Positions 1-64,000 of a stretch of DNA of 64,000 bases are shown here, piece by piece. A model generated the notes under the pieces. That model searched no databases, was not told the origin of the DNA, and saw nothing but the letters and a program-made list of their open reading frames with translations. How positions within the stretch are numbered: the first letter of the stretch is position 1; each line of letters opens with the position of its first letter. A program made the translations under genes and the position numbers. The DNA is taken from the NCBI RefSeq assembly GCF_900106565.1, contig NZ_FNNJ01000001.1, positions 620,001 to 684,000 of the forward strand, written 5' to 3'. Source of the DNA: Lutibacter oricola. Its GTDB lineage: Bacteria > Bacteroidota > Bacteroidia > Flavobacteriales > Flavobacteriaceae.

Positions 1-1121
1 TGAAAAAAGTATTATTTATAGCAACATTTATAGTTTCTTGTTCATTAATTGGACAAGAGACTATTGAAAATAAATTTCAGCAAGTATTTAATAAAGAATT
101 GTCTAAAGAGAACGTTCACAATGCTTTTTTAAAGGTTTATTCTGGTAAAAATAAGATAGATGTTGAGTTTTTTGGAGGAGATTCCATAACTGAAAATACG
201 CCATTTTATCTTGCTAGTATTGCCAAAACATTTACTGCTGTTTCTGTAGCTATTTTAAAGGAAAACGGACAAATTTCATTTAATGATAGAATATCTAAAT
301 ATTTATCGAAAGACATTATAAAAAACCTTCATATAATTGATGATGTAGATTATTCTAATGAAATAACAATAGCTCATTTATTGCAACATACTTCTGGTTT
401 AAGCGATTATTTTTCAGATAAAACTATGGATGGAACTCCAAGACTAATTGATCAGTTGTTGCTAAATCCTTCTAAAATTTATAATCCAATTGAATTAATT
501 CAATTTTATAAAGATAAAATGAAGCCAATTTTCCCTCCAGGAAAAGGCTATCATTACACAGATACTGAATATGTTTTACTTGGCTTAATTATTGAAAAAG
601 TAAGTGGTTTAGAATTACATAAATTTTACAAAGAGCATATTTTTAAACCTTTAAAAATGAACAATACATTTCTAAATTTAAGGTCTAAACCAATTTCTGA
701 AACTAAAAAAATGGCAAATTTTTATGCAAGTGCTTATGAAGTTTCAAGTTTTAATAGCTTAAGTGCTGATTGGGCAGGAGGAGGCTTAGTTTCTACCAAT
801 TCAGATTTATTAAAATTTCAAAAAGCCTTATTTGAAGGTGAAATTATTAGTAAAAATACTTTAAAGGAAGTGCAACAATGGATTCCAGAAACTTTAGGAA
901 TGGAATATGGTTTTGGGCTAAGAAAAATAAATTTGAATGAGCTAAGTACCGGTTGGCCAAACCTAGAAATTATTGGTCATTCAGGTAGTACAGGATCTTT
1001 TATGTTCTATTGTCCCAAATTAAACACATATATCTCTGGAACATTAAACCAAATGGAAGAATCACGAAATACAATAGCTTTAATAACTGAAATTTTAACA
1101 ATTATACAAAGTCAACTGTAA
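1..1121 (+). CDS. Serine hydrolase, class C beta-lactamase-like (5' end cut by one base)
   Basis: The reading frame continues upstream of the first internal TTG to base 1, which reads TG then AAA AAA, so the native ATG has its A just outside the window. The N-terminus (MKKVLFIATFIVSCSLIG) is a short export signal with a possible lipobox cysteine. Family motifs of PF00144 are visible: S73-I-A-K76 (SxxK nucleophile and base), YTD in place of the usual YxN (within YHYTDTEYVLLG), and a C-terminal HSG in IIGHSGSTGSF. The family covers penicillin-binding-like peptidases and esterases, and the substrate cannot be told from sequence. The CPBP protease gene starts 2 bp after the stop, so the two are probably co-transcribed. 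Confidence 0.88.
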   Translation, partial: KKVLFIATFIVSCSLIGQETIENKFQQVFNKELSKENVHNAFLKVYSGKNKIDVEFFGGDSITENTPFYLASIAKTFTAVSVAILKENGQISFNDRISKYLSKDIIKNLHIIDDVDYSNEITIAHLLQHTSGLSDYFSDKTMDGTPRLIDQLLLNPSKIYNPIELIQFYKDKMKPIFPPGKGYHYTDTEYVLLGLIIEKVSGLELHKFYKEHIFKPLKMNNTFLNLRSKPISETKKMANFYASAYEVSSFNSLSADWAGGGLVSTNSDLLKFQKALFEGEIISKNTLKEVQQWIPETLGMEYGFGLRKINLNELSTGWPNLEIIGHSGSTGSFMFYCPKLNTYISGTLNQMEESRNTIALITEILTIIQSQL

Positions 1122-1122
1122 T

Positions 1123-1869
1123 ATGAAACTTCAATTAATTAAACCAAAATTTTATATACAGCTATTTAGAGAGTTAATAGGGTTTATCAAACAACCTAAA
1201 TTAGAAATTAATGATACTAAAACCGTAAAAACAAAAGTTATAGAAACTATTGGGCTGTTTGTAATTAAAATGATGGCAACAATTACAATTGCTATTGTTT
1301 TAGGATTGTTTTACGAGCCAACAAACATTACAGATTCTAAAATGGCTGAAAGATTTACGCCATTAATTTTTGTATTAGTTGGAGGGTTTGTTTTACCTGC
1401 TTTTGAAGAAATTACCTTTAGGCTTTCGTTAAAATTTAACGTTTGTTATGCAAGTTTATCTATAACAACAATAACGTATTATATACTTACAAAAGCTGTT
1501 TTTAAAACAAATTTAAGTTTAGTAGATGATAGTTTTTATTTAAGAATATTGTATTCGATTGGCATTGGAGTTTTGAGCCTAATAGTGTTGAATTTCAATT
1601 CAATAAAAAAAAGGTTAAATAACTACTGGAATCGTAATTTTAGGTTTATTTATTATACTTCTTGCATACTTTTTGCTTGGTTACATATATTTAATTTTGA
1701 ACTCTCAATTTTAAATTTAGTATTGCTTCCAATAATAACACTGCCTCAATTATTTAGTGCCACAATAGCTGGTTATACTAGAGTAGCTTTTGGTTTTCAA
1801 TATCCTTTAATTATTCATATGTTTACCAATACAATTTTTATAAGTTTAACTTTTATACCTTTAGATTAA
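1123..1869 (+). CDS. CPBP family intramembrane metalloprotease (Abi/CAAX-like)
   Basis: A 248-residue polytopic membrane protein with several hydrophobic segments. The conserved CPBP motifs occur in order: EEITFR (the EExxxR motif) at about residues 98-103, a second-motif histidine in FAWLHIFNF, and HMFTN (HxxxN/B motif) near the C-terminus. These residues form the intramembrane active site in PF02517. Family members act in CAAX-type processing, bacteriocin self-immunity or poorly known proteolysis; nothing here fixes the substrate. The ATG follows the upstream serine hydrolase stop by 1 bp, which suggests an operon. Confidence 0.85.
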   Translation: MKLQLIKPKFYIQLFRELIGFIKQPKLEINDTKTVKTKVIETIGLFVIKMMATITIAIVLGLFYEPTNITDSKMAERFTPLIFVLVGGFVLPAFEEITFRLSLKFNVCYASLSITTITYYILTKAVFKTNLSLVDDSFYLRILYSIGIGVLSLIVLNFNSIKKRLNNYWNRNFRFIYYTSCILFAWLHIFNFELSILNLVLLPIITLPQLFSATIAGYTRVAFGFQYPLIIHMFTNTIFISLTFIPLD

Positions 1870-1907
1870 TGAAATCACAAGCGTATTCACTTCAAAATAA
1901 ATAGAAA

Positions 1908-2537
1908 ATGCAAGCACCAAACCCAGATAATTTGTTTCCTATTGAAGGCTACGAAAAATTATGTTTTTTGAAAAACATTATAAAGAATCCAAATATTGTA
2001 GTTGGTGATTTTACCTATTATGATGATTTTGAAGATGTAAATAATTTTGAAAAAAATGTAAAATATCATTTCGATTTTATTGGTGATAAATTAATCATTG
2101 GCAAGTTTTGTATGATTGCTTCAGGTGTGTCTTTTATTATGAATGGAGGTAATCATTTAACTGAGGCAACATCAGCATATCCTTTCGCAATTTTTGGACG
2201 AAATTGGAAAAATGCTATGGATGGAAAAACTTACCCGACAAAAGGAGACACAATTGTAGGCAATGACGTTTGGATTGGTCATAACGCAACTATTATGCCT
2301 GGTGTAACTATTGGAGATGGCGCTATAATTGCTTCAAATTCTGTTGTAACTAAGAATGTTGAACCTTATACAATTGTTGGTGGAAATCCTGCTAAACCAA
2401 TTAGAAAGCGTTTTGAAGAAAACACAATTGAAAAACTACTCCATTTAAAATGGTGGGATTGGGAGCTTTCTAAAATCACAGAAAATGTGCAGTTGCTTAC
2501 TTCTTCACCTCAAGAGTTTTTCAGTAAATATATCTAA
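1908..2537 (+). CDS. Vat/CatB-type xenobiotic O-acetyltransferase (left-handed beta helix)
   Basis: A full-length (209 aa) hexapeptide-repeat acetyltransferase. It starts with the MQAPNPDNLFPIEG segment typical of Vat and CatB proteins, has the catalytic-histidine segment MNGGNH (H83), a mid-protein loop with YPFAIFG, and hexapeptide repeats (IVGNDVWIGHNATIMPGVTIGDGAIIASNSVV) that form the acetyl-CoA binding helix. Known relatives acetylate streptogramin A or chloramphenicol using acetyl-CoA. Chromosomal copies in environmental Bacteroidota need not confer resistance. It follows the CPBP gene by 38 bp on the same strand. Confidence 0.88.
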   Translation: MQAPNPDNLFPIEGYEKLCFLKNIIKNPNIVVGDFTYYDDFEDVNNFEKNVKYHFDFIGDKLIIGKFCMIASGVSFIMNGGNHLTEATSAYPFAIFGRNWKNAMDGKTYPTKGDTIVGNDVWIGHNATIMPGVTIGDGAIIASNSVVTKNVEPYTIVGGNPAKPIRKRFEENTIEKLLHLKWWDWELSKITENVQLLTSSPQEFFSKYI

Positions 2538-2577
2538 ATGATTCTAGGTTATTTACAAATAAAACATAAGGTTTTTA

Positions 2578-3297
2578 TTAATTTGAATTTTTAGTCAGCT
2601 TTTTTTGTTTTGCTAATTCAAATTCTTTTGTTCTCTTTAGTTGTTCTTCGAGATTCCATTCAAAATTGAATCTATTTTTTAGAAATATTGCAATGGAGTC
2701 AAGCCCAATTTCAGTTCTTCTATTGTCTATATTTACAGGGTCAAAAACTGGCCATAAATTAAAACTTTTAGTTTTTGAGTAGTATTTCATTTGTCCACCA
2801 TAAATTTGTAAATCACCTCTTTCTGTAGCAATTCTATCTTCAGCTCTAACTAAAAATCGAGGCTCTAATTTTTTCTCTTTTACGGCTTGTCTCATCATTG
2901 GAAGATATTCTATTCGAACTTCATTGTCTGAATGTTGAATTACATTACAAATAGTCCAATTACCACGTTCACCTGACATTTCTTTTGTAGGCCAACCATA
3001 TTTATCTAGAATATTCTTTACCTTTCTTTCATTAATACTATGGTTTTTCCTGTAGATTGCTTGTTGTTCTTTAACTAAATCTGATTCAGCACCATATATT
3101 TTCATAAGTGAATCTCTTAATGTAATTGGTCGCTGTTCGGCATTCCAAATAGTGTCTAGAACAGCAATCAAATTTACTTGATTAACAGTTGTTGTCGATT
3201 TTTTTTCTGATTTGATTTTACTAGAGCAACTTAATGTTAATAGTAAACTTATTACTAGAATATATTTCATTTTTAAAACCTTTTTTAATATCATCAT
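2578..3297 (-). CDS. DUF6624-containing lipoprotein
   Basis: A putative lipoprotein with signal MKYILVISLLLTLSC and lipobox cysteine. The body matches the DUF6624 pattern: a GWPTK segment, NWTICNVIQHSD, a central LP..RQAV helix, EDRIATERGDLQIYGGQMKYY, and a terminal DPVNIDNRR..IGL. The function of the family is unknown. Two starts are possible: the distal ATG at 3297, or the ATG at 3270 (residue 10), which gives a more typical signal peptide. The distal start codons lie inside a perfect inverted repeat at 3291-3331, which favours the inner start. Confidence 0.75.
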   Translation of the reverse strand: MMILKKVLKMKYILVISLLLTLSCSSKIKSEKKSTTTVNQVNLIAVLDTIWNAEQRPITLRDSLMKIYGAESDLVKEQQAIYRKNHSINERKVKNILDKYGWPTKEMSGERGNWTICNVIQHSDNEVRIEYLPMMRQAVKEKKLEPRFLVRAEDRIATERGDLQIYGGQMKYYSKTKSFNLWPVFDPVNIDNRRTEIGLDSIAIFLKNRFNFEWNLEEQLKRTKEFELAKQKKLTKNSN

Positions 3298-3331
3298 TTA
3301 ATAATAAATAAAATTCATTATTAAATGATGA
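3291..3331. promoter_or_regulatory. Perfect 14-bp inverted repeat upstream of the DUF6624 gene
   Basis: The arms TCATCATTTAATAA (3291-3304) and TTATTAAATGATGA (3318-3331) are exact reverse complements around a 13-nt spacer. The repeat covers the two distal start codons of the DUF6624 gene and lies downstream of the outer-membrane protein gene's 3' neighbourhood. No U-tract follows, so an operator or an RNA hairpin that hides the distal start is more likely than a terminator. Confidence 0.5.
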
Positions 3332-3354
3332 TATATGGTGTTTATTATTAAAGC

Positions 3355-3969
3355 TTATAACCAGCTAAATCCTAATCCTACATTAAAAATTACTGCATCT
3401 CTATGTGCATCTTCATCTAACGAAGCACGACCAAGTACAAGTTTTGATTGTAGGTTAAGTGCAAAGTTATTCTTTTTATAAAATTCATAACCTGTACTTG
3501 CCATAACAGCACAACCAAAGTTCCAATCATCATTTACATCATCTTTAATATCATATAGTGCTGGTGAATCTATAGCTAAACCAATTCCACCATGAACCCA
3601 CCAACGATCTTTTACCCAAAATTGTACCGATGGAATAAAACCTCCAAAGTGTCTGTCATTATCTTGATACTCGTATATATTTCCTGGCAAAGAAACAGTA
3701 ATGGCAAGTTTTTCATTTAACATATAACCAAACTTTAAATCTGGAAAAACGAATGTTCCTTGAGATTCGTCGAAAGTTTGAATACTAGCGCTATCTTCTA
3801 AACTGATAATACCACCACCTACGACAAATTCAAAGATGAAACCATCTCTTTGTGTTGTTTCTGAGTTTTTGTTTTGTGCGTATGTTATACTAGATACTAA
3901 TGCAAAGGCTACACAAGTCATTCTTAATAAAATTTGCTTTTTGATTGTTCTCATTTTAATTGTTTTCAT
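3355..3969 (-). CDS. Outer-membrane beta-barrel protein
   Basis: A 204-residue protein with a signal peptide ending SSITYAQ, then alternating amphipathic strands typical of a small porin-like barrel (FIFEFVVGGGIISL, LKFGYMLNEKLAITVSLPG, FIPSVQFWVKDRWWVHGGIGLAID, FGCAVMASTGYEFY, FALNLQSKLVLGRASL, VIFNVGLGFSWL). It ends in an aromatic-rich strand suited to BAM-dependent insertion. No specific ligand is recognisable. The start is uncertain between 3969 (MKTIK) and the ATG at 3954 (MRTIK), because the leader and first codons lie in a 42-bp tandem duplication. Confidence 0.72.
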   Translation of the reverse strand: MKTIKMRTIKKQILLRMTCVAFALVSSITYAQNKNSETTQRDGFIFEFVVGGGIISLEDSASIQTFDESQGTFVFPDLKFGYMLNEKLAITVSLPGNIYEYQDNDRHFGGFIPSVQFWVKDRWWVHGGIGLAIDSPALYDIKDDVNDDWNFGCAVMASTGYEFYKKNNFALNLQSKLVLGRASLDEDAHRDAVIFNVGLGFSWL

Positions 3970-4020
3970 AATTGTTCTGTTTTTGATTGTTTTAATTTTA
4001 ATTGAATTTATAATTGTTCT
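3937..4020 (-). repeat. 42-bp tandem duplication over the start of the OMP gene
   Basis: Read on the minus strand, 4020-3979 and 3978-3937 are adjacent 42-nt units agreeing at 36 of 42 positions. Both begin AGAACAATTAT and end with ACAATCAAAAA. The downstream unit holds the ATG and first codons (MKTIKMRTIKK). In the upstream unit the matching start triplet reads ATA, so only one copy can start translation at that position. Confidence 0.75.
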
Positions 4021-4033
4021 TTTTTTGAATTGA

Positions 4034-4217
4034 TTAATTTTTTAAGACTAAATCTTCTATTATTTTAAAATTTTTATTGTCTGGAACATGTTTTGAATCT
4101 TGTAATAAGATTATTTCCTTTAATGATGGAAAAATTTGTTTTGCTTTTTTTACCTGGAAACATAAGATCTTTTTCCGCAGCTATTATTGTAAGTGGTGTT
4201 AAGAATACTTTTTGTTT
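4034..4217 (-). pseudogene. C-terminal remnant of an alpha/beta hydrolase, frameshifted
   Basis: Directly after the stop of the 191-aa membrane gene, and in its frame, the minus strand reads KVFLTPLTIIAAEKDLMFPG, the typical late beta-strand and catalytic-Asp segment of an alpha/beta hydrolase. After a run of seven A (plus-strand T run 4145-4151) the homology moves to another frame and reads KQIFPSLKEIILLQDSKHVP, containing the catalytic His (SKH), then runs to a stop at 4034-4036. Six A instead of seven would join the halves. The N-terminal part of the enzyme is absent, so this is a decayed fragment whether or not the homopolymer count is correct. Confidence 0.7.
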
Positions 4218-4793
4218 TTATACATTGTCAGCACTTGTTTTTCTTTTTAATACTTTAATTCCAAGTGCTATTAATACTACTATCAATGCAATAAAAAATA
4301 TACTTGTTGAAATGCTTTTTATAACCGAAAATATATTAGTTGCATAAACTGTAGTCTCTTTCAATTTGGGATAATTTTTAAGCATTGTAATAATCCCTAA
4401 ATTCTCCAAATAATCTGCAACTCCGGCAATTATTGGTAATAGACTAAGAAAGATATAAGGGGAATTTAATTTGTTCAATTTTTTTAAGAAATATCCCAAA
4501 AGTAAACAGTAAGTGAGTCCGAATAATAGTGGGTAAATCATATCCACAGGTATTTGGTTGTTTAGATAAGTCGAACGTCCATTTTCTCCAAGTAAATTGA
4601 ATAATTTACTTACATAATCCAAATCATATCCTGTAGGCATCATATCCAATAATCTCATTCCGTTAGAGAATTCCATTGTTTTGGGAATTGTAACAGTCAG
4701 CATAAAGGTGTACACAACATTTGTCAAGAAAAAAAGTCCTAGAACTTTTTTTCCTGAAATATTCCTTTCTATAAATTTGATTAATCGTTCCAT
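4218..4793 (-). CDS. Uncharacterised multi-pass membrane protein
   Basis: A 191-aa protein with about four hydrophobic segments: roughly residues 17-35 (VLGLFFLTNVVYTFMLTV), 85-105 (MIYPLLFGLTYCLLLGYFL), 113-130 (PYIFLSLLPIIAGVADYL) and 155-180 (IKSISTSIFFIALIVVLIALGI). A conserved-looking loop, MMPTGYDLDYV, lies after the first segment. I do not recognise the family. The start is backed by an AAAAGGAAAAG purine stretch just upstream. The stop is immediately followed in the same frame by the alpha/beta hydrolase remnant, so a deletion or rearrangement probably shaped this junction. Confidence 0.65.
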   Translation of the reverse strand: MERLIKFIERNISGKKVLGLFFLTNVVYTFMLTVTIPKTMEFSNGMRLLDMMPTGYDLDYVSKLFNLLGENGRSTYLNNQIPVDMIYPLLFGLTYCLLLGYFLKKLNKLNSPYIFLSLLPIIAGVADYLENLGIITMLKNYPKLKETTVYATNIFSVIKSISTSIFFIALIVVLIALGIKVLKRKTSADNV

Positions 4794-4850
4794 TTTTCTT
4801 TTCCTTTTTTAGTTTTGAAAAACATATACTGTTCGTTTTTTAATTAATTA

Positions 4851-5813
4851 TTATTGATTGATGATAACTATATTCCCTACTTTTCGACCAGTTTCAAGAT
4901 ATTCATGGGCTAGCTTTATTTCTGACAATTTGTAGGCTTTATCAATATTGGTGTGAAGTTTTTCGTCTTTAAAAAGAGAAACTAATTCTTTAAATAATTG
5001 TTTTAATTCCTCTGTTTTTTTAAGACCTGTAGCAGCAAATTTTACTTTTTTAGAATTTATTATTGAATGCCATAGTGTTCCAAAACTTAAAACAGGAGTC
5101 ATAAAAATTCCTTTATTGGTTAAAACATTCTCACAGTCTTTAAAATTTAAAGTTCCAACAGAATCATAAATGATATCATATTTATTTTGAGAATTTGTAA
5201 AATCTTCATTTTTATAATCAATAACTTCATCAGCTCCTATAGATTTTACAAAATTTACGTTTTTAGTACTGCAAACTCCTGTTACTTTTGCACCCATAAG
5301 TTTTGCCAGTTGAACTGCAGCAGTTCCCAAACTACCAGAAGCTCCATTTACTAAAATATGTTGCCCTTTTTTTATATTTGCAATGTCTTTTAAGAAGTTA
5401 TAAGAGGTTAAAAAACCATCGCAAATTGGAGCTGCTTCTTGATGTGAAATAGTAATTGGTTTATGTTCAACTATCATATCTTCAGCAATACATATATAAT
5501 CTGCATTACAACCATTACTAAATAGTTTTTCACCAAATACGGCATCACCAATATTAAATTTTGAAACTTCATCACCTATAAACTCAATTACACCTGAAAA
5601 TCCTGTGCCTAGTGACGTATTCTTAGGCTTAAAAAAGCCTAAAAACAATCTTCTAAATTTTGGTGAACCTTGCCTCATCATAGTATCTGCTCTTGTTGAA
5701 GATGAAGCTTTTATTTTTATTAAAACCTCATTAGGTTTAGGTGTTGGTATTTCAGTATCGATAACCTGAATAACTTTTGGAGAACCGTATGTTTTATAAA
5801 TTGCTGCTTTCAT
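4851..5813 (-). CDS. Zinc-independent MDR-family NAD(P)H oxidoreductase (quinone reductase-like)
   Basis: A 320-aa medium-chain dehydrogenase/reductase. The N-terminal GroES-like domain (MKAAIYKTYGSPKVIQV, PKPNEVLIKIKASS, FSGVIEFIGDEVSKFNIGDAVFG) is followed by the Rossmann coenzyme-binding domain with G157-A-S-G-S-L-G163 in place of the classical GxGxxG. The structural zinc cysteines of true alcohol dehydrogenases are not seen, which favours a quinone-oxidoreductase or enoyl-reductase type enzyme using NADPH. It is cytosolic. A strong palindrome lies about 100 bp upstream of its start (5908-5938). Confidence 0.87.
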   Translation of the reverse strand: MKAAIYKTYGSPKVIQVIDTEIPTPKPNEVLIKIKASSSTRADTMMRQGSPKFRRLFLGFFKPKNTSLGTGFSGVIEFIGDEVSKFNIGDAVFGEKLFSNGCNADYICIAEDMIVEHKPITISHQEAAPICDGFLTSYNFLKDIANIKKGQHILVNGASGSLGTAAVQLAKLMGAKVTGVCSTKNVNFVKSIGADEVIDYKNEDFTNSQNKYDIIYDSVGTLNFKDCENVLTNKGIFMTPVLSFGTLWHSIINSKKVKFAATGLKKTEELKQLFKELVSLFKDEKLHTNIDKAYKLSEIKLAHEYLETGRKVGNIVIINQ

Positions 5814-5907
5814 AATTGTTATTTATTACAATAAAGTTGGTGAAAAGTTTAAGTTTTAAACGTTCATATTTAGAGGCTTGAACTAACTTATGCGTATTAA
5901 TAATTAC

Positions 5908-5938
5908 TTAATAATTGTAAAAGTTTTACAATTATTAA
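5908..5938. promoter_or_regulatory. 31-bp near-perfect palindrome upstream of the MDR oxidoreductase
   Basis: TTAATAATTGTAAAA (5908-5922), a single G, then TTTTACAATTATTAA (5924-5938): 15-bp arms with one central base. It sits between the end of the thioredoxin gene (6087) and the start of the oxidoreductase (5813), both on the minus strand. It could be an operator for a dimeric repressor of the oxidoreductase, or a rho-independent terminator for the gene upstream; the absence of a T tract favours an operator. The rest of 5814-6086 holds no gene that I can see. Confidence 0.5.
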
Positions 5939-6086
5939 ACGTAAGGTTTAAGTCAATTTAGTTTCTTGTTTAAAGACGTTTTTATACTTAAGATGTAACT
6001 TTTTATGTGCTTAAAATTTCATTAACTATTTTAAGGTCAATTGATTATGTGTTTTAATACATGTTTATTAATTATTAGTAGTAAGG

Positions 6087-6560
6087 TTATTTATTTAAAA
6101 CCATTTCTAGGAATTTTGTTTTCCCAACTTTACCAACTGCGTAATTAATTACTTTTCCATTTGGGTCAATAATAATTGTTGTTGGTGTGGTGCTAATATT
6201 ATATTGCTTTATGAGCTTTTCAAAATTTGGGTCATCCATATCAACCTCAACCGGAATAACTTTATATTGAATTGCTTTCATAATTTTAGTATCAGCAAAA
6301 ACTTCACGTTTCATAATTCTACAAGGTGAGCACCATTTTCCTGTAAAGAATATCAGTACATTTTTGTTTGAATTTTTTGCTAGTTCTTTTGATGCTACTA
6401 TATCATTACTCCAAACTACATTGTTAGTAGGTACATAGAATGAATACCAAGCATACCAAAGAGATACAACAAGAAAAGTTAGCCAAAAAAAGCTCCAAAA
6501 TGGATGAGATTTCTTTTTTGATTTATTTTGTTTCATAATTTGATAGTTTTTTAATTCCAT
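6087..6560 (-). CDS. Membrane-anchored thioredoxin-like protein
   Basis: A 157-aa protein with a basic N-terminus, one TM segment at about residues 21-43 (FWSFFWLTFLVVSLWYAWY), and a thioredoxin fold with the redox motif WC77-S-P-C80, a VEVDMDDPNFEKLIKQYNI stretch and the cis-proline loop TTPTTIII. The domain should face the periplasm and handle disulfide exchange. The first ATG overlaps the stop of the DUF6090 gene (TAATG at 6558-6562), which indicates translational coupling and supports this start; an ATG at 6536 is the alternative. Confidence 0.85.
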   Translation of the reverse strand: MELKNYQIMKQNKSKKKSHPFWSFFWLTFLVVSLWYAWYSFYVPTNNVVWSNDIVASKELAKNSNKNVLIFFTGKWCSPCRIMKREVFADTKIMKAIQYKVIPVEVDMDDPNFEKLIKQYNISTTPTTIIIDPNGKVINYAVGKVGKTKFLEMVLNK

Positions 6561-7267
6561 TAATTTTTATTCTGAAGTTCAGTATAGGTAACTTTTAGTT
6601 TCTGTAATGATTCAATGGCATTACCATAAGCCTCTCGATTTTGTGCAATCGTAGTCATTCTTGTTAAAACCATATTTTCAAAATAGATGTCTTTGCCATA
6701 ATTTTTAGATGAGGTTCCCATATTCCTAAATTTTACGTTTCTCATCAAAAAATTTTCGTAATACGCTTCAATTGTCTTTTGTTCTGAAGATTCAAGTTTT
6801 TCTATTGGGTTGAATGTTTCATATGTTTCAGAGATAGCATTGCGTAAGTTTAAATCATCAAATAATTTTAAATCACCAGAAAATTTTAAATTTTCATAGG
6901 TTATCATAATTGGATAAAATTTTTTAGACATGATTAAATAGAATGATTTTGTCGATAACCTTGGGTTATCATAATCTTTGTATAATAAAATTTTGAATAC
7001 TGTATCTAACTCTTTAAGCATTTGCAATGCCTCATCATCAAGAAGAGTTAACTTTTTTAGGTTGCGCTCTGCTTCATCATGTAACTGAATAATGTAAGAA
7101 TTTCGTAACTCTAATTTCTTCTTGCTATTTGAATGTTCATTAATTGTTAATGCGATAAGAATTCCTACAATAACAAGAATAATTTCTCCAGCAGCATAAG
7201 CAAAATAATTTGTAAATTTATTTTTAGCCAGTATTTTTCGTCTATTTTTTCTAAATATTTTAATCAT
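6560..7267 (-). CDS. DUF6090 family membrane protein
   Basis: A 235-aa protein starting with the basic MIKIFRKNRRKILAKNKFTNYFAYAAGEIILVIVGILIALTINEHS segment that defines DUF6090: a single TM at about residues 30-48, then a long helical periplasmic part with charged heptads. The family is common in Flavobacteriia and its function is unknown. It is translationally coupled to the membrane-anchored thioredoxin, which suggests the two act together in the cell envelope. Confidence 0.82.
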   Translation of the reverse strand: MIKIFRKNRRKILAKNKFTNYFAYAAGEIILVIVGILIALTINEHSNSKKKLELRNSYIIQLHDEAERNLKKLTLLDDEALQMLKELDTVFKILLYKDYDNPRLSTKSFYLIMSKKFYPIMITYENLKFSGDLKLFDDLNLRNAISETYETFNPIEKLESSEQKTIEAYYENFLMRNVKFRNMGTSSKNYGKDIYFENMVLTRMTTIAQNREAYGNAIESLQKLKVTYTELQNKN

Positions 7268-7312
7268 AATTTAGTGGTTTATCGAATTGATACGCTGGTT
7301 ATTGGATTGGTT

Positions 7313-8398
7313 CTATATACGTTTTAGTTGTTTCTGTATTACATTTTTAAATTTCCAGTCTAAACCAAATAATGGCCTTAAAATTGAAATTCTTCGTATT
7401 ATAAATTCATACAGTAAATAGCATCCAACAAATGTGATAAGTATTATTAGAATGAATGCAATAAGTGCAGGTAAGTGAAAAGGCAATATAAATTTCGCAG
7501 CTAGATACAATACAACCATATGTATGATATATACTGGATATGCAGCCTTACTTAAATATGATAAAGCTTTACTTGGTTTGTTAAGGTATTGGTAGCAGAA
7601 TCCAAATATTGAGAATATCCAACAATTGCTTTCAATAGAAATTAAGTATAATGGACCTTCAGTAGCGAAGACTACATATCTTACGGTATATAAAATAGCA
7701 GCTAATCCCAAAAATAACCATTTCCATTGTTTTACGGTATTCCAAAATACTTTTCCTGTTTGCATAAAAAGGAAGCCGAAAAAGAAAGCCAACAAACCAA
7801 TTGCAAAACCATGCCAAGTTTGAGCATACAATGCAAAAGGTTTTGGTTGAAATATTAAAACCTCTGCAACAAAAAATACATTTACAGCTAATAAACCAAG
7901 TGGATTATTAAATAATCGCGTTGAAAAAGATAGTAGTTTTAAAAACATACCTTTTTTTATTCCATAAAAAATAGGAAGTCCAAGTAGTACATAAATAAAA
8001 ATATTTCCTAAAAACCAAAGATGTCCCATTTGCGGATAGTAATTTAATCCCAAATTATAATAATCTTGAAAAACAAACATATGTAAAGGACTTATAGCCA
8101 CAACTCCAAACAAAAATGGAAGTAATATTCTTTTTGAGCGTTCTATAAGTAATTCTATATTATTACGTTTTCTCAAGGCAAAATAAACACCCATACCAGA
8201 CACATAGAAAAGTATTGGTATTCTCCATATATTTAATAGTGTCATTGGTTGCCATATTGCAGTAGAAATTTCATCACTTCTTATAAAGGCTATAAACATT
8301 GCCCAAGGTTGAAACACAATAGAAATGTGATAAATTAATAAAAGTGTTATAGCAATTACTCGTAGCCAATCGATATCGTAACGCCTTTCAATATACAT
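7313..8398 (-). CDS. Acyltransferase 3 family membrane protein, OpgC/MdoC-like
   Basis: A 361-aa polytopic protein with about ten TM segments and PF01757 features: RRYDIDWLRVIAITLLLIYHISI at the N-terminus with the family's conserved histidine, then ILFYVSGMGVYFALRKR, and GHLWFLGNIFIYVLLGLP. The RYDIDWLR opening resembles the glucan succinylation protein OpgC (MdoC). Such enzymes transfer acyl groups from the cytoplasm to extracytoplasmic sugars. The ankyrin lipoprotein lies just upstream on the same strand, about 78 bp away. Confidence 0.83.
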   Translation of the reverse strand: MYIERRYDIDWLRVIAITLLLIYHISIVFQPWAMFIAFIRSDEISTAIWQPMTLLNIWRIPILFYVSGMGVYFALRKRNNIELLIERSKRILLPFLFGVVAISPLHMFVFQDYYNLGLNYYPQMGHLWFLGNIFIYVLLGLPIFYGIKKGMFLKLLSFSTRLFNNPLGLLAVNVFFVAEVLIFQPKPFALYAQTWHGFAIGLLAFFFGFLFMQTGKVFWNTVKQWKWLFLGLAAILYTVRYVVFATEGPLYLISIESNCWIFSIFGFCYQYLNKPSKALSYLSKAAYPVYIIHMVVLYLAAKFILPFHLPALIAFILIILITFVGCYLLYEFIIRRISILRPLFGLDWKFKNVIQKQLKRI

Positions 8399-8476
8399 AA
8401 TATGGAATTTTAGATGATTTATTTTAGTATTAATTCTTTGTACAGATAACCTATAACCAATTTATAGGCATTTAAT

Positions 8477-9061
8477 TTATTGTAACATCATAGCTACAAC
8501 AGGTCTCGCTTTTTCTAATTCTTTAAGATCTAAGGTGAAACCCATAGGTTGTAATTGTAAAATTAACATCTCATAAATAGGCTTCATTTGTGCAAAATCT
8601 ACCATTGCTGTTTCCCTCGCTGTGGCTCCATAATTATTACGAATGGTTTTATCTGTTTTTGCATCTATAAGTAATTGTACAATTTCGATACGACCAAAAA
8701 ATGCTGCCGTGTGTAGAGCTGTTCCTCCATCATTGTTTTTTACAGATAAATCTGCATTTGCATTAATAAGTACTTTAGCAATTTCTGGTTTATTAAATGT
8801 GACTGCAGACATTAAAGGTGTAGATCCAGACATAGCTTCTTTTTGATTAATATCTGTCCCAGCTTCAATATGTTGCTTAACCGCTTCCAAATTCCCGGTT
8901 AATACAGCACCATGAATATCTATACTTGGTTTGTTTATTTCCTTTTTTGAAATGTTTGAAGTATTTTTAGTTTCTTTTTTTTGTGAACATGATGTAAGAG
9001 AAATTATAATTGCACTTACAATTGCTATACATATTACTTGAAATTTGATTAATTTTATCAT
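8477..9061 (-). CDS. Ankyrin-repeat lipoprotein
   Basis: A 194-aa protein with a lipoprotein signal (IVSAIIISLTSC, cysteine at about residue 25), a short charged linker, then about four ankyrin repeats: DIHGAVLTGNLEAVKQHIEAGTDIN, STPLMSAVTFNKPEIAKVLINANADLS, GTALHTAAFFGRIEIVQLLIDAKTDKT, and a degenerate last repeat starting NNYGATARETA. It should be a periplasmic or outer-membrane-anchored protein-binding scaffold. It is divergent from the AraC-TPR regulator, and the shared upstream region carries 20-bp repeats. Confidence 0.83.
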   Translation of the reverse strand: MIKLIKFQVICIAIVSAIIISLTSCSQKKETKNTSNISKKEINKPSIDIHGAVLTGNLEAVKQHIEAGTDINQKEAMSGSTPLMSAVTFNKPEIAKVLINANADLSVKNNDGGTALHTAAFFGRIEIVQLLIDAKTDKTIRNNYGATARETAMVDFAQMKPIYEMLILQLQPMGFTLDLKELEKARPVVAMMLQ

Positions 9062-9164
9062 GGTTTTAAATTTTAAAAATTATTGTTTCATTTTGTTGAT
9101 ACAAAGATGCGATCAACTGTGATGCAACAGTAAACAGCTATGATTCAAGTGTTATGAAGTTTAA

Positions 9165-9208
9165 CGCAAGACTATAATTTATGACGCAAGGCTATAAATT
9201 ATGGCGCA
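9165..9208. promoter_or_regulatory. 20-bp direct repeats between the ankyrin gene and the AraC-type regulator
   Basis: CGCAAG at 9165, CGCAAG at 9185 and CGCA at 9205 are spaced exactly 20 bp apart. The sequence between them is also repeated (ACTATAATTTATGA versus GCTATAAATTATGG). Two helical turns between half-sites is typical of AraC-family binding. The position in a divergent 226-bp intergenic region suggests control of the ankyrin/acyltransferase genes, of the regulator, or of both. Confidence 0.5.
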
Positions 9209-9287
9209 TTTTATGTTTTTGTTAAAAAAATCTTTGTATAAAGTCAGTTTTCAAAATTTACTTATATTCGTTTAAATTAAAAACTGA

Positions 9288-11369
9288 ATGACTTCAAATT
9301 CTACTTCAAATTCATTTTTAACAGAAGCTAAATCTGTTCTTTTAGATAATATTTCTAACGAGCAATTTGGGGTTTCTGAATTGGCTGATGAAATGAGTAT
9401 GAGCCGATCTAGTTTGCTGAGAAAAATTAAAAAGCAAACCAATTTATCTGCCAGTCAGTTTATGCGTGAAATACGTTTACAAGAAGCAGCAAAAATGTTA
9501 CAAGAAACGGAGCTTACTGCTTCAGAAATTTCATTTGAAGTTGGGTTTAGCAATCCGTCTTATTTTACAAAATGTTACCGTGAATATTATGGTTATCCTC
9601 CTAGTGAAACAAAAACAAAAAAAGAAGAAGAATTAAATGAAGAGGAAAATAATGAAGACGAAGCAAAAGAAATAATCATAAAAAAAACAAACGTTAATAA
9701 ATATATTATAGCGATAAGTACTATTGCAATAATAGCTATTGTTTATTTGTTTAAGGATCAATTCACTTCTTTTGAATCTAAAGCTACTAAAGAAAAGTCG
9801 GTTGCATTTTTACCTTTTAAAAATTTGAGTGAAGATAATTCTAATTTATATTTTATTAATGGAGTTATGGAATCTTCACTTAATAATCTTCAAAAAATTA
9901 AAGATTTACGAGTAATTAGTAGAACTTCTACAGAAAAGTATAGAAGTAATCCTAAAACCGTTTCTGAAATTGCCGATGAATTACAAGTAAATTATTTGAT
10001 TGAAGGTAGCGGACAAAAAATAGGAAATGAAGTACTTATAAGCATTCAATTGATAGATGCTATTGAAGATAGTCCTATTTGGTCTGAACAATACAAATAT
10101 CAACTCGATAATGTTTTTGAGCTTCAAAATACTATAGCAAAAAAAATTGCAATTGCAATAGAAGCCAATGTAACACCAAAAGAATTGGAGCTTATTGATA
10201 AACAACCTACAGAAAATATCACTGCTTATGATTTTTATTTAAAAGGATTAGAAAATCAGAAAGAACAAAGCGAAGCAGGATTAAATAAGGCAATCTTGAA
10301 TTTTGAAAAAGCAATAGGAGAGGATTCTAAATACGCTAACGCTTATGCTCAGATTGCTATTTGTTACTATTATCTAGATCTAAATAAAATTGAAAAGAAA
10401 TATTTAGATAAGTTAAATGAATATGCCGACAATTCTCTGTTGTATGATGCTACTTCTGAATTACCTCTGATAGCAAAAGCACTTTATTATATAAATGTAA
10501 ACGAGTTTAAGTTAGCAATACCTTACTTGGAAAAAGCACTAGAATACAATCCCAATGCTTCATCTGCGGTATTAATTTTATCCGATTTATATGCTCGAAT
10601 TGTTCCAGATACAAGTAAATACCTTACTTATGCATTAAAAGGAATTAAATTGAATATTGAAGCTAATGATTCTGTATCTAAGAGTTTTACCTATTTGCAC
10701 CTGAGCAATGCCTTAGTGCAAAACGGATTTGCAAAAAAAGCCTCTGAATACATTGAAGAATCTTTAAAATATAATCCTAGTAATCCTTACGCTTCTTATT
10801 TAAAAAACTTTATAGATTATGCTAATGACAGAGATTTAAAATCTTTAACAAATAAAATGCTTCTGGAGTGGAAAAAAGACACTACACGAACTGATATTAC
10901 ACAAGAATTAGCGAAGATGTATTATTTTCAAGAAGATTTTGAGAATGCATTGTTTTATTATAAAAAATACATTAACATACTTACTATCAATAAAATAGAT
11001 TTGTACCCTGCAGAGAATATAAAAATTGCATATACTTATTATAAAATGGGATTTTCTAGTAAAGCTGAGGAATACTTAAATAAATATAAGGCGTTTTTAG
11101 AAAAAGATGAATCAATTTACAAAGAGGCAATTTTAGCAATGCTTTATCTTTATGAAAATGAGCCAGACAAAGCTATAGAAGCTTATAATAAATTTAGTTT
11201 ACAAGATGATTTCCAATATTGGGTACTTTTATTTATTAAGGAAGATCCTTTATTTAAGCAATTGCAAAACCACCCAAAATACAATGAAACTATTGAGAAT
11301 ATTGAAATGAAATTTTGGGAAAAACATAAAAAACTTAAGGGAACCCTAGAAAAAGAAAAGTTACTGTAA
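9288..11369 (+). CDS. Membrane-bound AraC-type regulator with TolB-like and TPR domains
   Basis: A 693-aa protein with the AraC DNA-binding domain at the N-terminus (about residues 11-107; both HTH segments visible in FGVSELADEMSMSRSSLLRK and LTASEISFEVGFSNPSYFTK). An acidic linker follows, then one TM (139-155), a TolB/FlgO-like domain (about 170-270, starting SVAFLPFKNLSEDNSN) as in CadC- and adenylate-cyclase-type proteins, and TPR repeats to the C-terminus. This is a one-component membrane regulator with cytoplasmic DNA binding and periplasmic sensing. It is divergent from the ankyrin lipoprotein, its likely target. Confidence 0.85.
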   Translation: MTSNSTSNSFLTEAKSVLLDNISNEQFGVSELADEMSMSRSSLLRKIKKQTNLSASQFMREIRLQEAAKMLQETELTASEISFEVGFSNPSYFTKCYREYYGYPPSETKTKKEEELNEEENNEDEAKEIIIKKTNVNKYIIAISTIAIIAIVYLFKDQFTSFESKATKEKSVAFLPFKNLSEDNSNLYFINGVMESSLNNLQKIKDLRVISRTSTEKYRSNPKTVSEIADELQVNYLIEGSGQKIGNEVLISIQLIDAIEDSPIWSEQYKYQLDNVFELQNTIAKKIAIAIEANVTPKELELIDKQPTENITAYDFYLKGLENQKEQSEAGLNKAILNFEKAIGEDSKYANAYAQIAICYYYLDLNKIEKKYLDKLNEYADNSLLYDATSELPLIAKALYYINVNEFKLAIPYLEKALEYNPNASSAVLILSDLYARIVPDTSKYLTYALKGIKLNIEANDSVSKSFTYLHLSNALVQNGFAKKASEYIEESLKYNPSNPYASYLKNFIDYANDRDLKSLTNKMLLEWKKDTTRTDITQELAKMYYFQEDFENALFYYKKYINILTINKIDLYPAENIKIAYTYYKMGFSSKAEEYLNKYKAFLEKDESIYKEAILAMLYLYENEPDKAIEAYNKFSLQDDFQYWVLLFIKEDPLFKQLQNHPKYNETIENIEMKFWEKHKKLKGTLEKEKLL

Positions 11370-11456
11370 GTTTTTGATGTATAGGTGTGTGTCTAATTAA
11401 AAATGGACTAAAAGAATGGGAAGGAAAAAAGAAATGATGAAAAGTTTATTGAGGTA

Positions 11457-11473
11457 TTAACTTTAAAAGTTAA
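11457..11473. promoter_or_regulatory. TTAACTT-3-AAGTTAA inverted repeat upstream of the DUF5060 gene
   Basis: A perfect 7-bp inverted repeat with a 3-bp spacer, 88 bp before the start of the DUF5060 hydrolase. The same half-sites with a 5-bp spacer recur upstream of the first GH16 gene (13303-13321), which suggests a shared regulator. Confidence 0.4.
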
Positions 11474-11561
11474 TTTAATTAGCTTAATATTTTTCTTCAA
11501 CTCCTTTAGTAAAGAGGGAAAATAATAATTAAATTTCTTAAAATTTCAAAATATTAAAATT

Positions 11562-13160
11562 ATGCAACTAAGAATAGTGCTTTTAGTAACTTTTTTATTG
11601 ATTTCAATTAACAGTATTGGACAAAAGAAAGAGGTTATATATAATAGGAAAAGTGTGCAATTAAAGAAGTATCAAGTAGTAGATGTGTCCTTTTTTGCTA
11701 AAAAAATAGTGAAACAACCTTTTGAAGTTAATTTTGGTGCAATTTTTACCAAACCAAATGGTGAAAAGCTAAAGGTTTTAGGTTTTTATAATGATGCTAA
11801 AGAATGGTTACTGCGTTTTTCAGCAAATGAAATTGGAGAATGGACATACATTACATTTTCTTCTTTAAAAGAACTAGATAATAAAAAAGGAAAGTTTAAC
11901 ATTTCTACTTCGGAAGTAATTAAACATGGAGCAATTGTAATTGATAAAAATAATCCAAAAAAATTCGCTTATGAAGATGGCGCGCCTTACTTTTTACAAG
12001 CGTTTGAGATTGATTGGTTATTTGCTTTGGACTATGATAATGATAAAGCAATTCCTAAAACAGAACATTTATTAAGCTTAATAAAAGAAAATGGTTTTAA
12101 TCAAGTAGTAACTACATTGTACTCTTACGATGTGAGATGGGAAAAGGATGAAAAATTAAAACTACATCCAGAACACGAATTTGGATCAAGAGAAGATATT
12201 TTTCCGTTTTTAGGAAGTAACAGCAAGCCAGATCATTCTTCATTAAATATAGCGTTTTTTAAAAAATTTGATCGTGTAATTAGTTCAATGCACAATAAAG
12301 ATATTGTTGCTAATTTAATGATTTATGTATGGAATAAAAAAGTGAAATGGCCAAAAGCCGGCTCACTAGAAGATGATCGATTTTTTGATTATGTGTTAAA
12401 GCGTTATCAAGCATTTCCAAATGTGGTTTGGAATATTTCAAAAGAAGCATTTAGACAATCTATTCCGTATATGTCTGAGCGTATAGAAAGAGCTAAAAAG
12501 TTAGATGCATATAATCGTTTGGTTACTATTCACGATTTTAGAAAGGCAGAAGAAGCGCCAATTGATTTTATATCATACCAAGGTGGTTGGAGTACACTTT
12601 ATACCAAAATGATTGCTGAATATGAAAAGCACAAGAAACCTGTTGTGAATATTGAAAACGCAGGATATTCAGAGGCTAGTTATATGGTTTTTCCGTGTGA
12701 TTTTATTATTTCCGAAGAATGTTTAAAACGTAATTATCAATGTTATTTTGCAGGTGTATATACTAATTATTATTGGCAAGCTTTGGCTTGGAACGTAATG
12801 GTTTATAATCCATATGAGCAAGATGAAAATTTTATAAAACCAGATTTTGAGTATTATAAATATTTAGAGAACTTTTTTACAACTTATAATTATCAAGATT
12901 TTTATCCTGTTTGGAATGAACGAAAGATTGGTCATTGCTTAAAAAGTGATAAAGGTGTTTACTTGTACTATATGGAAAAAGAAAACTATCAACTTTCTAT
13001 ATATTCTAATAAAGGCGTTGGATTACCACAAGGAACATATAGGTGGTTTAATACATTTACTGGAGAATTTTCCGAAGAGGTACAATACCAAGGAAAGCAT
13101 ATTGTAAATCCGTTTCATCGTGTTGCCGATGCAATTTTAATACGTGATATAAATAAGTAA
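11562..13160 (+). CDS. DUF5060 plus DUF4038-like (TIM-barrel) glycoside hydrolase
   Basis: A 532-aa exported protein with a signal peptide ending SINSIGQ. About residues 20-105 form a DUF5060 beta-sandwich (VQLKKYQVVDVSFFAKK, FGAIFTKPNGEKLKVLGFYN, WLLRFSANEIGEWTY). Next comes a TIM-barrel region like DUF4038/apiosidase-type hydrolases (KFAYEDGAPYFLQAFEIDWLFALDY, LSLIKENGFNQVVTTLYSYDVRW, VVWNISKEAF, PIDFISYQGGW, KPVVNIENAGYSEASY). NISKEAF is a candidate acid/base region and NIENAGY a candidate nucleophile segment, by analogy only. The substrate is unknown. It is a single-gene unit closed by the terminator at 13189-13221. Confidence 0.75.
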   Translation: MQLRIVLLVTFLLISINSIGQKKEVIYNRKSVQLKKYQVVDVSFFAKKIVKQPFEVNFGAIFTKPNGEKLKVLGFYNDAKEWLLRFSANEIGEWTYITFSSLKELDNKKGKFNISTSEVIKHGAIVIDKNNPKKFAYEDGAPYFLQAFEIDWLFALDYDNDKAIPKTEHLLSLIKENGFNQVVTTLYSYDVRWEKDEKLKLHPEHEFGSREDIFPFLGSNSKPDHSSLNIAFFKKFDRVISSMHNKDIVANLMIYVWNKKVKWPKAGSLEDDRFFDYVLKRYQAFPNVVWNISKEAFRQSIPYMSERIERAKKLDAYNRLVTIHDFRKAEEAPIDFISYQGGWSTLYTKMIAEYEKHKKPVVNIENAGYSEASYMVFPCDFIISEECLKRNYQCYFAGVYTNYYWQALAWNVMVYNPYEQDENFIKPDFEYYKYLENFFTTYNYQDFYPVWNERKIGHCLKSDKGVYLYYMEKENYQLSIYSNKGVGLPQGTYRWFNTFTGEFSEEVQYQGKHIVNPFHRVADAILIRDINK

Positions 13161-13188
13161 TTTAAGCCATTTTTTAATATGAAATTCT

Positions 13189-13221
13189 AGAAAAAGCTTA
13201 CTGAAACAGTAAGCTTTTTCT
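13189..13221 (+). terminator. Rho-independent terminator after the DUF5060 gene
   Basis: A perfect 15-bp stem, AGAAAAAGCTTACTG and CAGTAAGCTTTTTCT, with an AAA loop, 29 bp after the stop codon. The arms carry their own A and T tracts, so it may act in both directions. It separates the DUF5060 unit from the GH16 operon. Confidence 0.85.
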
Positions 13222-13302
13222 ATACAACACATCGGATTAGAACAATTTCGAACGATTTTAAGGTACAAATGGTTTTTTTCTTTAATATAAGTGATAATGG
13301 TT

Positions 13303-13321
13303 TTAACTTAGTGAAAGTTAA
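13303..13321. promoter_or_regulatory. TTAACTT-5-AAGTTAA inverted repeat upstream of the GH16 operon
   Basis: A perfect 7-bp inverted repeat with a 5-bp spacer (AGTGA), ending 30 bp before the first GH16 start codon. The half-sites match the site before the DUF5060 gene. A two-copy motif this AT-rich could arise by chance, so the assignment is tentative. Confidence 0.4.
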
Positions 13322-13351
13322 TATTAAATAAATAGAAATATAATTTTCAGT

Positions 13352-14236
13352 ATGAAATCAACAATAAAAATATCTCAACAAATTTCAGTGTTAATAATGT
13401 TATTAATTGCTAGTACAATGTTCGCTCAAAAAGCGCCAACTTTTTTAAAAGGTGAAGATCCAAAGCCAAGTAACAAAAAATGGAAACTAATTAAAAATAT
13501 GTCTGATGAGTTTAATGGAAAAAAGTTAAATCAAGCAAAATGGCAATCATCTGGGCAGGGTTGGATTGGTAGAGCTCCAGGATTGTTTTTAGCAGAAAAT
13601 GTAAAAGTAGCTGACGGAAGTTTACAAATTACAACTACTAAAATGGATAAAACTGTTGTAAAAAATAAAAAAGAATTTACACATGGTGGAGGTTATGTTG
13701 GTTCAAGAAATGGTATGAAATATGGATACTACGAATGTTCAATGAAAGCAAATAAAACATTTATGTCTTCAACATTTTGGTTAATTAACGAAAGTAGAGG
13801 AGTGCAAGGTTGCGATAAAAGAACAACTGAACTAGATATTCAAGAATGTGTTGGGCAAATTGTAAACGATGCCAAATGGATGAAGGAATTTGATCAAAAA
13901 ATGAACTCAAACACGCATAGTAGAAATATTCCTGAAGGTTGCGATTTTAAAAAAGGAACTAGTAAAGGTGGTGGAGCACTTGGAGGAAAAGTGTATGATG
14001 ATTATCACGTATATGGTGTTTGGTGGAAAAGTAAAGATGAAGTATTGTTCTTTTTAGATGGAAAATTGGTGAAAAAAGTAACGCCACCTGCAGATTTTAG
14101 TATTCCAATGCATTTAAGAATGGTTGTTGAAACATACGACTGGAACCCAGTTCCTGCAGATGGAGGAATGAATAAAACAAAAGAAGAAAGAACAACAAAA
14201 TACGATTGGGTGCGCTCTTGGAAGTTAGTTAATTAG
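13352..14236 (+). CDS. GH16 endo-galactanase, agarase/porphyranase-like (copy 1)
   Basis: A 294-aa secreted enzyme (signal ending TMFAQ) with a single GH16 beta-jelly-roll domain. The catalytic signature E160-L-D162-I-Q-E165 is the beta-bulge ExDxxE form found in agarases, porphyranases and kappa-carrageenases: E160 nucleophile, E165 acid/base. SSGQGWIGRAPGLF near residues 67-80 and THGGGYVGSR at 110-119 look like substrate-cleft segments of agar-type GH16. It would cut internal beta-1,4 links of a red-algal galactan. Agarose versus porphyran cannot be decided from sequence. It heads an operon with a paralog, two sulfatases and a GH29. Confidence 0.87.
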   Translation: MKSTIKISQQISVLIMLLIASTMFAQKAPTFLKGEDPKPSNKKWKLIKNMSDEFNGKKLNQAKWQSSGQGWIGRAPGLFLAENVKVADGSLQITTTKMDKTVVKNKKEFTHGGGYVGSRNGMKYGYYECSMKANKTFMSSTFWLINESRGVQGCDKRTTELDIQECVGQIVNDAKWMKEFDQKMNSNTHSRNIPEGCDFKKGTSKGGGALGGKVYDDYHVYGVWWKSKDEVLFFLDGKLVKKVTPPADFSIPMHLRMVVETYDWNPVPADGGMNKTKEERTTKYDWVRSWKLVN

Positions 14237-14266
14237 TTTTTTGTTTCAGAAATAAAAAATTCAATA

Positions 14267-15142
14267 ATGAATATTTTTAAACAGTTTGCAATGCTAGTTT
14301 TACTTCTTATAACTAGTTCGATAATTGCTCAAAAGGCACCTACCTTCAAAAAAGGTGAAGATCCAAAACCAACTAATAAAAAATGGGAATTGGTAAAGGA
14401 AATGTCTGATGAGTTTAACGGTAAAAAGTTAAACAATAAAAAGTGGCAAAGTTCTGGGCAAGATTGGATTGGACGCGCACCAGGATTATTTTTACCTGAA
14501 AATGTAAAGGTGGCTGATGGTTATTTAAAAATTACAACTACTAAAATGCCTAAAACCATTGTTAAAAAAGGTAGAGAGTATACTCACGGAGGCGGCTATG
14601 TTGGATCTAGAGAAGGAATGACCTATGGTTACTACGAATGCGAAATGAAGGCCAATAAAACATTTATGTCTTCAACTTTTTGGTTGTATAATAATAGAGA
14701 AGATGGTGAAGGTTGTGATAAAAGAACAACCGAATTAGATATTCAAGAAGCTGTTGGGCAAATAACTGGTGATGATTATGAAGATTTAAAAAAGTTTAAA
14801 AACCATATGAATTACAACACTCATAGTAGAGGTGTTGAAGCAGGTTGTAATGTAAAAAAAGATATTGTAGGAGGAAAGGCCTTAGCTGATAGTAATGTAT
14901 ATGATGAGTTTCATGTGTTTGGTGTTTGGTGGAAAAGCAAAGATGAGGTGTTATTCTTTTTGGATGGAAAATTTGTTGCTAAAGTAACACCTCCGGCAGA
15001 TTTTAATTTACCAATGTATTTAAGAATGGTTGTAGAAACGTATAATTGGAATCCTGTTCCTGCAGATGGAGGAATGACAGGTACAAAAGAAGATAGAACA
15101 ACTTTATATAATTGGGTTCGATCTTGGAAATTAGTTGATTAA
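14267..15142 (+). CDS. GH16 endo-galactanase, agarase/porphyranase-like (copy 2)
   Basis: A 291-aa tandem paralog of the preceding GH16, sharing long stretches (KAPTF.KGEDPKP, THGGGYVGSR, KTFMSSTFWL, GVWWKSKDEVLFFLDGK) and the catalytic E156-L-D158-I-Q-E161. The signal peptide ends SSIIAQ. The clearest differences are around residues 140-200 (YNNREDGEGC, then ITGDDYEDLKKFKNHMNY), next to the catalytic strand, which may alter subsite preference, for example tolerance of sulfate or methyl groups. It lies 30 bp after copy 1. Confidence 0.87.
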   Translation: MNIFKQFAMLVLLLITSSIIAQKAPTFKKGEDPKPTNKKWELVKEMSDEFNGKKLNNKKWQSSGQDWIGRAPGLFLPENVKVADGYLKITTTKMPKTIVKKGREYTHGGGYVGSREGMTYGYYECEMKANKTFMSSTFWLYNNREDGEGCDKRTTELDIQEAVGQITGDDYEDLKKFKNHMNYNTHSRGVEAGCNVKKDIVGGKALADSNVYDEFHVFGVWWKSKDEVLFFLDGKFVAKVTPPADFNLPMYLRMVVETYNWNPVPADGGMTGTKEDRTTLYNWVRSWKLVD

Positions 15143-15218
15143 ACATATGTTTTAGGAAGAAACCCATATGAGAATATGAGTTGTATAAAAATTGATTTCT
15201 TTTGTTGAAAATATTTAC

Positions 15219-16622
15219 ATGAGAATTTCAAAAAACTTTTTAGCATTCATAATCGTGGCTTTCTTAATAAAAATTGGAAATGCTCAACACAAAAAACCTA
15301 ACATACTTGTTATTTTAGCTGATGATTTAGGGTATGCAACTACAAGTGTTTATGCAGGTAAATCTGCTAAAATAGAAACACCAAATATTAACCGTATTGC
15401 TAAAGAAGGTGCAAGATTTACAGATGCTTATGTAACCGCTTCTGTTTGTGGACCATCTAGATCTGGATTGTTAACTGGTAGATATCAACAGCGTTTTGGT
15501 ATATATGCAAATTTCGATACACAAAGAGGACCTGGAGTTCCTGCTTCAGAAAAAGCAATGGGAACTTATTTTAAAGAAGCCGGATATACAACAGCAGCTA
15601 TTGGTAAATGGCATGTTGGAGTAAAGTTACCTGGCCAACACCCTATTGATAGAGGTTTTGATAAATACTATGGTTTTAATAGCGCTCAAACAGATTATTT
15701 TAATTCCCCTATATTATTTGATGGAAAGAAGAAAGTAAAAAAACACGATTATTTAACTTTTCAATTTACAGATGAAGCAATTGACTTTATTGATGAAAAT
15801 AACAAGTCTTCAGAAAAAAAGCCTTTCTTTATGTACCTTGCTTATAACGCTGTTCACGGACCAAATCAGGCTCCTGAAGATTATATAGCAAAATTTAAAA
15901 ATCAACCAAAAGCTATTGCAAAACAAATGGCAATGGTAAATGCTTTGGATGATAGTATTGGACGTTTATTAGATGCTTTAAAAAAAATGGGTGTAGAAGA
16001 AAATACATTGGTGTACTTTTTAAGTGATAATGGAGGTTTACCAAATTGGTGGAAAGATTCTAATAAACCTTGGCGTGGTTTTAAACGCGAACAATGGGAA
16101 GGAGGTTGTCATGTACAATTTTTAATGAAATGGCCAGGAGTAATACCAGCAGGAGTAACTCGTAATGAAATGGTAAGTTCATTAGATATTTTAACAACAA
16201 GTTTAGCCGCAGCTAAAATAAAACAGCCTAAAAATATTCAATTAGATGGTGAAAATATTTTACCAATTTTTAAAAGTGAAAAGAAAGTAGAAATTCATAA
16301 ATCACTTTTTTGGGCAGGTTCACATGTTGCTCGTTCTGGGGTAGAATATAAAAAAGGAGCTAAACTTTCTTATAAACAAGATAATCCTCCACCATCATGG
16401 GCTGTAAGAAAAGGAAAATGGAAACTAGTACAAATGTTGGAGTATTATAAACCAATGCTTTACGATTTAAATACTGATCCAAGAGAAACAAATGATTTAT
16501 CAGCATCTAATCCAAAAGTTGTACAAAAATTAACTAAAGATTTTAGTGTTTGGTTTAACGATATGAGTGAGCCAATGAGTTGGGATAAAAAATGGTTTAA
16601 ACAATTAAAGAAAATAAAATAA
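15219..16622 (+). CDS. S1 formylglycine sulfatase
   Basis: A 467-aa exported sulfatase (MRISKNFLAFIIVAFLIKIGNAQ). I chose the ATG at 15219 over an upstream TTG at 15192 because it starts the signal peptide. The type-I signature C77-G-P-S-R81 followed by SGLLTGRY is intact, with the metal-binding DD at residues 35-36 (LADDLGYA), GKWHVG, and LSDNGG for the second metal-binding pair. It would remove a sulfate ester from the galactan or its oligosaccharides in the periplasm. The subfamily is not assignable by eye. It follows the GH16 pair. Confidence 0.9.
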   Translation: MRISKNFLAFIIVAFLIKIGNAQHKKPNILVILADDLGYATTSVYAGKSAKIETPNINRIAKEGARFTDAYVTASVCGPSRSGLLTGRYQQRFGIYANFDTQRGPGVPASEKAMGTYFKEAGYTTAAIGKWHVGVKLPGQHPIDRGFDKYYGFNSAQTDYFNSPILFDGKKKVKKHDYLTFQFTDEAIDFIDENNKSSEKKPFFMYLAYNAVHGPNQAPEDYIAKFKNQPKAIAKQMAMVNALDDSIGRLLDALKKMGVEENTLVYFLSDNGGLPNWWKDSNKPWRGFKREQWEGGCHVQFLMKWPGVIPAGVTRNEMVSSLDILTTSLAAAKIKQPKNIQLDGENILPIFKSEKKVEIHKSLFWAGSHVARSGVEYKKGAKLSYKQDNPPPSWAVRKGKWKLVQMLEYYKPMLYDLNTDPRETNDLSASNPKVVQKLTKDFSVWFNDMSEPMSWDKKWFKQLKKIK

Positions 16623-16627
16623 TAAAT

Positions 16628-18109
16628 ATGAGAAGTCTTAAAAGTGTAGGCGTAAAATTGTTATCAGTATTAATTTTACTGTTAATTTCAAACAAAATTT
16701 TTGCTCAAGAAAAACCTAATATTTTAGTAATATTGGCAGATGACTTAGGATATGCAGATTTAGGGTTTACGGGTTCAAAAGATATAAAAACACCTAATCT
16801 GGATCAATTAGCGAGTGAAGGTGTTATTATGAAAAATGGTTATGTAACACACCCTTATTGTGGACCATCGAGATCTGGGTTAATGACGGGGCGTTATCAA
16901 GCTCGTTTTGGTATGGAAATAAACCTAACCAATTCGCATTACGATATGTACAACGGTTTACCATTAACTGAACAGACTTTTGCTACTAGATTAAAAAAAT
17001 CGGGATATAAAACAGGAGTCATTGGAAAATGGCATTTAGGAGGGGCAAATCCGTTTCATCCAAATAATAGAGGTTTTGATTACTTCTATGGATTTTTATC
17101 AGGTGGACATACGTATTTTCCATCAAATGTAAAAACTCACATGCCTTTGATTATTCCAAAAAATAACAAACCACATTATGGTGCAAATGAAGGGAGTTTT
17201 TGGCCTTTAACTAGAAATAATCAAGCTGGAGAGTTTAAAGAATATTTAACTACAGCTTTGAGTAAAGATGCAGCTAAGTTTATTGAAGATTCAGAAAAAC
17301 CATTTTGTTTGTATTTAGCATATAATGCACCACATTTACCGTTAGAAGCACCAAAAGAAACTATTGAAAAATACAGTTTTATTAAAGATAAAAAAAGAAG
17401 AGTTTATTCAGCAATGGTTGATGAATTGGATCAAGGAGTTGGAATTGTTGTTGAAGCTCTAAAGAAATCTGGAAAGTTTGATAATACCTTAATTTTCTTC
17501 TTGTCTGATAACGGTGGGCCAAGAAAAGGAGGAGAAACCTTTGCTAATAATGGTAATTTTAAAGAAGGAAAAGGAAGTATGTACGAAGGTGGATGTCACG
17601 TACCATTTATTGTTCATTGGCCTAAAGGAAATTTAAAAACAGGTGAGTTTACTGGATTAGTTTCGGCATTAGATATCGCCGCAACTTCTGTAGCTTTAGG
17701 AAAAGGAGATACTTCAGGAAATGAATTAGAAGGTGTTAATTTAATTCCTTTTTTAACTGGAGAAAAGAAAGGTTCTCCACACAATGCTTTGTATTGGAGA
17801 ATGCAAGATGGCAAAGCTTGGGCTGTTAGAACTGAAGAATCTAAATTTTTGTTGTTAAATAAAAAAGAAGCCAAGCCAGAGTTATTCAATATGGAAAAAG
17901 ATCCTTTTGAATCAAAAAATATTGTCAATTCTGAAAAGAAAAGGAGAAAAGAAATGGCAAAACTATGGAATGAATGGAATCAAGGAAATAAAGCAAATAT
18001 CTATTTACAATCAGGTCAATATCAAAAGCAGCGTTTAAATTTTTATAAAGAATTGTATGAAAAACTAGAGGCAAAAGCTTCAAAAAAGAAACCTTTAGTT
18101 ATTGAGTAG
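16628..18109 (+). CDS. S1 formylglycine sulfatase
   Basis: A 493-aa sulfatase with signal peptide MRSLKSVGVKLLSVLILLLISNKIFAQ cut by a normal signal peptidase. C78-G-P-S-R82 then SGLMTGRYQARFG is the maturation signature; LADDLGYADLG, GKWHLGG, APHLPLEAPK and LSDNGGPRKGG are further family motifs. It starts 5 bp after the previous sulfatase and shares the extended signature CGPSRSG.(L/M)TGRYQ.RFG with it, so the two may be related by duplication. The C-terminus is lysine-rich (EKLEAKASKKK). Confidence 0.9.
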   Translation: MRSLKSVGVKLLSVLILLLISNKIFAQEKPNILVILADDLGYADLGFTGSKDIKTPNLDQLASEGVIMKNGYVTHPYCGPSRSGLMTGRYQARFGMEINLTNSHYDMYNGLPLTEQTFATRLKKSGYKTGVIGKWHLGGANPFHPNNRGFDYFYGFLSGGHTYFPSNVKTHMPLIIPKNNKPHYGANEGSFWPLTRNNQAGEFKEYLTTALSKDAAKFIEDSEKPFCLYLAYNAPHLPLEAPKETIEKYSFIKDKKRRVYSAMVDELDQGVGIVVEALKKSGKFDNTLIFFLSDNGGPRKGGETFANNGNFKEGKGSMYEGGCHVPFIVHWPKGNLKTGEFTGLVSALDIAATSVALGKGDTSGNELEGVNLIPFLTGEKKGSPHNALYWRMQDGKAWAVRTEESKFLLLNKKEAKPELFNMEKDPFESKNIVNSEKKRRKEMAKLWNEWNQGNKANIYLQSGQYQKQRLNFYKELYEKLEAKASKKKPLVIE

Positions 18110-18138
18110 TTTTTATTAGGAGTAAAGAGTAATTAATT

Positions 18139-19488
18139 ATGTTAAAAAAAAGTATTCTAATAGTATTTAGTATAGCGTTAATTTCTTGTAGTTCAAAAGT
18201 TGAAAAAGATAAAGTGGTCGATCCAGTGTTGTCATTTTTAAATTTGAATTTTGGTATGTTCATTCATTATAATATGGGAACATATCACGCCGAACAATGG
18301 GCAAAACCTAACCACGATCCAAAATCGTTTGCACCAACAAATTTAGATTGTAATCAATGGGCAAAAGCAGCGAAATCAGCTAAAATGAATTATGCTGTGT
18401 TTACTACAAAACACCACGATGGATTTTGTTTATGGGATACTAAAGTAACCGATTACGATATTGCAAGTAGTTTATACAACGGCGATATTGTAAAGGAATA
18501 TGTAGACGCTTTTAGAAAAGAAGATATAAAAATTGGTCTATATTTTTCTGTTTGGGATAGACAACATAAGATTGAAAATGGTAATATAAATCCGGATAAC
18601 ATTCAATTTACAAAGGATCAGTTAACAGAGCTTTTAACCAATTATGGCGAAGTAATTTGTATTGTTATAGATGGTTGGGGATCAAAATGGGGAAGAGGGC
18701 CAAATTTTGAAGAATTACCATTTAATGTATTGGCAGATCATATTCATTCAATCCAGCCAAATTGTTTGGTTATAAATCACAGTTGTAAAACCGATTTAAA
18801 TGTAACTCAATTAGTGCATTATGAAGCTACACACGGACAACATTGTCCGTTTGATAATACGTTGCCTTCGCAACAAGGCCCAACATTGCAATCTACTTGG
18901 TTTTGGGAAAAAGGTTATGAAAACCAAGAATTAAAATCTGTAGCTTCAGTTGTTAAAGAATTGAATTTTGCAAATTCACATTATTCGAATTATTTATTGA
19001 ATGCAGCGCCAAATGATAAAGGTTTAATGGATGAAAACGTGGTGAATCGATTAAAAGAAATAGGTGAAACTGTTAGCTTTCCAAAACCTTTAGTAGCGTT
19101 ACCGAAAATTGAAAAACCACATAAAAATGTAAAAGTAATAGCGTCTAGTTCTTCTTCAGAAGAGTTTAAGCCAGAAAATGTTATTGATTGTGATTTATTT
19201 ACTCGTTGGCAATTTGCTGAAGGAGATGAAAATCCTTGGATTGAATTAGATTTTGGAAAACCAGAAACTTTTAACCAAGTAATTTGTGGTGAGTTTAAAA
19301 AAGGTGTAGAGAAATTTAAAATTGAAGCTTTGATTCATGGAGATTGGAAATTGTTAGCTGAAGGAAATAGAATTACCAATAATTTTAATGCTTCATTTAA
19401 TGATGTAACCGCTCAAAAATATAGATTAACAGTATTGGAAAGTTCTCAATTACCTAGAATTGCTGAAATTACTTTTGTGAAATATTAA
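18139..19488 (+). CDS. GH29 alpha-L-fucosidase-like lipoprotein with C-terminal F5/8 type C domain
   Basis: A 449-aa lipoprotein (lipobox ALISC, C17). The GH29 barrel shows FGMFIHYNMGTYHAEQW, KHHDGFCLWDTKVTDYDI, and IKIGLYFSVWDRQH. The expected nucleophile is D178 in CIVIDGWG, where most family members have W-F-D-G. The last 110 residues or so form a discoidin/F5-8C-like sandwich (VKVIASSSSSEEFKPENVIDCDLFTRWQF, WIELDFGKPETFNQV). GH29 enzymes release alpha-L-fucose, and some act on L-galactose, a building block of porphyran. It is the last gene of block B. Confidence 0.86.
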   Translation: MLKKSILIVFSIALISCSSKVEKDKVVDPVLSFLNLNFGMFIHYNMGTYHAEQWAKPNHDPKSFAPTNLDCNQWAKAAKSAKMNYAVFTTKHHDGFCLWDTKVTDYDIASSLYNGDIVKEYVDAFRKEDIKIGLYFSVWDRQHKIENGNINPDNIQFTKDQLTELLTNYGEVICIVIDGWGSKWGRGPNFEELPFNVLADHIHSIQPNCLVINHSCKTDLNVTQLVHYEATHGQHCPFDNTLPSQQGPTLQSTWFWEKGYENQELKSVASVVKELNFANSHYSNYLLNAAPNDKGLMDENVVNRLKEIGETVSFPKPLVALPKIEKPHKNVKVIASSSSSEEFKPENVIDCDLFTRWQFAEGDENPWIELDFGKPETFNQVICGEFKKGVEKFKIEALIHGDWKLLAEGNRITNNFNASFNDVTAQKYRLTVLESSQLPRIAEITFVKY

Positions 19489-19832
19489 TGACTAATAAAA
19501 TAACTAAACATAATTTTAATAATGGCAGGCATGATAATTAAGTTTGGTTTGATGCTGGATTTAATAGAAATAAAAGTATGATTACTTCAATATTGAACAA
19601 ATTAGCTTAAAAAGAGGGGTTTTCCATCGATTTTATTTGCATCTGCTTGTTCATAAATAACAAGTGTAAAAATTGGTAGAAACTCATTAAGTATGGAAAT
19701 TTCAACTGCTAATTCTTGTAATATAAAAAAGTTGTAAATAACTATTGAAGAGTTTGTTAAAAAGGAAAGCTATGCAATAGGGCATTAAGCTTCTAAAAGA
19801 AATTGAAAGAGGTTATTTAAAGTAATTTTAGA
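19489..19832. other. 344-bp gap between convergent genes, no intact gene
   Basis: The region lies between the GH29 stop and the end of the minus-strand wHTH regulator. I see no intact gene, no RNA and no clear terminator hairpin. In one plus frame 19543-19607 reads WFDAGFNRNKSMITSILNK, and a shift to another frame near 19606 continues LKRGVFHRFYLHLLVHK. This looks like a decayed coding remnant, but the source is not recognised. Confidence 0.35.
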
Positions 19833-20990
19833 TTAAAAAGGTACTACCAATAAAGTTTCAAGACTTAGATTGGTCCTGTCTTTTCCATAAGCCTTATATA
19901 CTGCTGTAAAATGAGCTTTTCCTTTTAGGTGTTTTTTGTTGAAGACTTTTAGAGAGTCAGCGTTCGTAAAATATTCCATAGTAGCCATAACACCCATTCC
20001 GTGATCTGAGAAAAATATAAACTGTGAGGTGTTTTGAGGACCTGGAATTCTTGAAACAATTGCAATATCCGATTCTTGTCCTGATAAATTTAAATTAAGC
20101 TTTTTAGGTGGAGATTCTTTGGTTCCTGTAAATATTAACTCTTTATTTTCAATTTTAAAATATGGATTGGCGTTGTTGAAAATTGAAATAAATTTAGTTT
20201 CATTCCTTAAGGGGCCAACATACAAATTATTTCCTTTTTTTAGATCTATTATAGAGGTGTTTGAAGAATATCTAATAGAAAAATCATTATTGAATTTTGT
20301 AAACAGTTTGGCTAAATCGTGAGCAGATTGCGCTCCCATTTCTGTAATGTATGAGTAGGTTGCTGGTTTGGTTACATCCTTTAATTCAGGCTTTTTTTCA
20401 ACAAGTTTATAATAATCTTCTGTTTTGTTTATCGAGTAATCTCGTGTCCAACCGGTTGAGCCGGTTACTGTTTTTCCTAGAATTCCAAAAGCATCACCAA
20501 TTACTAGTGTTGTTGGTTTCTTATTGCTAAAGAAATCTTCCCATACTTTAGGAGGTGTTGGTTTTAAATTATTAATAAATATGAATAACCCTAAAAGAAA
20601 AATTATAGCATAGGGTAATAGATGTTTAGGCTTTAAATTTGATAGGAATTTTTTACTAGTATATTGTTTTTCAAATCTAACACTGTATTGACCTTTATCA
20701 ATGCATATTTTCCAGTCGTTATGTAGTCCAATAGAGGTATAATAAGTATCTAATTTTTTTCGAAGATTATAAATATTTACTCTAACTCGTGGGTTTGTTT
20801 TATCGAAGCTAGATTTACTTCCAAAGAATTCAAAATCGATAATGTCTTCTTTTAAAAAGCTACCTTCAATATTTGCTTTCACTAAATAACGTAGTAATGC
20901 CGAACTTTTAGGTGATTTTTGAAATACCTTACTTTGTATAATTTCTTCTGTAAGTGCTAATTTTTTTTCTTCTGAAATCATTAGTTTCAA
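19833..20990 (-). CDS. Membrane one-component regulator: wHTH - TM - extracytoplasmic domain (copy 1)
   Basis: A 385-aa protein. Residues about 5-110 form a winged-helix-like domain of the kind found at the N-terminus of TPR/adenylate-cyclase-type proteins (FQKSPKSSALLRYLVKANIEG, DPRVR-like NPRVRVNIYNLRKKLDTYY, ICIDKGQYSVRFE). One TM follows at about 125-142 (LLPYAIIFLLGLFIFI). About 240 extracytoplasmic residues of unknown family carry VIGDAFGILG, GSTGWTRDYSIN, FFSDHGMGVMATME and GKAHFTAVYKAYGKDRTN. It is a paralog of 40463-41623. A triple 12-bp repeat lies directly upstream. It probably senses a periplasmic sugar signal and controls block C, itself, or both. Confidence 0.75.
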   Translation of the reverse strand: MKLMISEEKKLALTEEIIQSKVFQKSPKSSALLRYLVKANIEGSFLKEDIIDFEFFGSKSSFDKTNPRVRVNIYNLRKKLDTYYTSIGLHNDWKICIDKGQYSVRFEKQYTSKKFLSNLKPKHLLPYAIIFLLGLFIFINNLKPTPPKVWEDFFSNKKPTTLVIGDAFGILGKTVTGSTGWTRDYSINKTEDYYKLVEKKPELKDVTKPATYSYITEMGAQSAHDLAKLFTKFNNDFSIRYSSNTSIIDLKKGNNLYVGPLRNETKFISIFNNANPYFKIENKELIFTGTKESPPKKLNLNLSGQESDIAIVSRIPGPQNTSQFIFFSDHGMGVMATMEYFTNADSLKVFNKKHLKGKAHFTAVYKAYGKDRTNLSLETLLVVPF

Positions 20991-20999
20991 GTGTTTTTA

Positions 21000-21035
21000 A
21001 CCGTTACAAGTACCGTTAAATTTAGGTTAAATATA
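21000..21035. promoter_or_regulatory. Triple 12-bp repeat operator between wHTH regulator 1 and block C
   Basis: ACCGTTACAAGT (21000), ACCGTTAAATTT (21012) and AGGTTAAATATA (21024) form three heptamer units with an exact 12-bp period. The same arrangement is found upstream of the paralogous regulator (41666-41701). It is 10 bp from the regulator start and about 100 bp from the DUF1080 start on the other strand, so it could serve both. Confidence 0.65.
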
Positions 21036-21137
21036 GTTATTTTAATTCATTGTAGTAATTTGTGCTAGCATTATAAAAAAATAATAGATTTATAATGTTG
21101 TAAAAGTAAAACCTAATAGAATTAATTAAAATATATA

Positions 21138-22502
21138 ATGAAAAACTTAATCACTTTAGTAATTACATTAACAATAATATTTAGTGTAAATGCTCAAAAA
21201 ACACAAGATCTTTTTAACGGAAAAAATTTAAAAGGGTGGAAAGCCTTAAATGGTTTTGCAAAATTCGAAGTTGAAGATAATGCAATTGTTGGAATCTCTA
21301 CAAAAGGATCGCCAAGTACATATTTATCAACTAAAAAGGAATTCACCAATTTTATTTTGGAATACGAAATTAAAATTGATGAAACATTAAATGGAGGGGT
21401 TCAAATTCGAAGTCATCACGATCCTTCTAAAGGGGATAATTCTGTGTATGGACCACAAGTAGAAGCAGAAACTTCTCCAAGAGGTTGGAATGGTGGAATC
21501 TTCGATCAAAGTAGACTTAATTGGAGATATACTGTTGAATACAATCCCGAAGTTAAAACTGCTTGGAATAATGGAGTGTGGAATAGTGTAAAAGTTATAG
21601 CAACTGGAAATAGAATTTCAACTTGGATAAACGGTGTAAATATCGCTAACCTTATTGAAGAAAAAGTAGAAACTGGATTTATAGCATTGCAGGTTCACGC
21701 AGCAGGTGGAGCCAAAATTGGTAAAAAAACCAGATGGAGAAATATTAAACTTACTGAAATTTCAGATAATTATAAGTTTGAAACTACTGCTCCTGTTATG
21801 AGTTATTTAAAGAATGAACTTACCCAAGAAGAAAAGAATAATGGATGGAAAATGCTTTGGGATGGAAAAACTACTAATGGTTGGAGAGGTGCTAAACAAA
21901 ATGGTTTTCCTAAGAAAGGTTGGAGTATAAAAGATGGTGTTCTTTCAGTACATGCTTCTGGTGGTGGAGAATCTGAACACGGAGGAGATATTGTTACTAT
22001 AAAATCATATAAGAATTTTATATTAGAATTAGACTTTAAGTTTACTGAAGGAGCTAATAGTGGTATCAAATATTTTGTTGATACTAATTTAAATAAAGGT
22101 AAAGGTTCTGCAATTGGTTGTGAGTATCAAATATTAGACGATAAAAAACATCCTGATGCTAAAAAAGGAGTGGATGGAAACCGAACTTTATCATCATTAT
22201 ACGATTTAATTCGAGGAAATGCTCAAGAGTATATACCTTCACTTTACACCAAGAAATATGTAAATAAAACGGGTTGGAACAGAGCTAGAATTGTAGTGGA
22301 TGGTAATAAAGTCCAACACTTTTTAAATGGTTGCAAAACTGTTGAATATGTTAGAGGAACTCAGCAATGGAGAGCCTTAGTTAAATATAGTAAATATAAA
22401 AATTGGCCTAACTTTGGTGAAGCTAAAGAAGGTCTTATTTTATTACAGGATCACGGAGATGAGGTTCATTTTAAAAATATAAAAATAAAAGAATTGAATT
22501 AA
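21138..22502 (+). CDS. Double DUF1080 (3-keto-disaccharide hydrolase-like) secreted protein
   Basis: A 454-aa protein with a signal peptide ending FSVNAQ and two DUF1080 (PF06439) concanavalin-like domains: about 22-205 (DLFNGKNLKGWKAL, GGVQIRSHHDPS, YGPQVEAE, WRNIKLTEI) and 235-454 (MLWDGKTTNGWRGA, GANSGIKYFVDT, IGCEYQILDD, VHFKNIKIKEL). Single-domain relatives hydrolyse 3-keto-glycosides made by Gfo/Idh-type oxidases. No such oxidase lies nearby, so here the domains may act as glycan-binding modules or conventional hydrolases. It is the first gene of block C. Confidence 0.8.
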   Translation: MKNLITLVITLTIIFSVNAQKTQDLFNGKNLKGWKALNGFAKFEVEDNAIVGISTKGSPSTYLSTKKEFTNFILEYEIKIDETLNGGVQIRSHHDPSKGDNSVYGPQVEAETSPRGWNGGIFDQSRLNWRYTVEYNPEVKTAWNNGVWNSVKVIATGNRISTWINGVNIANLIEEKVETGFIALQVHAAGGAKIGKKTRWRNIKLTEISDNYKFETTAPVMSYLKNELTQEEKNNGWKMLWDGKTTNGWRGAKQNGFPKKGWSIKDGVLSVHASGGGESEHGGDIVTIKSYKNFILELDFKFTEGANSGIKYFVDTNLNKGKGSAIGCEYQILDDKKHPDAKKGVDGNRTLSSLYDLIRGNAQEYIPSLYTKKYVNKTGWNRARIVVDGNKVQHFLNGCKTVEYVRGTQQWRALVKYSKYKNWPNFGEAKEGLILLQDHGDEVHFKNIKIKELN

Positions 22503-22514
22503 CCTGTTGTTATT

Positions 22515-24932
22515 ATGAAATCTAAATTTTTTAAAATCATTTTTAGCATATCACTTGTGCTTTTAGTTATTGGCTGTGAAAATTCAATTCAAAAACCTTC
22601 AAAAAGTGAAGTAAAAGCAATTACTAAAAAAGTGGCCGATTGGCAAATAAAAACTTTCGAAGATCAGGGTAAATATAGAGCATTGCCGTTACCTGAAAAT
22701 CAAAAAAAGTGGCATCACAGAAATAGGTACCACGATGCAGAGTGGATGGGAGCAGCATTGTACGCTGGAATGTATGAATTTTCTACTATTACTGCAGATC
22801 CAACCTATAGCAAATGGTTGTATGGAATTGGGCAAAAAAACAATTGGAAATTATATAAAAGAATGCATCATGCCGATGATCACGCTGTTGGGCAAATGTA
22901 CTTGAATATGCAAAAGATGTTTGGAAATCATCGGTTGATAAAACCGTTGCGTAACCAGTTCGATTCAATTTTAAATAGCGATGAAAGAGATAAATGGCAC
23001 TGGCATTGGGCAGATGCCTTGTTTATGGCTCCTCCAGTTTGGGCAAGATTAGCTAAAACTACCAAACAACAAAAATATTTGGAGTATATGGATGAGCAGT
23101 ATCATAAAACGTATGATGCTTTATGGGATAAGGAGGAACATTTATTTTATAGAGATAAGAAATATTTAGATCAAAAAGAAGAGAATGGTAAAGGTATATT
23201 TTGGTCGCGTGGAAATGGATGGGTTTTTGGTGGTTTAGCCCTAATGATACCAGATTTCCCTAACGATTGGGATGGTAAACAGTTTTATGTTGAAACATTT
23301 CAACAAATGGCAGAAACGTTGAAAAATACACAACGAAAAGATGGAACTTGGTCTTCGGGAATATTAGGTGGTGAAAAAGCATATCCAACAAAAGAAATTA
23401 GTGGTTCTGCATTTTTTGTGTTTGGATTGGCTTGGGGAATTAATAACGGAATATTGAATGCTGAAGTTTATGAACCAACTTTAATTAAAGGTTGGAAAGC
23501 TTTAACAGAATGTGTTACCGAAGATGGTTTGGTTGGCTATATACAACCTGTTGGAGCTGCTCCTGGAAATAGCTTTCCAAATTATACAGAATTGTATGGT
23601 GTGGGTGCTTTTTTAGCTGCTGGAGCAGAAATGTATAAATATGTTGAGAAAATTGAGGACGCAAATTCAACCAAAAAAGAAGTTAGCGAATTTACTACTT
23701 TTATGAATGATGGTGGTTGGTGTTGGTATCAAGATCCACGCGCTATTATAAATAATGGAAAGTTGGTTATTGGAGGTTTAAGTGGCCAAAGTGGAGATGT
23801 AAAAGTGAGCGTGTACGATTTAGAAACAAATACAAATAAAGGTACAGTTGTTTTAGATAAAAACTTTCAAGCTGATGATCACGATGTGCCAGCTTTGTAT
23901 GCTAGACCTGATGGAAGTATTCTTTCTGTTTGGGCAAAACATGGTAACGAAAAAATTCATCATTACAATATTTCATCACCTTCAAACTATTTAGAATGGA
24001 ATAATAAAAGTGAATTTAAATACGATTATAACGATAATAGAGGTGTAACTTATATGAATCTGTATTATTTAGAAAATGAAAATAATCTGTATAATTTTTA
24101 TAGAGATGGAGAAACTTATAATCCAAGCTTTATAACATCAAAAGATCACGGAACTACTTGGGGAAACAGAACTCATTTTATTGCTGATGATGTTGAAGGT
24201 CGTCAGCGTCCGTATGCTCGATATTTTCAAAAAGATAACAATACTGTGGGAGTTTCATTTACAGATGGTCATCCACGTCAATACGGAAATAGTTTGTATT
24301 ATGCTGAATATAGAAACGGTGCATTTTACAATGTTGATGGTTCAAAAATTAAAGATTTAAAAGAACCTTTAAGAACTCCTGAAGCTGAAAAAATTTATAT
24401 AGGTAGCGAAACTAAAGTAAAGCCAAAAGGTTTTGAAAGTGTACCAAATAGTGCTTGGACGTGTGCTATGGGAAAAGATTCAGAAAACAATCCGCATATT
24501 GGTTATTCGCTATATTTGAGTAATAATGATCACCGTTATAGAATTGCCGCTTGGGATGGAAAAAAATGGATTGATAAAGAAATTGCATATGCAGGAACGT
24601 GTTTGTACACTATGGAAAGTAGTTACACTGGTTTAATGGCTTTTGACCCTGAAGATCCAACTCAGGTTTATATTTCAACAGATGTAAATCCTTCAACAGG
24701 TGAAAAAATGAATAATATTCACGAGATTTATAGCGCGAAAATTGGATTAAATGACGATATTTCAACTATAAAATGGAAAGCAATTACTTCAAATTCTGAA
24801 TATAGAAATATCCGCCCAATTGTTGTAGCAGGTGAAGGGCATAAAGCCTTGATTTGGTTAAACGGACCTTGGAATTCTTTTGTGAATTACAAAGCAGATG
24901 TAAAAGGAATAATACTTTCTTCAAAAAAATAA
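22515..24932 (+). CDS. Fusion lipoprotein: GH105 unsaturated uronyl hydrolase + BNR_4-type beta-propeller
   Basis: An 805-aa lipoprotein (lipobox VIGC, C21). Residues about 30-375 are GH105: RYHDAEWMGAALYAGM, HHAD121-D-HAVGQMYL, HWHWAD167-ALFMAPPVWARLA, FWSRGNGWVFGGLA. Residues about 395-805 match the BNR_4 seven-bladed propeller (NDGGWCWYQDPRAI, ADDHDVPALYARPDGSILSVWAKHG, YARYFQKDNNTVGVSFTDGHPRQ, CAMGKDSENNPHIGYSLYLS). That fold is used by some ulvan lyases and by GH145/PL42 enzymes acting next to glucuronate. Joining the two on one chain would let the propeller release an unsaturated or terminal uronide that GH105 then removes. The exact chemistry is inferred. Confidence 0.82.
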   Translation: MKSKFFKIIFSISLVLLVIGCENSIQKPSKSEVKAITKKVADWQIKTFEDQGKYRALPLPENQKKWHHRNRYHDAEWMGAALYAGMYEFSTITADPTYSKWLYGIGQKNNWKLYKRMHHADDHAVGQMYLNMQKMFGNHRLIKPLRNQFDSILNSDERDKWHWHWADALFMAPPVWARLAKTTKQQKYLEYMDEQYHKTYDALWDKEEHLFYRDKKYLDQKEENGKGIFWSRGNGWVFGGLALMIPDFPNDWDGKQFYVETFQQMAETLKNTQRKDGTWSSGILGGEKAYPTKEISGSAFFVFGLAWGINNGILNAEVYEPTLIKGWKALTECVTEDGLVGYIQPVGAAPGNSFPNYTELYGVGAFLAAGAEMYKYVEKIEDANSTKKEVSEFTTFMNDGGWCWYQDPRAIINNGKLVIGGLSGQSGDVKVSVYDLETNTNKGTVVLDKNFQADDHDVPALYARPDGSILSVWAKHGNEKIHHYNISSPSNYLEWNNKSEFKYDYNDNRGVTYMNLYYLENENNLYNFYRDGETYNPSFITSKDHGTTWGNRTHFIADDVEGRQRPYARYFQKDNNTVGVSFTDGHPRQYGNSLYYAEYRNGAFYNVDGSKIKDLKEPLRTPEAEKIYIGSETKVKPKGFESVPNSAWTCAMGKDSENNPHIGYSLYLSNNDHRYRIAAWDGKKWIDKEIAYAGTCLYTMESSYTGLMAFDPEDPTQVYISTDVNPSTGEKMNNIHEIYSAKIGLNDDISTIKWKAITSNSEYRNIRPIVVAGEGHKALIWLNGPWNSFVNYKADVKGIILSSKK

Positions 24933-24935
24933 AAA

Positions 24936-26363
24936 ATGAAACAAATTAGAATAGTATTTATTGTTTTAATAAGTGTATTTACAGGTTCATTGATAGCTCA
25001 ATCTAAAAAGCAAAAAAATATTCTTCTAATTTGTATTGATGATTTACGTCCAGAATTGGCTTCATTTGGAGCGTCGTATATAAAGTCGCCCAATATTGAT
25101 AAATTGGCAAGTGAAGGTAGAGCGTTTCATAATCATTATGTGAATTCGCCTACTTGTGGAGCCTCAAGGTTTACAATGCTAACAGGAATGTATGGAACCT
25201 CCAAAAACGATGCGCTTTTTTTAAGAGCAAAAACAATGGCTAAAAAACCGGCTGAAGTGAATCCTAGTATGCCAGAGTGGTTTCGGAATAATGGATATAC
25301 AACTGTTTCTGTAGGGAAAGTTTCGCACCATCCAGGAGGAAGAGGCGGTAAGAATTGGGATGAACCTAACGTTATTGAAATGCCAAATGCTTGGGATAAA
25401 CATTTAATGCCAGTTGCAGAATGGGAACACCCAAGAGGTGGAATGCACGGATTGGCACATGGCGAAATTAGAGTAAAAGCCAATGAAATGGATCTTTTTC
25501 AGTCTGTTGAAGGTGAAGATACTATTTACCCTGATGGACATATTACAAATGAGGCTTTAAATCAGATAGATGATTTAACTCACAACTCCGAAAAACCTTT
25601 CTTTTTAGCTGTAGGAATTATCAGGCCTCATTTACCGTTTGGAGCACCAAAAAAGTATTTAGATTTATATAAAGGTGTTGAGATACCTGCAATTCCAAGT
25701 CCTGAAAAGCCAAAAGGGAAAACAACTTGGCACGGTTCAGGAGAATTTATGAAATACAATCGTTGGGGTAAAAACCCAAATGAAGATACTGTGTTTGCCG
25801 AGGAAGTTAGAAGGCATTATGCGGCCTGTGTAAGTTATGCCGATGCGCAGGTTGGTAAAATTATTTCAAAATTAAAAGAAACTGGAGCGGCTGAAAATAC
25901 AATTGTTGTTTTGTGGGGAGATCACGGTTGGAATTTAGGTGATCACGCAATTTGGGGTAAACATAATTTATTTGAAGAAGGTGTGCATTCGCCATTAATT
26001 ATTTCTTATCCAAATTTGAAAAAGAAAGGGAAAAGTACCAATGCCATAGTTGAAACAGTTGATATATTTCCAACATTATGTGATTTAACCGGATTAGAAA
26101 TTCCAGTATTTATTAATGGGAAATCTTTAAAACCGCAATTAAAAAAGTATAATAAAACAGGACATACTGCTTTTTCTTATAGAAATGGAGTGCATACAAT
26201 TAGAACTGACAAATACCGATTTACAGTGCATAAGAATGGTGAAATGGAATTATATAACCATAAAACGGATCCTTATGAAACTAAAAATATAGCATCAGAA
26301 AATTCTGCTGTAACTAAAAAATTAATGGTGTTACTTTCTAAAAAAATAAATTCGGTAAAATAG
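24936..26363 (+). CDS. S1 sulfatase, iduronate-2-sulfatase-like, with a CxAxR signature
   Basis: A 475-aa exported sulfatase (signal ending GSLIAQ), with only 3 bp between the fusion gene's stop and its start. The maturation site reads C74-G-A-S-R78, with alanine where the canonical motif has proline; CxAxR is known to be accepted by some maturases. Other motifs are [62 protein letters not shown] and [15 protein letters not shown], which resemble iduronate/choline-sulfatase-type members. It probably desulfates the uronide-containing oligosaccharide with the preceding fusion protein. Confidence 0.87.
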
Positions 26364-27494
26364 TTATTCAACTATACCAAAATCATAAATAACAACTTCG
26401 TTATATTTTTCGTTAGGCTTTAATAAAGTTGATGGGAAATTTGAATGATTTGGGCTATCAGGGAAATGCTCAGTTTCCAAACAAAAAGCTGAATGTTGCC
26501 CATATTTTATTCCTTTTTTACCAGTAAAATCTCCAATTGCATTTCCTGAGTAAAATTGAACTCCAGGTTGAGTTGTGGTAACGGTTAAAGTTCTTCCAGA
26601 TGTAGGTTCAATTACTTTAATAACTTCTTCCAACTTATTTTCAGGTTTGTTAAAAATATAGCAGTAGTGATATCCATTATGATTTAATTGGTGGATATTA
26701 TCTCCAATTCTTGTCATTTTTGTTAAATCCCAATCAGTTCCTTTTACTGTTGAAATTTTTCCAGTTGGAACTATGTCTTCATCAATTTCGGTATAATTAT
26801 CTGCTTTAATTTGAATTTTATGATTGTAAATTTTTTCTTTCATAGCAGTTAGGTTAAAATAACTATGCTGCGTAAGATTTACATGCGTTGTTTTGTTGGT
26901 TGTTGCTTCAAATTGTACGTGAATAGCATTGTTTTTTGTTAAAGTGTAAGTAACATAAACATCTAAATTACCAGGAAACCCATTTGTTCCATCTTTTGAA
27001 AAATGATGAAATTTAATTCCTTTGCCTATTTTATTTTCAACGTATGTTCCATCCCAAAGCGTTCTGTCAAATTCATTAGCACCATGTGAACAATGAACTT
27101 TATCATTTTGTTTAAGCTGGTATTTTACACCATCAATTTCAAACTGACCATTTCTAATTCTATTTGCAAACCTACCAATAGTTGCTCCAAAGCAAGGATT
27201 TTTATCTAAATATTGTTGTAAATTATCAAAACCTAAAACTACATCTTCAAAAACTCCGTTTTTATCTGGTGCTAAAACAGAAGTAATAATACCTCCATAA
27301 TTGGTTAGTTTAACGGTCATTCCATTTTTATTTGTAAGTGTATATAAAAAAGCAGTTTTCCCATTAACAGTTCCCCATTCTTCTTTTTGAAATCCTGTTT
27401 TTTTGGTTGAACAACTTGTTAGTAATACTATACAAAATATATATAGTATGGTGTTTTTTTGAAAGTAGATACTTTTTAATACGTTTAGTAACAT
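26364..27494 (-). CDS. Aldose 1-epimerase (mutarotase) lipoprotein
   Basis: A 376-aa GalM-family protein with a lipoprotein signal (IFCIVLLTSC). Family landmarks are LTNYGGIITSVLAPDKNG, GFDNLQQYLDKNPCFGATIGRFANRI, VNLTQHSYFNL (catalytic His region), VQFYSGNAIGDF, and the catalytic Glu in SAFCLETEHFPDSPNH. It interconverts alpha and beta anomers of galactose or glucose, here in the periplasm next to galactose-releasing enzymes. Its last base abuts the stop of the convergent sulfatase with no gap. The name galM would fit by family only. Confidence 0.9.
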   Translation of the reverse strand: MLLNVLKSIYFQKNTILYIFCIVLLTSCSTKKTGFQKEEWGTVNGKTAFLYTLTNKNGMTVKLTNYGGIITSVLAPDKNGVFEDVVLGFDNLQQYLDKNPCFGATIGRFANRIRNGQFEIDGVKYQLKQNDKVHCSHGANEFDRTLWDGTYVENKIGKGIKFHHFSKDGTNGFPGNLDVYVTYTLTKNNAIHVQFEATTNKTTHVNLTQHSYFNLTAMKEKIYNHKIQIKADNYTEIDEDIVPTGKISTVKGTDWDLTKMTRIGDNIHQLNHNGYHYCYIFNKPENKLEEVIKVIEPTSGRTLTVTTTQPGVQFYSGNAIGDFTGKKGIKYGQHSAFCLETEHFPDSPNHSNFPSTLLKPNEKYNEVVIYDFGIVE

Positions 27495-27743
27495 TTTGTG
27501 TTATGGTTAGTTGTTTGTGTATGGTTTAGATTTAGTGTTTCATAAAAACGAAATCTTATAGCCAAATATACCTACTAAAATATCAAAATAGAAATAAATT
27601 CAACCTTTATAAATGTTGCTATAAATGTGTATTAAATAAAACATTTGTTATATATAATTTTACATATGCCACTATAATTAGCTTTAAGGTTTCTTATTTT
27701 TACACAAAACCTAATCTAGGTAATTAACCTAAAAAATAATAGA

Positions 27744-30700
27744 ATGAAGTTTTCAAGAATAATAATGTTGCTGATGTTGTTTCCGTTAATTGGATTGGCT
27801 CAAGAATTTTCAAGTGGTTTCGAAAATTCATTAAGTAGTGAATGGCACTCAGATACAAAAGGTGCCGGGTTATCTAAATTTGAAATTAGCACTGTTTCAA
27901 AATACCAAGGTGCTAATGGTTTTCATATGGATTTTAGTGCAACGGGTCAAAAGGGAAATTTATGGACACCTAAAAACCTAACGTTTGAAAGTGGTGTTAA
28001 ATATCGAATTTCATTTTGGTATAAAACGTTGGAGCCAACTGATAATAATGAAACAAATATTAAAATTTTTGACGATGGTGGAACAAAAATTGGGCATATA
28101 AATGTTAATGCTTTAACAAATACTGAGTGGACTAAATATACAACAGAGTATACAAGTACAGCTAGTGGAACAGCTTGCCAGGTGCTTTTTTCTTTTAGAC
28201 CATCAAATTCTGGAGGAAGTGCTTATTATTTAGATGATTTTTTAGTGGAAGAAATAATTGATAATTCAGCATTTTTTAATTCACTAAGGTCTTTTGATGT
28301 TGTTTCAGATGAAAGTATAGTATGGAAACAATTTGGGCCTGGAATGAGTGGAAATAATAAGGGAGCTCAATGGCACCCAACAGATTCAGATGTGTTATAC
28401 ATAGCACCTAATATGGGAAATGCATATCGTTCAACAGATAGAGGTTTTACTTATGAAACTATGATGAACTTTGACGCTCCTTCTTATAGTAACGGTATTA
28501 GAGGACCAAGAGATTTTACATCAATAGATTTTTCTAGAGTAAATCCAGATTATGGTTTTTGTACAGATGAAAATAATAAAGGAATTTATCATTCAACAGA
28601 TAAAGGGAAAACATGGGAACTTCAAGATAAATTTGGAGGTGCTTATTTGTCTTGTGTAACTGTTGATCCAAATAATGAAAACGTATGGTTTGTAGGAGCT
28701 GGAAGAATGAGAAATTTAGGAAGAATTTTATTCCCTCAAGCAACACCAAGAGGAACTTATACTGATAGTAATAGCGAAGGTAAAATATGGAAAAGTACAG
28801 ATAAAGGGGTGAACTGGACATTGTTTAATGCTGGTCTAGATTCAAATGCAGATGTGGAAACTATTATTGTAGACCCAGAAAATTCTTCAACGGTTTATGC
28901 TTCTACAAACTACGGTTTTTATAAGAGTATTGATGGCGGAGTAAATTGGATGAAAAAAACAGTAGAAGCAGGAGGATTAGATGTAATTCGCTCTTTCACA
29001 ATGCATCATAATACAAGTTCTGGAGATTTAACTTTTTATGTAATTAGTAGTGTTATGTGGCAAGCTAACGGCAGTTCTGTTGAAGATTTGTCAGGTGGAA
29101 TTTTTAAAAGTACAGATAGAGGTGAAACTTGGCAAAAAGTGAATGGTAATATTGCTTTAGATTTAACTCAGTTTAGCAGTAATTACCAAATTAAAAAAAG
29201 TTTTTATGGAGCGGTTGGATACTTTTTTGGTATTTCTGATAGTGAAGCTCAATCTACATATTCAACATTACCATCAAGTATAACACAGCGTTTTAATACA
29301 ATAACTGTTGATCCAAATGATCCTAACAATGTGTATGTGAATAACATGTATTCAAATGCTTCAGATAATAACTTTAAGCCTGGTCAAATATGGAGAAGTA
29401 AAGATGGTGGAGTTAATTGGTATGTAACTTTTAGAAATGGAAAAAACTGGAACAGTGGAAGCGATATTGCTTATTGGCAAGGAAGAGGAAACCCTACAGG
29501 TAGTAATGTGTCTATTAAATATTTAAACCATTGGGTGAATAGAGATGATTACGAAAGAAAATCTTGTAATTTTATGAAGTTTAATGCTAATGGAACAGTA
29601 CTTCATACTCAAATGGCAAAAATTTCATTAATGTCTTATGATGGTGGTGATACTTGGGTTGATATAGATGATCAAGAAACAACAACACCTGAAAGTTATG
29701 TTGGAGCTGGAAATTCTAATGTGCCTGGACACGGATTTTTTCAGCATATAGATATTAGAGATAAAGTATTTTGTGCCGCAGGAGAAAATACACTTTGGGT
29801 AACTAATGATGAAGGAGAGGAAGTAAGAGCTGGAGCTCAAGCAGCAACAGCATATAAAATTGGAGATGATGAGCAATCATTAAGTGCATATGCAATTCAC
29901 CCTAATGATATTAATATACATTATGCGCTTTTTTTCCGACAAACAGGAAAAGGTAAATTATATAGGTCAACAGATGGAGGTGTAAATTGGGAACATCACG
30001 GTACACCAATTCCAACTTGGCCAGATAATCCAGATATCTCTGGAGGAGATCAATCTGTACATCAATTAAGTTTTATTATTGATAAGAGTAATCCAAATTA
30101 TATGTATTTCTGTGTACCTGTTAGGTCAGACAAAATTCAATATGTAGGACAATCTGTTGGTGAATATGGAGTGTATAAATCTTCAGATGGAGGGGAAACA
30201 TGGAGTAAAAAGAATTCAGGTTTACCTAATTCACCTGATGCATCTGCAGCTTATCCTGGTCCTGATGTAACAGCTGTGGCAATTGATCCGAGTAATGCAA
30301 ATATTTTATATGCCACTCTTGAAGGTACAGATGGAGGCTTATATAAATCTATTGATAGAGGTGAAAATTGGTTGGAGGTTTCATCTGTAGCTACTTTATT
30401 AAGTAGGTATGGAGTAAATGACATTCATTTTGCTAATGATGGAAAAGTTTATATTACAACAGGTTTTACTTGGTGGGATGATGATGAAGGAGGTTTATGG
30501 GTAAGTGAAGATAATATGGCTACTTGGACAAGAATTTTTGATTTTCCTTGGGTGTACAGAGTAGAAACTGCTAATTACGATTCAAATACTATTTTAATAT
30601 CAACCTTTGGTAACAATGCCAATGATAATAGAAACCCAGGAACGTACTTATCAAAAGATAGTGGACAAACTTGGATTAAAATTAATAAAGGGAACGGCCA

Positions 30701-31079
30701 ATCGGATAGAATAAACGATATAGCGATAGATAATTATACGCCAGGAAAATATTATGTTTCAACTTATGGAAGTGGGTGGTATGTTGCTTTAGATCCAAAT
30801 CCAAATACATTAAGTGTAAAAAACGAAAACGTATTAAAAAATGATATTTATATATATCCAAACCCTGTAAGTGATACTTTTCGAATTAAAGGATTTAAAA
30901 CAGGTTTTAATCTTCAAATTTATTCTGTTGAAGGTAAATTGCTGAAGAAATTTAATAAAAATAATAAAAATAATAAAAACAGCTTTTCTGTTTCAAATTT
31001 AAATTCAGGAATCTACATCTATACTATTTCAAATAGTAATAATGAAAGAGTTAAATCAGGAAAATTTATAAAATTATAA
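27744..31079 (+). CDS. Large secreted Asp-box (BNR/sortilin-like) propeller protein with CBM-like domain and T9SS tail
   Basis: An 1111-aa protein: signal peptide ending IGLAQ; a carbohydrate-binding (CenC-like) sandwich at about 25-170 (GVKYRISFWYKT, YYLDDFLVEE); a long region of Asp-box repeats (STDRGFTYE, STDKGKTWE, SIDGGVNWM, STDRGETWQ, SKDGGVNWY, SSDGGETWS, SIDRGENWL), as in GH74-like and VPS10/sortilin propellers; and a C-terminal T9SS type A sorting domain (IYIYPNPVSDTFRI... SGIYIYTI) at about 1030-1111. It is probably surface-attached and may cut or bind the polysaccharide. It opens block D. No catalytic residues could be assigned. Confidence 0.78.
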   Translation: MKFSRIIMLLMLFPLIGLAQEFSSGFENSLSSEWHSDTKGAGLSKFEISTVSKYQGANGFHMDFSATGQKGNLWTPKNLTFESGVKYRISFWYKTLEPTDNNETNIKIFDDGGTKIGHINVNALTNTEWTKYTTEYTSTASGTACQVLFSFRPSNSGGSAYYLDDFLVEEIIDNSAFFNSLRSFDVVSDESIVWKQFGPGMSGNNKGAQWHPTDSDVLYIAPNMGNAYRSTDRGFTYETMMNFDAPSYSNGIRGPRDFTSIDFSRVNPDYGFCTDENNKGIYHSTDKGKTWELQDKFGGAYLSCVTVDPNNENVWFVGAGRMRNLGRILFPQATPRGTYTDSNSEGKIWKSTDKGVNWTLFNAGLDSNADVETIIVDPENSSTVYASTNYGFYKSIDGGVNWMKKTVEAGGLDVIRSFTMHHNTSSGDLTFYVISSVMWQANGSSVEDLSGGIFKSTDRGETWQKVNGNIALDLTQFSSNYQIKKSFYGAVGYFFGISDSEAQSTYSTLPSSITQRFNTITVDPNDPNNVYVNNMYSNASDNNFKPGQIWRSKDGGVNWYVTFRNGKNWNSGSDIAYWQGRGNPTGSNVSIKYLNHWVNRDDYERKSCNFMKFNANGTVLHTQMAKISLMSYDGGDTWVDIDDQETTTPESYVGAGNSNVPGHGFFQHIDIRDKVFCAAGENTLWVTNDEGEEVRAGAQAATAYKIGDDEQSLSAYAIHPNDINIHYALFFRQTGKGKLYRSTDGGVNWEHHGTPIPTWPDNPDISGGDQSVHQLSFIIDKSNPNYMYFCVPVRSDKIQYVGQSVGEYGVYKSSDGGETWSKKNSGLPNSPDASAAYPGPDVTAVAIDPSNANILYATLEGTDGGLYKSIDRGENWLEVSSVATLLSRYGVNDIHFANDGKVYITTGFTWWDDDEGGLWVSEDNMATWTRIFDFPWVYRVETANYDSNTILISTFGNNANDNRNPGTYLSKDSGQTWIKINKGNGQSDRINDIAIDNYTPGKYYVSTYGSGWYVALDPNPNTLSVKNENVLKNDIYIYPNPVSDTFRIKGFKTGFNLQIYSVEGKLLKKFNKNNKNNKNSFSVSNLNSGIYIYTISNSNNERVKSGKFIKL

Positions 31080-31088
31080 TCATAAAAA

Positions 31089-32633
31089 ATGAAGTTATTA
31101 AAAATAGGAATTTCCATTTTTACAATGCTGATATTGTTTTCAGTAAATGCACAAAAAAATGAAAGTAAAAAGCCAAATATAATTGTTGTTTTAGCAGACG
31201 ATGTTGGAGTTGGAGATATTTCAAAATATAGAAGGTTACACAGCCCAAAAATAATTATTGAAACACCAAATATTGATAAACTGGCTGAAGGTGGTATGAT
31301 GTTCACAAATGCACATGCACCAGCATCTTTATGTGCAACTTCACGTTATTCAATAATGACAGGTAACTATAATTTTAGAAGTCCACTACCTTGGGGAGTT
31401 TGGTCTGGGTATGCATCAGGTGTTTTTACAAATGAAACATTAACCTTGGGTAGATTAATGAAAAAAGCAGATTACAACACTGCTTTTATCGGAAAATGGC
31501 ATTTAGGAACACGATTTAAGGATAAAACAAACCCAGAAAAATTATACGATTTAAAAAGAGGTAAAGCTTTAAATTTAAACGTAGATATTACAAGTATTGC
31601 TGATGGTGGACCAATGCAATTTGGTTTTGATTACAGTTTTACATTACCATCAGGTATTCAAAATGAACCATATTCAGCTTATGAAAATGATAAATGGTTT
31701 CCGTTGCACGAAAAATCTTTGATAGGTTTAATAGATGCTGCTTATTGCAATCGTTTAGGTTTTGAGTTGGATAAAAAAGAAGGTTTGGGAGATTCTATGT
31801 GGAACCCTAGTGAAATTGGGCCACTAATCGCTAACAAAGCCGTAAATTATATAAAAGAAAATGCTAAAAAAGACAAACCGTTTTTTATGTACTACTGTTC
31901 TCAAGCAGTGCATACACCGCATACAGCTCCTGAAGAATTAGATGGAATTAAAGTTAAGGGAACAACTCCTTCAAAACATTTGGATATGGTTAAAGAGCTT
32001 GATATTCAAATGAAAATGATGATTGACGAATTAAAAGCACAAGGTATTTATGAAAATACTGTGTTTATTTTTACGTCAGATAATGGAGGTTTACATACTG
32101 ATGGAGACACTTGGAATGCAAGACACGAACCAAGTGATATTTATAGAGGTTGTAAAAATGATCCTTATGAAGGTGGAAGTAGAGTTCCGTTTATAGTTTC
32201 TTGGCCAGGAAAAGTAAAAGCTGAAGCAAAAGCAAATCAGCCAGTTTTAGGAACCGATATTTTAGCAACTATTGCTTCAATTTCTGGTGTAGAACTTGGA
32301 AATAATGAAGCATTAGATTCTTACAATTTAGTGCCTGTATTAAAGCAACCTAAAAAAGCAAAAACAAGACCATTTGTAATAATTCAAGGAGGTTCAGGTA
32401 AAGAAGGTATGATTGTAAAAGATGGATGGAAATTAATAATTCAATTCGATAAAAAAGACAAAACAGATAAAACAAGAACGCCAATAGCTTTATTCGATTT
32501 AAAAAATAACATTTGGGAACACGAAGAGTTAAACCAAATAAACAATTCAAAATATAAAAAGAAAGTTACTAGTTTACTAAAATTGTATAATGAAACTAGA
32601 GATAATGGTATTGCTACAAGAAAAAATATATAA
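31089..32633 (+). CDS. S1 sulfatase with a CATSR signature
   Basis: A 514-aa exported sulfatase (signal ending FSVNAQ). The maturation site is LC82-A-T-S-R86-YSIMTG: cysteine and arginine are conserved but threonine replaces the usual proline. Surrounding motifs are normal: VVLADDVGVGDIS, GKWHLGTRF, YYCSQAVHTPHTAPEEL, FTSDNGGLHTDG and YEGGSRVPFIVSW. The LCATSRY form resembles the LCTPSRY of arylsulfatase-A-like enzymes. Whether maturation still occurs is open. It follows the Asp-box protein by 9 bp. Confidence 0.86.
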   Translation: MKLLKIGISIFTMLILFSVNAQKNESKKPNIIVVLADDVGVGDISKYRRLHSPKIIIETPNIDKLAEGGMMFTNAHAPASLCATSRYSIMTGNYNFRSPLPWGVWSGYASGVFTNETLTLGRLMKKADYNTAFIGKWHLGTRFKDKTNPEKLYDLKRGKALNLNVDITSIADGGPMQFGFDYSFTLPSGIQNEPYSAYENDKWFPLHEKSLIGLIDAAYCNRLGFELDKKEGLGDSMWNPSEIGPLIANKAVNYIKENAKKDKPFFMYYCSQAVHTPHTAPEELDGIKVKGTTPSKHLDMVKELDIQMKMMIDELKAQGIYENTVFIFTSDNGGLHTDGDTWNARHEPSDIYRGCKNDPYEGGSRVPFIVSWPGKVKAEAKANQPVLGTDILATIASISGVELGNNEALDSYNLVPVLKQPKKAKTRPFVIIQGGSGKEGMIVKDGWKLIIQFDKKDKTDKTRTPIALFDLKNNIWEHEELNQINNSKYKKKVTSLLKLYNETRDNGIATRKNI

Positions 32634-32664
32634 TTAAAACAAACAAGAATTAAGAACAAACAAA

Positions 32665-35127
32665 ATGAGAAAAGTACTTTACGTAATGAGTTTTTTAATG
32701 CTAACATTTGTTGGTGTAAACAAAACTCAAGCACAAGACATTAAGTTTAATGATGATTGGCGCTTTTTTAATGCTGAAGCCGAAGGAGCTGAAAAAAATA
32801 GCTTTGACGATTCAAAATGGAGAAATTTAAATTTACCACACGATTGGGCAATTGAAGGTCCTTTTAGTGAAGAATACAATGCACGTTGTGGAGGTTTACC
32901 ATTTCACGGTACAGGTTGGTATCGAAAAAACTTTAAAATGGAAGCATCAGCAAAAGGAAAAGTTGTTAGAATGGAGTTTGAAGGAGCAATGTATGATGCT
33001 CATATATGGGTAAATGGAGAATTTGTAGGTAACAGACCTTACGGTTATATTGGTTTTGAATTCGATATTAGTAACTATTTAAAATACGATGGTTCAGATA
33101 ATGTAGTGGCTGTGCGTTTACGTCCACAAGATTTATCTTCTCGTTGGTATCCAGGAGCAGGTTTATATCGTTCAGTTTGGTTAAAAATTGACAACCCAGT
33201 ACACGTTGAACAATGGGGAGCATATATTACAACTCCAACAGTTTCAGAAAAACTAGGAGTTGTTCAAAATGAAACAACTGTTGTAAACACAAGTAATAAA
33301 GACGCTAAAGTTGTAGTGAAACAAGAGTATTTTTCACCTGAAGGGAAATTAGCAGCTTCAATTGAAGATGAAATTACGGTGAAGGCAAATTCGAAAGAGG
33401 TTTCTGGAACTTACGTAAATGTGAAAAACCCTAAAATTTGGGATACTGAAAATCCAAGTATTTACAAAGCCGTTACTACGGTTTCAAAAAATGGAAAAGT
33501 AATTGATACGTACAATTCAACCTTCGGAATTAGAGCTATTTCATTTTCTACTGAAGGATTTTTCTTAAACGGGAAGAAAATTCGATTTAACGGTGTTTGT
33601 TTACATCACGATAATGGGTCATTAGGTTCTGCCGTTTACAAAAGAGCTGATGAACGTAAATTACAAATTATGAAAAGTATGGGTGTAAATGCAATCCGTA
33701 CAAGTCATAATCCACCTTCAAGAGAATTTTTAGAAGTATGTGATGAGTTAGGTTTATTAGTTTTAGATGAAGCTTTTGATGTTTGGGCTGAAGCAAAAGT
33801 TCCAAATGGATACAATGTATTTTTTAATGAATGGGCCGAGCGTGATATTAAAGATATGGTGAAAAGAGATAGAAATCACCCATCAATTATTATGTGGAGT
33901 ACAGGAAATGAAATTCATGAACAACACAACAAAAAAGAAGGTTGGAAAGTTGCAAGAATGTTGAGTAATTACTGTAAAGAAGTAGATCCAACGCGTCCTA
34001 CAACATTAGGAATGAACAATTTTGAAGCGCCTTATAAAATGAATTTTGCAGCGCAATCTGATATTGCAGGAATTAATTACAAGCCTACAAAATACGGTTA
34101 CATTCACGAAACATATCCACAATTAGCTTTATATGGTTCAGAAACTTCAAGTTGTACAAGCAGTAGAGGTGTATATCATTTACCAATTGAAAAATACACC
34201 ACACACGAATCTTTGCACGTAACAAGTTACGATTTAATTGGCCCACCTTGGGCATATCCACCAGATGTAGAATTCCATTTTCAAGAACAAAATCCAAACA
34301 TTATGGGTGAGTTTATTTGGACTGGATTTGATTATTTAGGAGAGCCAACGCCTTATGGAGGTAAAGACAACTCAACAAATGGATATTGGAACGGTCACTG
34401 GCCATCAAAAAGTTCATATTTTGGAGCTGTAGATTTATGTGGTTTCCCTAAAGATAGATTCTATTTATATCAAAGTCAGTGGACTTCAAAGCCAATGATT
34501 CACTTATTACCACATTGGAACTGGAAAGGAATGGAAGGACAAGATATTCCGGTTTATTGTTATACAAACTGTGATGAAGCAGAACTTTTTGTGAACGGAA
34601 AATCAATGGGTAAAAAAGTGAAAGGAAAAGATTTGACCGAATTAATAGTGAAATTTTCTAGATATGAAGGTGACTCATTTCAATCAAAATACCGTTTATC
34701 TTGGAATGTGCCTTACCAAGCAGGGAACATAAAAGTAGTTGGTTATAAAGATGGAAAGCAAGTATTAGAAAAACAAATTAATACAGCTGGTAAACCTGCA
34801 AAAGTTAGCTTAAAAGTTGATAGAAGAGAAATTAATGCAAATGGTGAAGATTTGGCCTATGTAACTGTTAGAATTGAAGATAAAAACGGAAATTTATGTC
34901 CTAATGCAACAAACTTGGTAAACTTCTCTGTAAAAGGTGCAGGAGAATTGGTTGGAGTTGATAATGGAAATCAAATTAGTTTAGAGTCTTTTCAAGCAAA
35001 TCATAGAAAAGCATTTAGTGGAATGTGTTTAGCAATTTTAAAGTCTTCAAAAACATCAGGAAAAATAACATTAACAGCTAAATCTAAACGATTAAAAAGC
35101 GCTGTAGTTGTTGTAGAAACTAAATAA
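32665..35127 (+). CDS. GH2 beta-galactosidase-like, with DUF4982 and Ig-like C-terminus
   Basis: An 820-aa exported enzyme (signal ending KTQAQ). The GH2 sugar-binding sandwich starts FNDDWRFFNAEAEGAEKNSFDDSKWRNLNLPHDWAIEGPF; the Ig domain is at about 185-290; the TIM barrel contains acid/base E416 in HPSIIMWSTGNEIHEQ and the likely nucleophile E493 in ALYGSETSSC. The C-terminal 250 residues contain a DUF4982-like domain and an invasin/Ig-like domain (VTVRIEDKNGNLCPNATNLVNFSVKGAGELVGVDNGN). Expected activity is exo-beta-galactosidase on galactan oligosaccharides, in the periplasm. Confidence 0.9.
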   Translation: MRKVLYVMSFLMLTFVGVNKTQAQDIKFNDDWRFFNAEAEGAEKNSFDDSKWRNLNLPHDWAIEGPFSEEYNARCGGLPFHGTGWYRKNFKMEASAKGKVVRMEFEGAMYDAHIWVNGEFVGNRPYGYIGFEFDISNYLKYDGSDNVVAVRLRPQDLSSRWYPGAGLYRSVWLKIDNPVHVEQWGAYITTPTVSEKLGVVQNETTVVNTSNKDAKVVVKQEYFSPEGKLAASIEDEITVKANSKEVSGTYVNVKNPKIWDTENPSIYKAVTTVSKNGKVIDTYNSTFGIRAISFSTEGFFLNGKKIRFNGVCLHHDNGSLGSAVYKRADERKLQIMKSMGVNAIRTSHNPPSREFLEVCDELGLLVLDEAFDVWAEAKVPNGYNVFFNEWAERDIKDMVKRDRNHPSIIMWSTGNEIHEQHNKKEGWKVARMLSNYCKEVDPTRPTTLGMNNFEAPYKMNFAAQSDIAGINYKPTKYGYIHETYPQLALYGSETSSCTSSRGVYHLPIEKYTTHESLHVTSYDLIGPPWAYPPDVEFHFQEQNPNIMGEFIWTGFDYLGEPTPYGGKDNSTNGYWNGHWPSKSSYFGAVDLCGFPKDRFYLYQSQWTSKPMIHLLPHWNWKGMEGQDIPVYCYTNCDEAELFVNGKSMGKKVKGKDLTELIVKFSRYEGDSFQSKYRLSWNVPYQAGNIKVVGYKDGKQVLEKQINTAGKPAKVSLKVDRREINANGEDLAYVTVRIEDKNGNLCPNATNLVNFSVKGAGELVGVDNGNQISLESFQANHRKAFSGMCLAILKSSKTSGKITLTAKSKRLKSAVVVVETK

Positions 35128-35141
35128 TTTATGTTGGATAT

Positions 35142-35226
35142 CGTCACCCTGAACTTGTTTCAGGGTCTCATAAAGAAGGTTAACAACATTAAAACTATGA
35201 GATGCTGAAATAAATTCAGTATGACG
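35142..35226. repeat. Intergenic palindromic repeat (REP/MITE-like), copy 1
   Basis: An 85-bp element bounded by CGTCA (35142-35146) and TGACG (35222-35226). It contains the hairpin CCCTGAACTTGTTTCAGGG at the left and GCTGAAATAAATTCAG at the right; TCTCAT and ATGAGA are also inverted. A degraded copy lies at 54293-54370. It fills most of the 116-bp gap between the GH2 and the Fn3-GH43-like gene. Confidence 0.65.
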
Positions 35227-35243
35227 TAGATATTCATTAAAAG

Positions 35244-37703
35244 ATGCTAAAAATGAAATTAAAAAATTTCATATTAATTTGTGCTTGTACAATTGGTTTT
35301 ATACCAGTTTTACAAGCACAAATTGCTTTATTGGGAGATAACTCTCCTCATAAAAATGTAAACGACGGTAATTTTGAGCAGGTAAAAGCATATTCTTGGA
35401 GAAAGGGCTTTCAATCTCCAAAATGGACTTGTAGCCATGGTGCAGATGAACATACAGGAGATAACCGAATGGCATTGTTTCAAGGAAGAATGTATAGTTC
35501 TGTTCCAGTTGGGATAATAGAATCTATTGTGTTGGATAATATTTCTGAATATTCTAAACCAAGAGTAGGTGATGTATTAAACTGGAGTTTTGGTGCAGAT
35601 TCCGAATATGATTGCAATGCAAAAATTACAATTAGTTTAGTTTTTGGTAAAAATGAAAGAGTTTTGGCTGAAAAAAAAGCAATTAAAGGTGGTGATCTAT
35701 TAGTTCAAGAATTTAGCGGGACTTATACAATTACTAAAAAAGATGCTGAACAAGGAATGCCTTTTGTCAGAGCTACGTTGTATTCAAATGATGGTGTAAA
35801 GGTATTTTTGAACTATGTGAATATTAGCGTTCAAAACCCTGAAACCAACGGTCCTGAAAAATTAAATGCAAGTATTGTTTCTGAAGGAATTCAGTTGAAT
35901 TGGATAGATAATAAACATTCCGAAGGAATAACATATAACGTTTACCGCGGAGAAAAACTAAGAAATACCTATAAAAAACTAGCAGAAAATGTAAAAGCTT
36001 TCAGTTATACAGATTCGAGTTTAATTAATGGTAAGCAATATCATTATTTGGTAACAAGAATTGGTGAAAAAGAATCGTCCAAATCACCAGTTGTAACCAT
36101 TACTAAAATTGATAAAGTAGCTCCAGCACCACCAACAAATCTTTCTGTAAAAGTTTTTGATACAGAGGTTGAAATCACTTGGAAAAAAAGTGTTGATAGG
36201 GATGTAAAGAATTATTCGGTATACAGAAGCGATTCAAAAGGAAATAATTTGCGTCAAATTGCTCACGATGTCACAAAGAATAGGTTTGTAGATTTTACAC
36301 CAGTTAAGGATATTGAAAATACATATGTTGTTTTTGCACACGATTTTAGCGGGAATAAAAGCAACCCTTCAAAACCAATAAAAGCAAAGGTAAAAGCAGT
36401 TTTTGGAACTTCGTTTAGCGATTTAATTTTACCAATGCCAATTACAGATAAATTGCGTTCTGATATTTGGGGAGCAGATGGAGTTATTCCTCGTGATCCA
36501 AATAACGGAATTGAAGATCCAGAATGGAGTTATTGGGGAGGAAGACCTGTTAAAGATAAAGATGGTAAATACCATATGAATGTTACACGTTGGCCAGCAA
36601 ATGCTACAAAAGGACATTGGGAATGGCCATTTTCTACAGTAGCTTATACAGTTGCAGACAATCCAATTGGACCTTATAAAGTAAAAAAAGAGATTGCTTA
36701 TGATTTTCATAATGGTTTAGGGCACAATCCAGATATAATTTTATTGAATGATGGAACATATATGTTGTATTCTCTAATTGACTGGGAAGCAACGTTGTTT
36801 ACTTCAAATTCGATGGCTGGACCATGGAAACGTTTGGGAGTGATGCAAGTGGATAAAAACACCAATTTAGAAGACCCTGAAAGAATGTATAGGTTTGAAA
36901 GAAATCTATCAGGTGTTCATCTAACTGATGGTCGTTTTTTATTTGTTACCAAGGCTGGAGGAATGATGATAAGTGAAGGAACTGATCCTTTAGGTCCATA
37001 TAAAATAGTTTCAAAAGAGATTAGACACAATCCAATTATTCCAGAAAAATATCGTAATTCAGGTTATGAAGATCCCGTACTTTGGAAAGATGATGTTCAA
37101 TTTCATATGATGATTAATGCCTTTTGGGATTATAGAGCCATTTATTTACGTTCTCCTGATGGAATTCATTGGAAGTTCAATCCAGGAACTGCTTATACAC
37201 CACACGATACTTCATATGAAGATGGTACGCAAACACATTGGTATAAGTTAGAACGTCCACACGTTTTACAAGATGAATTTGGAAGGGCAACACATTTGTC
37301 TTTGGCGGTTATTGATGTTCCTAAAAGAGATGATTTAGCTAAAGATAAGCACAATTCAAAAAATATTATTATGCCTTTGGTTTTGCATAAGCGAATTAAA
37401 ATGCTGAATAAAAAACCTATAAATAAGCATACAAAAAACATTAAAATTTTAATTAAAAGTGAAGATGAATTTAATGCTCAAAAGGATATTGATTTGTCTT
37501 CCTTAAGATATGGAGCTTCAGAAGAAGTGAATTTTGGAAGAGGTTCTAAAATTTTAAAAACGAAGAAAAAAGGAAAAGATTTAATTCTAATTTTTAACGG
37601 TGAAGGTAATGGAATTACGGATGTTAATTTTGCTGGAAAATTATTAGGGAAAACAAAAAATGGAAAATTATTAATTGGCTTTTCAAAGCTAATTGCAGAA
37701 TAA
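35244..37703 (+). CDS. Fn3-containing GH43/117-like beta-propeller hydrolase
   Basis: An 819-aa exported protein (signal ending VLQAQ). The N-terminal region (about 25-200) is a jelly-roll-like sandwich resembling a carbohydrate-binding module (YSWRKGFQSPKWTCSHGADEHTG, VLNWSFGADSEYDCNAKITISL). Two Fn3-like domains follow (about 208-292 and 296-392). The C-terminal half is a five-bladed-propeller region with the wording of GH43/GH117-type clans: WSYWGGRPVKDKDGKYHMNVTRWP, GLGHNPDIILLNDGTYMLYS, SGYEDPVLWKDDVQFHMMINAFWDY, TQTHWYKLERPHVLQDEFGRATHL. Candidate acidic residues are in NPD and YEDPV. No known GH family could be assigned with confidence. Confidence 0.72.
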   Translation: MLKMKLKNFILICACTIGFIPVLQAQIALLGDNSPHKNVNDGNFEQVKAYSWRKGFQSPKWTCSHGADEHTGDNRMALFQGRMYSSVPVGIIESIVLDNISEYSKPRVGDVLNWSFGADSEYDCNAKITISLVFGKNERVLAEKKAIKGGDLLVQEFSGTYTITKKDAEQGMPFVRATLYSNDGVKVFLNYVNISVQNPETNGPEKLNASIVSEGIQLNWIDNKHSEGITYNVYRGEKLRNTYKKLAENVKAFSYTDSSLINGKQYHYLVTRIGEKESSKSPVVTITKIDKVAPAPPTNLSVKVFDTEVEITWKKSVDRDVKNYSVYRSDSKGNNLRQIAHDVTKNRFVDFTPVKDIENTYVVFAHDFSGNKSNPSKPIKAKVKAVFGTSFSDLILPMPITDKLRSDIWGADGVIPRDPNNGIEDPEWSYWGGRPVKDKDGKYHMNVTRWPANATKGHWEWPFSTVAYTVADNPIGPYKVKKEIAYDFHNGLGHNPDIILLNDGTYMLYSLIDWEATLFTSNSMAGPWKRLGVMQVDKNTNLEDPERMYRFERNLSGVHLTDGRFLFVTKAGGMMISEGTDPLGPYKIVSKEIRHNPIIPEKYRNSGYEDPVLWKDDVQFHMMINAFWDYRAIYLRSPDGIHWKFNPGTAYTPHDTSYEDGTQTHWYKLERPHVLQDEFGRATHLSLAVIDVPKRDDLAKDKHNSKNIIMPLVLHKRIKMLNKKPINKHTKNIKILIKSEDEFNAQKDIDLSSLRYGASEEVNFGRGSKILKTKKKGKDLILIFNGEGNGITDVNFAGKLLGKTKNGKLLIGFSKLIAE

Positions 37704-37710
37704 ATAAATT

Positions 37711-38817
37711 ATGACTAAAAATTACATATTAGTAATAGTAGCTTGTATAATGTTATTTTCTTGTGGTGTAAAAACTACTTCAGAAATAAAAGATTATAAA
37801 AATTTAGGCTTTACACCAATTTCACCAGAAACTGTTGCAAGTTTTCAGAATAACCAAACAACAAAACAAGTATTGGTGGAGCCAGATAAATTTGTTTGGG
37901 GATTGAGTGTAGTTAAATGGGAAGGAAAATACCATGCATATTATTCTCGTTGGAATAAAAAATATGAACATAAAGGTTGGATGACAAATTGTGAAATTGC
38001 ACATGCAGTATCAGATACTCCAGAAGGGCCTTTTAAGTTTGTGAATGTGGTTTTAGAAGATCAAAAAACAACAGGTTGGGATTTAAACAATTCTCATAAT
38101 CCGTATGCTACCATTGCTGAAGGAAAAATATGTTTGTATTACATAGCAAATGATATTAAAGGGTTGCTTAAGAAAGATAAAATTGAGTATCCAAACGAAG
38201 ATTGGTTTAATGAAAATAGAAAACCTATACGTGATAGTCAACGAATTGGTGTTGCGGTAGCTGAAAATCCTTCTGGTCCATTTGTGCGTTCAGAAAAAGT
38301 GGTGGTTGAACCTGATAATGTAAAGTTTAAAAAAATTGCAGTAAATCCAGCAGTAATTCACAAAGACGGTAAATACTTAATGATTATGAAAGGTGATGAT
38401 TTAAAGCACGAAAAACCTTTTAGAATTCAGTTGGTAGGTAGTTCTAAAAATGCTGAAGGGCCTTTTGTTTTTAAAAAGAAACCTGTATATGCCGAAGCCC
38501 AAACAGAAGATGCTTGTATGTGGTTTGATCAAGTAATGAATAAGTATTATATGGTTTGTCACGTTATGGGAAAAAAGGATTTGGCGTTGTTTAATTCTGA
38601 AAATGGATTCGATTGGCAACAAGATGAAAGAAGCGTTTTTATGAAGAAAGAATTTGTACTTTCGGATGGAACTCTTTGGAAACCAAAACGTGTAGAACGT
38701 CCGTTTGTTTTAACCAATGAAAAAGGACAGCCAACAATGATTTATGTAGCAGTTTACGATAATAATGTAAATGGAAATATTGCCATTCCAATTGAATATA
38801 ATAACATTGAAAAATAA
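37711..38817 (+). CDS. GH43/117-like beta-propeller lipoprotein
   Basis: A 368-aa lipoprotein (lipobox MLFSC). It shares the propeller wording of the preceding gene: FVWGLSVVKWEGKYHAYYSRWNKKYEHKGW, EIAHAVSDTPEGPFKFVNVVL, WDLNNSHNPYATIAEGKICLYYIAND, VNPAVIHKDGKYLMIMKG, EDACMWFDQVMNKYYMVCHVMG, VERPFVLTNEKGQPTMIYVAV. This is a single catalytic-type domain without Fn3 modules, so the two neighbours are probably related by duplication plus domain gain. It is a probable periplasmic exo-acting galactosidase or anhydro-galactosidase; family and specificity are unknown. Confidence 0.7.
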   Translation: MTKNYILVIVACIMLFSCGVKTTSEIKDYKNLGFTPISPETVASFQNNQTTKQVLVEPDKFVWGLSVVKWEGKYHAYYSRWNKKYEHKGWMTNCEIAHAVSDTPEGPFKFVNVVLEDQKTTGWDLNNSHNPYATIAEGKICLYYIANDIKGLLKKDKIEYPNEDWFNENRKPIRDSQRIGVAVAENPSGPFVRSEKVVVEPDNVKFKKIAVNPAVIHKDGKYLMIMKGDDLKHEKPFRIQLVGSSKNAEGPFVFKKKPVYAEAQTEDACMWFDQVMNKYYMVCHVMGKKDLALFNSENGFDWQQDERSVFMKKEFVLSDGTLWKPKRVERPFVLTNEKGQPTMIYVAVYDNNVNGNIAIPIEYNNIEK

Positions 38818-38822
38818 AAAAT

Positions 38823-40418
38823 ATGAAAAAAATAATTTCACTTCTAACTCTAGTTTTTGCCTTATTTGTATCGTGTAATACAGATAAAAAAGTAGAGAAG
38901 AAAACATCTGAACCAGAAAAGAAAAACATTTTATTCATTCTTGCAGATGATTATGGTTACAATGATATGAGTTTTAGAAACGATAGTTTTTATGAAACTC
39001 CAAATATTGATGCCATAGCAAAAAGCGGAACTGTTTTTAGTAATGGTTATGCCAATTGCCAAGTGTGTAGCCCTTCAAGAGCAAGTATTATGAACGGTAA
39101 ATTTCCGGCACGCCACGGAATTACGGATTGGATTGGAGCTCGTGAAGGTGAAAAATGGAGAGAGAAAAAAAGATTTTCAAAATTAATGCCTGCAAGTTAT
39201 AAGCACAATTTGGCGCATAAAGATGTTACGTTGCCTGAAGCTCTAAAAGAAGAAGGTTATGCTACGTTTTTTGCTGGAAAATGGCATTTAGGTGAGAAAG
39301 GTTCGTGGCCAGAAGATCACGGTTTTGATATTAATAAAGGTGGTTGGGATGCTGGTGGACCTCGAGGAGGTTATTATTCACCATATAGCAATCCAAATTT
39401 AAAAGATGGAGAAGATGGTGAGAGTTTAAGTATGCGTTTGGCTAAAGAAACAGTAGATTTTATGAAAGCTAATAAAGACGAAAAGTTCTTTGCTTATTTG
39501 TCGTTTTATGCTGTTCACGGTCCAATTCAAACTTCAAAAGAAAAATGGGAAAAATACCGTAAGAAAGCGGAAAAGAATGGAATTGCTGAAAGCTCTTTTA
39601 AAATGAAGAAATTTTTCCCAATGAGAGAAACTCAAGACAATCCAGTATACGCAGGTTTGGTTGAAACAATGGATGATGCAGTTGGAGTTGTGCTTAAAGG
39701 ATTAAAAGATTTAGGTTTAGATAAAAATACCATTGTTGTTTTTACTTCAGATAATGGTGGAGTTTCTGCTGGTGATGCTTATTCTACTTCAAACTTGCCA
39801 TTAAGAGGGGGTAAAGGTTATCAATATGAAGGTGGAATTAGAGAGCCATATTTTATAAAAGTTCCTTGGTTAGAAAAAAGGATTGAAGAAAATAATACAC
39901 CAGTTTCTGGAGCAGATTTTTATCCAACATTGTTAGATTTGGTTGGAGCTAAATTAAAGCCTGAGGAGCATTTAGATGGTGTAAGTTTGTTACCGCTTTT
40001 AAAAGGTGAAACTATTAATGAGCGCCCACTTATTTGGCATTATCCACACTACGGAAATCAAGGTGGAGAGCCTTCTTCAATTATTAGAAAAGGTGATTGG
40101 AAATTGATTCATTATTACGAAGATGGCAGAAATGAACTATTCAACTTGAAAAATGATTTAAGTGAAATGAATGAAGTTTCAAAAGAGAATTCAGAATTAG
40201 TAGCTTCATTAAAAACAGAATTGTTCGATTATTTAAAAGAAGTTGGAGCAAATTTTCCTAAAAAAGATCCATTGTATAATGCAGAGTTAGAAGCCAAACA
40301 TTTAAATAAAATGGCAACTAAAAAACTACAAAGTTTAGAAAAACAACGTAAAGCATATTTATCACCAGATTTTGATCCTAAAAATAATTGGTGGGGAAGT
40401 TTTCAAACAATAGATTAG
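38823..40418 (+). CDS. S1 formylglycine sulfatase lipoprotein
   Basis: A 531-aa lipoprotein (lipobox LFVSC, C18) with signature C82-S-P-S-R86-ASIMNGKFPARHG, LADDYGYNDMSF, GKWHLGEKG, FYAVHGPIQTSKEKWEKY, FTSDNGGVSAGD and HYPHYGNQGGEPSS. It starts 5 bp after the propeller lipoprotein and is the last gene of block D, facing the wHTH regulator across a shared terminator. It would act in the periplasm on oligosaccharides. Confidence 0.9.
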   Translation: MKKIISLLTLVFALFVSCNTDKKVEKKTSEPEKKNILFILADDYGYNDMSFRNDSFYETPNIDAIAKSGTVFSNGYANCQVCSPSRASIMNGKFPARHGITDWIGAREGEKWREKKRFSKLMPASYKHNLAHKDVTLPEALKEEGYATFFAGKWHLGEKGSWPEDHGFDINKGGWDAGGPRGGYYSPYSNPNLKDGEDGESLSMRLAKETVDFMKANKDEKFFAYLSFYAVHGPIQTSKEKWEKYRKKAEKNGIAESSFKMKKFFPMRETQDNPVYAGLVETMDDAVGVVLKGLKDLGLDKNTIVVFTSDNGGVSAGDAYSTSNLPLRGGKGYQYEGGIREPYFIKVPWLEKRIEENNTPVSGADFYPTLLDLVGAKLKPEEHLDGVSLLPLLKGETINERPLIWHYPHYGNQGGEPSSIIRKGDWKLIHYYEDGRNELFNLKNDLSEMNEVSKENSELVASLKTELFDYLKEVGANFPKKDPLYNAELEAKHLNKMATKKLQSLEKQRKAYLSPDFDPKNNWWGSFQTID

Positions 40419-40448
40419 TGAAATAAAGAAATTGATTTATAAAGTATA

Positions 40449-40482
40449 AAATGGCAGTTGGTTTAAAAACCTACTGCCATTT
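40449..40482. terminator. Bidirectional terminator between the sulfatase and wHTH regulator 2
   Basis: AAATGGCAGT (40449-40458) pairs with ACTGCCATTT (40473-40482), and the inner GGTTT/AAACC pair extends the stem around one T-T mismatch. The right half overlaps the last codons of the minus-strand regulator (MAVGF then stop), so the regulator's C-terminus is encoded within the hairpin. Confidence 0.75.
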
Positions 40483-41623
40483 CTAGTTTAATATCTGTGT
40501 TTGTTCTGTTTTGTCCTTTTACTTTAAATAATGCAGTAAAGTGAGATTTATCTTTTAGATGGGTGTTTGTAAACTTTTCAATACTATCCAAATTTGTGAA
40601 TAATTCTGAAGTTGCGCTTACACCTATATCGTGATCTGAGAAAAACACAAAATGTTCCGTGTTTTCTATCCCTGCATATCTTGAAACTATTGCATATTCT
40701 TCATTTATTTCAGTAGTTTTTAGATTGAATATAGTGTCCTTTCGTTCAGTGTGGTTATGAAAGTATAGCTTATTATTTTTAATTTCAAAATAAGGGTTTC
40801 CTTCATTAAAAAAATGAATAAATTGATTATTATTTTTAATTGGACCAGCATAAATTGCATTCCCTTCTTTTATTTCAGAAATGGAAGTTAATGTAGAAAA
40901 ACGAATTGGTAAATCTTGATTGTAATGTTGAAATAATCTTTCAAACTGTTGAGTTGCCAGTGCTGCCATTCTAGTAGTATAGGTGTAATTTGCAGGTTTT
41001 TGAGACACTTTTAATTGTGGCTTTTTTTCAAGTAATTCATAAAATTCGTTAACGCTATTTATATTGAAGTCTCTCGTCCATCCAACTCCACCAGTAATAG
41101 TATTCCCGGCAATACCAAAATGGTCTCCTATAAATAAATTTGTTGGTTTCTCTTTATTTATAATTGATTTCCAGATAGTTGGTGTTTTAGGAGATGTGTT
41201 TGTAAAAATAAGAGCAAATAATGTAATTACCAGAGCAACATAAGGAATTATATGAACCCATTTAATTCTTTTTACTAGTTGTTTGCTTAATTGTTTTTTG
41301 AAAAATCGAACTTCATATTGTCCTTTGTCAATAGTTAAATGCCAAACGTCATCTTTACCTTCATTCTCATAATATTGAGCAATTTTTTTTCGAAGATTGT
41401 AAATGTTAACTCGTACTCTGGGGTTGTTTTTGTCTGAAACTTCTTTGCTGCCGAAGAATTCTATATCTATAACACTTTCCTTTAAATTTACACCTTTCAA
41501 TGTAGCTTCATTTAAATATTGCAATAAAGCATTACTTGTTGAAGCCTTTTTAAAGGTGTTACTTTCTCTTATTTTAGTAACAATTTCTTGTTTTTGAGTA
41601 GTTGTAAGTTTTGCGTTAATCAT
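40463..41623 (-). CDS. Membrane one-component regulator: wHTH - TM - extracytoplasmic domain (copy 2)
   Basis: A 386-aa paralog of 19833-20990 with the same layout: wHTH-like domain at about 8-110 (FKKASTSNALLQYLNEATLKG, NPRVRVNIYNLRKKIAQYYENEG, LTIDKGQYEVRFF), TM at about 124-142 (IIPYVALVITLFALIFT), and a C-terminal domain with FIGDHFGIAGNTITGGVGWTRDFNIN, FFSDHDIGVSATSELFTN and KSHFTALFKVKGQNRTN. The DNA-binding domain is clearly more conserved than the sensor parts. It is divergent from uronate isomerase, and the region between them carries the same triple 12-bp repeat as the other paralog. It probably regulates block E. Confidence 0.75.
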   Translation of the reverse strand: MINAKLTTTQKQEIVTKIRESNTFKKASTSNALLQYLNEATLKGVNLKESVIDIEFFGSKEVSDKNNPRVRVNIYNLRKKIAQYYENEGKDDVWHLTIDKGQYEVRFFKKQLSKQLVKRIKWVHIIPYVALVITLFALIFTNTSPKTPTIWKSIINKEKPTNLFIGDHFGIAGNTITGGVGWTRDFNINSVNEFYELLEKKPQLKVSQKPANYTYTTRMAALATQQFERLFQHYNQDLPIRFSTLTSISEIKEGNAIYAGPIKNNNQFIHFFNEGNPYFEIKNNKLYFHNHTERKDTIFNLKTTEINEEYAIVSRYAGIENTEHFVFFSDHDIGVSATSELFTNLDSIEKFTNTHLKDKSHFTALFKVKGQNRTNTDIKLEMAVGF

Positions 41624-41665
41624 TTTATAGTTGTTAGGTATTCAGCTTTATACAAGCCATCATTA

Positions 41666-41701
41666 ACCGTTATAGGTACCGTTAAAGATGCGTTAAAGTT
41701 A
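41666..41701. promoter_or_regulatory. Triple 12-bp repeat operator between wHTH regulator 2 and uronate isomerase
   Basis: ACCGTTATAGGT (41666), ACCGTTAAAGAT (41678) and GCGTTAAAGTTA (41690) form three heptamer units with an exact 12-bp period, matching the site at 21000-21035 in sequence and spacing. It lies 65 bp before the uronate isomerase start and 42 bp before the regulator start on the opposite strand. Confidence 0.68.
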
Positions 41702-41765
41702 TTAAATATAATCTTTATAAATATATTTGAGTAGAGAATTTTTAATAATTAATAAGGAAGACAAA

Positions 41766-43166
41766 ATGAAACCATTTTTGGATAAAAACTTTATTCTTGA
41801 AACTGAAACAGCTATTGATTTATTTCAAAATAGTGCTGTAAAAATGCCAATTATAGATTATCACTGTCATTTAAGTCCAAAACAGATTGCTGAAAATAAA
41901 AACTTCAACAATTTAACAGATTTATGGTTGTATGGAGATCATTATAAATGGAGGGCTATGCGAACCAATGGTGTAGATGAAAGATATTGCACAGGTAACG
42001 CAACGGATTGGGAGAAGTTCGAAAAGTGGGCAGAAACTGTTCCTTATACTTTAAGAAACCCATTATACCATTGGACACATATGGAGTTGAAAATGTATTT
42101 TGGTTTTGAAGGAATATTAAATAAAAATACAGCAAAAGAAGTTTGGGATTTGGCTAATGAAAAATTGAAAACAGAAGCTTATAAGCCTCAAGGTTTAATG
42201 AAAATGAAGAATGTTGAAGTAGTTTGTACTACAGATGATCCAACCGATTCTTTAGAATATCATATTCAAATTGCTAAAAGTGATTGTGACATAAAAGTAC
42301 TTCCTACTTGGAGACCAGATATGGCAATGGCGGTAGAAGACGCTGAAGCTTTTAATGAATATATGGTGAAATTATCTGATGTTTCGGGTATTTACATTAG
42401 TTCTTTTGAAGATTTATTGGAAGCTTTAAATGCTCGTCACGACTTTTTCCATGAAGTTGGCTGTAGATTATCAGATCACGGAATAGAATCTTTTTATGCT
42501 GAAGATTATGAAGCAACTGAAATAAGAACAATCTTTTTCAAAATTAGATCTGGAATCGAATTAGATTCAGAAGAAATTTTAAAGTTCAAATCTGCTATGT
42601 TGTATGAGTTTGGGTTAATGGATCATAAAAAAGGTTGGACACAACAATTTCATTATGGAGCTATTAGAAATAATAATACTCGATTATTATCAAAATTAGG
42701 GCCAGACACAGGTTTCGATTCTATCCACGATATTAATAGTGTAGCTTCAATGTCTAAATTTTTAAATGGTTTAGATTTAGAAGATAAATTAGCAAAAACA
42801 ATTATTTACAATTTAAATCCTGCTCAAAACGAAGTAGTTGCTACAATGATTGGGAATTTTCAAGATGGTTCAATTCCTGGGAAAATTCAATTTGGTTCAG
42901 GTTGGTGGTTTTTAGATCAAAAATCAGGTATGGAAAGCCAAATGAATGCCTTGTCAAACCTTGGTTTGTTAAGTCGTTTTGTTGGAATGTTAACTGATTC
43001 GCGTTGTTTTATATCCTATTCTCGTCACGACTATTTCAGAAGAATTTTATGTAACCTTTTAGGTAATGATGTAGAGAACGGATTAATACCAAATGACATG
43101 GAATTATTAAGCAATATGGTAAAAGATATTTGCTATAACAACGCAAAAAATTATTTCAAATTTTAA
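41766..43166 (+). CDS. uxaC: Uronate isomerase
   Basis: A 466-aa amidohydrolase-fold isomerase (PF02614) with no signal peptide, so cytoplasmic. The metal-binding HCHL motif is in MPIIDYHCHLSPKQIAENK, with LWLYGDHYKWRAMRTNGVDE, VVCTTDDPTDSLEYH, WTQQFHYGAIRNNNTRL, and the C-terminal GMLTDSRCFISYSRHDYFRRILC. I chose the ATG at 41766, preceded by AAGGAAG, over a TTG at 41727 because it gives the family's usual N-terminus and length. It converts glucuronate or galacturonate to the keto-uronate. It heads block E, indicating that uronic acid is liberated from the substrate. Confidence 0.95.
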   Translation: MKPFLDKNFILETETAIDLFQNSAVKMPIIDYHCHLSPKQIAENKNFNNLTDLWLYGDHYKWRAMRTNGVDERYCTGNATDWEKFEKWAETVPYTLRNPLYHWTHMELKMYFGFEGILNKNTAKEVWDLANEKLKTEAYKPQGLMKMKNVEVVCTTDDPTDSLEYHIQIAKSDCDIKVLPTWRPDMAMAVEDAEAFNEYMVKLSDVSGIYISSFEDLLEALNARHDFFHEVGCRLSDHGIESFYAEDYEATEIRTIFFKIRSGIELDSEEILKFKSAMLYEFGLMDHKKGWTQQFHYGAIRNNNTRLLSKLGPDTGFDSIHDINSVASMSKFLNGLDLEDKLAKTIIYNLNPAQNEVVATMIGNFQDGSIPGKIQFGSGWWFLDQKSGMESQMNALSNLGLLSRFVGMLTDSRCFISYSRHDYFRRILCNLLGNDVENGLIPNDMELLSNMVKDICYNNAKNYFKF

Positions 43167-43176
43167 ATATCGAAGT

Positions 43177-46002
43177 ATGAAAGTTTTAAAAATAGTTCTG
43201 CTAATACTAGTTGTGATTTCAACTCAGTTAGGAAATGCACAAGGTAAACACGAAACCCAAATTCAATATTTATCTGGAACTGACAAAGACAATCTTGTTG
43301 ATTGGGATTTTTATTGTTCGGAAGGACGAAAAAGCGGTGAATGGGTCAAAATAGGTGTTCCATCTTGTTGGGAACAGCAAGGTTTTGGAAACTACAATTA
43401 TGGAAGTGATGATGAAAAAAACAGAGCCAAAGAGTTTGGATTGTATAAGCATACTTTTAATGTGCCAAACAACTGGAAAAACAAAGACGTAAAACTTGTT
43501 TTTGAAGGTGTAATGACGGATGCTGAAGTGAAAATAAATGGAAAATTGGCAGGAGAAATTCATCAAGGTTCTTTTTATGAATTTAATTATACCATTTCAA
43601 AATTGTTGAAATACGGAAAAGAAAACCTATTAGAAGTAAAAGTAAATAAAATTTCAGCAAACGAATCTATCAATCACGCAGAGCGTGTGGCTGATTTTTG
43701 GATTTTTGGAGGAATTTATCGTCCAGTTTATTTAACTATTTCACCTAAAGACAATATTGATAGAGTTGCAATAGACGCAAAAGCAGATGGAAACATTATT
43801 TCAGATGTTTTTATAGATTCAAAAAAGGCAGATAAAGTTCAATTGTCTTTATTCGATTTAAAAGGAAAGAAACTTCAAGATATTAGAGTAGAAAATATTC
43901 AAAAAGAAATAGGAAAGTTTAAAATTTCAGGAATAGCAAACAATGTAAAAACTTGGAATCCAGAACAGCCAAACTTATATGTGTTACAATTTGATTTGTT
44001 GGATAAGAAAGGAAATATTCTTCATCAAATAAATAAACGAATTGGATTTAGAACCGTTGAAGTTTTAGAAGGTGATGGAATTTATGTAAACGGTGAACGT
44101 ATAAAATTCAAAGGTGTAAATCGTCATTCATTTCATCCAAAATCTGGACGAACAACATCAAAAGCATTAAGCATTGAGCACGCAAAAATGATGAAAGATA
44201 TGAATATGAATGCGGTTCGTATGGCTCATTATCCGCCAGATACTCATTTTTTAGAAGTATGTGATTCAATTGGGTTATTTGTTATCGATGAAATTTGCAC
44301 GTGGCACAATCCAATGCTAGACACTAAAGTTGCTCGTAAAATTGTAAAAGAAACGGTGGTTCGTGATGTAAATCATCCATCAGTTTTATTGTGGGCAAAT
44401 GGAAATGAGCAAGGTTGGAATCCTGAAGTGGATGATGATTACGCAAAATGGGATATTCAAAACAGAGAAGTAATTCACCCTTGGAGTATTTACAAAAAAA
44501 CAAATACCATACATTATAGCCATTATCACTCGTTAATTAACGATGCTTATACAAAAGATAAAATTTTATTTCCAACAGAATTTTTGCACGGATTATACGA
44601 TGGTGGTCACGGTGCAGGATTGGATGATTATTGGAATGTAATGTGGAATTTACCTTTAAGTGCTGGAGGTTTTCTTTGGGATTTTGCCGATGAAGGTATT
44701 GAGCGAACTGACCGAAATAATGAGATTGATTTACAAGGAAATAAAGCTCCTGATGGAATAGTTGGACCTTACGGTGAAAAAGAAGGAAGTTACTTCACAA
44801 TTAAAGAAATTTGGTCGCCAATCTATATCGAAAATCGTTTTATTAGAAATGATTTTAATGGAGTTTTTAGAATTGAAAACCGTTACCATTACACCAATTT
44901 AGAAGAATGTACAATGACCGCTAAATGGGTAAAGTTTGAAGCTCCAAACGAGGGATTGAAAACAACAATATTAGATGAAAATAAAGTGATGCTTCCAAGT
45001 TTAGAGCCTTTAGAAAAAGGAACTTTTAAAGTTGAAAAGCCTCAAAATTGGCAGTCTGCTGATGCGTTGCATTTAACAGCAATCGATGCTCACGGAATGG
45101 AAATTTTTACGTGGACATATCCAGTAGCTAAGCCAAAAGAAGTAAGTAACTCAAAAATTGATTATTCAACAGAAGGAAGTGTTAAAACTGAAACCACCAA
45201 TAAAATTATTAAAGTTGAAGCAAATGGAATTATGTATTCATTTTCAGAAGAGAACGGTTTGCTTACAGAAGTTAAAAAAGGAAACAAAATAATTCCATTA
45301 AATAATGGCCCAATTATTTTAAATCAGAAGGATAAAATCATTGATGTTAGTGTAAAAGAACTTGATGGTAAAACCGAAATTCAAGTAACTTTTGAAGAGA
45401 AAAAATGGATGCCAGCTTGGTCAACTATCAAAGAAAAACGTTCAGATATTATCAAATGGACCGTTCATTCTAACGGATTATTAGATTTAAAAGTTGAGTT
45501 TAAAGGATTTAGAAATTTAAAAGGATTTAGAGGAATAACGTTTTCTTTTCCAGAAGAAGAAGTTGCTGGTATGAAATGGTTGGGTGATGGCCCATACAGA
45601 GTTTGGAGAAATAGAATGAAAGGAACAAAATTTCAAGTTTGGGAAAACGATTATAACAACACCGTAACAGGAGAATCTGGTTTTGTGTATCCTGAATTTA
45701 AAGGGTTCTTTTCAAGTTTATATTGGTCAAAAGTAAAAGGAAATAACAATAACGGATTTACAGTGTATTGCAAAACGCCACACACGTATTTGCGAATGCT
45801 AACTCCGCAAGAACCAAAAGAAAATAAAAAAGGAAAAACACATCCTGAATTTCCAAAAGGTGATATTTCATTTGTAATGAATATTCCAGGAATTGGTACA
45901 AAATTTCAGTTCCCAGAAAGTACAGGTCCACAAGGAAATAAAGAACACTATTTTGGTAACGATGACAAACCTATAGTTCTTGATTTAACATTTGAATTTT
46001 AA
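43177..46002 (+). CDS. GH2 LacZ-like beta-galactosidase (tandem copy 1)
   Basis: A 941-aa exported enzyme (signal ending GNAQ). Sugar-binding domain VPSCWEQQGFGNYNYG...EFGLYKHTF, two Ig-like domains, TIM barrel with acid/base E411 in HPSVLLWANGNEQGW and nucleophile E468 in FPTEFLHGLYDGGHG, then a C-terminal beta-galactosidase small-chain-like region (MKWLGDGPYRVWRNRMKGTKFQVWENDYNN). It follows uxaC by 10 bp and has a close paralog directly downstream. Likely beta-galactosidase or beta-glucuronidase-type exo-activity on algal oligosaccharides. Confidence 0.9.
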   Translation: MKVLKIVLLILVVISTQLGNAQGKHETQIQYLSGTDKDNLVDWDFYCSEGRKSGEWVKIGVPSCWEQQGFGNYNYGSDDEKNRAKEFGLYKHTFNVPNNWKNKDVKLVFEGVMTDAEVKINGKLAGEIHQGSFYEFNYTISKLLKYGKENLLEVKVNKISANESINHAERVADFWIFGGIYRPVYLTISPKDNIDRVAIDAKADGNIISDVFIDSKKADKVQLSLFDLKGKKLQDIRVENIQKEIGKFKISGIANNVKTWNPEQPNLYVLQFDLLDKKGNILHQINKRIGFRTVEVLEGDGIYVNGERIKFKGVNRHSFHPKSGRTTSKALSIEHAKMMKDMNMNAVRMAHYPPDTHFLEVCDSIGLFVIDEICTWHNPMLDTKVARKIVKETVVRDVNHPSVLLWANGNEQGWNPEVDDDYAKWDIQNREVIHPWSIYKKTNTIHYSHYHSLINDAYTKDKILFPTEFLHGLYDGGHGAGLDDYWNVMWNLPLSAGGFLWDFADEGIERTDRNNEIDLQGNKAPDGIVGPYGEKEGSYFTIKEIWSPIYIENRFIRNDFNGVFRIENRYHYTNLEECTMTAKWVKFEAPNEGLKTTILDENKVMLPSLEPLEKGTFKVEKPQNWQSADALHLTAIDAHGMEIFTWTYPVAKPKEVSNSKIDYSTEGSVKTETTNKIIKVEANGIMYSFSEENGLLTEVKKGNKIIPLNNGPIILNQKDKIIDVSVKELDGKTEIQVTFEEKKWMPAWSTIKEKRSDIIKWTVHSNGLLDLKVEFKGFRNLKGFRGITFSFPEEEVAGMKWLGDGPYRVWRNRMKGTKFQVWENDYNNTVTGESGFVYPEFKGFFSSLYWSKVKGNNNNGFTVYCKTPHTYLRMLTPQEPKENKKGKTHPEFPKGDISFVMNIPGIGTKFQFPESTGPQGNKEHYFGNDDKPIVLDLTFEF

Positions 46003-46012
46003 TTGATAAAAA

Positions 46013-48847
46013 ATGAAATATTATAAAATATTTACACTTCTAATAGTTGCTTTTCTATTCAGTAATTCAGAAGTTGTTTTGGCTCAAAATTTAATAGAAA
46101 CTCAATATTTGTCTGGTACAGATAAAGACAATTTGGTTGAATGGGATTTTTATTGTTCAGATGGAATGAACAGTAAAAAATGGACTAAAATTGGGGTGCC
46201 TTCTTGTTGGGAGTTACAAGGTTTTGGAAATTACAATTACGGACGTGATTATAAAATACCAAAAGAGTATCACGATGAATATGGTTTATATAAACACAAA
46301 TTTATAGTTTCAAAAGCGTGGAAAAATAAAGAAGTGAAAATTGTTTTTGAAGGCGTTATGACGGATGCTGAAGTAAAAATAAACGGAAAATTAGCTGGAG
46401 AAATTCATCAAGGAGCTTTTTATGAATTCAAATATTCCATTACAAAATTATTAAAATATGGAACAGAGAATTTAGTAGAAGTGAAGGTGCACAAAATGTC
46501 ATCAAACAAATCTATTAATAGTGCTGAACGTAATACAGATTTCTGGATTTTCGGAGGAATTTACCGTCCTGTTTATTTACAAGCCTTTCCGAAAGAGCAT
46601 ATTGAACGCGTTGCTGTGGATGCTAAAGCAGATGGAACAATTAAGGCAGAGCTGTTTACAAAATCAAAAAAAGCCGTAGAAACTAAAATTGTTTTAGCGA
46701 ATGCTAAAGGAGAGAAAATAAAAGTTTTAAATGTAGAGCAATTGGCTAAAGAAAAAGGAATATGGACAGTTTCAGCCAAAGCTTCAGATATAAAATCTTG
46801 GAATCCTGAAAAACCTGTGATGTATCAATTACATTTTAGTTTATTAGATAAAAATGGGAAAAATCTTCATACTTATATTCAAAAAATAGGGTTTAGAACG
46901 GTTGAAGTTAGAGAGGGAGACGGAATTTATGTAAACAACCAACGTATTAAGTTTAAAGGTGTAAATCGTCATTCGTTTCATCCAGAATCTGGACGTACAA
47001 CTTCAAAAGCATTGAGTATTGAGCATATTAAAATGATGAAGGATATGAATATGAATGCCGTTCGTATGTCACATTATCCACCAGATGTTCACTTTTTAGA
47101 GGCTTGTGATTCTTTAGGGTTATTTGTACTTGATGAGCTTTGTACTTGGCACACACCGTATTTAGATACCAAAGTTGGAAAAAAATTGGTTAAAGAAACA
47201 GTAGTTAGAGATGTCAATCATCCATCAATTGTACTTTGGGATAATGGAAATGAAAGTGGATGGAATACTGAATTGGATAATGAATTTTCTAAATGGGATA
47301 TTCAAAATAGAGAGGTAATTCATCCGTGGGGAATTTTCAAAAAAACAAATACATTCCATTATTTACCATATCACGGACTAGCTTATGATGGTTATGTAAA
47401 AGATAAAATATCATTTCCTACTGAATTTTTACACGGATTGTATGATGGTGGTCACGGAGCCGGTTTAGATGAATATTGGAAAATAATGTGGGATTTACCA
47501 TTATCAGCTGGAGGATTTTTATGGGATTTTGCAGATGAAGCAGTTGTTAGAACAGATAAAAATAGAGCTTTAGATGCCGATGGAAATCACGCACCTGATG
47601 GTATTGTTGGTCCTTACGGAGAAAAAGAAGGAAGTTACTTTACAATTAAAGAAGTTTGGTCTCCAATTTATATTGAAGATCGTTATATAAGAGAAAATTT
47701 TAATGGTGAGTTTAGAGTTGAAAATCGCTATCACTACACAAATTTGAATGCTTGTACTATAAAAGCAAAATGGGTGAAGTTTGATGGTCCAAAAGGTTCA
47801 GCAGAAGAGCAAATAATTTCAGAAAGCAATGTAAATCTACCTTCAATAAAACCAGAGCAAAAAGGAATTTTTAAAGTTGATTTACCTCAAAATTGGACTT
47901 CAGCTGATGCATTGTATTTAACAGCTACAGATCAACACGGAATGGAAATTTTTACGTGGTCGTATCCTGTTAAGCTTCCAAAAAGTTATAATAAAGGTAA
48001 GGTAAGTTACTCTGGTAATGGAAAAATAGCAACAAAAATAAATGATTCAAAAATTGAAGTTTCAACAAAAAGTCTAGACTTGTCTTTTTCATCAAAAACG
48101 GGTTTAATTGAAAAGGTTGTTAAAAACGGAGTATTGATTCCATTATCAAATGGACCAATTATTTTAGATAGTAAAAACAAAATAGATACTGTTTATGTAA
48201 ATTCTTCCGAAGAAAAAGTAGAAGTAATAGCCTTATTTGAAGCCAACAAAAAATACTATGATTGGAAAGATAATAACGAAATGACAAGAGAATCTATTAA
48301 ATGGACAATTCATTCAAACGGTATTGTAGATTTAAATGTTGAAATAAGAAGTACACGTAAAACAAAGGGCTTTAAAGGTCTCACATTTTCATTTCCAGAA
48401 AAAGAAGTTGCAGGTATGAAATGGTTAGGTGATGGGCCGTACAGAGTTTGGCGAAATAGAATGAAAGGAACTCAATTAAAAGTTTGGGAAAACGATTATA
48501 ACAATACAATAACAGGAGAATCTGGTTATGTGTATCCAGAATTTAAAGGTTATTTCTCAAGTTTATATTGGATGCAATTACTTGGCAATAATAACAATGG
48601 TTTTAATGTATATAACCATAATGCGCATACTTTTTTACGTATGCTTACTCCAGATAAACCTTTCGAAGCATTACGAGGTTCAGATGATACAAAATGGCCT
48701 AGTGGAGATATTTCGTTTGTGAAAAATATTTCACCTATTGGATCTAAATTTAAACAAATTGGAGAAATGGGACCAACTAGTAACGAAGAAATGATTTTTG
48801 GTAACGATGATGAGCCAATTAAAATAGATTTAACCTTTGAATTTTAA
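46013..48847 (+). CDS. GH2 LacZ-like beta-galactosidase (tandem copy 2)
   Basis: A 944-aa paralog of the preceding gene, similar along its whole length, with signal ending VVLAQ. Acid/base E414 in HPSIVLWDNGNESGW, nucleophile E471 in FPTEFLHGLYDGGHG, same C-terminal WLGDGPYRVWRNRMKGT block. Differences cluster in loops (RDYKIPKEYHDEY versus SDDEKNRAKEF near residue 80; NTFHYLPYHGLAYDGY versus NTIHYSHYHSLINDAY near 450), close to the active-site entrance. This suggests division of labour rather than simple dosage. Confidence 0.9.
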   Translation: MKYYKIFTLLIVAFLFSNSEVVLAQNLIETQYLSGTDKDNLVEWDFYCSDGMNSKKWTKIGVPSCWELQGFGNYNYGRDYKIPKEYHDEYGLYKHKFIVSKAWKNKEVKIVFEGVMTDAEVKINGKLAGEIHQGAFYEFKYSITKLLKYGTENLVEVKVHKMSSNKSINSAERNTDFWIFGGIYRPVYLQAFPKEHIERVAVDAKADGTIKAELFTKSKKAVETKIVLANAKGEKIKVLNVEQLAKEKGIWTVSAKASDIKSWNPEKPVMYQLHFSLLDKNGKNLHTYIQKIGFRTVEVREGDGIYVNNQRIKFKGVNRHSFHPESGRTTSKALSIEHIKMMKDMNMNAVRMSHYPPDVHFLEACDSLGLFVLDELCTWHTPYLDTKVGKKLVKETVVRDVNHPSIVLWDNGNESGWNTELDNEFSKWDIQNREVIHPWGIFKKTNTFHYLPYHGLAYDGYVKDKISFPTEFLHGLYDGGHGAGLDEYWKIMWDLPLSAGGFLWDFADEAVVRTDKNRALDADGNHAPDGIVGPYGEKEGSYFTIKEVWSPIYIEDRYIRENFNGEFRVENRYHYTNLNACTIKAKWVKFDGPKGSAEEQIISESNVNLPSIKPEQKGIFKVDLPQNWTSADALYLTATDQHGMEIFTWSYPVKLPKSYNKGKVSYSGNGKIATKINDSKIEVSTKSLDLSFSSKTGLIEKVVKNGVLIPLSNGPIILDSKNKIDTVYVNSSEEKVEVIALFEANKKYYDWKDNNEMTRESIKWTIHSNGIVDLNVEIRSTRKTKGFKGLTFSFPEKEVAGMKWLGDGPYRVWRNRMKGTQLKVWENDYNNTITGESGYVYPEFKGYFSSLYWMQLLGNNNNGFNVYNHNAHTFLRMLTPDKPFEALRGSDDTKWPSGDISFVKNISPIGSKFKQIGEMGPTSNEEMIFGNDDEPIKIDLTFEF

Positions 48848-48855
48848 TCAATATT

Positions 48856-50157
48856 ATGAAAAAACTTATTTACATTGTTATAGCAAGTTTAGCAATATAC
48901 TCTTGCGAGCAAAAACAAGCTACGGAACAAAAAGAAGCTAAAGAAGAGACTTCAACTGAAGAATTTCCATTCTTTATTCCTTCTGAAAAACCAAACAGAC
49001 CTTTAAGTAAAGCTGTAGAAAGAAATTATGATGCTTATGAACATATTCGTCCTGAAGCTTCAGAATTATACACGCAATTTAAATACACTAAACTAAAAGG
49101 GTTTGATTATAGTGATGGTGATGGAACAATTACTCGTAGAGATCCATCAAAAGTAATTTTTGAAAACGGAAAATATTATGTTTGGTATACACATAGAAAA
49201 TCTCCGGTTAAGCCAGTTGGAATGTCAAGAGCAAAAGAAGCAACAGATGTAATTCCATCTGCAGATTGGGATTTGTCTGATATTTTTTATGCAACTTCAG
49301 AAGATGGTTTTACGTGGGAAGAACAAGGCGTTGCCGTTCCTCGTCCACCAAAACCACAACCAGGTTGGCGTTCAGTTACCACAACCGATATTTTAAAATT
49401 TAAAGGAAAATACTATTTATACTTTCAGGCTTTTATGGAAGCAAGTGGATTACGTGGTGATTTTTGTCCGGTTTCTGTAGCTTGGGCTGATTCTCCAGAT
49501 GGACCTTGGGAACATACTGGGAAAATTGTAATTCCAAACGGACCAGAAGGCTCGTGGGATCAATACTCAATTCACGATCCGTACCCATTAGTGCACGATG
49601 GAAAAATTTATTTGTATTACAAAGGAGATTTCGATAAACGCCCTGAATTTAAACCTTCAAAAATAAGAATGCAAGGTATAGCAATTGCTGAAGATCCTTT
49701 AGGTCCTTTTACCAAACATCCATTAAACCCAGTAATTAATTCTGGACACGAAACAACGTTATTTCCTTTTAAAGAAGGTGTTGCAGCCATTGTTCAACGC
49801 GATGGACAAGAACATAATACCATTCAATATGCAAAAGACTGGGTAAATTTTGACATAGCCTCAATTACAGAAATGTTACCTGTAGCAGCTGGTCCATTTG
49901 TTCCAGATGCGTTTACAGATACAAAAGATGGTAGAGGAATTACTTGGGGAATTTCGCACGTAATTAATGCAGGTGGAAATTGGAGACATACTATTTTAGT
50001 GCGTTTTGATTGCGATTTAAGTCAAGATGTAGATGATCAAAAAATGAAAGATCATTATATGAATTACAGACCAGAATATTTGTACAAACACGGATTAAAT
50101 GCGAAGCAAAAGGCACGTATAAAAAAGCAAACAGACGAACTTAAAAAACAAAAATAA
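48856..50157 (+). CDS. GH117 alpha-1,3-(3,6-anhydro)-L-galactosidase-like lipoprotein (copy 1)
   Basis: A 433-aa lipoprotein (lipobox IYSC, C17). It carries the GH117 hallmark SxAxxR helix as S51-K-A-V-E-R56 and a five-bladed propeller: TITRRD96-PSKVIFENGKYYVWYTHRK, SEDGFTWEEQGVA, WDQYSIHDPYPLVHDGKIYLYYKG (catalytic-type His region), and INSGHETTLFPF. GH117 enzymes remove 3,6-anhydro-L-galactose from the non-reducing end of neoagaro-oligosaccharides. Its stop overlaps the next start (TAATG), so it is translationally coupled to the divergent GH2. Confidence 0.9.
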   Translation: MKKLIYIVIASLAIYSCEQKQATEQKEAKEETSTEEFPFFIPSEKPNRPLSKAVERNYDAYEHIRPEASELYTQFKYTKLKGFDYSDGDGTITRRDPSKVIFENGKYYVWYTHRKSPVKPVGMSRAKEATDVIPSADWDLSDIFYATSEDGFTWEEQGVAVPRPPKPQPGWRSVTTTDILKFKGKYYLYFQAFMEASGLRGDFCPVSVAWADSPDGPWEHTGKIVIPNGPEGSWDQYSIHDPYPLVHDGKIYLYYKGDFDKRPEFKPSKIRMQGIAIAEDPLGPFTKHPLNPVINSGHETTLFPFKEGVAAIVQRDGQEHNTIQYAKDWVNFDIASITEMLPVAAGPFVPDAFTDTKDGRGITWGISHVINAGGNWRHTILVRFDCDLSQDVDDQKMKDHYMNYRPEYLYKHGLNAKQKARIKKQTDELKKQK

Positions 50158-52667
50158 TGAGGTTAATTTCAAAAATTCGATTTGTATTTGGGTTACTACT
50201 GTTGATGAGTATTTCGTTAATAGCTCAAGAGAAGAAATCGCCAAAAAGAATAGTACACGATTTAAGTGGATTCCATTGGAAAGTACAAGGAACTTTACCT
50301 GGTAGAGGTTTAGAAGAAAAATTCCCTGAAATTAGTTACGATCATATGGGAGATGCTTTGAATTGGGCACCAGCTCACGTTCCAGGAGATGTATTTACAG
50401 ATTTATGGAGAGTTGGTCGTATTGAAGATCCACATTTTGGAAGAAACAGTGTAAAGGCTAAATGGGTAAACGAATATGAGTGGTGGTATTTGAACATTTT
50501 CAATGTGCCGGAGGAAATGAAAGGTAAAACCATTGAATTGACTTTTGATGGAGTTGATTATGCTTGTGATGTTTTTGTAAACGGAAAAATGTTGGGATCG
50601 CACGAAGGAATGTTTACTTCGTTTTCTTATGATATTACAGATTTAGTAAGTTTTGAATATAAACGTAGAGGTAGAAATACTTTAGCTGTTCGTTTACATC
50701 CAGCTCCAAGGCGTTACAGTCAGGTAGCAGGAAGAAAACCTGCTTGGCACGGAGACTATTGGGTTGATGTGGTGCCAACAGGAATTTGGAAACCAGTTCG
50801 ATTAGAGGCTTTTGATGCTGCAAAAGTGAAAGATATTTACGTAAAATCTAAATTAGGAAAGAAAAATGATGCAACTTTAGATATTCAGGTTGAAATTGAT
50901 AATACTACAAGTACTGCGACATCTGTTGATATTGATATTGAAATTCAAGGAGAGAATTTCAAATCGAAAACGTATACAAAAACAATTAAAAAAACGTTAA
51001 CGGCTGGTGCAAACACATTAAAAACTTCAATAAAAATTCCAGAGGCAAAACTATGGTATCCTTGGGATTTGGGTGATCAAAATTTATATATAGCCAATGT
51101 TTCTGTAAAAAGTAATAATAAACTGTTAGATGCAGACAAGTTGTTATTTGGTGTTAGAGAGCTAAAAATGGAAATGAATCCAGGTTATACGAAAGACGAA
51201 GTAGAAAATCCGTGGACTGTTATGGTAAACGGAAAACGTCACTTTATTCGTTCAGGAACTTGGGGTGGACCACCAGATATTTTCTTTGGAAGAGCTACAA
51301 ATGATAAATATGAAGAATTTATCCGTTTGGCAAAGGCTGCAAATATGAATAACCTTCGAATTTTTGGATGGCATCCAACAGAAATTCCTTATTTCTATGA
51401 GCTGTGTAATCGTGAAGGAATTACGGTTTGGCAAGATATTTTACCAATTGCAAGTTTATCTTTGCCTAAAACAGAAGAGTTTAAAAAGGCTATTTTTTCT
51501 GAAGCTATTTCAGTAGTAAAAGATTTACGAAATCATCCGTGTATGGTTATTATTGAAGGTGGAGAAGAAATTTTAATGACAGCTTCTGATCCGTTATACA
51601 ACCTTAATTTAATGAAAGAATTAGGTAAGGTGGTTAAACCATATACCGATTTACATTATGTTCCAGTTTCACCATTAAGTGACCACATTGGTGTTGAATT
51701 AGGTTTTAAACCGAAAGAAAGTACTCACGCAAATGGATTATTTTATGGTGAAGGAAGAAAGAATATGGAACGTTTTTTTAATAGTAAAGATTTTGCAGCG
51801 GTGCCAGAATTAGCAATTTCATCGTGTCCTAATGTTGAAAGTATTAAGAAATTCATTCCAAAAGATGAATTATGGCCGCCAGGACCAAGTTGGGGACATC
51901 ATTGGACAGATTTTGATACGTTTAGAACCTTAAATTTCGATACTTTAAATACGCAGGCTACTGGAAGTATGCAAGAATTTGTAGATGCTACTCAAATTGC
52001 ACAAGGTGTTATTTTTCAATATGGTTTGGAATATTTCCGAAGAAGAAAACCAAAATCTAGTGCTATAAGTATTTGTCATTATATCACTTTTGCACCAGAT
52101 ATGAAATGGGGAATTGTTGATTATTACAAGCAACCAAAAATATCTTATGACTATGTAAAAAGAGCCTATCAACCATTATTAGTGAGTTTGGAGCACGGAA
52201 GAAGACGTTGGTTGCCAGGAGAAGATTTTATAGGTAAGTTATGGGTTGTAAACGATTTATATAAAGACTTTAAAGCTTGTAAAGCTGAAGTTGTTTTCTA
52301 TGACAATAATAAAAATGAAGTTAAAAGAGAAATTGTAACTATTGGAAATGTAGCTGAAGACAGTTCAAAAAAATATGCAACTTTAAAGTGTAAAGTTCCA
52401 GGTAAATTAGGAGACCAATTCCACGTAGAAATTGAAATGAAAGACAAATCTGGTAAAGTAGTTTCAGAAAATAACTATTTGTTATTAGTTGGTGATGAAA
52501 AAGTTGATTTACCTAGATTAAGAGAAATTGGACAAGAAGCCATTGATAAAAAAGCGAAATATGGTTCGCATAATTATTTAAGATATTTTGAAGGTTTAAA
52601 CGGTGCTCGTGGGGTAAAACAAGCAGATGAAAAGTTACCAACAGTTAAAGAGTTTGAAAAGAATTAA
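50157..52667 (+). CDS. Divergent GH2 enzyme, beta-mannosidase-like, with altered acid/base motif
   Basis: An 836-aa exported protein (signal ending ISLIAQ) of the beta-mannosidase-like branch: LSGFHWKVQGTLPG, HVPGDVFTDLWRVGRIEDPHFG, EWWYLNIFNVPEEMKGKTIELTFDGVDYACDVFVNGKMLG. The barrel position that normally reads N-E reads E470-E471 (VIIEGGEEI), so the asparagine before the acid/base is replaced by glutamate. The probable nucleophile is E551 in AAVPELAISS. It starts inside the GH117 stop (TAATG). The change may mean altered substrate recognition, or loss of normal GH2 catalysis. Confidence 0.85.
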   Translation: MRLISKIRFVFGLLLLMSISLIAQEKKSPKRIVHDLSGFHWKVQGTLPGRGLEEKFPEISYDHMGDALNWAPAHVPGDVFTDLWRVGRIEDPHFGRNSVKAKWVNEYEWWYLNIFNVPEEMKGKTIELTFDGVDYACDVFVNGKMLGSHEGMFTSFSYDITDLVSFEYKRRGRNTLAVRLHPAPRRYSQVAGRKPAWHGDYWVDVVPTGIWKPVRLEAFDAAKVKDIYVKSKLGKKNDATLDIQVEIDNTTSTATSVDIDIEIQGENFKSKTYTKTIKKTLTAGANTLKTSIKIPEAKLWYPWDLGDQNLYIANVSVKSNNKLLDADKLLFGVRELKMEMNPGYTKDEVENPWTVMVNGKRHFIRSGTWGGPPDIFFGRATNDKYEEFIRLAKAANMNNLRIFGWHPTEIPYFYELCNREGITVWQDILPIASLSLPKTEEFKKAIFSEAISVVKDLRNHPCMVIIEGGEEILMTASDPLYNLNLMKELGKVVKPYTDLHYVPVSPLSDHIGVELGFKPKESTHANGLFYGEGRKNMERFFNSKDFAAVPELAISSCPNVESIKKFIPKDELWPPGPSWGHHWTDFDTFRTLNFDTLNTQATGSMQEFVDATQIAQGVIFQYGLEYFRRRKPKSSAISICHYITFAPDMKWGIVDYYKQPKISYDYVKRAYQPLLVSLEHGRRRWLPGEDFIGKLWVVNDLYKDFKACKAEVVFYDNNKNEVKREIVTIGNVAEDSSKKYATLKCKVPGKLGDQFHVEIEMKDKSGKVVSENNYLLLVGDEKVDLPRLREIGQEAIDKKAKYGSHNYLRYFEGLNGARGVKQADEKLPTVKEFEKN

Positions 52668-52679
52668 AAAGAAAAAAGA

Positions 52680-54221
52680 ATGAATTTAAATTTACTACGA
52701 TTTATAGTTTTTGTGCTGATGGGGAGTCTTTTGGCTTGTTCAGAGCAAAAGGCTGCAAAGCAAAATAAGGAAGAACAAAAAGTAGCTCATTTTGAACCAA
52801 ATTTTGAGTCGTTGTCTAGGCATAAAGCAGCGCCAGAATGGTTTGCTGATGCAAAATTAGGAATGTATTTTCATTGGGGGCCGTATAGTGTTCCTGCTTA
52901 TGGAAGTGCTTGGTATCCTGCTAATATGTACATAAAAGGAAGTTCGGTAAATAAGTTTCACGAAGAAAAATTTGGGCCAATTGAAGAGTTTGGTTACGAA
53001 GATTTTATTCCTATGTTCACTGCAGAACATTTTGATGCTGAAGATTGGGCAGATTTATTTGAAATGACTGGAGCTAAATTTGCAGGGCCTGTTGCACAGC
53101 ACCACGATGGTTTTGCAATGTGGGATAGTGAAGTAAATCCTTGGAATGCTGCTGATATGGGGCCAAAACGTGACATTACAGGAGAGTTGTTTAAATCTCT
53201 TAAGAAACGTAATATAAAAACTTTAGCAACTTTTCATCACGCTCGAAATGGTCAACGTAACTCAAATAAACCTGAGTATTGGGGTAAAAATGGATTTCAA
53301 AGTCATTATCCTTACCACCCAGATTTACCAACTGCTACAACAGATCCAAAGCTTAGAAAGTTGTTTGGAAATTGGGAAAATATTGAAGACTTCAACCAGT
53401 ATTGGTTAGACCAAGTTGAAGAGGTTGTGGATAAATACAATCCGGATATGTTGTGGTATGATTCGTGGTTAAATATGATTCCTGAAGACAAGATAAATGA
53501 AATGTTGGCTTATCATTTCAATAGTGGTGTTAAAAATAATCAGGAAGTTGTAGTTTGTAGTAAACATCAAGATATTCCTTTAGAAATTGGAATTGATGAT
53601 TTAGAGCAAGGTGGGCGCAGAGATATTTACCCTTTGCCTTGGATGACAGATATTACTTTAAGTCAAAGTAGGTGGATGTATGTTGAAGGTCACCCGTACA
53701 AAGATGCTGCATTGGTAGTCCGTAATATGATTGATGTGTGGAGTAAAAACGGAACAGTATTACTTAATATTTCACCTAGAGCTGATGGAGTTATTAATAA
53801 AGAGCAACGCGATATTTTAAAAGAAATTGGAGCTTGGATGAAAATTCATGGTGAAGCTGTTTATGGTACACGTCCGTTTAAAGTATTTGGTTATGGAACG
53901 GCCAATGCAACAGATGCATCGCACGATGGTCAATCAGCAAAAGTTAAATATACTGCAAATGATGTTCGTTATACGGTTGCTAAAGACAAGAAATCTATGT
54001 ATGTTTTCTTTTTAGGAGTACCCAAAGCTGGAAAAACCATAAAAATGAGAGCAATTGGTGGTTTCCATAGAAATTTACCTCCTTCACCAATAAAAAATAT
54101 TAAGTTAATGGGAGCAGATATTGATATTGATTGGAAGCTTACACCGCAAACGTTGTTACTTAAAATGCCTGAAGTGGAGTATAATCAAATAGCTACTGTT
54201 TTAAAATTAGAATTGGAATAA
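52680..54221 (+). CDS. GH29 alpha-L-fucosidase-like lipoprotein
   Basis: A 513-aa lipoprotein (lipobox SLLAC, C20). GH29 landmarks: WFADAKLGMYFHWGPYSVPAYGSAWYPANMY, FAGPVAQHHDGFAMWDSEVNPWNA, GPKRDITGELFKSLKKRNIKTL, and nucleophile D261 in DMLWYDSWL; C-terminal KNGTVLLNISPRADGVI and a short beta-sandwich. In agar/porphyran loci GH29 members can act on L-galactose (or its sulfate-free form) as well as fucose. It is the last gene of block E, followed by a strong terminator. Confidence 0.9.
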   Translation: MNLNLLRFIVFVLMGSLLACSEQKAAKQNKEEQKVAHFEPNFESLSRHKAAPEWFADAKLGMYFHWGPYSVPAYGSAWYPANMYIKGSSVNKFHEEKFGPIEEFGYEDFIPMFTAEHFDAEDWADLFEMTGAKFAGPVAQHHDGFAMWDSEVNPWNAADMGPKRDITGELFKSLKKRNIKTLATFHHARNGQRNSNKPEYWGKNGFQSHYPYHPDLPTATTDPKLRKLFGNWENIEDFNQYWLDQVEEVVDKYNPDMLWYDSWLNMIPEDKINEMLAYHFNSGVKNNQEVVVCSKHQDIPLEIGIDDLEQGGRRDIYPLPWMTDITLSQSRWMYVEGHPYKDAALVVRNMIDVWSKNGTVLLNISPRADGVINKEQRDILKEIGAWMKIHGEAVYGTRPFKVFGYGTANATDASHDGQSAKVKYTANDVRYTVAKDKKSMYVFFLGVPKAGKTIKMRAIGGFHRNLPPSPIKNIKLMGADIDIDWKLTPQTLLLKMPEVEYNQIATVLKLELE

Positions 54222-54243
54222 ATATTCATAATTTATAATAATA

Positions 54244-54278
54244 AAAAGGGTTATTAAACATTGTTTAATAACCCTTTT
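54244..54278. terminator. Terminator after block E
   Basis: AAAAGGGTTATTAAACA (54244-54260) and TGTTTAATAACCCTTTT (54262-54278) are exact complements. The inner bases probably form the loop. A T-rich tail follows. It lies 22 bp after the GH29 stop and may also serve the convergent TPR regulator. Confidence 0.85.
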
Positions 54279-54292
54279 ATTTTGTTGAATCA

Positions 54293-54370
54293 GTTATTCT
54301 GAATTTGTTTCAAAATCTCATTAGATTAATACTCAATTATTATATGAACCCGAAATAAATTGAGGTAAAC
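54293..54370. repeat. Intergenic palindromic repeat, degraded copy 2
   Basis: The left part reads TTCTGAATTTGTTTCAAAAT then CTCAT, matching CCCTGAACTTGTTTCAGGGTCTCAT of the copy at 35142-35226 with several changes. The right part GAACCCGAAATAAATTGAGG matches GAGATGCTGAAATAAATTCAG. The hairpin pairing is mostly lost. Confidence 0.5.
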
Positions 54371-54397
54371 TGAAGTGTAGTATTTGAAAATTTAATA

Positions 54398-56053
54398 TTA
54401 TAAGTTAGTAATGTAGTCTTCTAAGCTGTCTGAGCGCTCAAGACCAAGTTTTTTACGAATTCTAGACCTAGAAATATTTACACTATGAGGTTCAATATTT
54501 AAAATTCGAGCCATTTCTTTTGTGCTAAATTTTAGCTTTATTAAAGCACTATGTTTTTGCTCAGTTACAGTTAAGTTTGGGTGTTTTAATTTTAATCGGT
54601 TATAAAAATCTGAGTTTACTTCAGTAAATCTAAGGTTAAATTCATCCCATAAATCTTTTGCGCCTTTTTTATATTTTGAATTTAACGATTTATAAGATGA
54701 AGGAGATTTCTCTTTCAAAATTCTTAGAAGCTCATCAATAGCACTATCTTTATCTATTAATTGCAGAGCATACGATGTGAGTTCTTTACTTTTTAGTTTT
54801 ATAGCTTCTTCGCCTTTTTCTTTTTCTTGTTTCGATTTTAATTCCGTTTCAGCTTTGTCAATTAACGACTTTTTAAGTTTTAAACGTATTCTAGAAACCC
54901 AGAATAGTATTATTCCTAAAATTAGGACGAAACCTAAAATAATTTTTAATCGAAGCTGTGTTTCCTTACTTTCTTTAATAACAAGATTTTGTTCGTTTAA
55001 CAGGTTTTCTTTTTCAAGTAAAGATTCTAAATGAGTGTTTTTAATTTCAATTAATTCACTAAAAGCATTGTTTTTATGTTTCATAATGCTATCAGTAATC
55101 GAGTTTTTTCTTATCAAATAGTTATAGGCCTTTTTAGTTTTATTTTTTTTGATATAGGCTTTAGATAATCTAGATAATACATAAGATGTGTTGGCTTTGG
55201 TTAAGTTTAAGCTATCCATTAAGTTTAAACTTTGCTCGAAATAATATATGGAGCTATCTAGTTGTTTGTCGGCACTTTTAAGTTCTCCTAGATATTGATA
55301 TATACGTATTTTTTTACCTAATTCATTTTGTTTAACCTTAGCCTTAGAGTTGTAAAGTAACTCATATGCTTTTTTAAGGTTTCCACTTTCAATCATTAAA
55401 AAGCTTCTTTCTAATTCAATATTTGAAAGTATATAACTATTGTTTTTGACAAGTTTTTCCGTAACAACACAAGAATCTAAATACCTTTGTGCTTTTCTAA
55501 AATTTCCAGACTTTCGTTGTCGAATTGCTAGATTTAAGTAGTTTGAATTTAATTGTTGAGCGTTTTGATCATTTTCAAACATTATTTCTTTTGAAAAATG
55601 TAAAGCTCGTTCTAAATGGTAAAGAGATTCTTCTCCTTTATTGAAGGTGTCATAAAGAGCAGAAAGTTTTCGGTGAATAGTTGCTTTGTTTGAACTTTTG
55701 TTTGTTTGTTTTACAAAATACAAAGCTTCCCATAAATGATCAAATGCTTGGCCTAGTTTACCACTAGACTTTTTTATGTCGGACATGTTTGTTAAACATT
55801 GAAAAATCTTTTTTTGATTGCCAATTTTTTTAAAAAAATGGAGGCTTGATTTTAATTCTCTGTATGATTTCCATGGAAATTGTTTACTTTGTTTTATTGC
55901 GACAGATACTTTGTTTGTATAATAATTTATGGAGTCTGATTTTATTTTATTTTCTTTTTTTTGAGCCTCTATAGAGTTTGAAAATAGAAAAAGAGTAAAA
56001 AATATTACTAGTATTTGTTTGATATTCAATGTTTGTTGGGTTTTGTAATTCAA
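54398..56053 (-). CDS. TPR - TM - LuxR-type HTH membrane regulator
   Basis: A 551-aa protein with an export signal (ILVIFFTLFLFSNSIEAQ), periplasmic TPR-like repeats (about 60-310: AFDHLWEALYFV, SLYHLERALHF, SIYYFEQSLNLMDSL), one TM at about 370-390 (IILGFVLILGIILFWV), a cytoplasmic coiled coil rich in Lys/Glu, and a C-terminal LuxR/GerE-like HTH (LTVTEQKHSALIKLKFSTKEMARILNIEPHSVNISRSRIRKKLGL). This layout recurs among Bacteroidota sensor-regulators. It is divergent from block F (GH117) and is its likely regulator. Confidence 0.85.
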   Translation of the reverse strand: MNYKTQQTLNIKQILVIFFTLFLFSNSIEAQKKENKIKSDSINYYTNKVSVAIKQSKQFPWKSYRELKSSLHFFKKIGNQKKIFQCLTNMSDIKKSSGKLGQAFDHLWEALYFVKQTNKSSNKATIHRKLSALYDTFNKGEESLYHLERALHFSKEIMFENDQNAQQLNSNYLNLAIRQRKSGNFRKAQRYLDSCVVTEKLVKNNSYILSNIELERSFLMIESGNLKKAYELLYNSKAKVKQNELGKKIRIYQYLGELKSADKQLDSSIYYFEQSLNLMDSLNLTKANTSYVLSRLSKAYIKKNKTKKAYNYLIRKNSITDSIMKHKNNAFSELIEIKNTHLESLLEKENLLNEQNLVIKESKETQLRLKIILGFVLILGIILFWVSRIRLKLKKSLIDKAETELKSKQEKEKGEEAIKLKSKELTSYALQLIDKDSAIDELLRILKEKSPSSYKSLNSKYKKGAKDLWDEFNLRFTEVNSDFYNRLKLKHPNLTVTEQKHSALIKLKFSTKEMARILNIEPHSVNISRSRIRKKLGLERSDSLEDYITNL

Positions 56054-56521
56054 AAATTAGTTGCCAATTGTGAATTAGATTTAAAAAATTAAAATTACGA
56101 AAAAAATGTGATTGTATAATGTTTGTGTACTTGTAATTTTCTGTGTTTGATTTTTTATTAAGTACTTTTGATGCGATTGGTTAAAAATAATAGTTTGGTT
56201 TAGTAAATAACCTTTGGTCTATCTTTTCTTTAAAGTTTTGGCTGAAGGTTATTTAATTTAGTAACCAAATTATAACTCAATTTGTTGCTTTTTAGAGAAA
56301 CACACAATTGTTAGTTTTTGTGAATTAAAAGTTCTTAAATTTTGAAGGTTTATTAAAGTTATGTCTAGTTGTAATTCTTTTAAAAATATTTTGCATCATA
56401 TAATATCTAGGTGTATTTTTTTGTCAAAAAAATGTTAATCGTTAGCTTTGAGAGAATAAAATAGATAACTTAAATTTAAAGTAGTTTTTAATTCTAATAA
56501 ATCAAATTTCAATATTAAATT
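56054..56521. promoter_or_regulatory. 468-bp divergent promoter region between the TPR regulator and the GH117 block
   Basis: There is no gene on either strand. It contains an imperfect long inverted repeat: 56194-56214 (starts TTTGGTTTAGTAAATAACCTT) against 56245-56269 (AAGGTTATTTAATTTAGTAACCAAA), about 30 bp apart, centred in the region. It is a good candidate for the binding site of the divergently encoded regulator. Core promoter elements could not be placed with confidence. Confidence 0.5.
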
Positions 56522-57811
56522 ATGTATAGTAATATGTTTAATCTCAAGCAAGTTTTAATAATTGTTCTGGTAGCTTCACTGTTTTCTTGTAAAACAGAAG
56601 TTAAAGATGAAAAACCAGAAAAGAAAACATTAACTTCATTTCCTCAAAAACTTCCAGAAGAAAAACCTGATATGGAATTGAGTGCAGCATTAAACAGATT
56701 GTACGATGCGTATCCAGCTCCAAAACCTCAAGATAATGAGTTGTTTTCTCAATTTAAATACACTGAATTAAAAGGTTTTGATTATAACAATCACGATGGT
56801 ACAATTTCAAGAAGAGATCCTTCAAAAGTGATTTTTGAAAATGGGAAGTATTATGTTTGGTATACCTACAGAAATACGCCAACACCACCACGCGGAGCAG
56901 ATAAATGTACAGATGTAATTCCATCATCAGATTGGGATTTAGCAGAAATTTGGTACGCAACTAGTGAAGACGGATTTACTTGGGAAGAGCAAGGTGTTGC
57001 AATTAAAAGGCCTGAAAAACCAATAGTTGGTTGGAGAGCAGTTACTACTACTGATATTTTAAAGTGGAAAGGTAAATATTATTTATACTATCAGGGATTT
57101 ATGGAAGCTAGCGGAAAGCGTGGAGACGATTGTCCTGTTGCTGTTTCATATGCAGATTCACCAGATGGACCTTGGACACCTTATAATAAAATTGTAATTC
57201 CAAATGGGCCAGAAGGAGCTTGGGATCAATTCTCAATTCACGATCCATATCCACTAGTACATAATGGAAAGATTTATTTATACTATAAATCAGATTTTGG
57301 TCAAAAAGGAGATTGGATTCGTATGCAAGGCTTAGCAACAGCCGATAATCCGTTGGGACCATTTACAAAACACCCTTTAAACCCTGTAATAAATTCAGGT
57401 CACGAAACTTCATTGTTTCCTTTTAAAACAGGAATTGCAGCATTAGTTTATAAAGATGGTAATGAGCATAATACAGTGCAATATGCTGAAGATGGAGTTA
57501 ATTTTGAAATAGCTGCTATTTCTGAACTAATGCCTTATGCTGCCGCACCATTTGTACCTGATGCATTTACAGATACTAAAGATGGTAGAGGAATAACTTG
57601 GGGGTTATCTCACTTTATTAATCTTGGAGGTAAAGGTCAGTTTCACTCAATGTTAGCTCGTTTTGATTGTGATTTAAGTAGAGATGTTAATGATCCTATT
57701 ATGAAAGAACCAAGAGTAATGTATGGTCCTGATTTCTATTTCAAACAAAATTTAACAGCTAAACAAAAAAAGAAAATAAACGATCAAACTGAAAAATTAA
57801 GAATTAAATAA
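56522..57811 (+). CDS. GH117 alpha-1,3-(3,6-anhydro)-L-galactosidase-like lipoprotein (copy 2)
   Basis: A 429-aa lipoprotein (lipobox LFSC, C23). SxAxxR occurs as S54-A-A-L-N-R59, and the propeller has GTISRRD99-PSKVIFENGKYYVWYTYRN, SEDGFTWEEQGVAIKRP, WDQFSIHDPYPLVHNGKIYLYYKSD, INSGHETSLFPF and GRGITWGLSHFI. It is clearly paralogous to 48856-50157, but in a different transcription unit beside two sulfatases. A second in-frame ATG at residue 5 is an alternative start. It probably removes terminal 3,6-anhydro-L-galactose in the periplasm. Confidence 0.9.
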   Translation: MYSNMFNLKQVLIIVLVASLFSCKTEVKDEKPEKKTLTSFPQKLPEEKPDMELSAALNRLYDAYPAPKPQDNELFSQFKYTELKGFDYNNHDGTISRRDPSKVIFENGKYYVWYTYRNTPTPPRGADKCTDVIPSSDWDLAEIWYATSEDGFTWEEQGVAIKRPEKPIVGWRAVTTTDILKWKGKYYLYYQGFMEASGKRGDDCPVAVSYADSPDGPWTPYNKIVIPNGPEGAWDQFSIHDPYPLVHNGKIYLYYKSDFGQKGDWIRMQGLATADNPLGPFTKHPLNPVINSGHETSLFPFKTGIAALVYKDGNEHNTVQYAEDGVNFEIAAISELMPYAAAPFVPDAFTDTKDGRGITWGLSHFINLGGKGQFHSMLARFDCDLSRDVNDPIMKEPRVMYGPDFYFKQNLTAKQKKKINDQTEKLRIK

Positions 57812-57823
57812 TTTCAACATAAA

Positions 57824-59608
57824 ATGAAAAAATATCTTATTGCTGCTTGTGTGATTTTTATTCAGGTTTTAACTGTTCAAGCCCAATTAATTAATAAATC
57901 GCAACCAAACGTAATAATTATTTTAACAGATGATCAGGGTGTTGGAGATCTTGGATGTCAAGGAAATCCTTGGATTAAAACACCAAATATCGATTCGTTT
58001 TATAAAGAATCTGTTCGGTTAACAGATTTTCATGTAAGTCCGTTGTGTGCACCAACTCGTAGTGCAATTATAACAGGTAAATATCCAATAAATAATGGTG
58101 TTTGGGCTACCTATAAGGGTAGAGATGCATTGAGTGAAGGAACACAAACTATGGCAAGCGTTTTTAAACAAAGTGGTTATAAAACGGCTATGTTTGGAAA
58201 ATGGCATTTAGGTGATAATTATCCAGTTAGACCAACAGATGTTGGTTTTGATGAGGTGGTTCAGCATAAAGCAGGTGGAGTTGGTGAATTGTCTGATTAT
58301 TGGGGGAATAGTTATTTTAATGATGTGTATTTTGTAAATAATGAACCAAAACAATTTAATGGCTATTGTACCGATGTTTGGTTTGAAGAAGCAATTAAGT
58401 TTATTAAAAAATCAAAAGAAAAACCATTCTTTATTTACTTATCAACAAATGCGCCGCATAGCCCTTTAATTGTTGCTGAAAAATATGCTGAACCGTATAG
58501 AAAATTAGAAAGTAAAAATATACCAAGTGCTAATTTTTACGGAATGATAGCTAACATAGATGAGAATTTTGGAAAGTTCGATGCATTTTTGAAAAAAGAA
58601 GGGCTGGCGGATAATACCATTTTAATTTTTATGACAGATAATGGTTCAGGAAATGGAGTTAGCAAAGATGGTAAATTAGGTTATAATAAAGGCTTTAGAG
58701 GCAAAAAAGGTACTAAAACTGAAGGAGGACATAGAGTACCATTTTTTATTAGATGGCCAAACGGAAAAATTGAAGGTGGTAAAGATATTAGTGAGTTGAC
58801 TGCTCACGTAGATATGTTGCCAACATTAGCAAATTTATGTAATATTCAATTGGATAAATCTTCAAAAATGGACGGGATTAATCTTTCTTCATTGTTAAAA
58901 AATGAGAGTGTTAAACTTCAAGATAGAACCGTGTTTGTGCATCATCGCCAAGATTGGAGACCACCAAAAGATATTGATAAAACAGCTTTGTTAAACCAAA
59001 AATGGAGATTGGTAAATGGAAATCAGTTGTATAATATTGAAGACGATCTTTATCAAAAAAATAATTTAGCATCAGAATATCCTGAAGTTGTAAAATTATT
59101 TTTGAAGAATAACAAAAGCTTCCTTCAAAAATCAAAATTAAATACAGCATATAATGAACTTCCTGTGGCTATTTTAGGGAGTTCAAATCAAAAGGAAATT
59201 ACCTTAACCATTCAACATGCTATTGGAGATAGTGCTGGAATTTGGAAAGCAGAGCAAGTTTCTGAAGGTTTTAAAAGTAAGAATAATACGCATGCTTTAA
59301 AAATTGAGAAGGCTGGTTTGTATAAAATTTCTTGCAGAAGATGGCCAAAAGAATGTGCTGGGCCAATTTTAGGGGTTCCTTTGAAAAATCCAAAAGGAGG
59401 AATGTATAATTATAAGCAAATAAAACCTAAAAAAGTACGTATTCAAATAGCTAATCAATTATTAGAAAAAGAAATTTTTGAAGATGACGAGGAGGTGTTT
59501 TTTAATGTGAATTTAGAAAAAGGAAAAACATTATTAGTTACCGATTTTATTGAAGGCAAAGAAAAATACGGTGTGTATTATACATACATTTCACTAAAGG
59601 AAAACTAA
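57824..59608 (+). CDS. S1 formylglycine sulfatase with extra C-terminal beta domain
   Basis: A 594-aa exported protein (signal ending TVQAQ). Signature C75-A-P-T-R79-SAIITGKYP, with LTDDQGVGDLGCQG, GKWHLGDNYPVRP, STNAPHSPLIV, MTDNGSGNG and EGGHRVPFFIRWPNG. After the sulfatase core, about 145 further residues (from about 450) form a beta-rich domain (EITLTIQHAIGDSAGIWKAE, AGLYKISCRRWPKECAGP, VFFNVNLEKGKTLLVTDF) of unknown role, perhaps glycan binding. Arylsulfatase-B-like. It follows GH117 copy 2 by 12 bp. Confidence 0.9.
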   Translation: MKKYLIAACVIFIQVLTVQAQLINKSQPNVIIILTDDQGVGDLGCQGNPWIKTPNIDSFYKESVRLTDFHVSPLCAPTRSAIITGKYPINNGVWATYKGRDALSEGTQTMASVFKQSGYKTAMFGKWHLGDNYPVRPTDVGFDEVVQHKAGGVGELSDYWGNSYFNDVYFVNNEPKQFNGYCTDVWFEEAIKFIKKSKEKPFFIYLSTNAPHSPLIVAEKYAEPYRKLESKNIPSANFYGMIANIDENFGKFDAFLKKEGLADNTILIFMTDNGSGNGVSKDGKLGYNKGFRGKKGTKTEGGHRVPFFIRWPNGKIEGGKDISELTAHVDMLPTLANLCNIQLDKSSKMDGINLSSLLKNESVKLQDRTVFVHHRQDWRPPKDIDKTALLNQKWRLVNGNQLYNIEDDLYQKNNLASEYPEVVKLFLKNNKSFLQKSKLNTAYNELPVAILGSSNQKEITLTIQHAIGDSAGIWKAEQVSEGFKSKNNTHALKIEKAGLYKISCRRWPKECAGPILGVPLKNPKGGMYNYKQIKPKKVRIQIANQLLEKEIFEDDEEVFFNVNLEKGKTLLVTDFIEGKEKYGVYYTYISLKEN

Positions 59609-59622
59609 AAAAATATTGAAGG

Positions 59623-61470
59623 ATGAGAATTAATAATCTAAAGTATGCAATTTTAATTTTAATAAGTTTACTAGATGTTAAAAATTCAAATGGGCAATCT
59701 AAGCCTAATATTCTTTGGATAATAACTGATGATCATAGACCAGATTCGATAGAGTATTTTAATGAAGTAACAACAGGGAAAAAGGAAAGTAGTTTAGGGT
59801 ATGTTTCTTCGCCAAATATTAATAAAATGGCAAAAGAAGGTACAATGTTTACCAATGCTTTTTGTAATTCGCCAATGTGTACGCCTTCTCGAAGCTCTAT
59901 GCAATCGGGTAGATATCCTTTTCGTAGTGGACATTATAAATTTAAATCCAATCAAACCGCAGAACATACACGCCCAACAGTTTCTCAAACGTTAAGAGAA
60001 AATGGCTACGGAACAGCAGTTTTTGGAAAAACGGGTTGGGGAATTCAAAATAAAGGTGGAGACAAAGCTTTTTACGACCATACAATTCAATTTGGACGAG
60101 ATTTACTAAGACAAGGATTTGGAGATATTTATACAAGTGGAGGAAAATATGAATTTCCAGATGGAATTTTTGAAGTGGTGTATTCAGACGAAACAGTTAT
60201 TTACCCAGACGGAAAAACAGTAAGTTATAGAAAACAACAGCGTGATGGTGAAATATTAAAAAAAGATAAAGTACTTAAAACGAAAATTGATGAAGAATTC
60301 GATATTTTAAGAGTTTACACGCGCCCTAATCAAGGTTTGATTATTGGAGGTGTAAACCCACAACCAATAGGAAAAACATTAGATAGCTATGTTTTACAAG
60401 AGTTTGAAAACTACCTTAAAAATCAAGATAAAAGGTTTAAAACCTTGGCAGGAAAAGAAATTGATGGTGCCAGTTCTACAAAACCTTTAATGGTTAATAT
60501 TGGTTATACTTGGCCGCATACACCAGTGCTTCCTCCTAAAAAGTTTAGAGATAAATTCAAAAATAAAAAATACAATATACCTGAATTTTCTACCGATGAA
60601 CTTTCAAATTTTCCACCACAATTGGTAACACTTTATAATGAATGTAAAGCGGACCAATTAACGGATGAAGAAAAGTTACAAGCAATTCAAGATTATTATG
60701 CTTTTTGCGCTTATGGTGATGCTTTAATTGGAGAATCTGTCGAAGCCTTTAAAAAGTATTGTAAAAAGAATAAGCAAGAATATATAATCATTTTTACCAT
60801 AGGAGACCACGGATGGCATTTAGGTGAACAAGGAATAATGGCAAAATTTGGACCTTGGAAACAATCAGTTCATAACGCAGCAATTGTAGTTTCTTCAGAT
60901 AAAAATAAATTTCCTGCAGGTAAAGTTGTAGATAATATAGTTGAATTTGTTGACTTTGCACCAACAATGCTTACTTCCGCAGGAATTAATATAAATGAAG
61001 AGAAATACAATTATTTGGACGGTTATAATTTGGCTGAAGTTATTTCAAAACCTGAAGAAACTAATAGAGAATATGCAATTGGTGAAGTAAACGTTGTATG
61101 TGGTCATAGAGCATTTATGAGAACTAAAGATTTTGGTTTTTCTATGAGAACTCGTGATCGTTGGGATGTGGCAAATTCAACTAATTTAAATAAGGATATT
61201 CAATGGGCTTTAACTTGTGAAAGACTAAAAGCAGATATGGCTTTATACGATTTACGAGTTGATCCATTAGAAAAACACAATTTGGCTAATGATAAAAAAT
61301 ATTTAGCCTTGGCAGACTGGTTTAGAAATAAATTAGGATCTATTGTTTTGGGTGATGGAAGAGCAGAAGTAGATTGGATTAAACCTAATAGTTATTCAAT
61401 AAGTAATTTTGCTGGAGGTGCCGATGATAAAAAATTATCGATACCTAAAAACATAATTCCTGAAATTTAG
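59623..61470 (+). CDS. S1 formylglycine sulfatase, iduronate-sulfatase-like
   Basis: A 615-aa exported protein (signal ending NSNGQ). Signature C86-T-P-S-R90-SSMQSGRYPFRSG; ITDDHRPDSIEYF, VFGKTGWGIQNKGG, NIGYTWPHTPVLPPKKFRDKF, TIGDHGWHLGEQGIMAKFGPWKQS and EFVDFAPTMLTSAG place it near the iduronate-2-sulfatase-like branch. Longer than most because of an insertion at about residues 150-260 (FPDGIFEVVYSDETVIYPDGK...). It is the last gene of block F, 15 bp after the previous sulfatase. Confidence 0.88.
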   Translation: MRINNLKYAILILISLLDVKNSNGQSKPNILWIITDDHRPDSIEYFNEVTTGKKESSLGYVSSPNINKMAKEGTMFTNAFCNSPMCTPSRSSMQSGRYPFRSGHYKFKSNQTAEHTRPTVSQTLRENGYGTAVFGKTGWGIQNKGGDKAFYDHTIQFGRDLLRQGFGDIYTSGGKYEFPDGIFEVVYSDETVIYPDGKTVSYRKQQRDGEILKKDKVLKTKIDEEFDILRVYTRPNQGLIIGGVNPQPIGKTLDSYVLQEFENYLKNQDKRFKTLAGKEIDGASSTKPLMVNIGYTWPHTPVLPPKKFRDKFKNKKYNIPEFSTDELSNFPPQLVTLYNECKADQLTDEEKLQAIQDYYAFCAYGDALIGESVEAFKKYCKKNKQEYIIIFTIGDHGWHLGEQGIMAKFGPWKQSVHNAAIVVSSDKNKFPAGKVVDNIVEFVDFAPTMLTSAGININEEKYNYLDGYNLAEVISKPEETNREYAIGEVNVVCGHRAFMRTKDFGFSMRTRDRWDVANSTNLNKDIQWALTCERLKADMALYDLRVDPLEKHNLANDKKYLALADWFRNKLGSIVLGDGRAEVDWIKPNSYSISNFAGGADDKKLSIPKNIIPEI

Positions 61471-61619
61471 CCTATTTAATTTAGGTCATATAAGTTATTT
61501 TCAAAATCATTTGTATTATGTTGTAGCTACAAGATATTTTATATTTGAAGTATATTTTAATTTGATGGAAAAGAGTTATTTTTATCAATTCAATAAAACA
61601 AATTACAGATTGTAATTAA

Positions 61620-63698
61620 ATGAGATTAGCAACACTTTTATTTTTTGTTTCAATACTAACGGTAACGTTGCATGCTCAAAATTCAGAAGATGCACCTTTT
61701 TTTTCTGAAGACTTATTTACGCAAAGCAATCAAGTAGAGAGTAATTTAAAACCAAATAGTAATGATGCTGTAAGAGGTAGAGTAGCTGATTTTTTGGTGG
61801 AAGCTGATAGTTGTTTTACAATTCAATCAAATAAACGAAGTAAAGATATATCGGTTAGTTTTTGGTTTTTACCTAAACAATTAGACGTACATTCAGGAAC
61901 TTTAATTGGTGAAGACGGTGTTTTTTATTTTCGTTATTTGTCTAACCGACAAATTCAATTCAATCACTTTCATAAAGCAGATATAAATACAGAAAGTTTA
62001 CTGAGTAACAATGTTTGGCAACATTTGGGTTTTACCTTGTCAAAAAATGGGAGCCTAACAATTTATTTTAATGGCGAACCAGTTTTAAAAGAAACAATTT
62101 CTTCTAATTGGTGGAAACAAAAAGCTTCAAAATTAATTATTGGAAATGATAGGTATGGAGTAAAGGCTGAAGGAAGTATAGATCGGTTAAAAATCTGGGA
62201 CAGAACATTGACTGCCAAAGAATTTAAAAATGATTTCGAAACTTCTTCTTTTCAAACAAATCTTTATCACAAATTACAAGCGTATTTGCCTTTGCAGGGT
62301 AATTTTGAAGATCAATCTTTAGAGTCAAAAGATATTGAACTTGTAAGGGATATTGACTTTGTAAATGATTCTGAAAAAGGAATTGTAGCAAATTTTAACA
62401 AAGAAACTTCACTTTTAAAAATTAAAAATTTAAAGTTTGATAAACAACTTACCATTTCCGCTTGGATAAATCCAGTTAAGCAAGAAGGAGTTATGGGAAT
62501 TGCTGGTAATAAAGATTTTTCTTTTCGTTATAAACCCAATACTCAAAGCTTATGGTTTAGTGTACCTATGATGTTTAAAACTGTTAGTACACAGCCAAAA
62601 GAAGATATTGCAAACTGGTTGCATTTGGCGGTAACAGTAAATTATAACCATAGAGTAAACTTTTTTATAAATGGTAAACTTGTAGATAGTAAAACTATTG
62701 GGGGAAATACAGGGAAAGAGGATTATTTAGAAATTGGTAAAAGTCTTTGGGGTGATACTTTTAAGGGGCAAATGAGTCAATTTGCTATTTGGAATAAAGT
62801 GCTTTCGCCAAAAGAAATTAAATCGGTTTTTGAAGGAAAGTTAGAGGCAGATAAATTACTGTATAAAAAAACGAATAAAACAACAGTATATCTAATAACA
62901 ATATTTTTACTAGTAATAGTTTTTGTACTTGTATATTTAATTTTGAAAAAAAGAAAGCAACAAAAAGTTAGAGTAGAAAAAGCTGTTGTTACTCTGCAAT
63001 TTCCACAGAAAAACGCTATTTATTTGTTTGATGTTTTTAGAGCCTTCGACAAAAACGGTAATGATATTTCACACGAATTTACACCAACATTAGTACGATT
63101 ATTCAGTTTAATTTTATTGTTTCCAAGAGTTGTTAAGAGACATATTGGTTCGGCTGAACTTTCAGATATTTTATGGGAAACCGAAACTGTTTCGCAACAA
63201 AAAAATAATAGAGGTGCAAATATGCATAGGCTTCGTAAAATTTTAAAGGAGTTTAATGGCATAACTTTAAATTATGAAGATAAAAAGTGGAAATTTAATT
63301 TAGATGAGCAATTATTTATAGATGCTGTTTTTTATAATGAAGCTTCCAATGAAAAAGTAATTGCCTACCCATTTAAAAATTTACAATTATCCAAGTCTTT
63401 AAAAATTGCAAATTTCGATACTGTTATTTCTCAACTAAATGAGCAGCATATTCAAAAAACAAAAGAAATTTGTGCTGGAAATTTAGATGTTGAAGATTGG
63501 AAAACTCTTAGAAAAAGTGCTAGTTTATTGCTAAGCATTGATCCTTTATCTGAATTGGCATTAAAGTATAAAATAACAGCTTTAGTAGGTTTAAATGAAA
63601 AGCAATTGGCATTAAATTGCTTTAAATCATTTGCAGCGAATTACAAAGTTATGCTTGTTCAAGAATTTCCTTTAACTTTTGAAGAATGTATGTTTTAG
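61620..63698 (+). CDS. Membrane regulator: two LamG domains - TM - SARP-like wHTH/BTAD
   Basis: A 692-aa protein. Signal peptide ending TLHAQ; two concanavalin/LamG-like domains at about 30-205 (ISVSFWFLPKQLDVHSGTLIGEDG, NNVWQHLGFTLSKNGSLTIYFNGEP) and 220-400 (LTISAWINPVKQEGVMGIAG, WLHLAVTVNYNHRVNFFINGKL); TM at about 421-441 (TTVYLITIFLLVIVFVLVYLIL); then a cytoplasmic OmpR-type wHTH (SAELSDILWETETVSQQ, RGANMHRLRKILKEFNGITLNYEDKKWKFNLDE) and a BTAD-like helical end (LFIDAVFYNEAS, LAIKYK-type helices to ALNCFKSFAANYKVML). It should bind glycans in the periplasm and DNA in the cytoplasm. It lies between block F and the GH28-like gene, which has 12-bp repeats upstream. Confidence 0.82.
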   Translation: MRLATLLFFVSILTVTLHAQNSEDAPFFSEDLFTQSNQVESNLKPNSNDAVRGRVADFLVEADSCFTIQSNKRSKDISVSFWFLPKQLDVHSGTLIGEDGVFYFRYLSNRQIQFNHFHKADINTESLLSNNVWQHLGFTLSKNGSLTIYFNGEPVLKETISSNWWKQKASKLIIGNDRYGVKAEGSIDRLKIWDRTLTAKEFKNDFETSSFQTNLYHKLQAYLPLQGNFEDQSLESKDIELVRDIDFVNDSEKGIVANFNKETSLLKIKNLKFDKQLTISAWINPVKQEGVMGIAGNKDFSFRYKPNTQSLWFSVPMMFKTVSTQPKEDIANWLHLAVTVNYNHRVNFFINGKLVDSKTIGGNTGKEDYLEIGKSLWGDTFKGQMSQFAIWNKVLSPKEIKSVFEGKLEADKLLYKKTNKTTVYLITIFLLVIVFVLVYLILKKRKQQKVRVEKAVVTLQFPQKNAIYLFDVFRAFDKNGNDISHEFTPTLVRLFSLILLFPRVVKRHIGSAELSDILWETETVSQQKNNRGANMHRLRKILKEFNGITLNYEDKKWKFNLDEQLFIDAVFYNEASNEKVIAYPFKNLQLSKSLKIANFDTVISQLNEQHIQKTKEICAGNLDVEDWKTLRKSASLLLSIDPLSELALKYKITALVGLNEKQLALNCFKSFAANYKVMLVQEFPLTFEECMF

Positions 63699-63729
63699 TT
63701 CTAAAACATATGTGTTTTACGGCTATTTA

Positions 63730-63765
63730 ACCCTTTTTTTAACCCTTTTATTTACCTAGTTTTTA
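63730..63765. promoter_or_regulatory. Triple 12-bp repeat upstream of the GH28-like gene
   Basis: ACCCTTTTTTTA (63730), ACCCTTTTATTT (63742) and ACCTAGTTTTTA (63754) form three units with an exact 12-bp period. The sequence differs from the ACCGTTA sites, but the three-unit layout and spacing are the same. It lies 31 bp after the LamG regulator stop and 70 bp before the GH28-like start, a position fit for binding by that regulator. Confidence 0.5.
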
Positions 63766-63835
63766 ATCTAGTAGTTCTTTTATTTGTATATATATTTAAG
63801 AGTGTTAATTATAATTTACAATAGAAAAAACAATC

Positions 63836-64000
63836 ATGAGAAAAATTAAAGCGTATTTATTAGCCGTTTCGTTAATTACATTAATTGTGTCTTGTTCTAC
63901 TAAAACTGTTTGGGATGTTAGAGATTATGGAGCAGTTGCAGATAAAACAACTATTAATACTAAATCAATTCAAAAAGCAGTTGACGAGTGTAACAAAGCA
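63836..64000 (+). CDS. GH28/pectate-lyase-superfamily lipoprotein (3' end outside window)
   Basis: The first 55 codons of a lipoprotein: MRKIKAYLLAVSLITLIVSC with lipobox cysteine, then VWDVRDYGAVADKTTINTKS and IQKAVDEC. The DYGAVxDxxTxNTxxIQxAxDxC pattern is the usual start of GH28 polygalacturonases and related right-handed beta-helix enzymes. The catalytic part lies beyond the window, so polygalacturonase, rhamnogalacturonan hydrolase and algal-galactan activity all remain possible. It is preceded by the triple 12-bp repeat and the LamG regulator. Confidence 0.75.
   Translation, partial: MRKIKAYLLAVSLITLIVSCSTKTVWDVRDYGAVADKTTINTKSIQKAVDECNKA

Follow-up and report, generated by a model that had tools for sequence, protein, structure and literature searches.

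Tandem 12-bp repeats as probable operators of predicted membrane-anchored winged-helix regulators at polysaccharide loci of Lutibacter oricola and related Bacteroidota

The window analyzed here, a stretch of 64,000 nucleotides from Lutibacter oricola, carries two genes for winged-helix (wHTH) regulators on the minus strand, P0001 and P0002, each facing catabolic genes on the plus strand (Table 1). Its part between 9288 and 63698 is rich in genes for polysaccharide degradation, including two GH16, seven sulfatase, one GH88, four GH2-type, three GH43-type and two fucosidase genes, as well as a glucuronate isomerase (UxaC) gene and a gene encoding an AraC-type TPR regulator. No match to SusC or SusD was obtained among the 30 window proteins scanned. 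The genes at 41766–54221 are taken as one operon because the gaps between them are short. For P0001, the ATG at 20981 was preferred to the TTG start of the mechanical open reading frame.

Table 1. Regulators, repeats, promoter-like boxes and divergent genes in the window
Feature	Coordinates	Strand	Remarks
Regulator P0001, 382 aa	19833..20981	-	N-terminal wHTH, one TM helix, C-terminal (probably periplasmic) domain
Putative operator 1: TTAACCGTTA-CAAGT-ACCGTTAAA, third unit GTTAAAT at 21026	20997..21032	+	reads toward 21138
Weak -7-like box TAATTTGT	21056..21063	+	4/6 to TAnnTTTG; 41 bp from second GTTA; assigned by position
3-keto-disaccharide hydrolase	21138..22502	+	first gene of presumed target operon 1; PF06439, 4.5e-81
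GH88 family protein	22515..24932	+	presumed target operon 1; PF07470, 7.6e-73
Sulfatase	24936..26363	+	presumed target operon 1; PF00884, 1.5e-48
Regulator P0002, 386 aa	40463..41623	-	N-terminal wHTH, one TM helix, C-terminal (probably periplasmic) domain
Putative operator 2: TTAACCGTTA-TAGGT-ACCGTTAAA, third unit GTTAAAG at 41692	41663..41698	+	reads toward 41766
-7 box TATATTTG	41722..41729	+	exact TAnnTTTG; 41 bp from second GTTA, 30 bp from third
Glucuronate isomerase UxaC	41766..43166	+	first gene of presumed target operon 2; PF02614, 1.1e-207
GH2, GH2, GH43-type, GH2-like, alpha-L-fucosidase	43177..54221	+	rest of presumed target operon 2

The two regulators are 45% identical, from which we conclude that their genes descend from a duplication. 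Neither P0001 nor P0002 matches any Pfam family at E<=0.001 or any NCBIfam family at E<=1, and the two proteins gave no match to a kinase, receiver or sigma family. Their domain layout follows from structure prediction and hydropathy. A single hydrophobic segment spans residues 118–140 of P0001 and 120–144 of P0002; one such segment is present in 38 of 43 regulator rows (a few genes are present twice among the rows), and the other five have a hydrophobic peak at the same place that stays below the transmembrane threshold. The predicted structure has a TM helix at 122–142 and a separately folded C-terminal domain (mean pLDDT 89.7), whose fold is similar to that of a domain found in GH67/GH115 alpha-glucuronidases and in BcsB and suggests a ligand class worth testing. 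From the wHTH and the basic residues ahead of the TM helix we deduce that this putative sensor would lie on the periplasmic side. Two more paralogs are encoded outside the window, on contig 51 of G000 (L005, 567003–568112, plus strand; L006, 568171–569295, minus strand), tail to tail and about 60 bp apart. Upstream of L005 there are AACGGTTA-like repeats and TAAATTTG, with no period-12 site within one mismatch. L006, the fourth paralog (start at 568171), was omitted from the operator counts because its best match was its neighboring gene.

An earlier note on this DNA had pointed to two identical heptamers between each regulator and its divergent catabolic block. We found the pair ACCGTTA-N5-ACCGTTA exactly as described and on the plus strand, at 21000–21018 and 41666–41684, and both sites are indeed flanked by a regulator gene on the minus strand and catabolic genes on the plus strand. 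The same note proposed a whole-genome scan, which gave no scatter of matches: over 4,124,325 bases (4.12 Mb) the exact pair occurs only at 21000 and 41666, beside the two paralogs, and the reversed-pattern control gave no match. Within the window, four matches with up to two mismatches (two of them exact) compare with a mean of 0.25 and a maximum of 2 in 100 shuffles, while the three-unit pattern with up to three mismatches recovered the same two sites only (one match for the reversed control). The shared sequence is wider than the two heptamers: TTAACCGTTA-N5-ACCGTTAAA is common to both sites and covers 24 bp with 19 defined letters. A third unit at an exact 12-bp period, as originally described, is contradicted by the positions of the GTTA cores, which start at 21003, 21015 and 21026 and at 41669, 41681 and 41692, so that a spacing of 12 bp is followed by one of 11 bp at both sites. 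The third units themselves differ (GGTTAAAT versus GCGTTAAAG), and outside the repeats the flanks of the two sites, as printed, show no evident similarity.

The arrangement is conserved beside related regulators. The search for homologs covered 299 family genomes, 21 of which gave a match, and 395 genomes of the phylum, with matches in 12, while a scan of contigs contributed 12 loci; ten further homologs from the 299-genome search are without a fetched locus, and duplicates of the same place (L037, L038, L040, L042, L068–L070, L080–L082, L088, L094) were counted once. The operator-like sequence, with 16–19 of its 19 defined letters, lies 15–72 bp from the regulator start in 22 of the 24 distinct close homologs fetched, a count made on one strand. 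The two others are L011, with a decayed site (13/19 letters), and L016, where 17/19 letters are retained 223 bp away with a third unit of 4/6. One of the 22 loci comes from a Labilibaculum MAG (L043), a genus which we take to lie outside Flavobacteriaceae. Across the close loci a third GTTAAA follows the second core at 10 or 11 bp. A separate scan of both strands, with up to two mismatches, detected the sequence in 20 of the 22 loci, in each of which it points away from the regulator. In a logo of 18 sites (without L011, L016, L018, L028, L029 and L030), TTAAC.GTTA and ACnGTTAA are kept throughout, and most flanking columns are near background.

Most of the divergent genes are related to glycan use. 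In the P0002-type group (14 loci scanned of 16) they encode UxaC in six cases, GH2 in six, and a beta-helix protein and a BNR_4 protein in one each. In the four P0001-type loci they encode a 3-keto-disaccharide hydrolase (two) or a TonB-dependent receptor (two), and in a third clade the hydrolase again in the three loci scanned of four. The loci scanned for divergent genes did not include L016 and L018. The beta-helix, BNR_4 and receptor genes are compatible with glycan use but non-specific. In Flavobacterium sp. 7A, a second P0002-type copy (L041, 4001–5137), with no ATG near the expected start, adjoins a beta-helix protein gene, not a GH2 or uxaC gene.

The repeats also keep a fixed distance to a promoter element. 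In Flavobacterium psychrophilum, the sigma-A consensus for the -7 box is TAnnTTTG, located at -12 to -5 (PMC9723704), and TATATTTG at 41722 agrees with it. Among 22 loci (L011 and L016 not included), 18 have TAnnTTT at an offset of 41 bp from the second GTTA and one has it at 40 bp, whereas it occurs in at most two loci at any other offset between 15 and 74; the full TAnnTTTG stands at offset 41 in 14 of the 22. Only window site 1, L008 and L043 have no TAnnTTT at 40–41. Where the third unit is displaced by one base, as in L014 and L008 (the latter with a weaker box), the box is displaced with it, so that the 30 bp between them are kept; the distance is 31 bp in the clade of L018 and L028–L030. 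If the box is placed at -12 to -5, the three GTTA cores would therefore start at about -65, -53 and -42, that is, just upstream of the -33 region or touching it. Inspection of the logo revealed no evident TTTG-like -33 box.

This geometry bears on whether the regulator would activate or repress. The same operator might serve repression: sitting between the two divergent promoters, the regulator would silence the gene that encodes it, and possibly the catabolic promoter as well, as long as no inducer releases it. Such a role would suit the short distances between operator and regulator ATG (15 bp and 39 bp in the window), and in 16 of 24 loci, of both paralog types, a TAnnTTTA on the regulator strand (5/6 to the -7 box; overlaps reckoned by hand from listed positions) overlaps the third unit, so that a possible regulator promoter would be covered. 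Yet the TAnnTTTA argument is weak because this sequence is partly the mere complement of the third unit, and none is listed in L012, L013, L028, L029 and L030. Moreover, it is the distance to the catabolic -7 box that is fixed, while that to the regulator start varies over the 15–72 bp given above, and the operator lies upstream of the catabolic box, not over it. We thus regard repression as the main role as unlikely, although autoregulation by the regulator is plausible given the nearness of the sites to its start and the overlap of TAnnTTTA with the third unit.

The spacers between the first two units turned out to be paralog-specific. We built a tree of 30 regulator rows (23 ingroup and 7 outgroup; L018, with its frame cut short, was left out), in which P0001-type rows form one clade (100/99) with the spacer CAAGT in all four. 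The P0002-type clade (95/90) comprises 16 rows, the spacer starting with T in 15, conforming to TAnnT in 14 and reading TAGCT in nine, while the third clade has AAACA. Spacer class thus tracks the regulator tree, and the three genomes possessing both types (G000, G002 and G444) keep the two spacers distinct. The identical heptamers had been regarded as strong evidence for cross-talk between the paralogs; since the spacers follow the regulator tree, we consider them instead an ancestral core that says nothing special about cross-talk. Some cross-binding is possible, as the recognition helices of the two regulator types are nearly identical. The tree also weighs against the repeats being sites of a third regulator, such as the AraC-type TPR regulator encoded at 9288–11369. 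Another regulator is present in the region, and the pairing of wHTH and operator is itself deduced from sequence; but across genomes the site goes with the wHTH family, its spacer classes match the branches of the wHTH tree, and a more distant subclade of this family carries a variant of the 12-bp tandem of its own (below), so that this explanation appears very improbable.

The association with the regulator was also found when whole genomes were searched. Without mismatches, TTAACSGTTA-N5-ACCGTTAAA has 11 occurrences, spread over 10 of the 299 family genomes, all 10 falling among the 13 genomes whose best regulator match has E<=1.1e-46, and 10 of the 11 places adjoin a regulator. Allowing one mismatch added eight places, two beside a regulator and six not, but this level is largely background, as the reversed control over the 299 genomes produced 18 matches, those with no mismatch and those with one being counted together. 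The CAAGT form, searched with up to two mismatches in 395 genomes of the order, was found at four places in three genomes, each of which also encodes a regulator, against one control match. The eleventh unmismatched place (L063, 1501–1524, in G236, of the same genus as G001) lies ahead of a GH2 gene and retains the full geometry, with the third GTTA at 11 and TAACTTTA at 41, although the 3-kb locus contains no regulator homolog. The close regulator of this genome, L011, is encoded about 278 kb away on the same contig; it is the one with the decayed site, and no divergent gene was found in the 1.5 kb in view. At L040, in the Zobellia uliginosa genome (apparently G001), the regulator and a GH2 gene are still arranged divergently. 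At L063, then, the operator stands by the target gene, as should be expected of an operator acting in trans.

More distant homologs possess related sites. An exact ACnGTT tandem with a period of 12 was found beside 12 of 35 distant homologs and in none of 100 shuffles (mean 0.00), and with up to one mismatch beside 17 (shuffle mean 0.41); the other 18 have no period-12 site within one mismatch. Exact tandems at other periods were limited to 19 (four) and 20 (two), while periods 10, 11, 19 and 20 likewise rose above every shuffle once one mismatch was allowed. Two of the 17 sites (L072 and L092) point toward the regulator and the remaining 15 away from it. One subclade (L019, L023, L024, L026 and L034) has TTAACWGTTA followed by ACWGTTT as the second half, and in all five loci the offset of TAnnTTT is 34, not 41; some of these loci have an extra GTTA about 19 bp downstream.

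These results leave little room for a chance likeness of the two window sites, or for a recent duplication in which the paralogs were copied along with the divergent region. The 45% identity does indicate that the genes share a duplication origin. Yet the flanks are without evident similarity beyond the operator, and each of the two operators falls into a clade of its own that extends over several genera; neither alignable flanks nor the heptamer pair at many unrelated places was found. The window shuffles, the genome scan, the 299-genome scan and the distant-homolog shuffles make chance very unlikely, and the explanation as a whole is the least probable of those considered here.

As for known systems, the closest in layout are ToxR-like receptors (ToxR, CadC, TcpP), described in PMC5430869 as combining a wHTH of OmpR type in the cytoplasm with a single transmembrane helix and a sensor in the periplasm. 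P0001 and P0002 share the order of a wHTH, a TM helix and a putative sensor, including the single helix after the DNA-binding domain (hydropathy and model). The Cad1 sites of CadC, however, are described there as head to head, in contrast to the 12-bp tandem found here. OmpR-type domains have an N-terminal beta platform, whereas the wHTH of P0001 and P0002, which falls below the Pfam Trans_reg_C cut-off, has N-terminal helices at this place in the model.

SusR-like regulators are likewise membrane proteins with a periplasmic sensor and a cytoplasmic DNA-binding domain, and direct-repeat motifs precede glycan genes (PMC3878776). Yet the DNA-binding domain of SusR is C-terminal and a distance of 67 or 77 bp is predicted between its tandem sites (PMC3878776), whereas P0001 and P0002 have an N-terminal wHTH and core spacings of 12 and 11 bp. 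Hybrid two-component systems (HTCS) and ECF sigma/anti-sigma pairs of polysaccharide utilization loci (PULs) also control glycan loci from an extracytoplasmic signal (same source), but P0001 and P0002 differ from them in having no match to a kinase, receiver or sigma family. Response regulators of the PhoB/OmpR type differ as well, the present proteins having a membrane anchor and a putative sensor domain instead of a receiver domain.

The earlier note had proposed a shared direct-repeat operator of OmpR/SARP type, and this stands only in part. A shared operator agrees with the conservation beside 22 of the 24 close homologs, and the SARP regulator AfsR, according to PMC10936776, has an OmpR-type wHTH, a likely counterpart of the present one, and direct repeats near the promoter, as found here, activating where promoter elements are deficient. 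The specific SARP features do not fit: in that source the repeats are 11 or 22 bp apart, the 3' repeat lying 8 bp from the -10 element, whereas here spacings are 12 and then 10 or 11 bp and the third GTTA starts 30–31 bp before the -7 box (22 loci). In addition, P0001 and P0002 have no BTA domain; their wHTH is followed by the TM helix and an alpha/beta domain. The best reading is that the system is ToxR-like in layout but has an operator geometry and a sensor of its own, the repeats being direct-repeat operators of a little-described class of polysaccharide-locus activators.

The repeat is conserved, oriented away from the regulator, fixed in its spacing to the -7 box and associated with the regulator family. 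We put at roughly 80% the probability that each repeat is the operator of the adjoining wHTH regulator and that this regulator is a membrane-anchored one-component activator of the divergent catabolic operon. Binding, activation, the membrane side and the glycan signal are all part of the mechanism that we infer, in which the regulator would have an OmpR-like wHTH in the cytoplasm, connected through a single transmembrane helix to a sensor in the periplasm. A periplasmic glycan signal would meet the sensor; two or three wHTH domains would then align head to tail on the tandem sites, just upstream of the -33 region, and the bound regulator would recruit RNA polymerase, switching on the divergent catabolic operon.

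A broader reading, to which we give about even odds, is that these proteins represent an undescribed class of PUL regulators scattered across the phylum: ToxR/CadC-like membrane activators with a sensor derived from the domain fold of GH67/GH115 alpha-glucuronidases and BcsB, direct readout of uronic-acid-type glycans, 12-bp tandem operators with clade-specific spacers and a fixed promoter geometry. Among the CC-licensed PMC papers that our searches listed, we came across no description of this regulator family. SusR-like, HTCS and ECF/anti-sigma systems are the Bacteroidetes-specific types proposed for PULs in PMC3878776, and the present class, if confirmed, would add a fourth route beside them. 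Loci under such regulators may pass as having no known regulator, because P0001 and P0002 match no Pfam or NCBIfam family. The operator, its geometry and the clade-specific spacers would then offer a testable means of assigning regulons in marine Bacteroidota.
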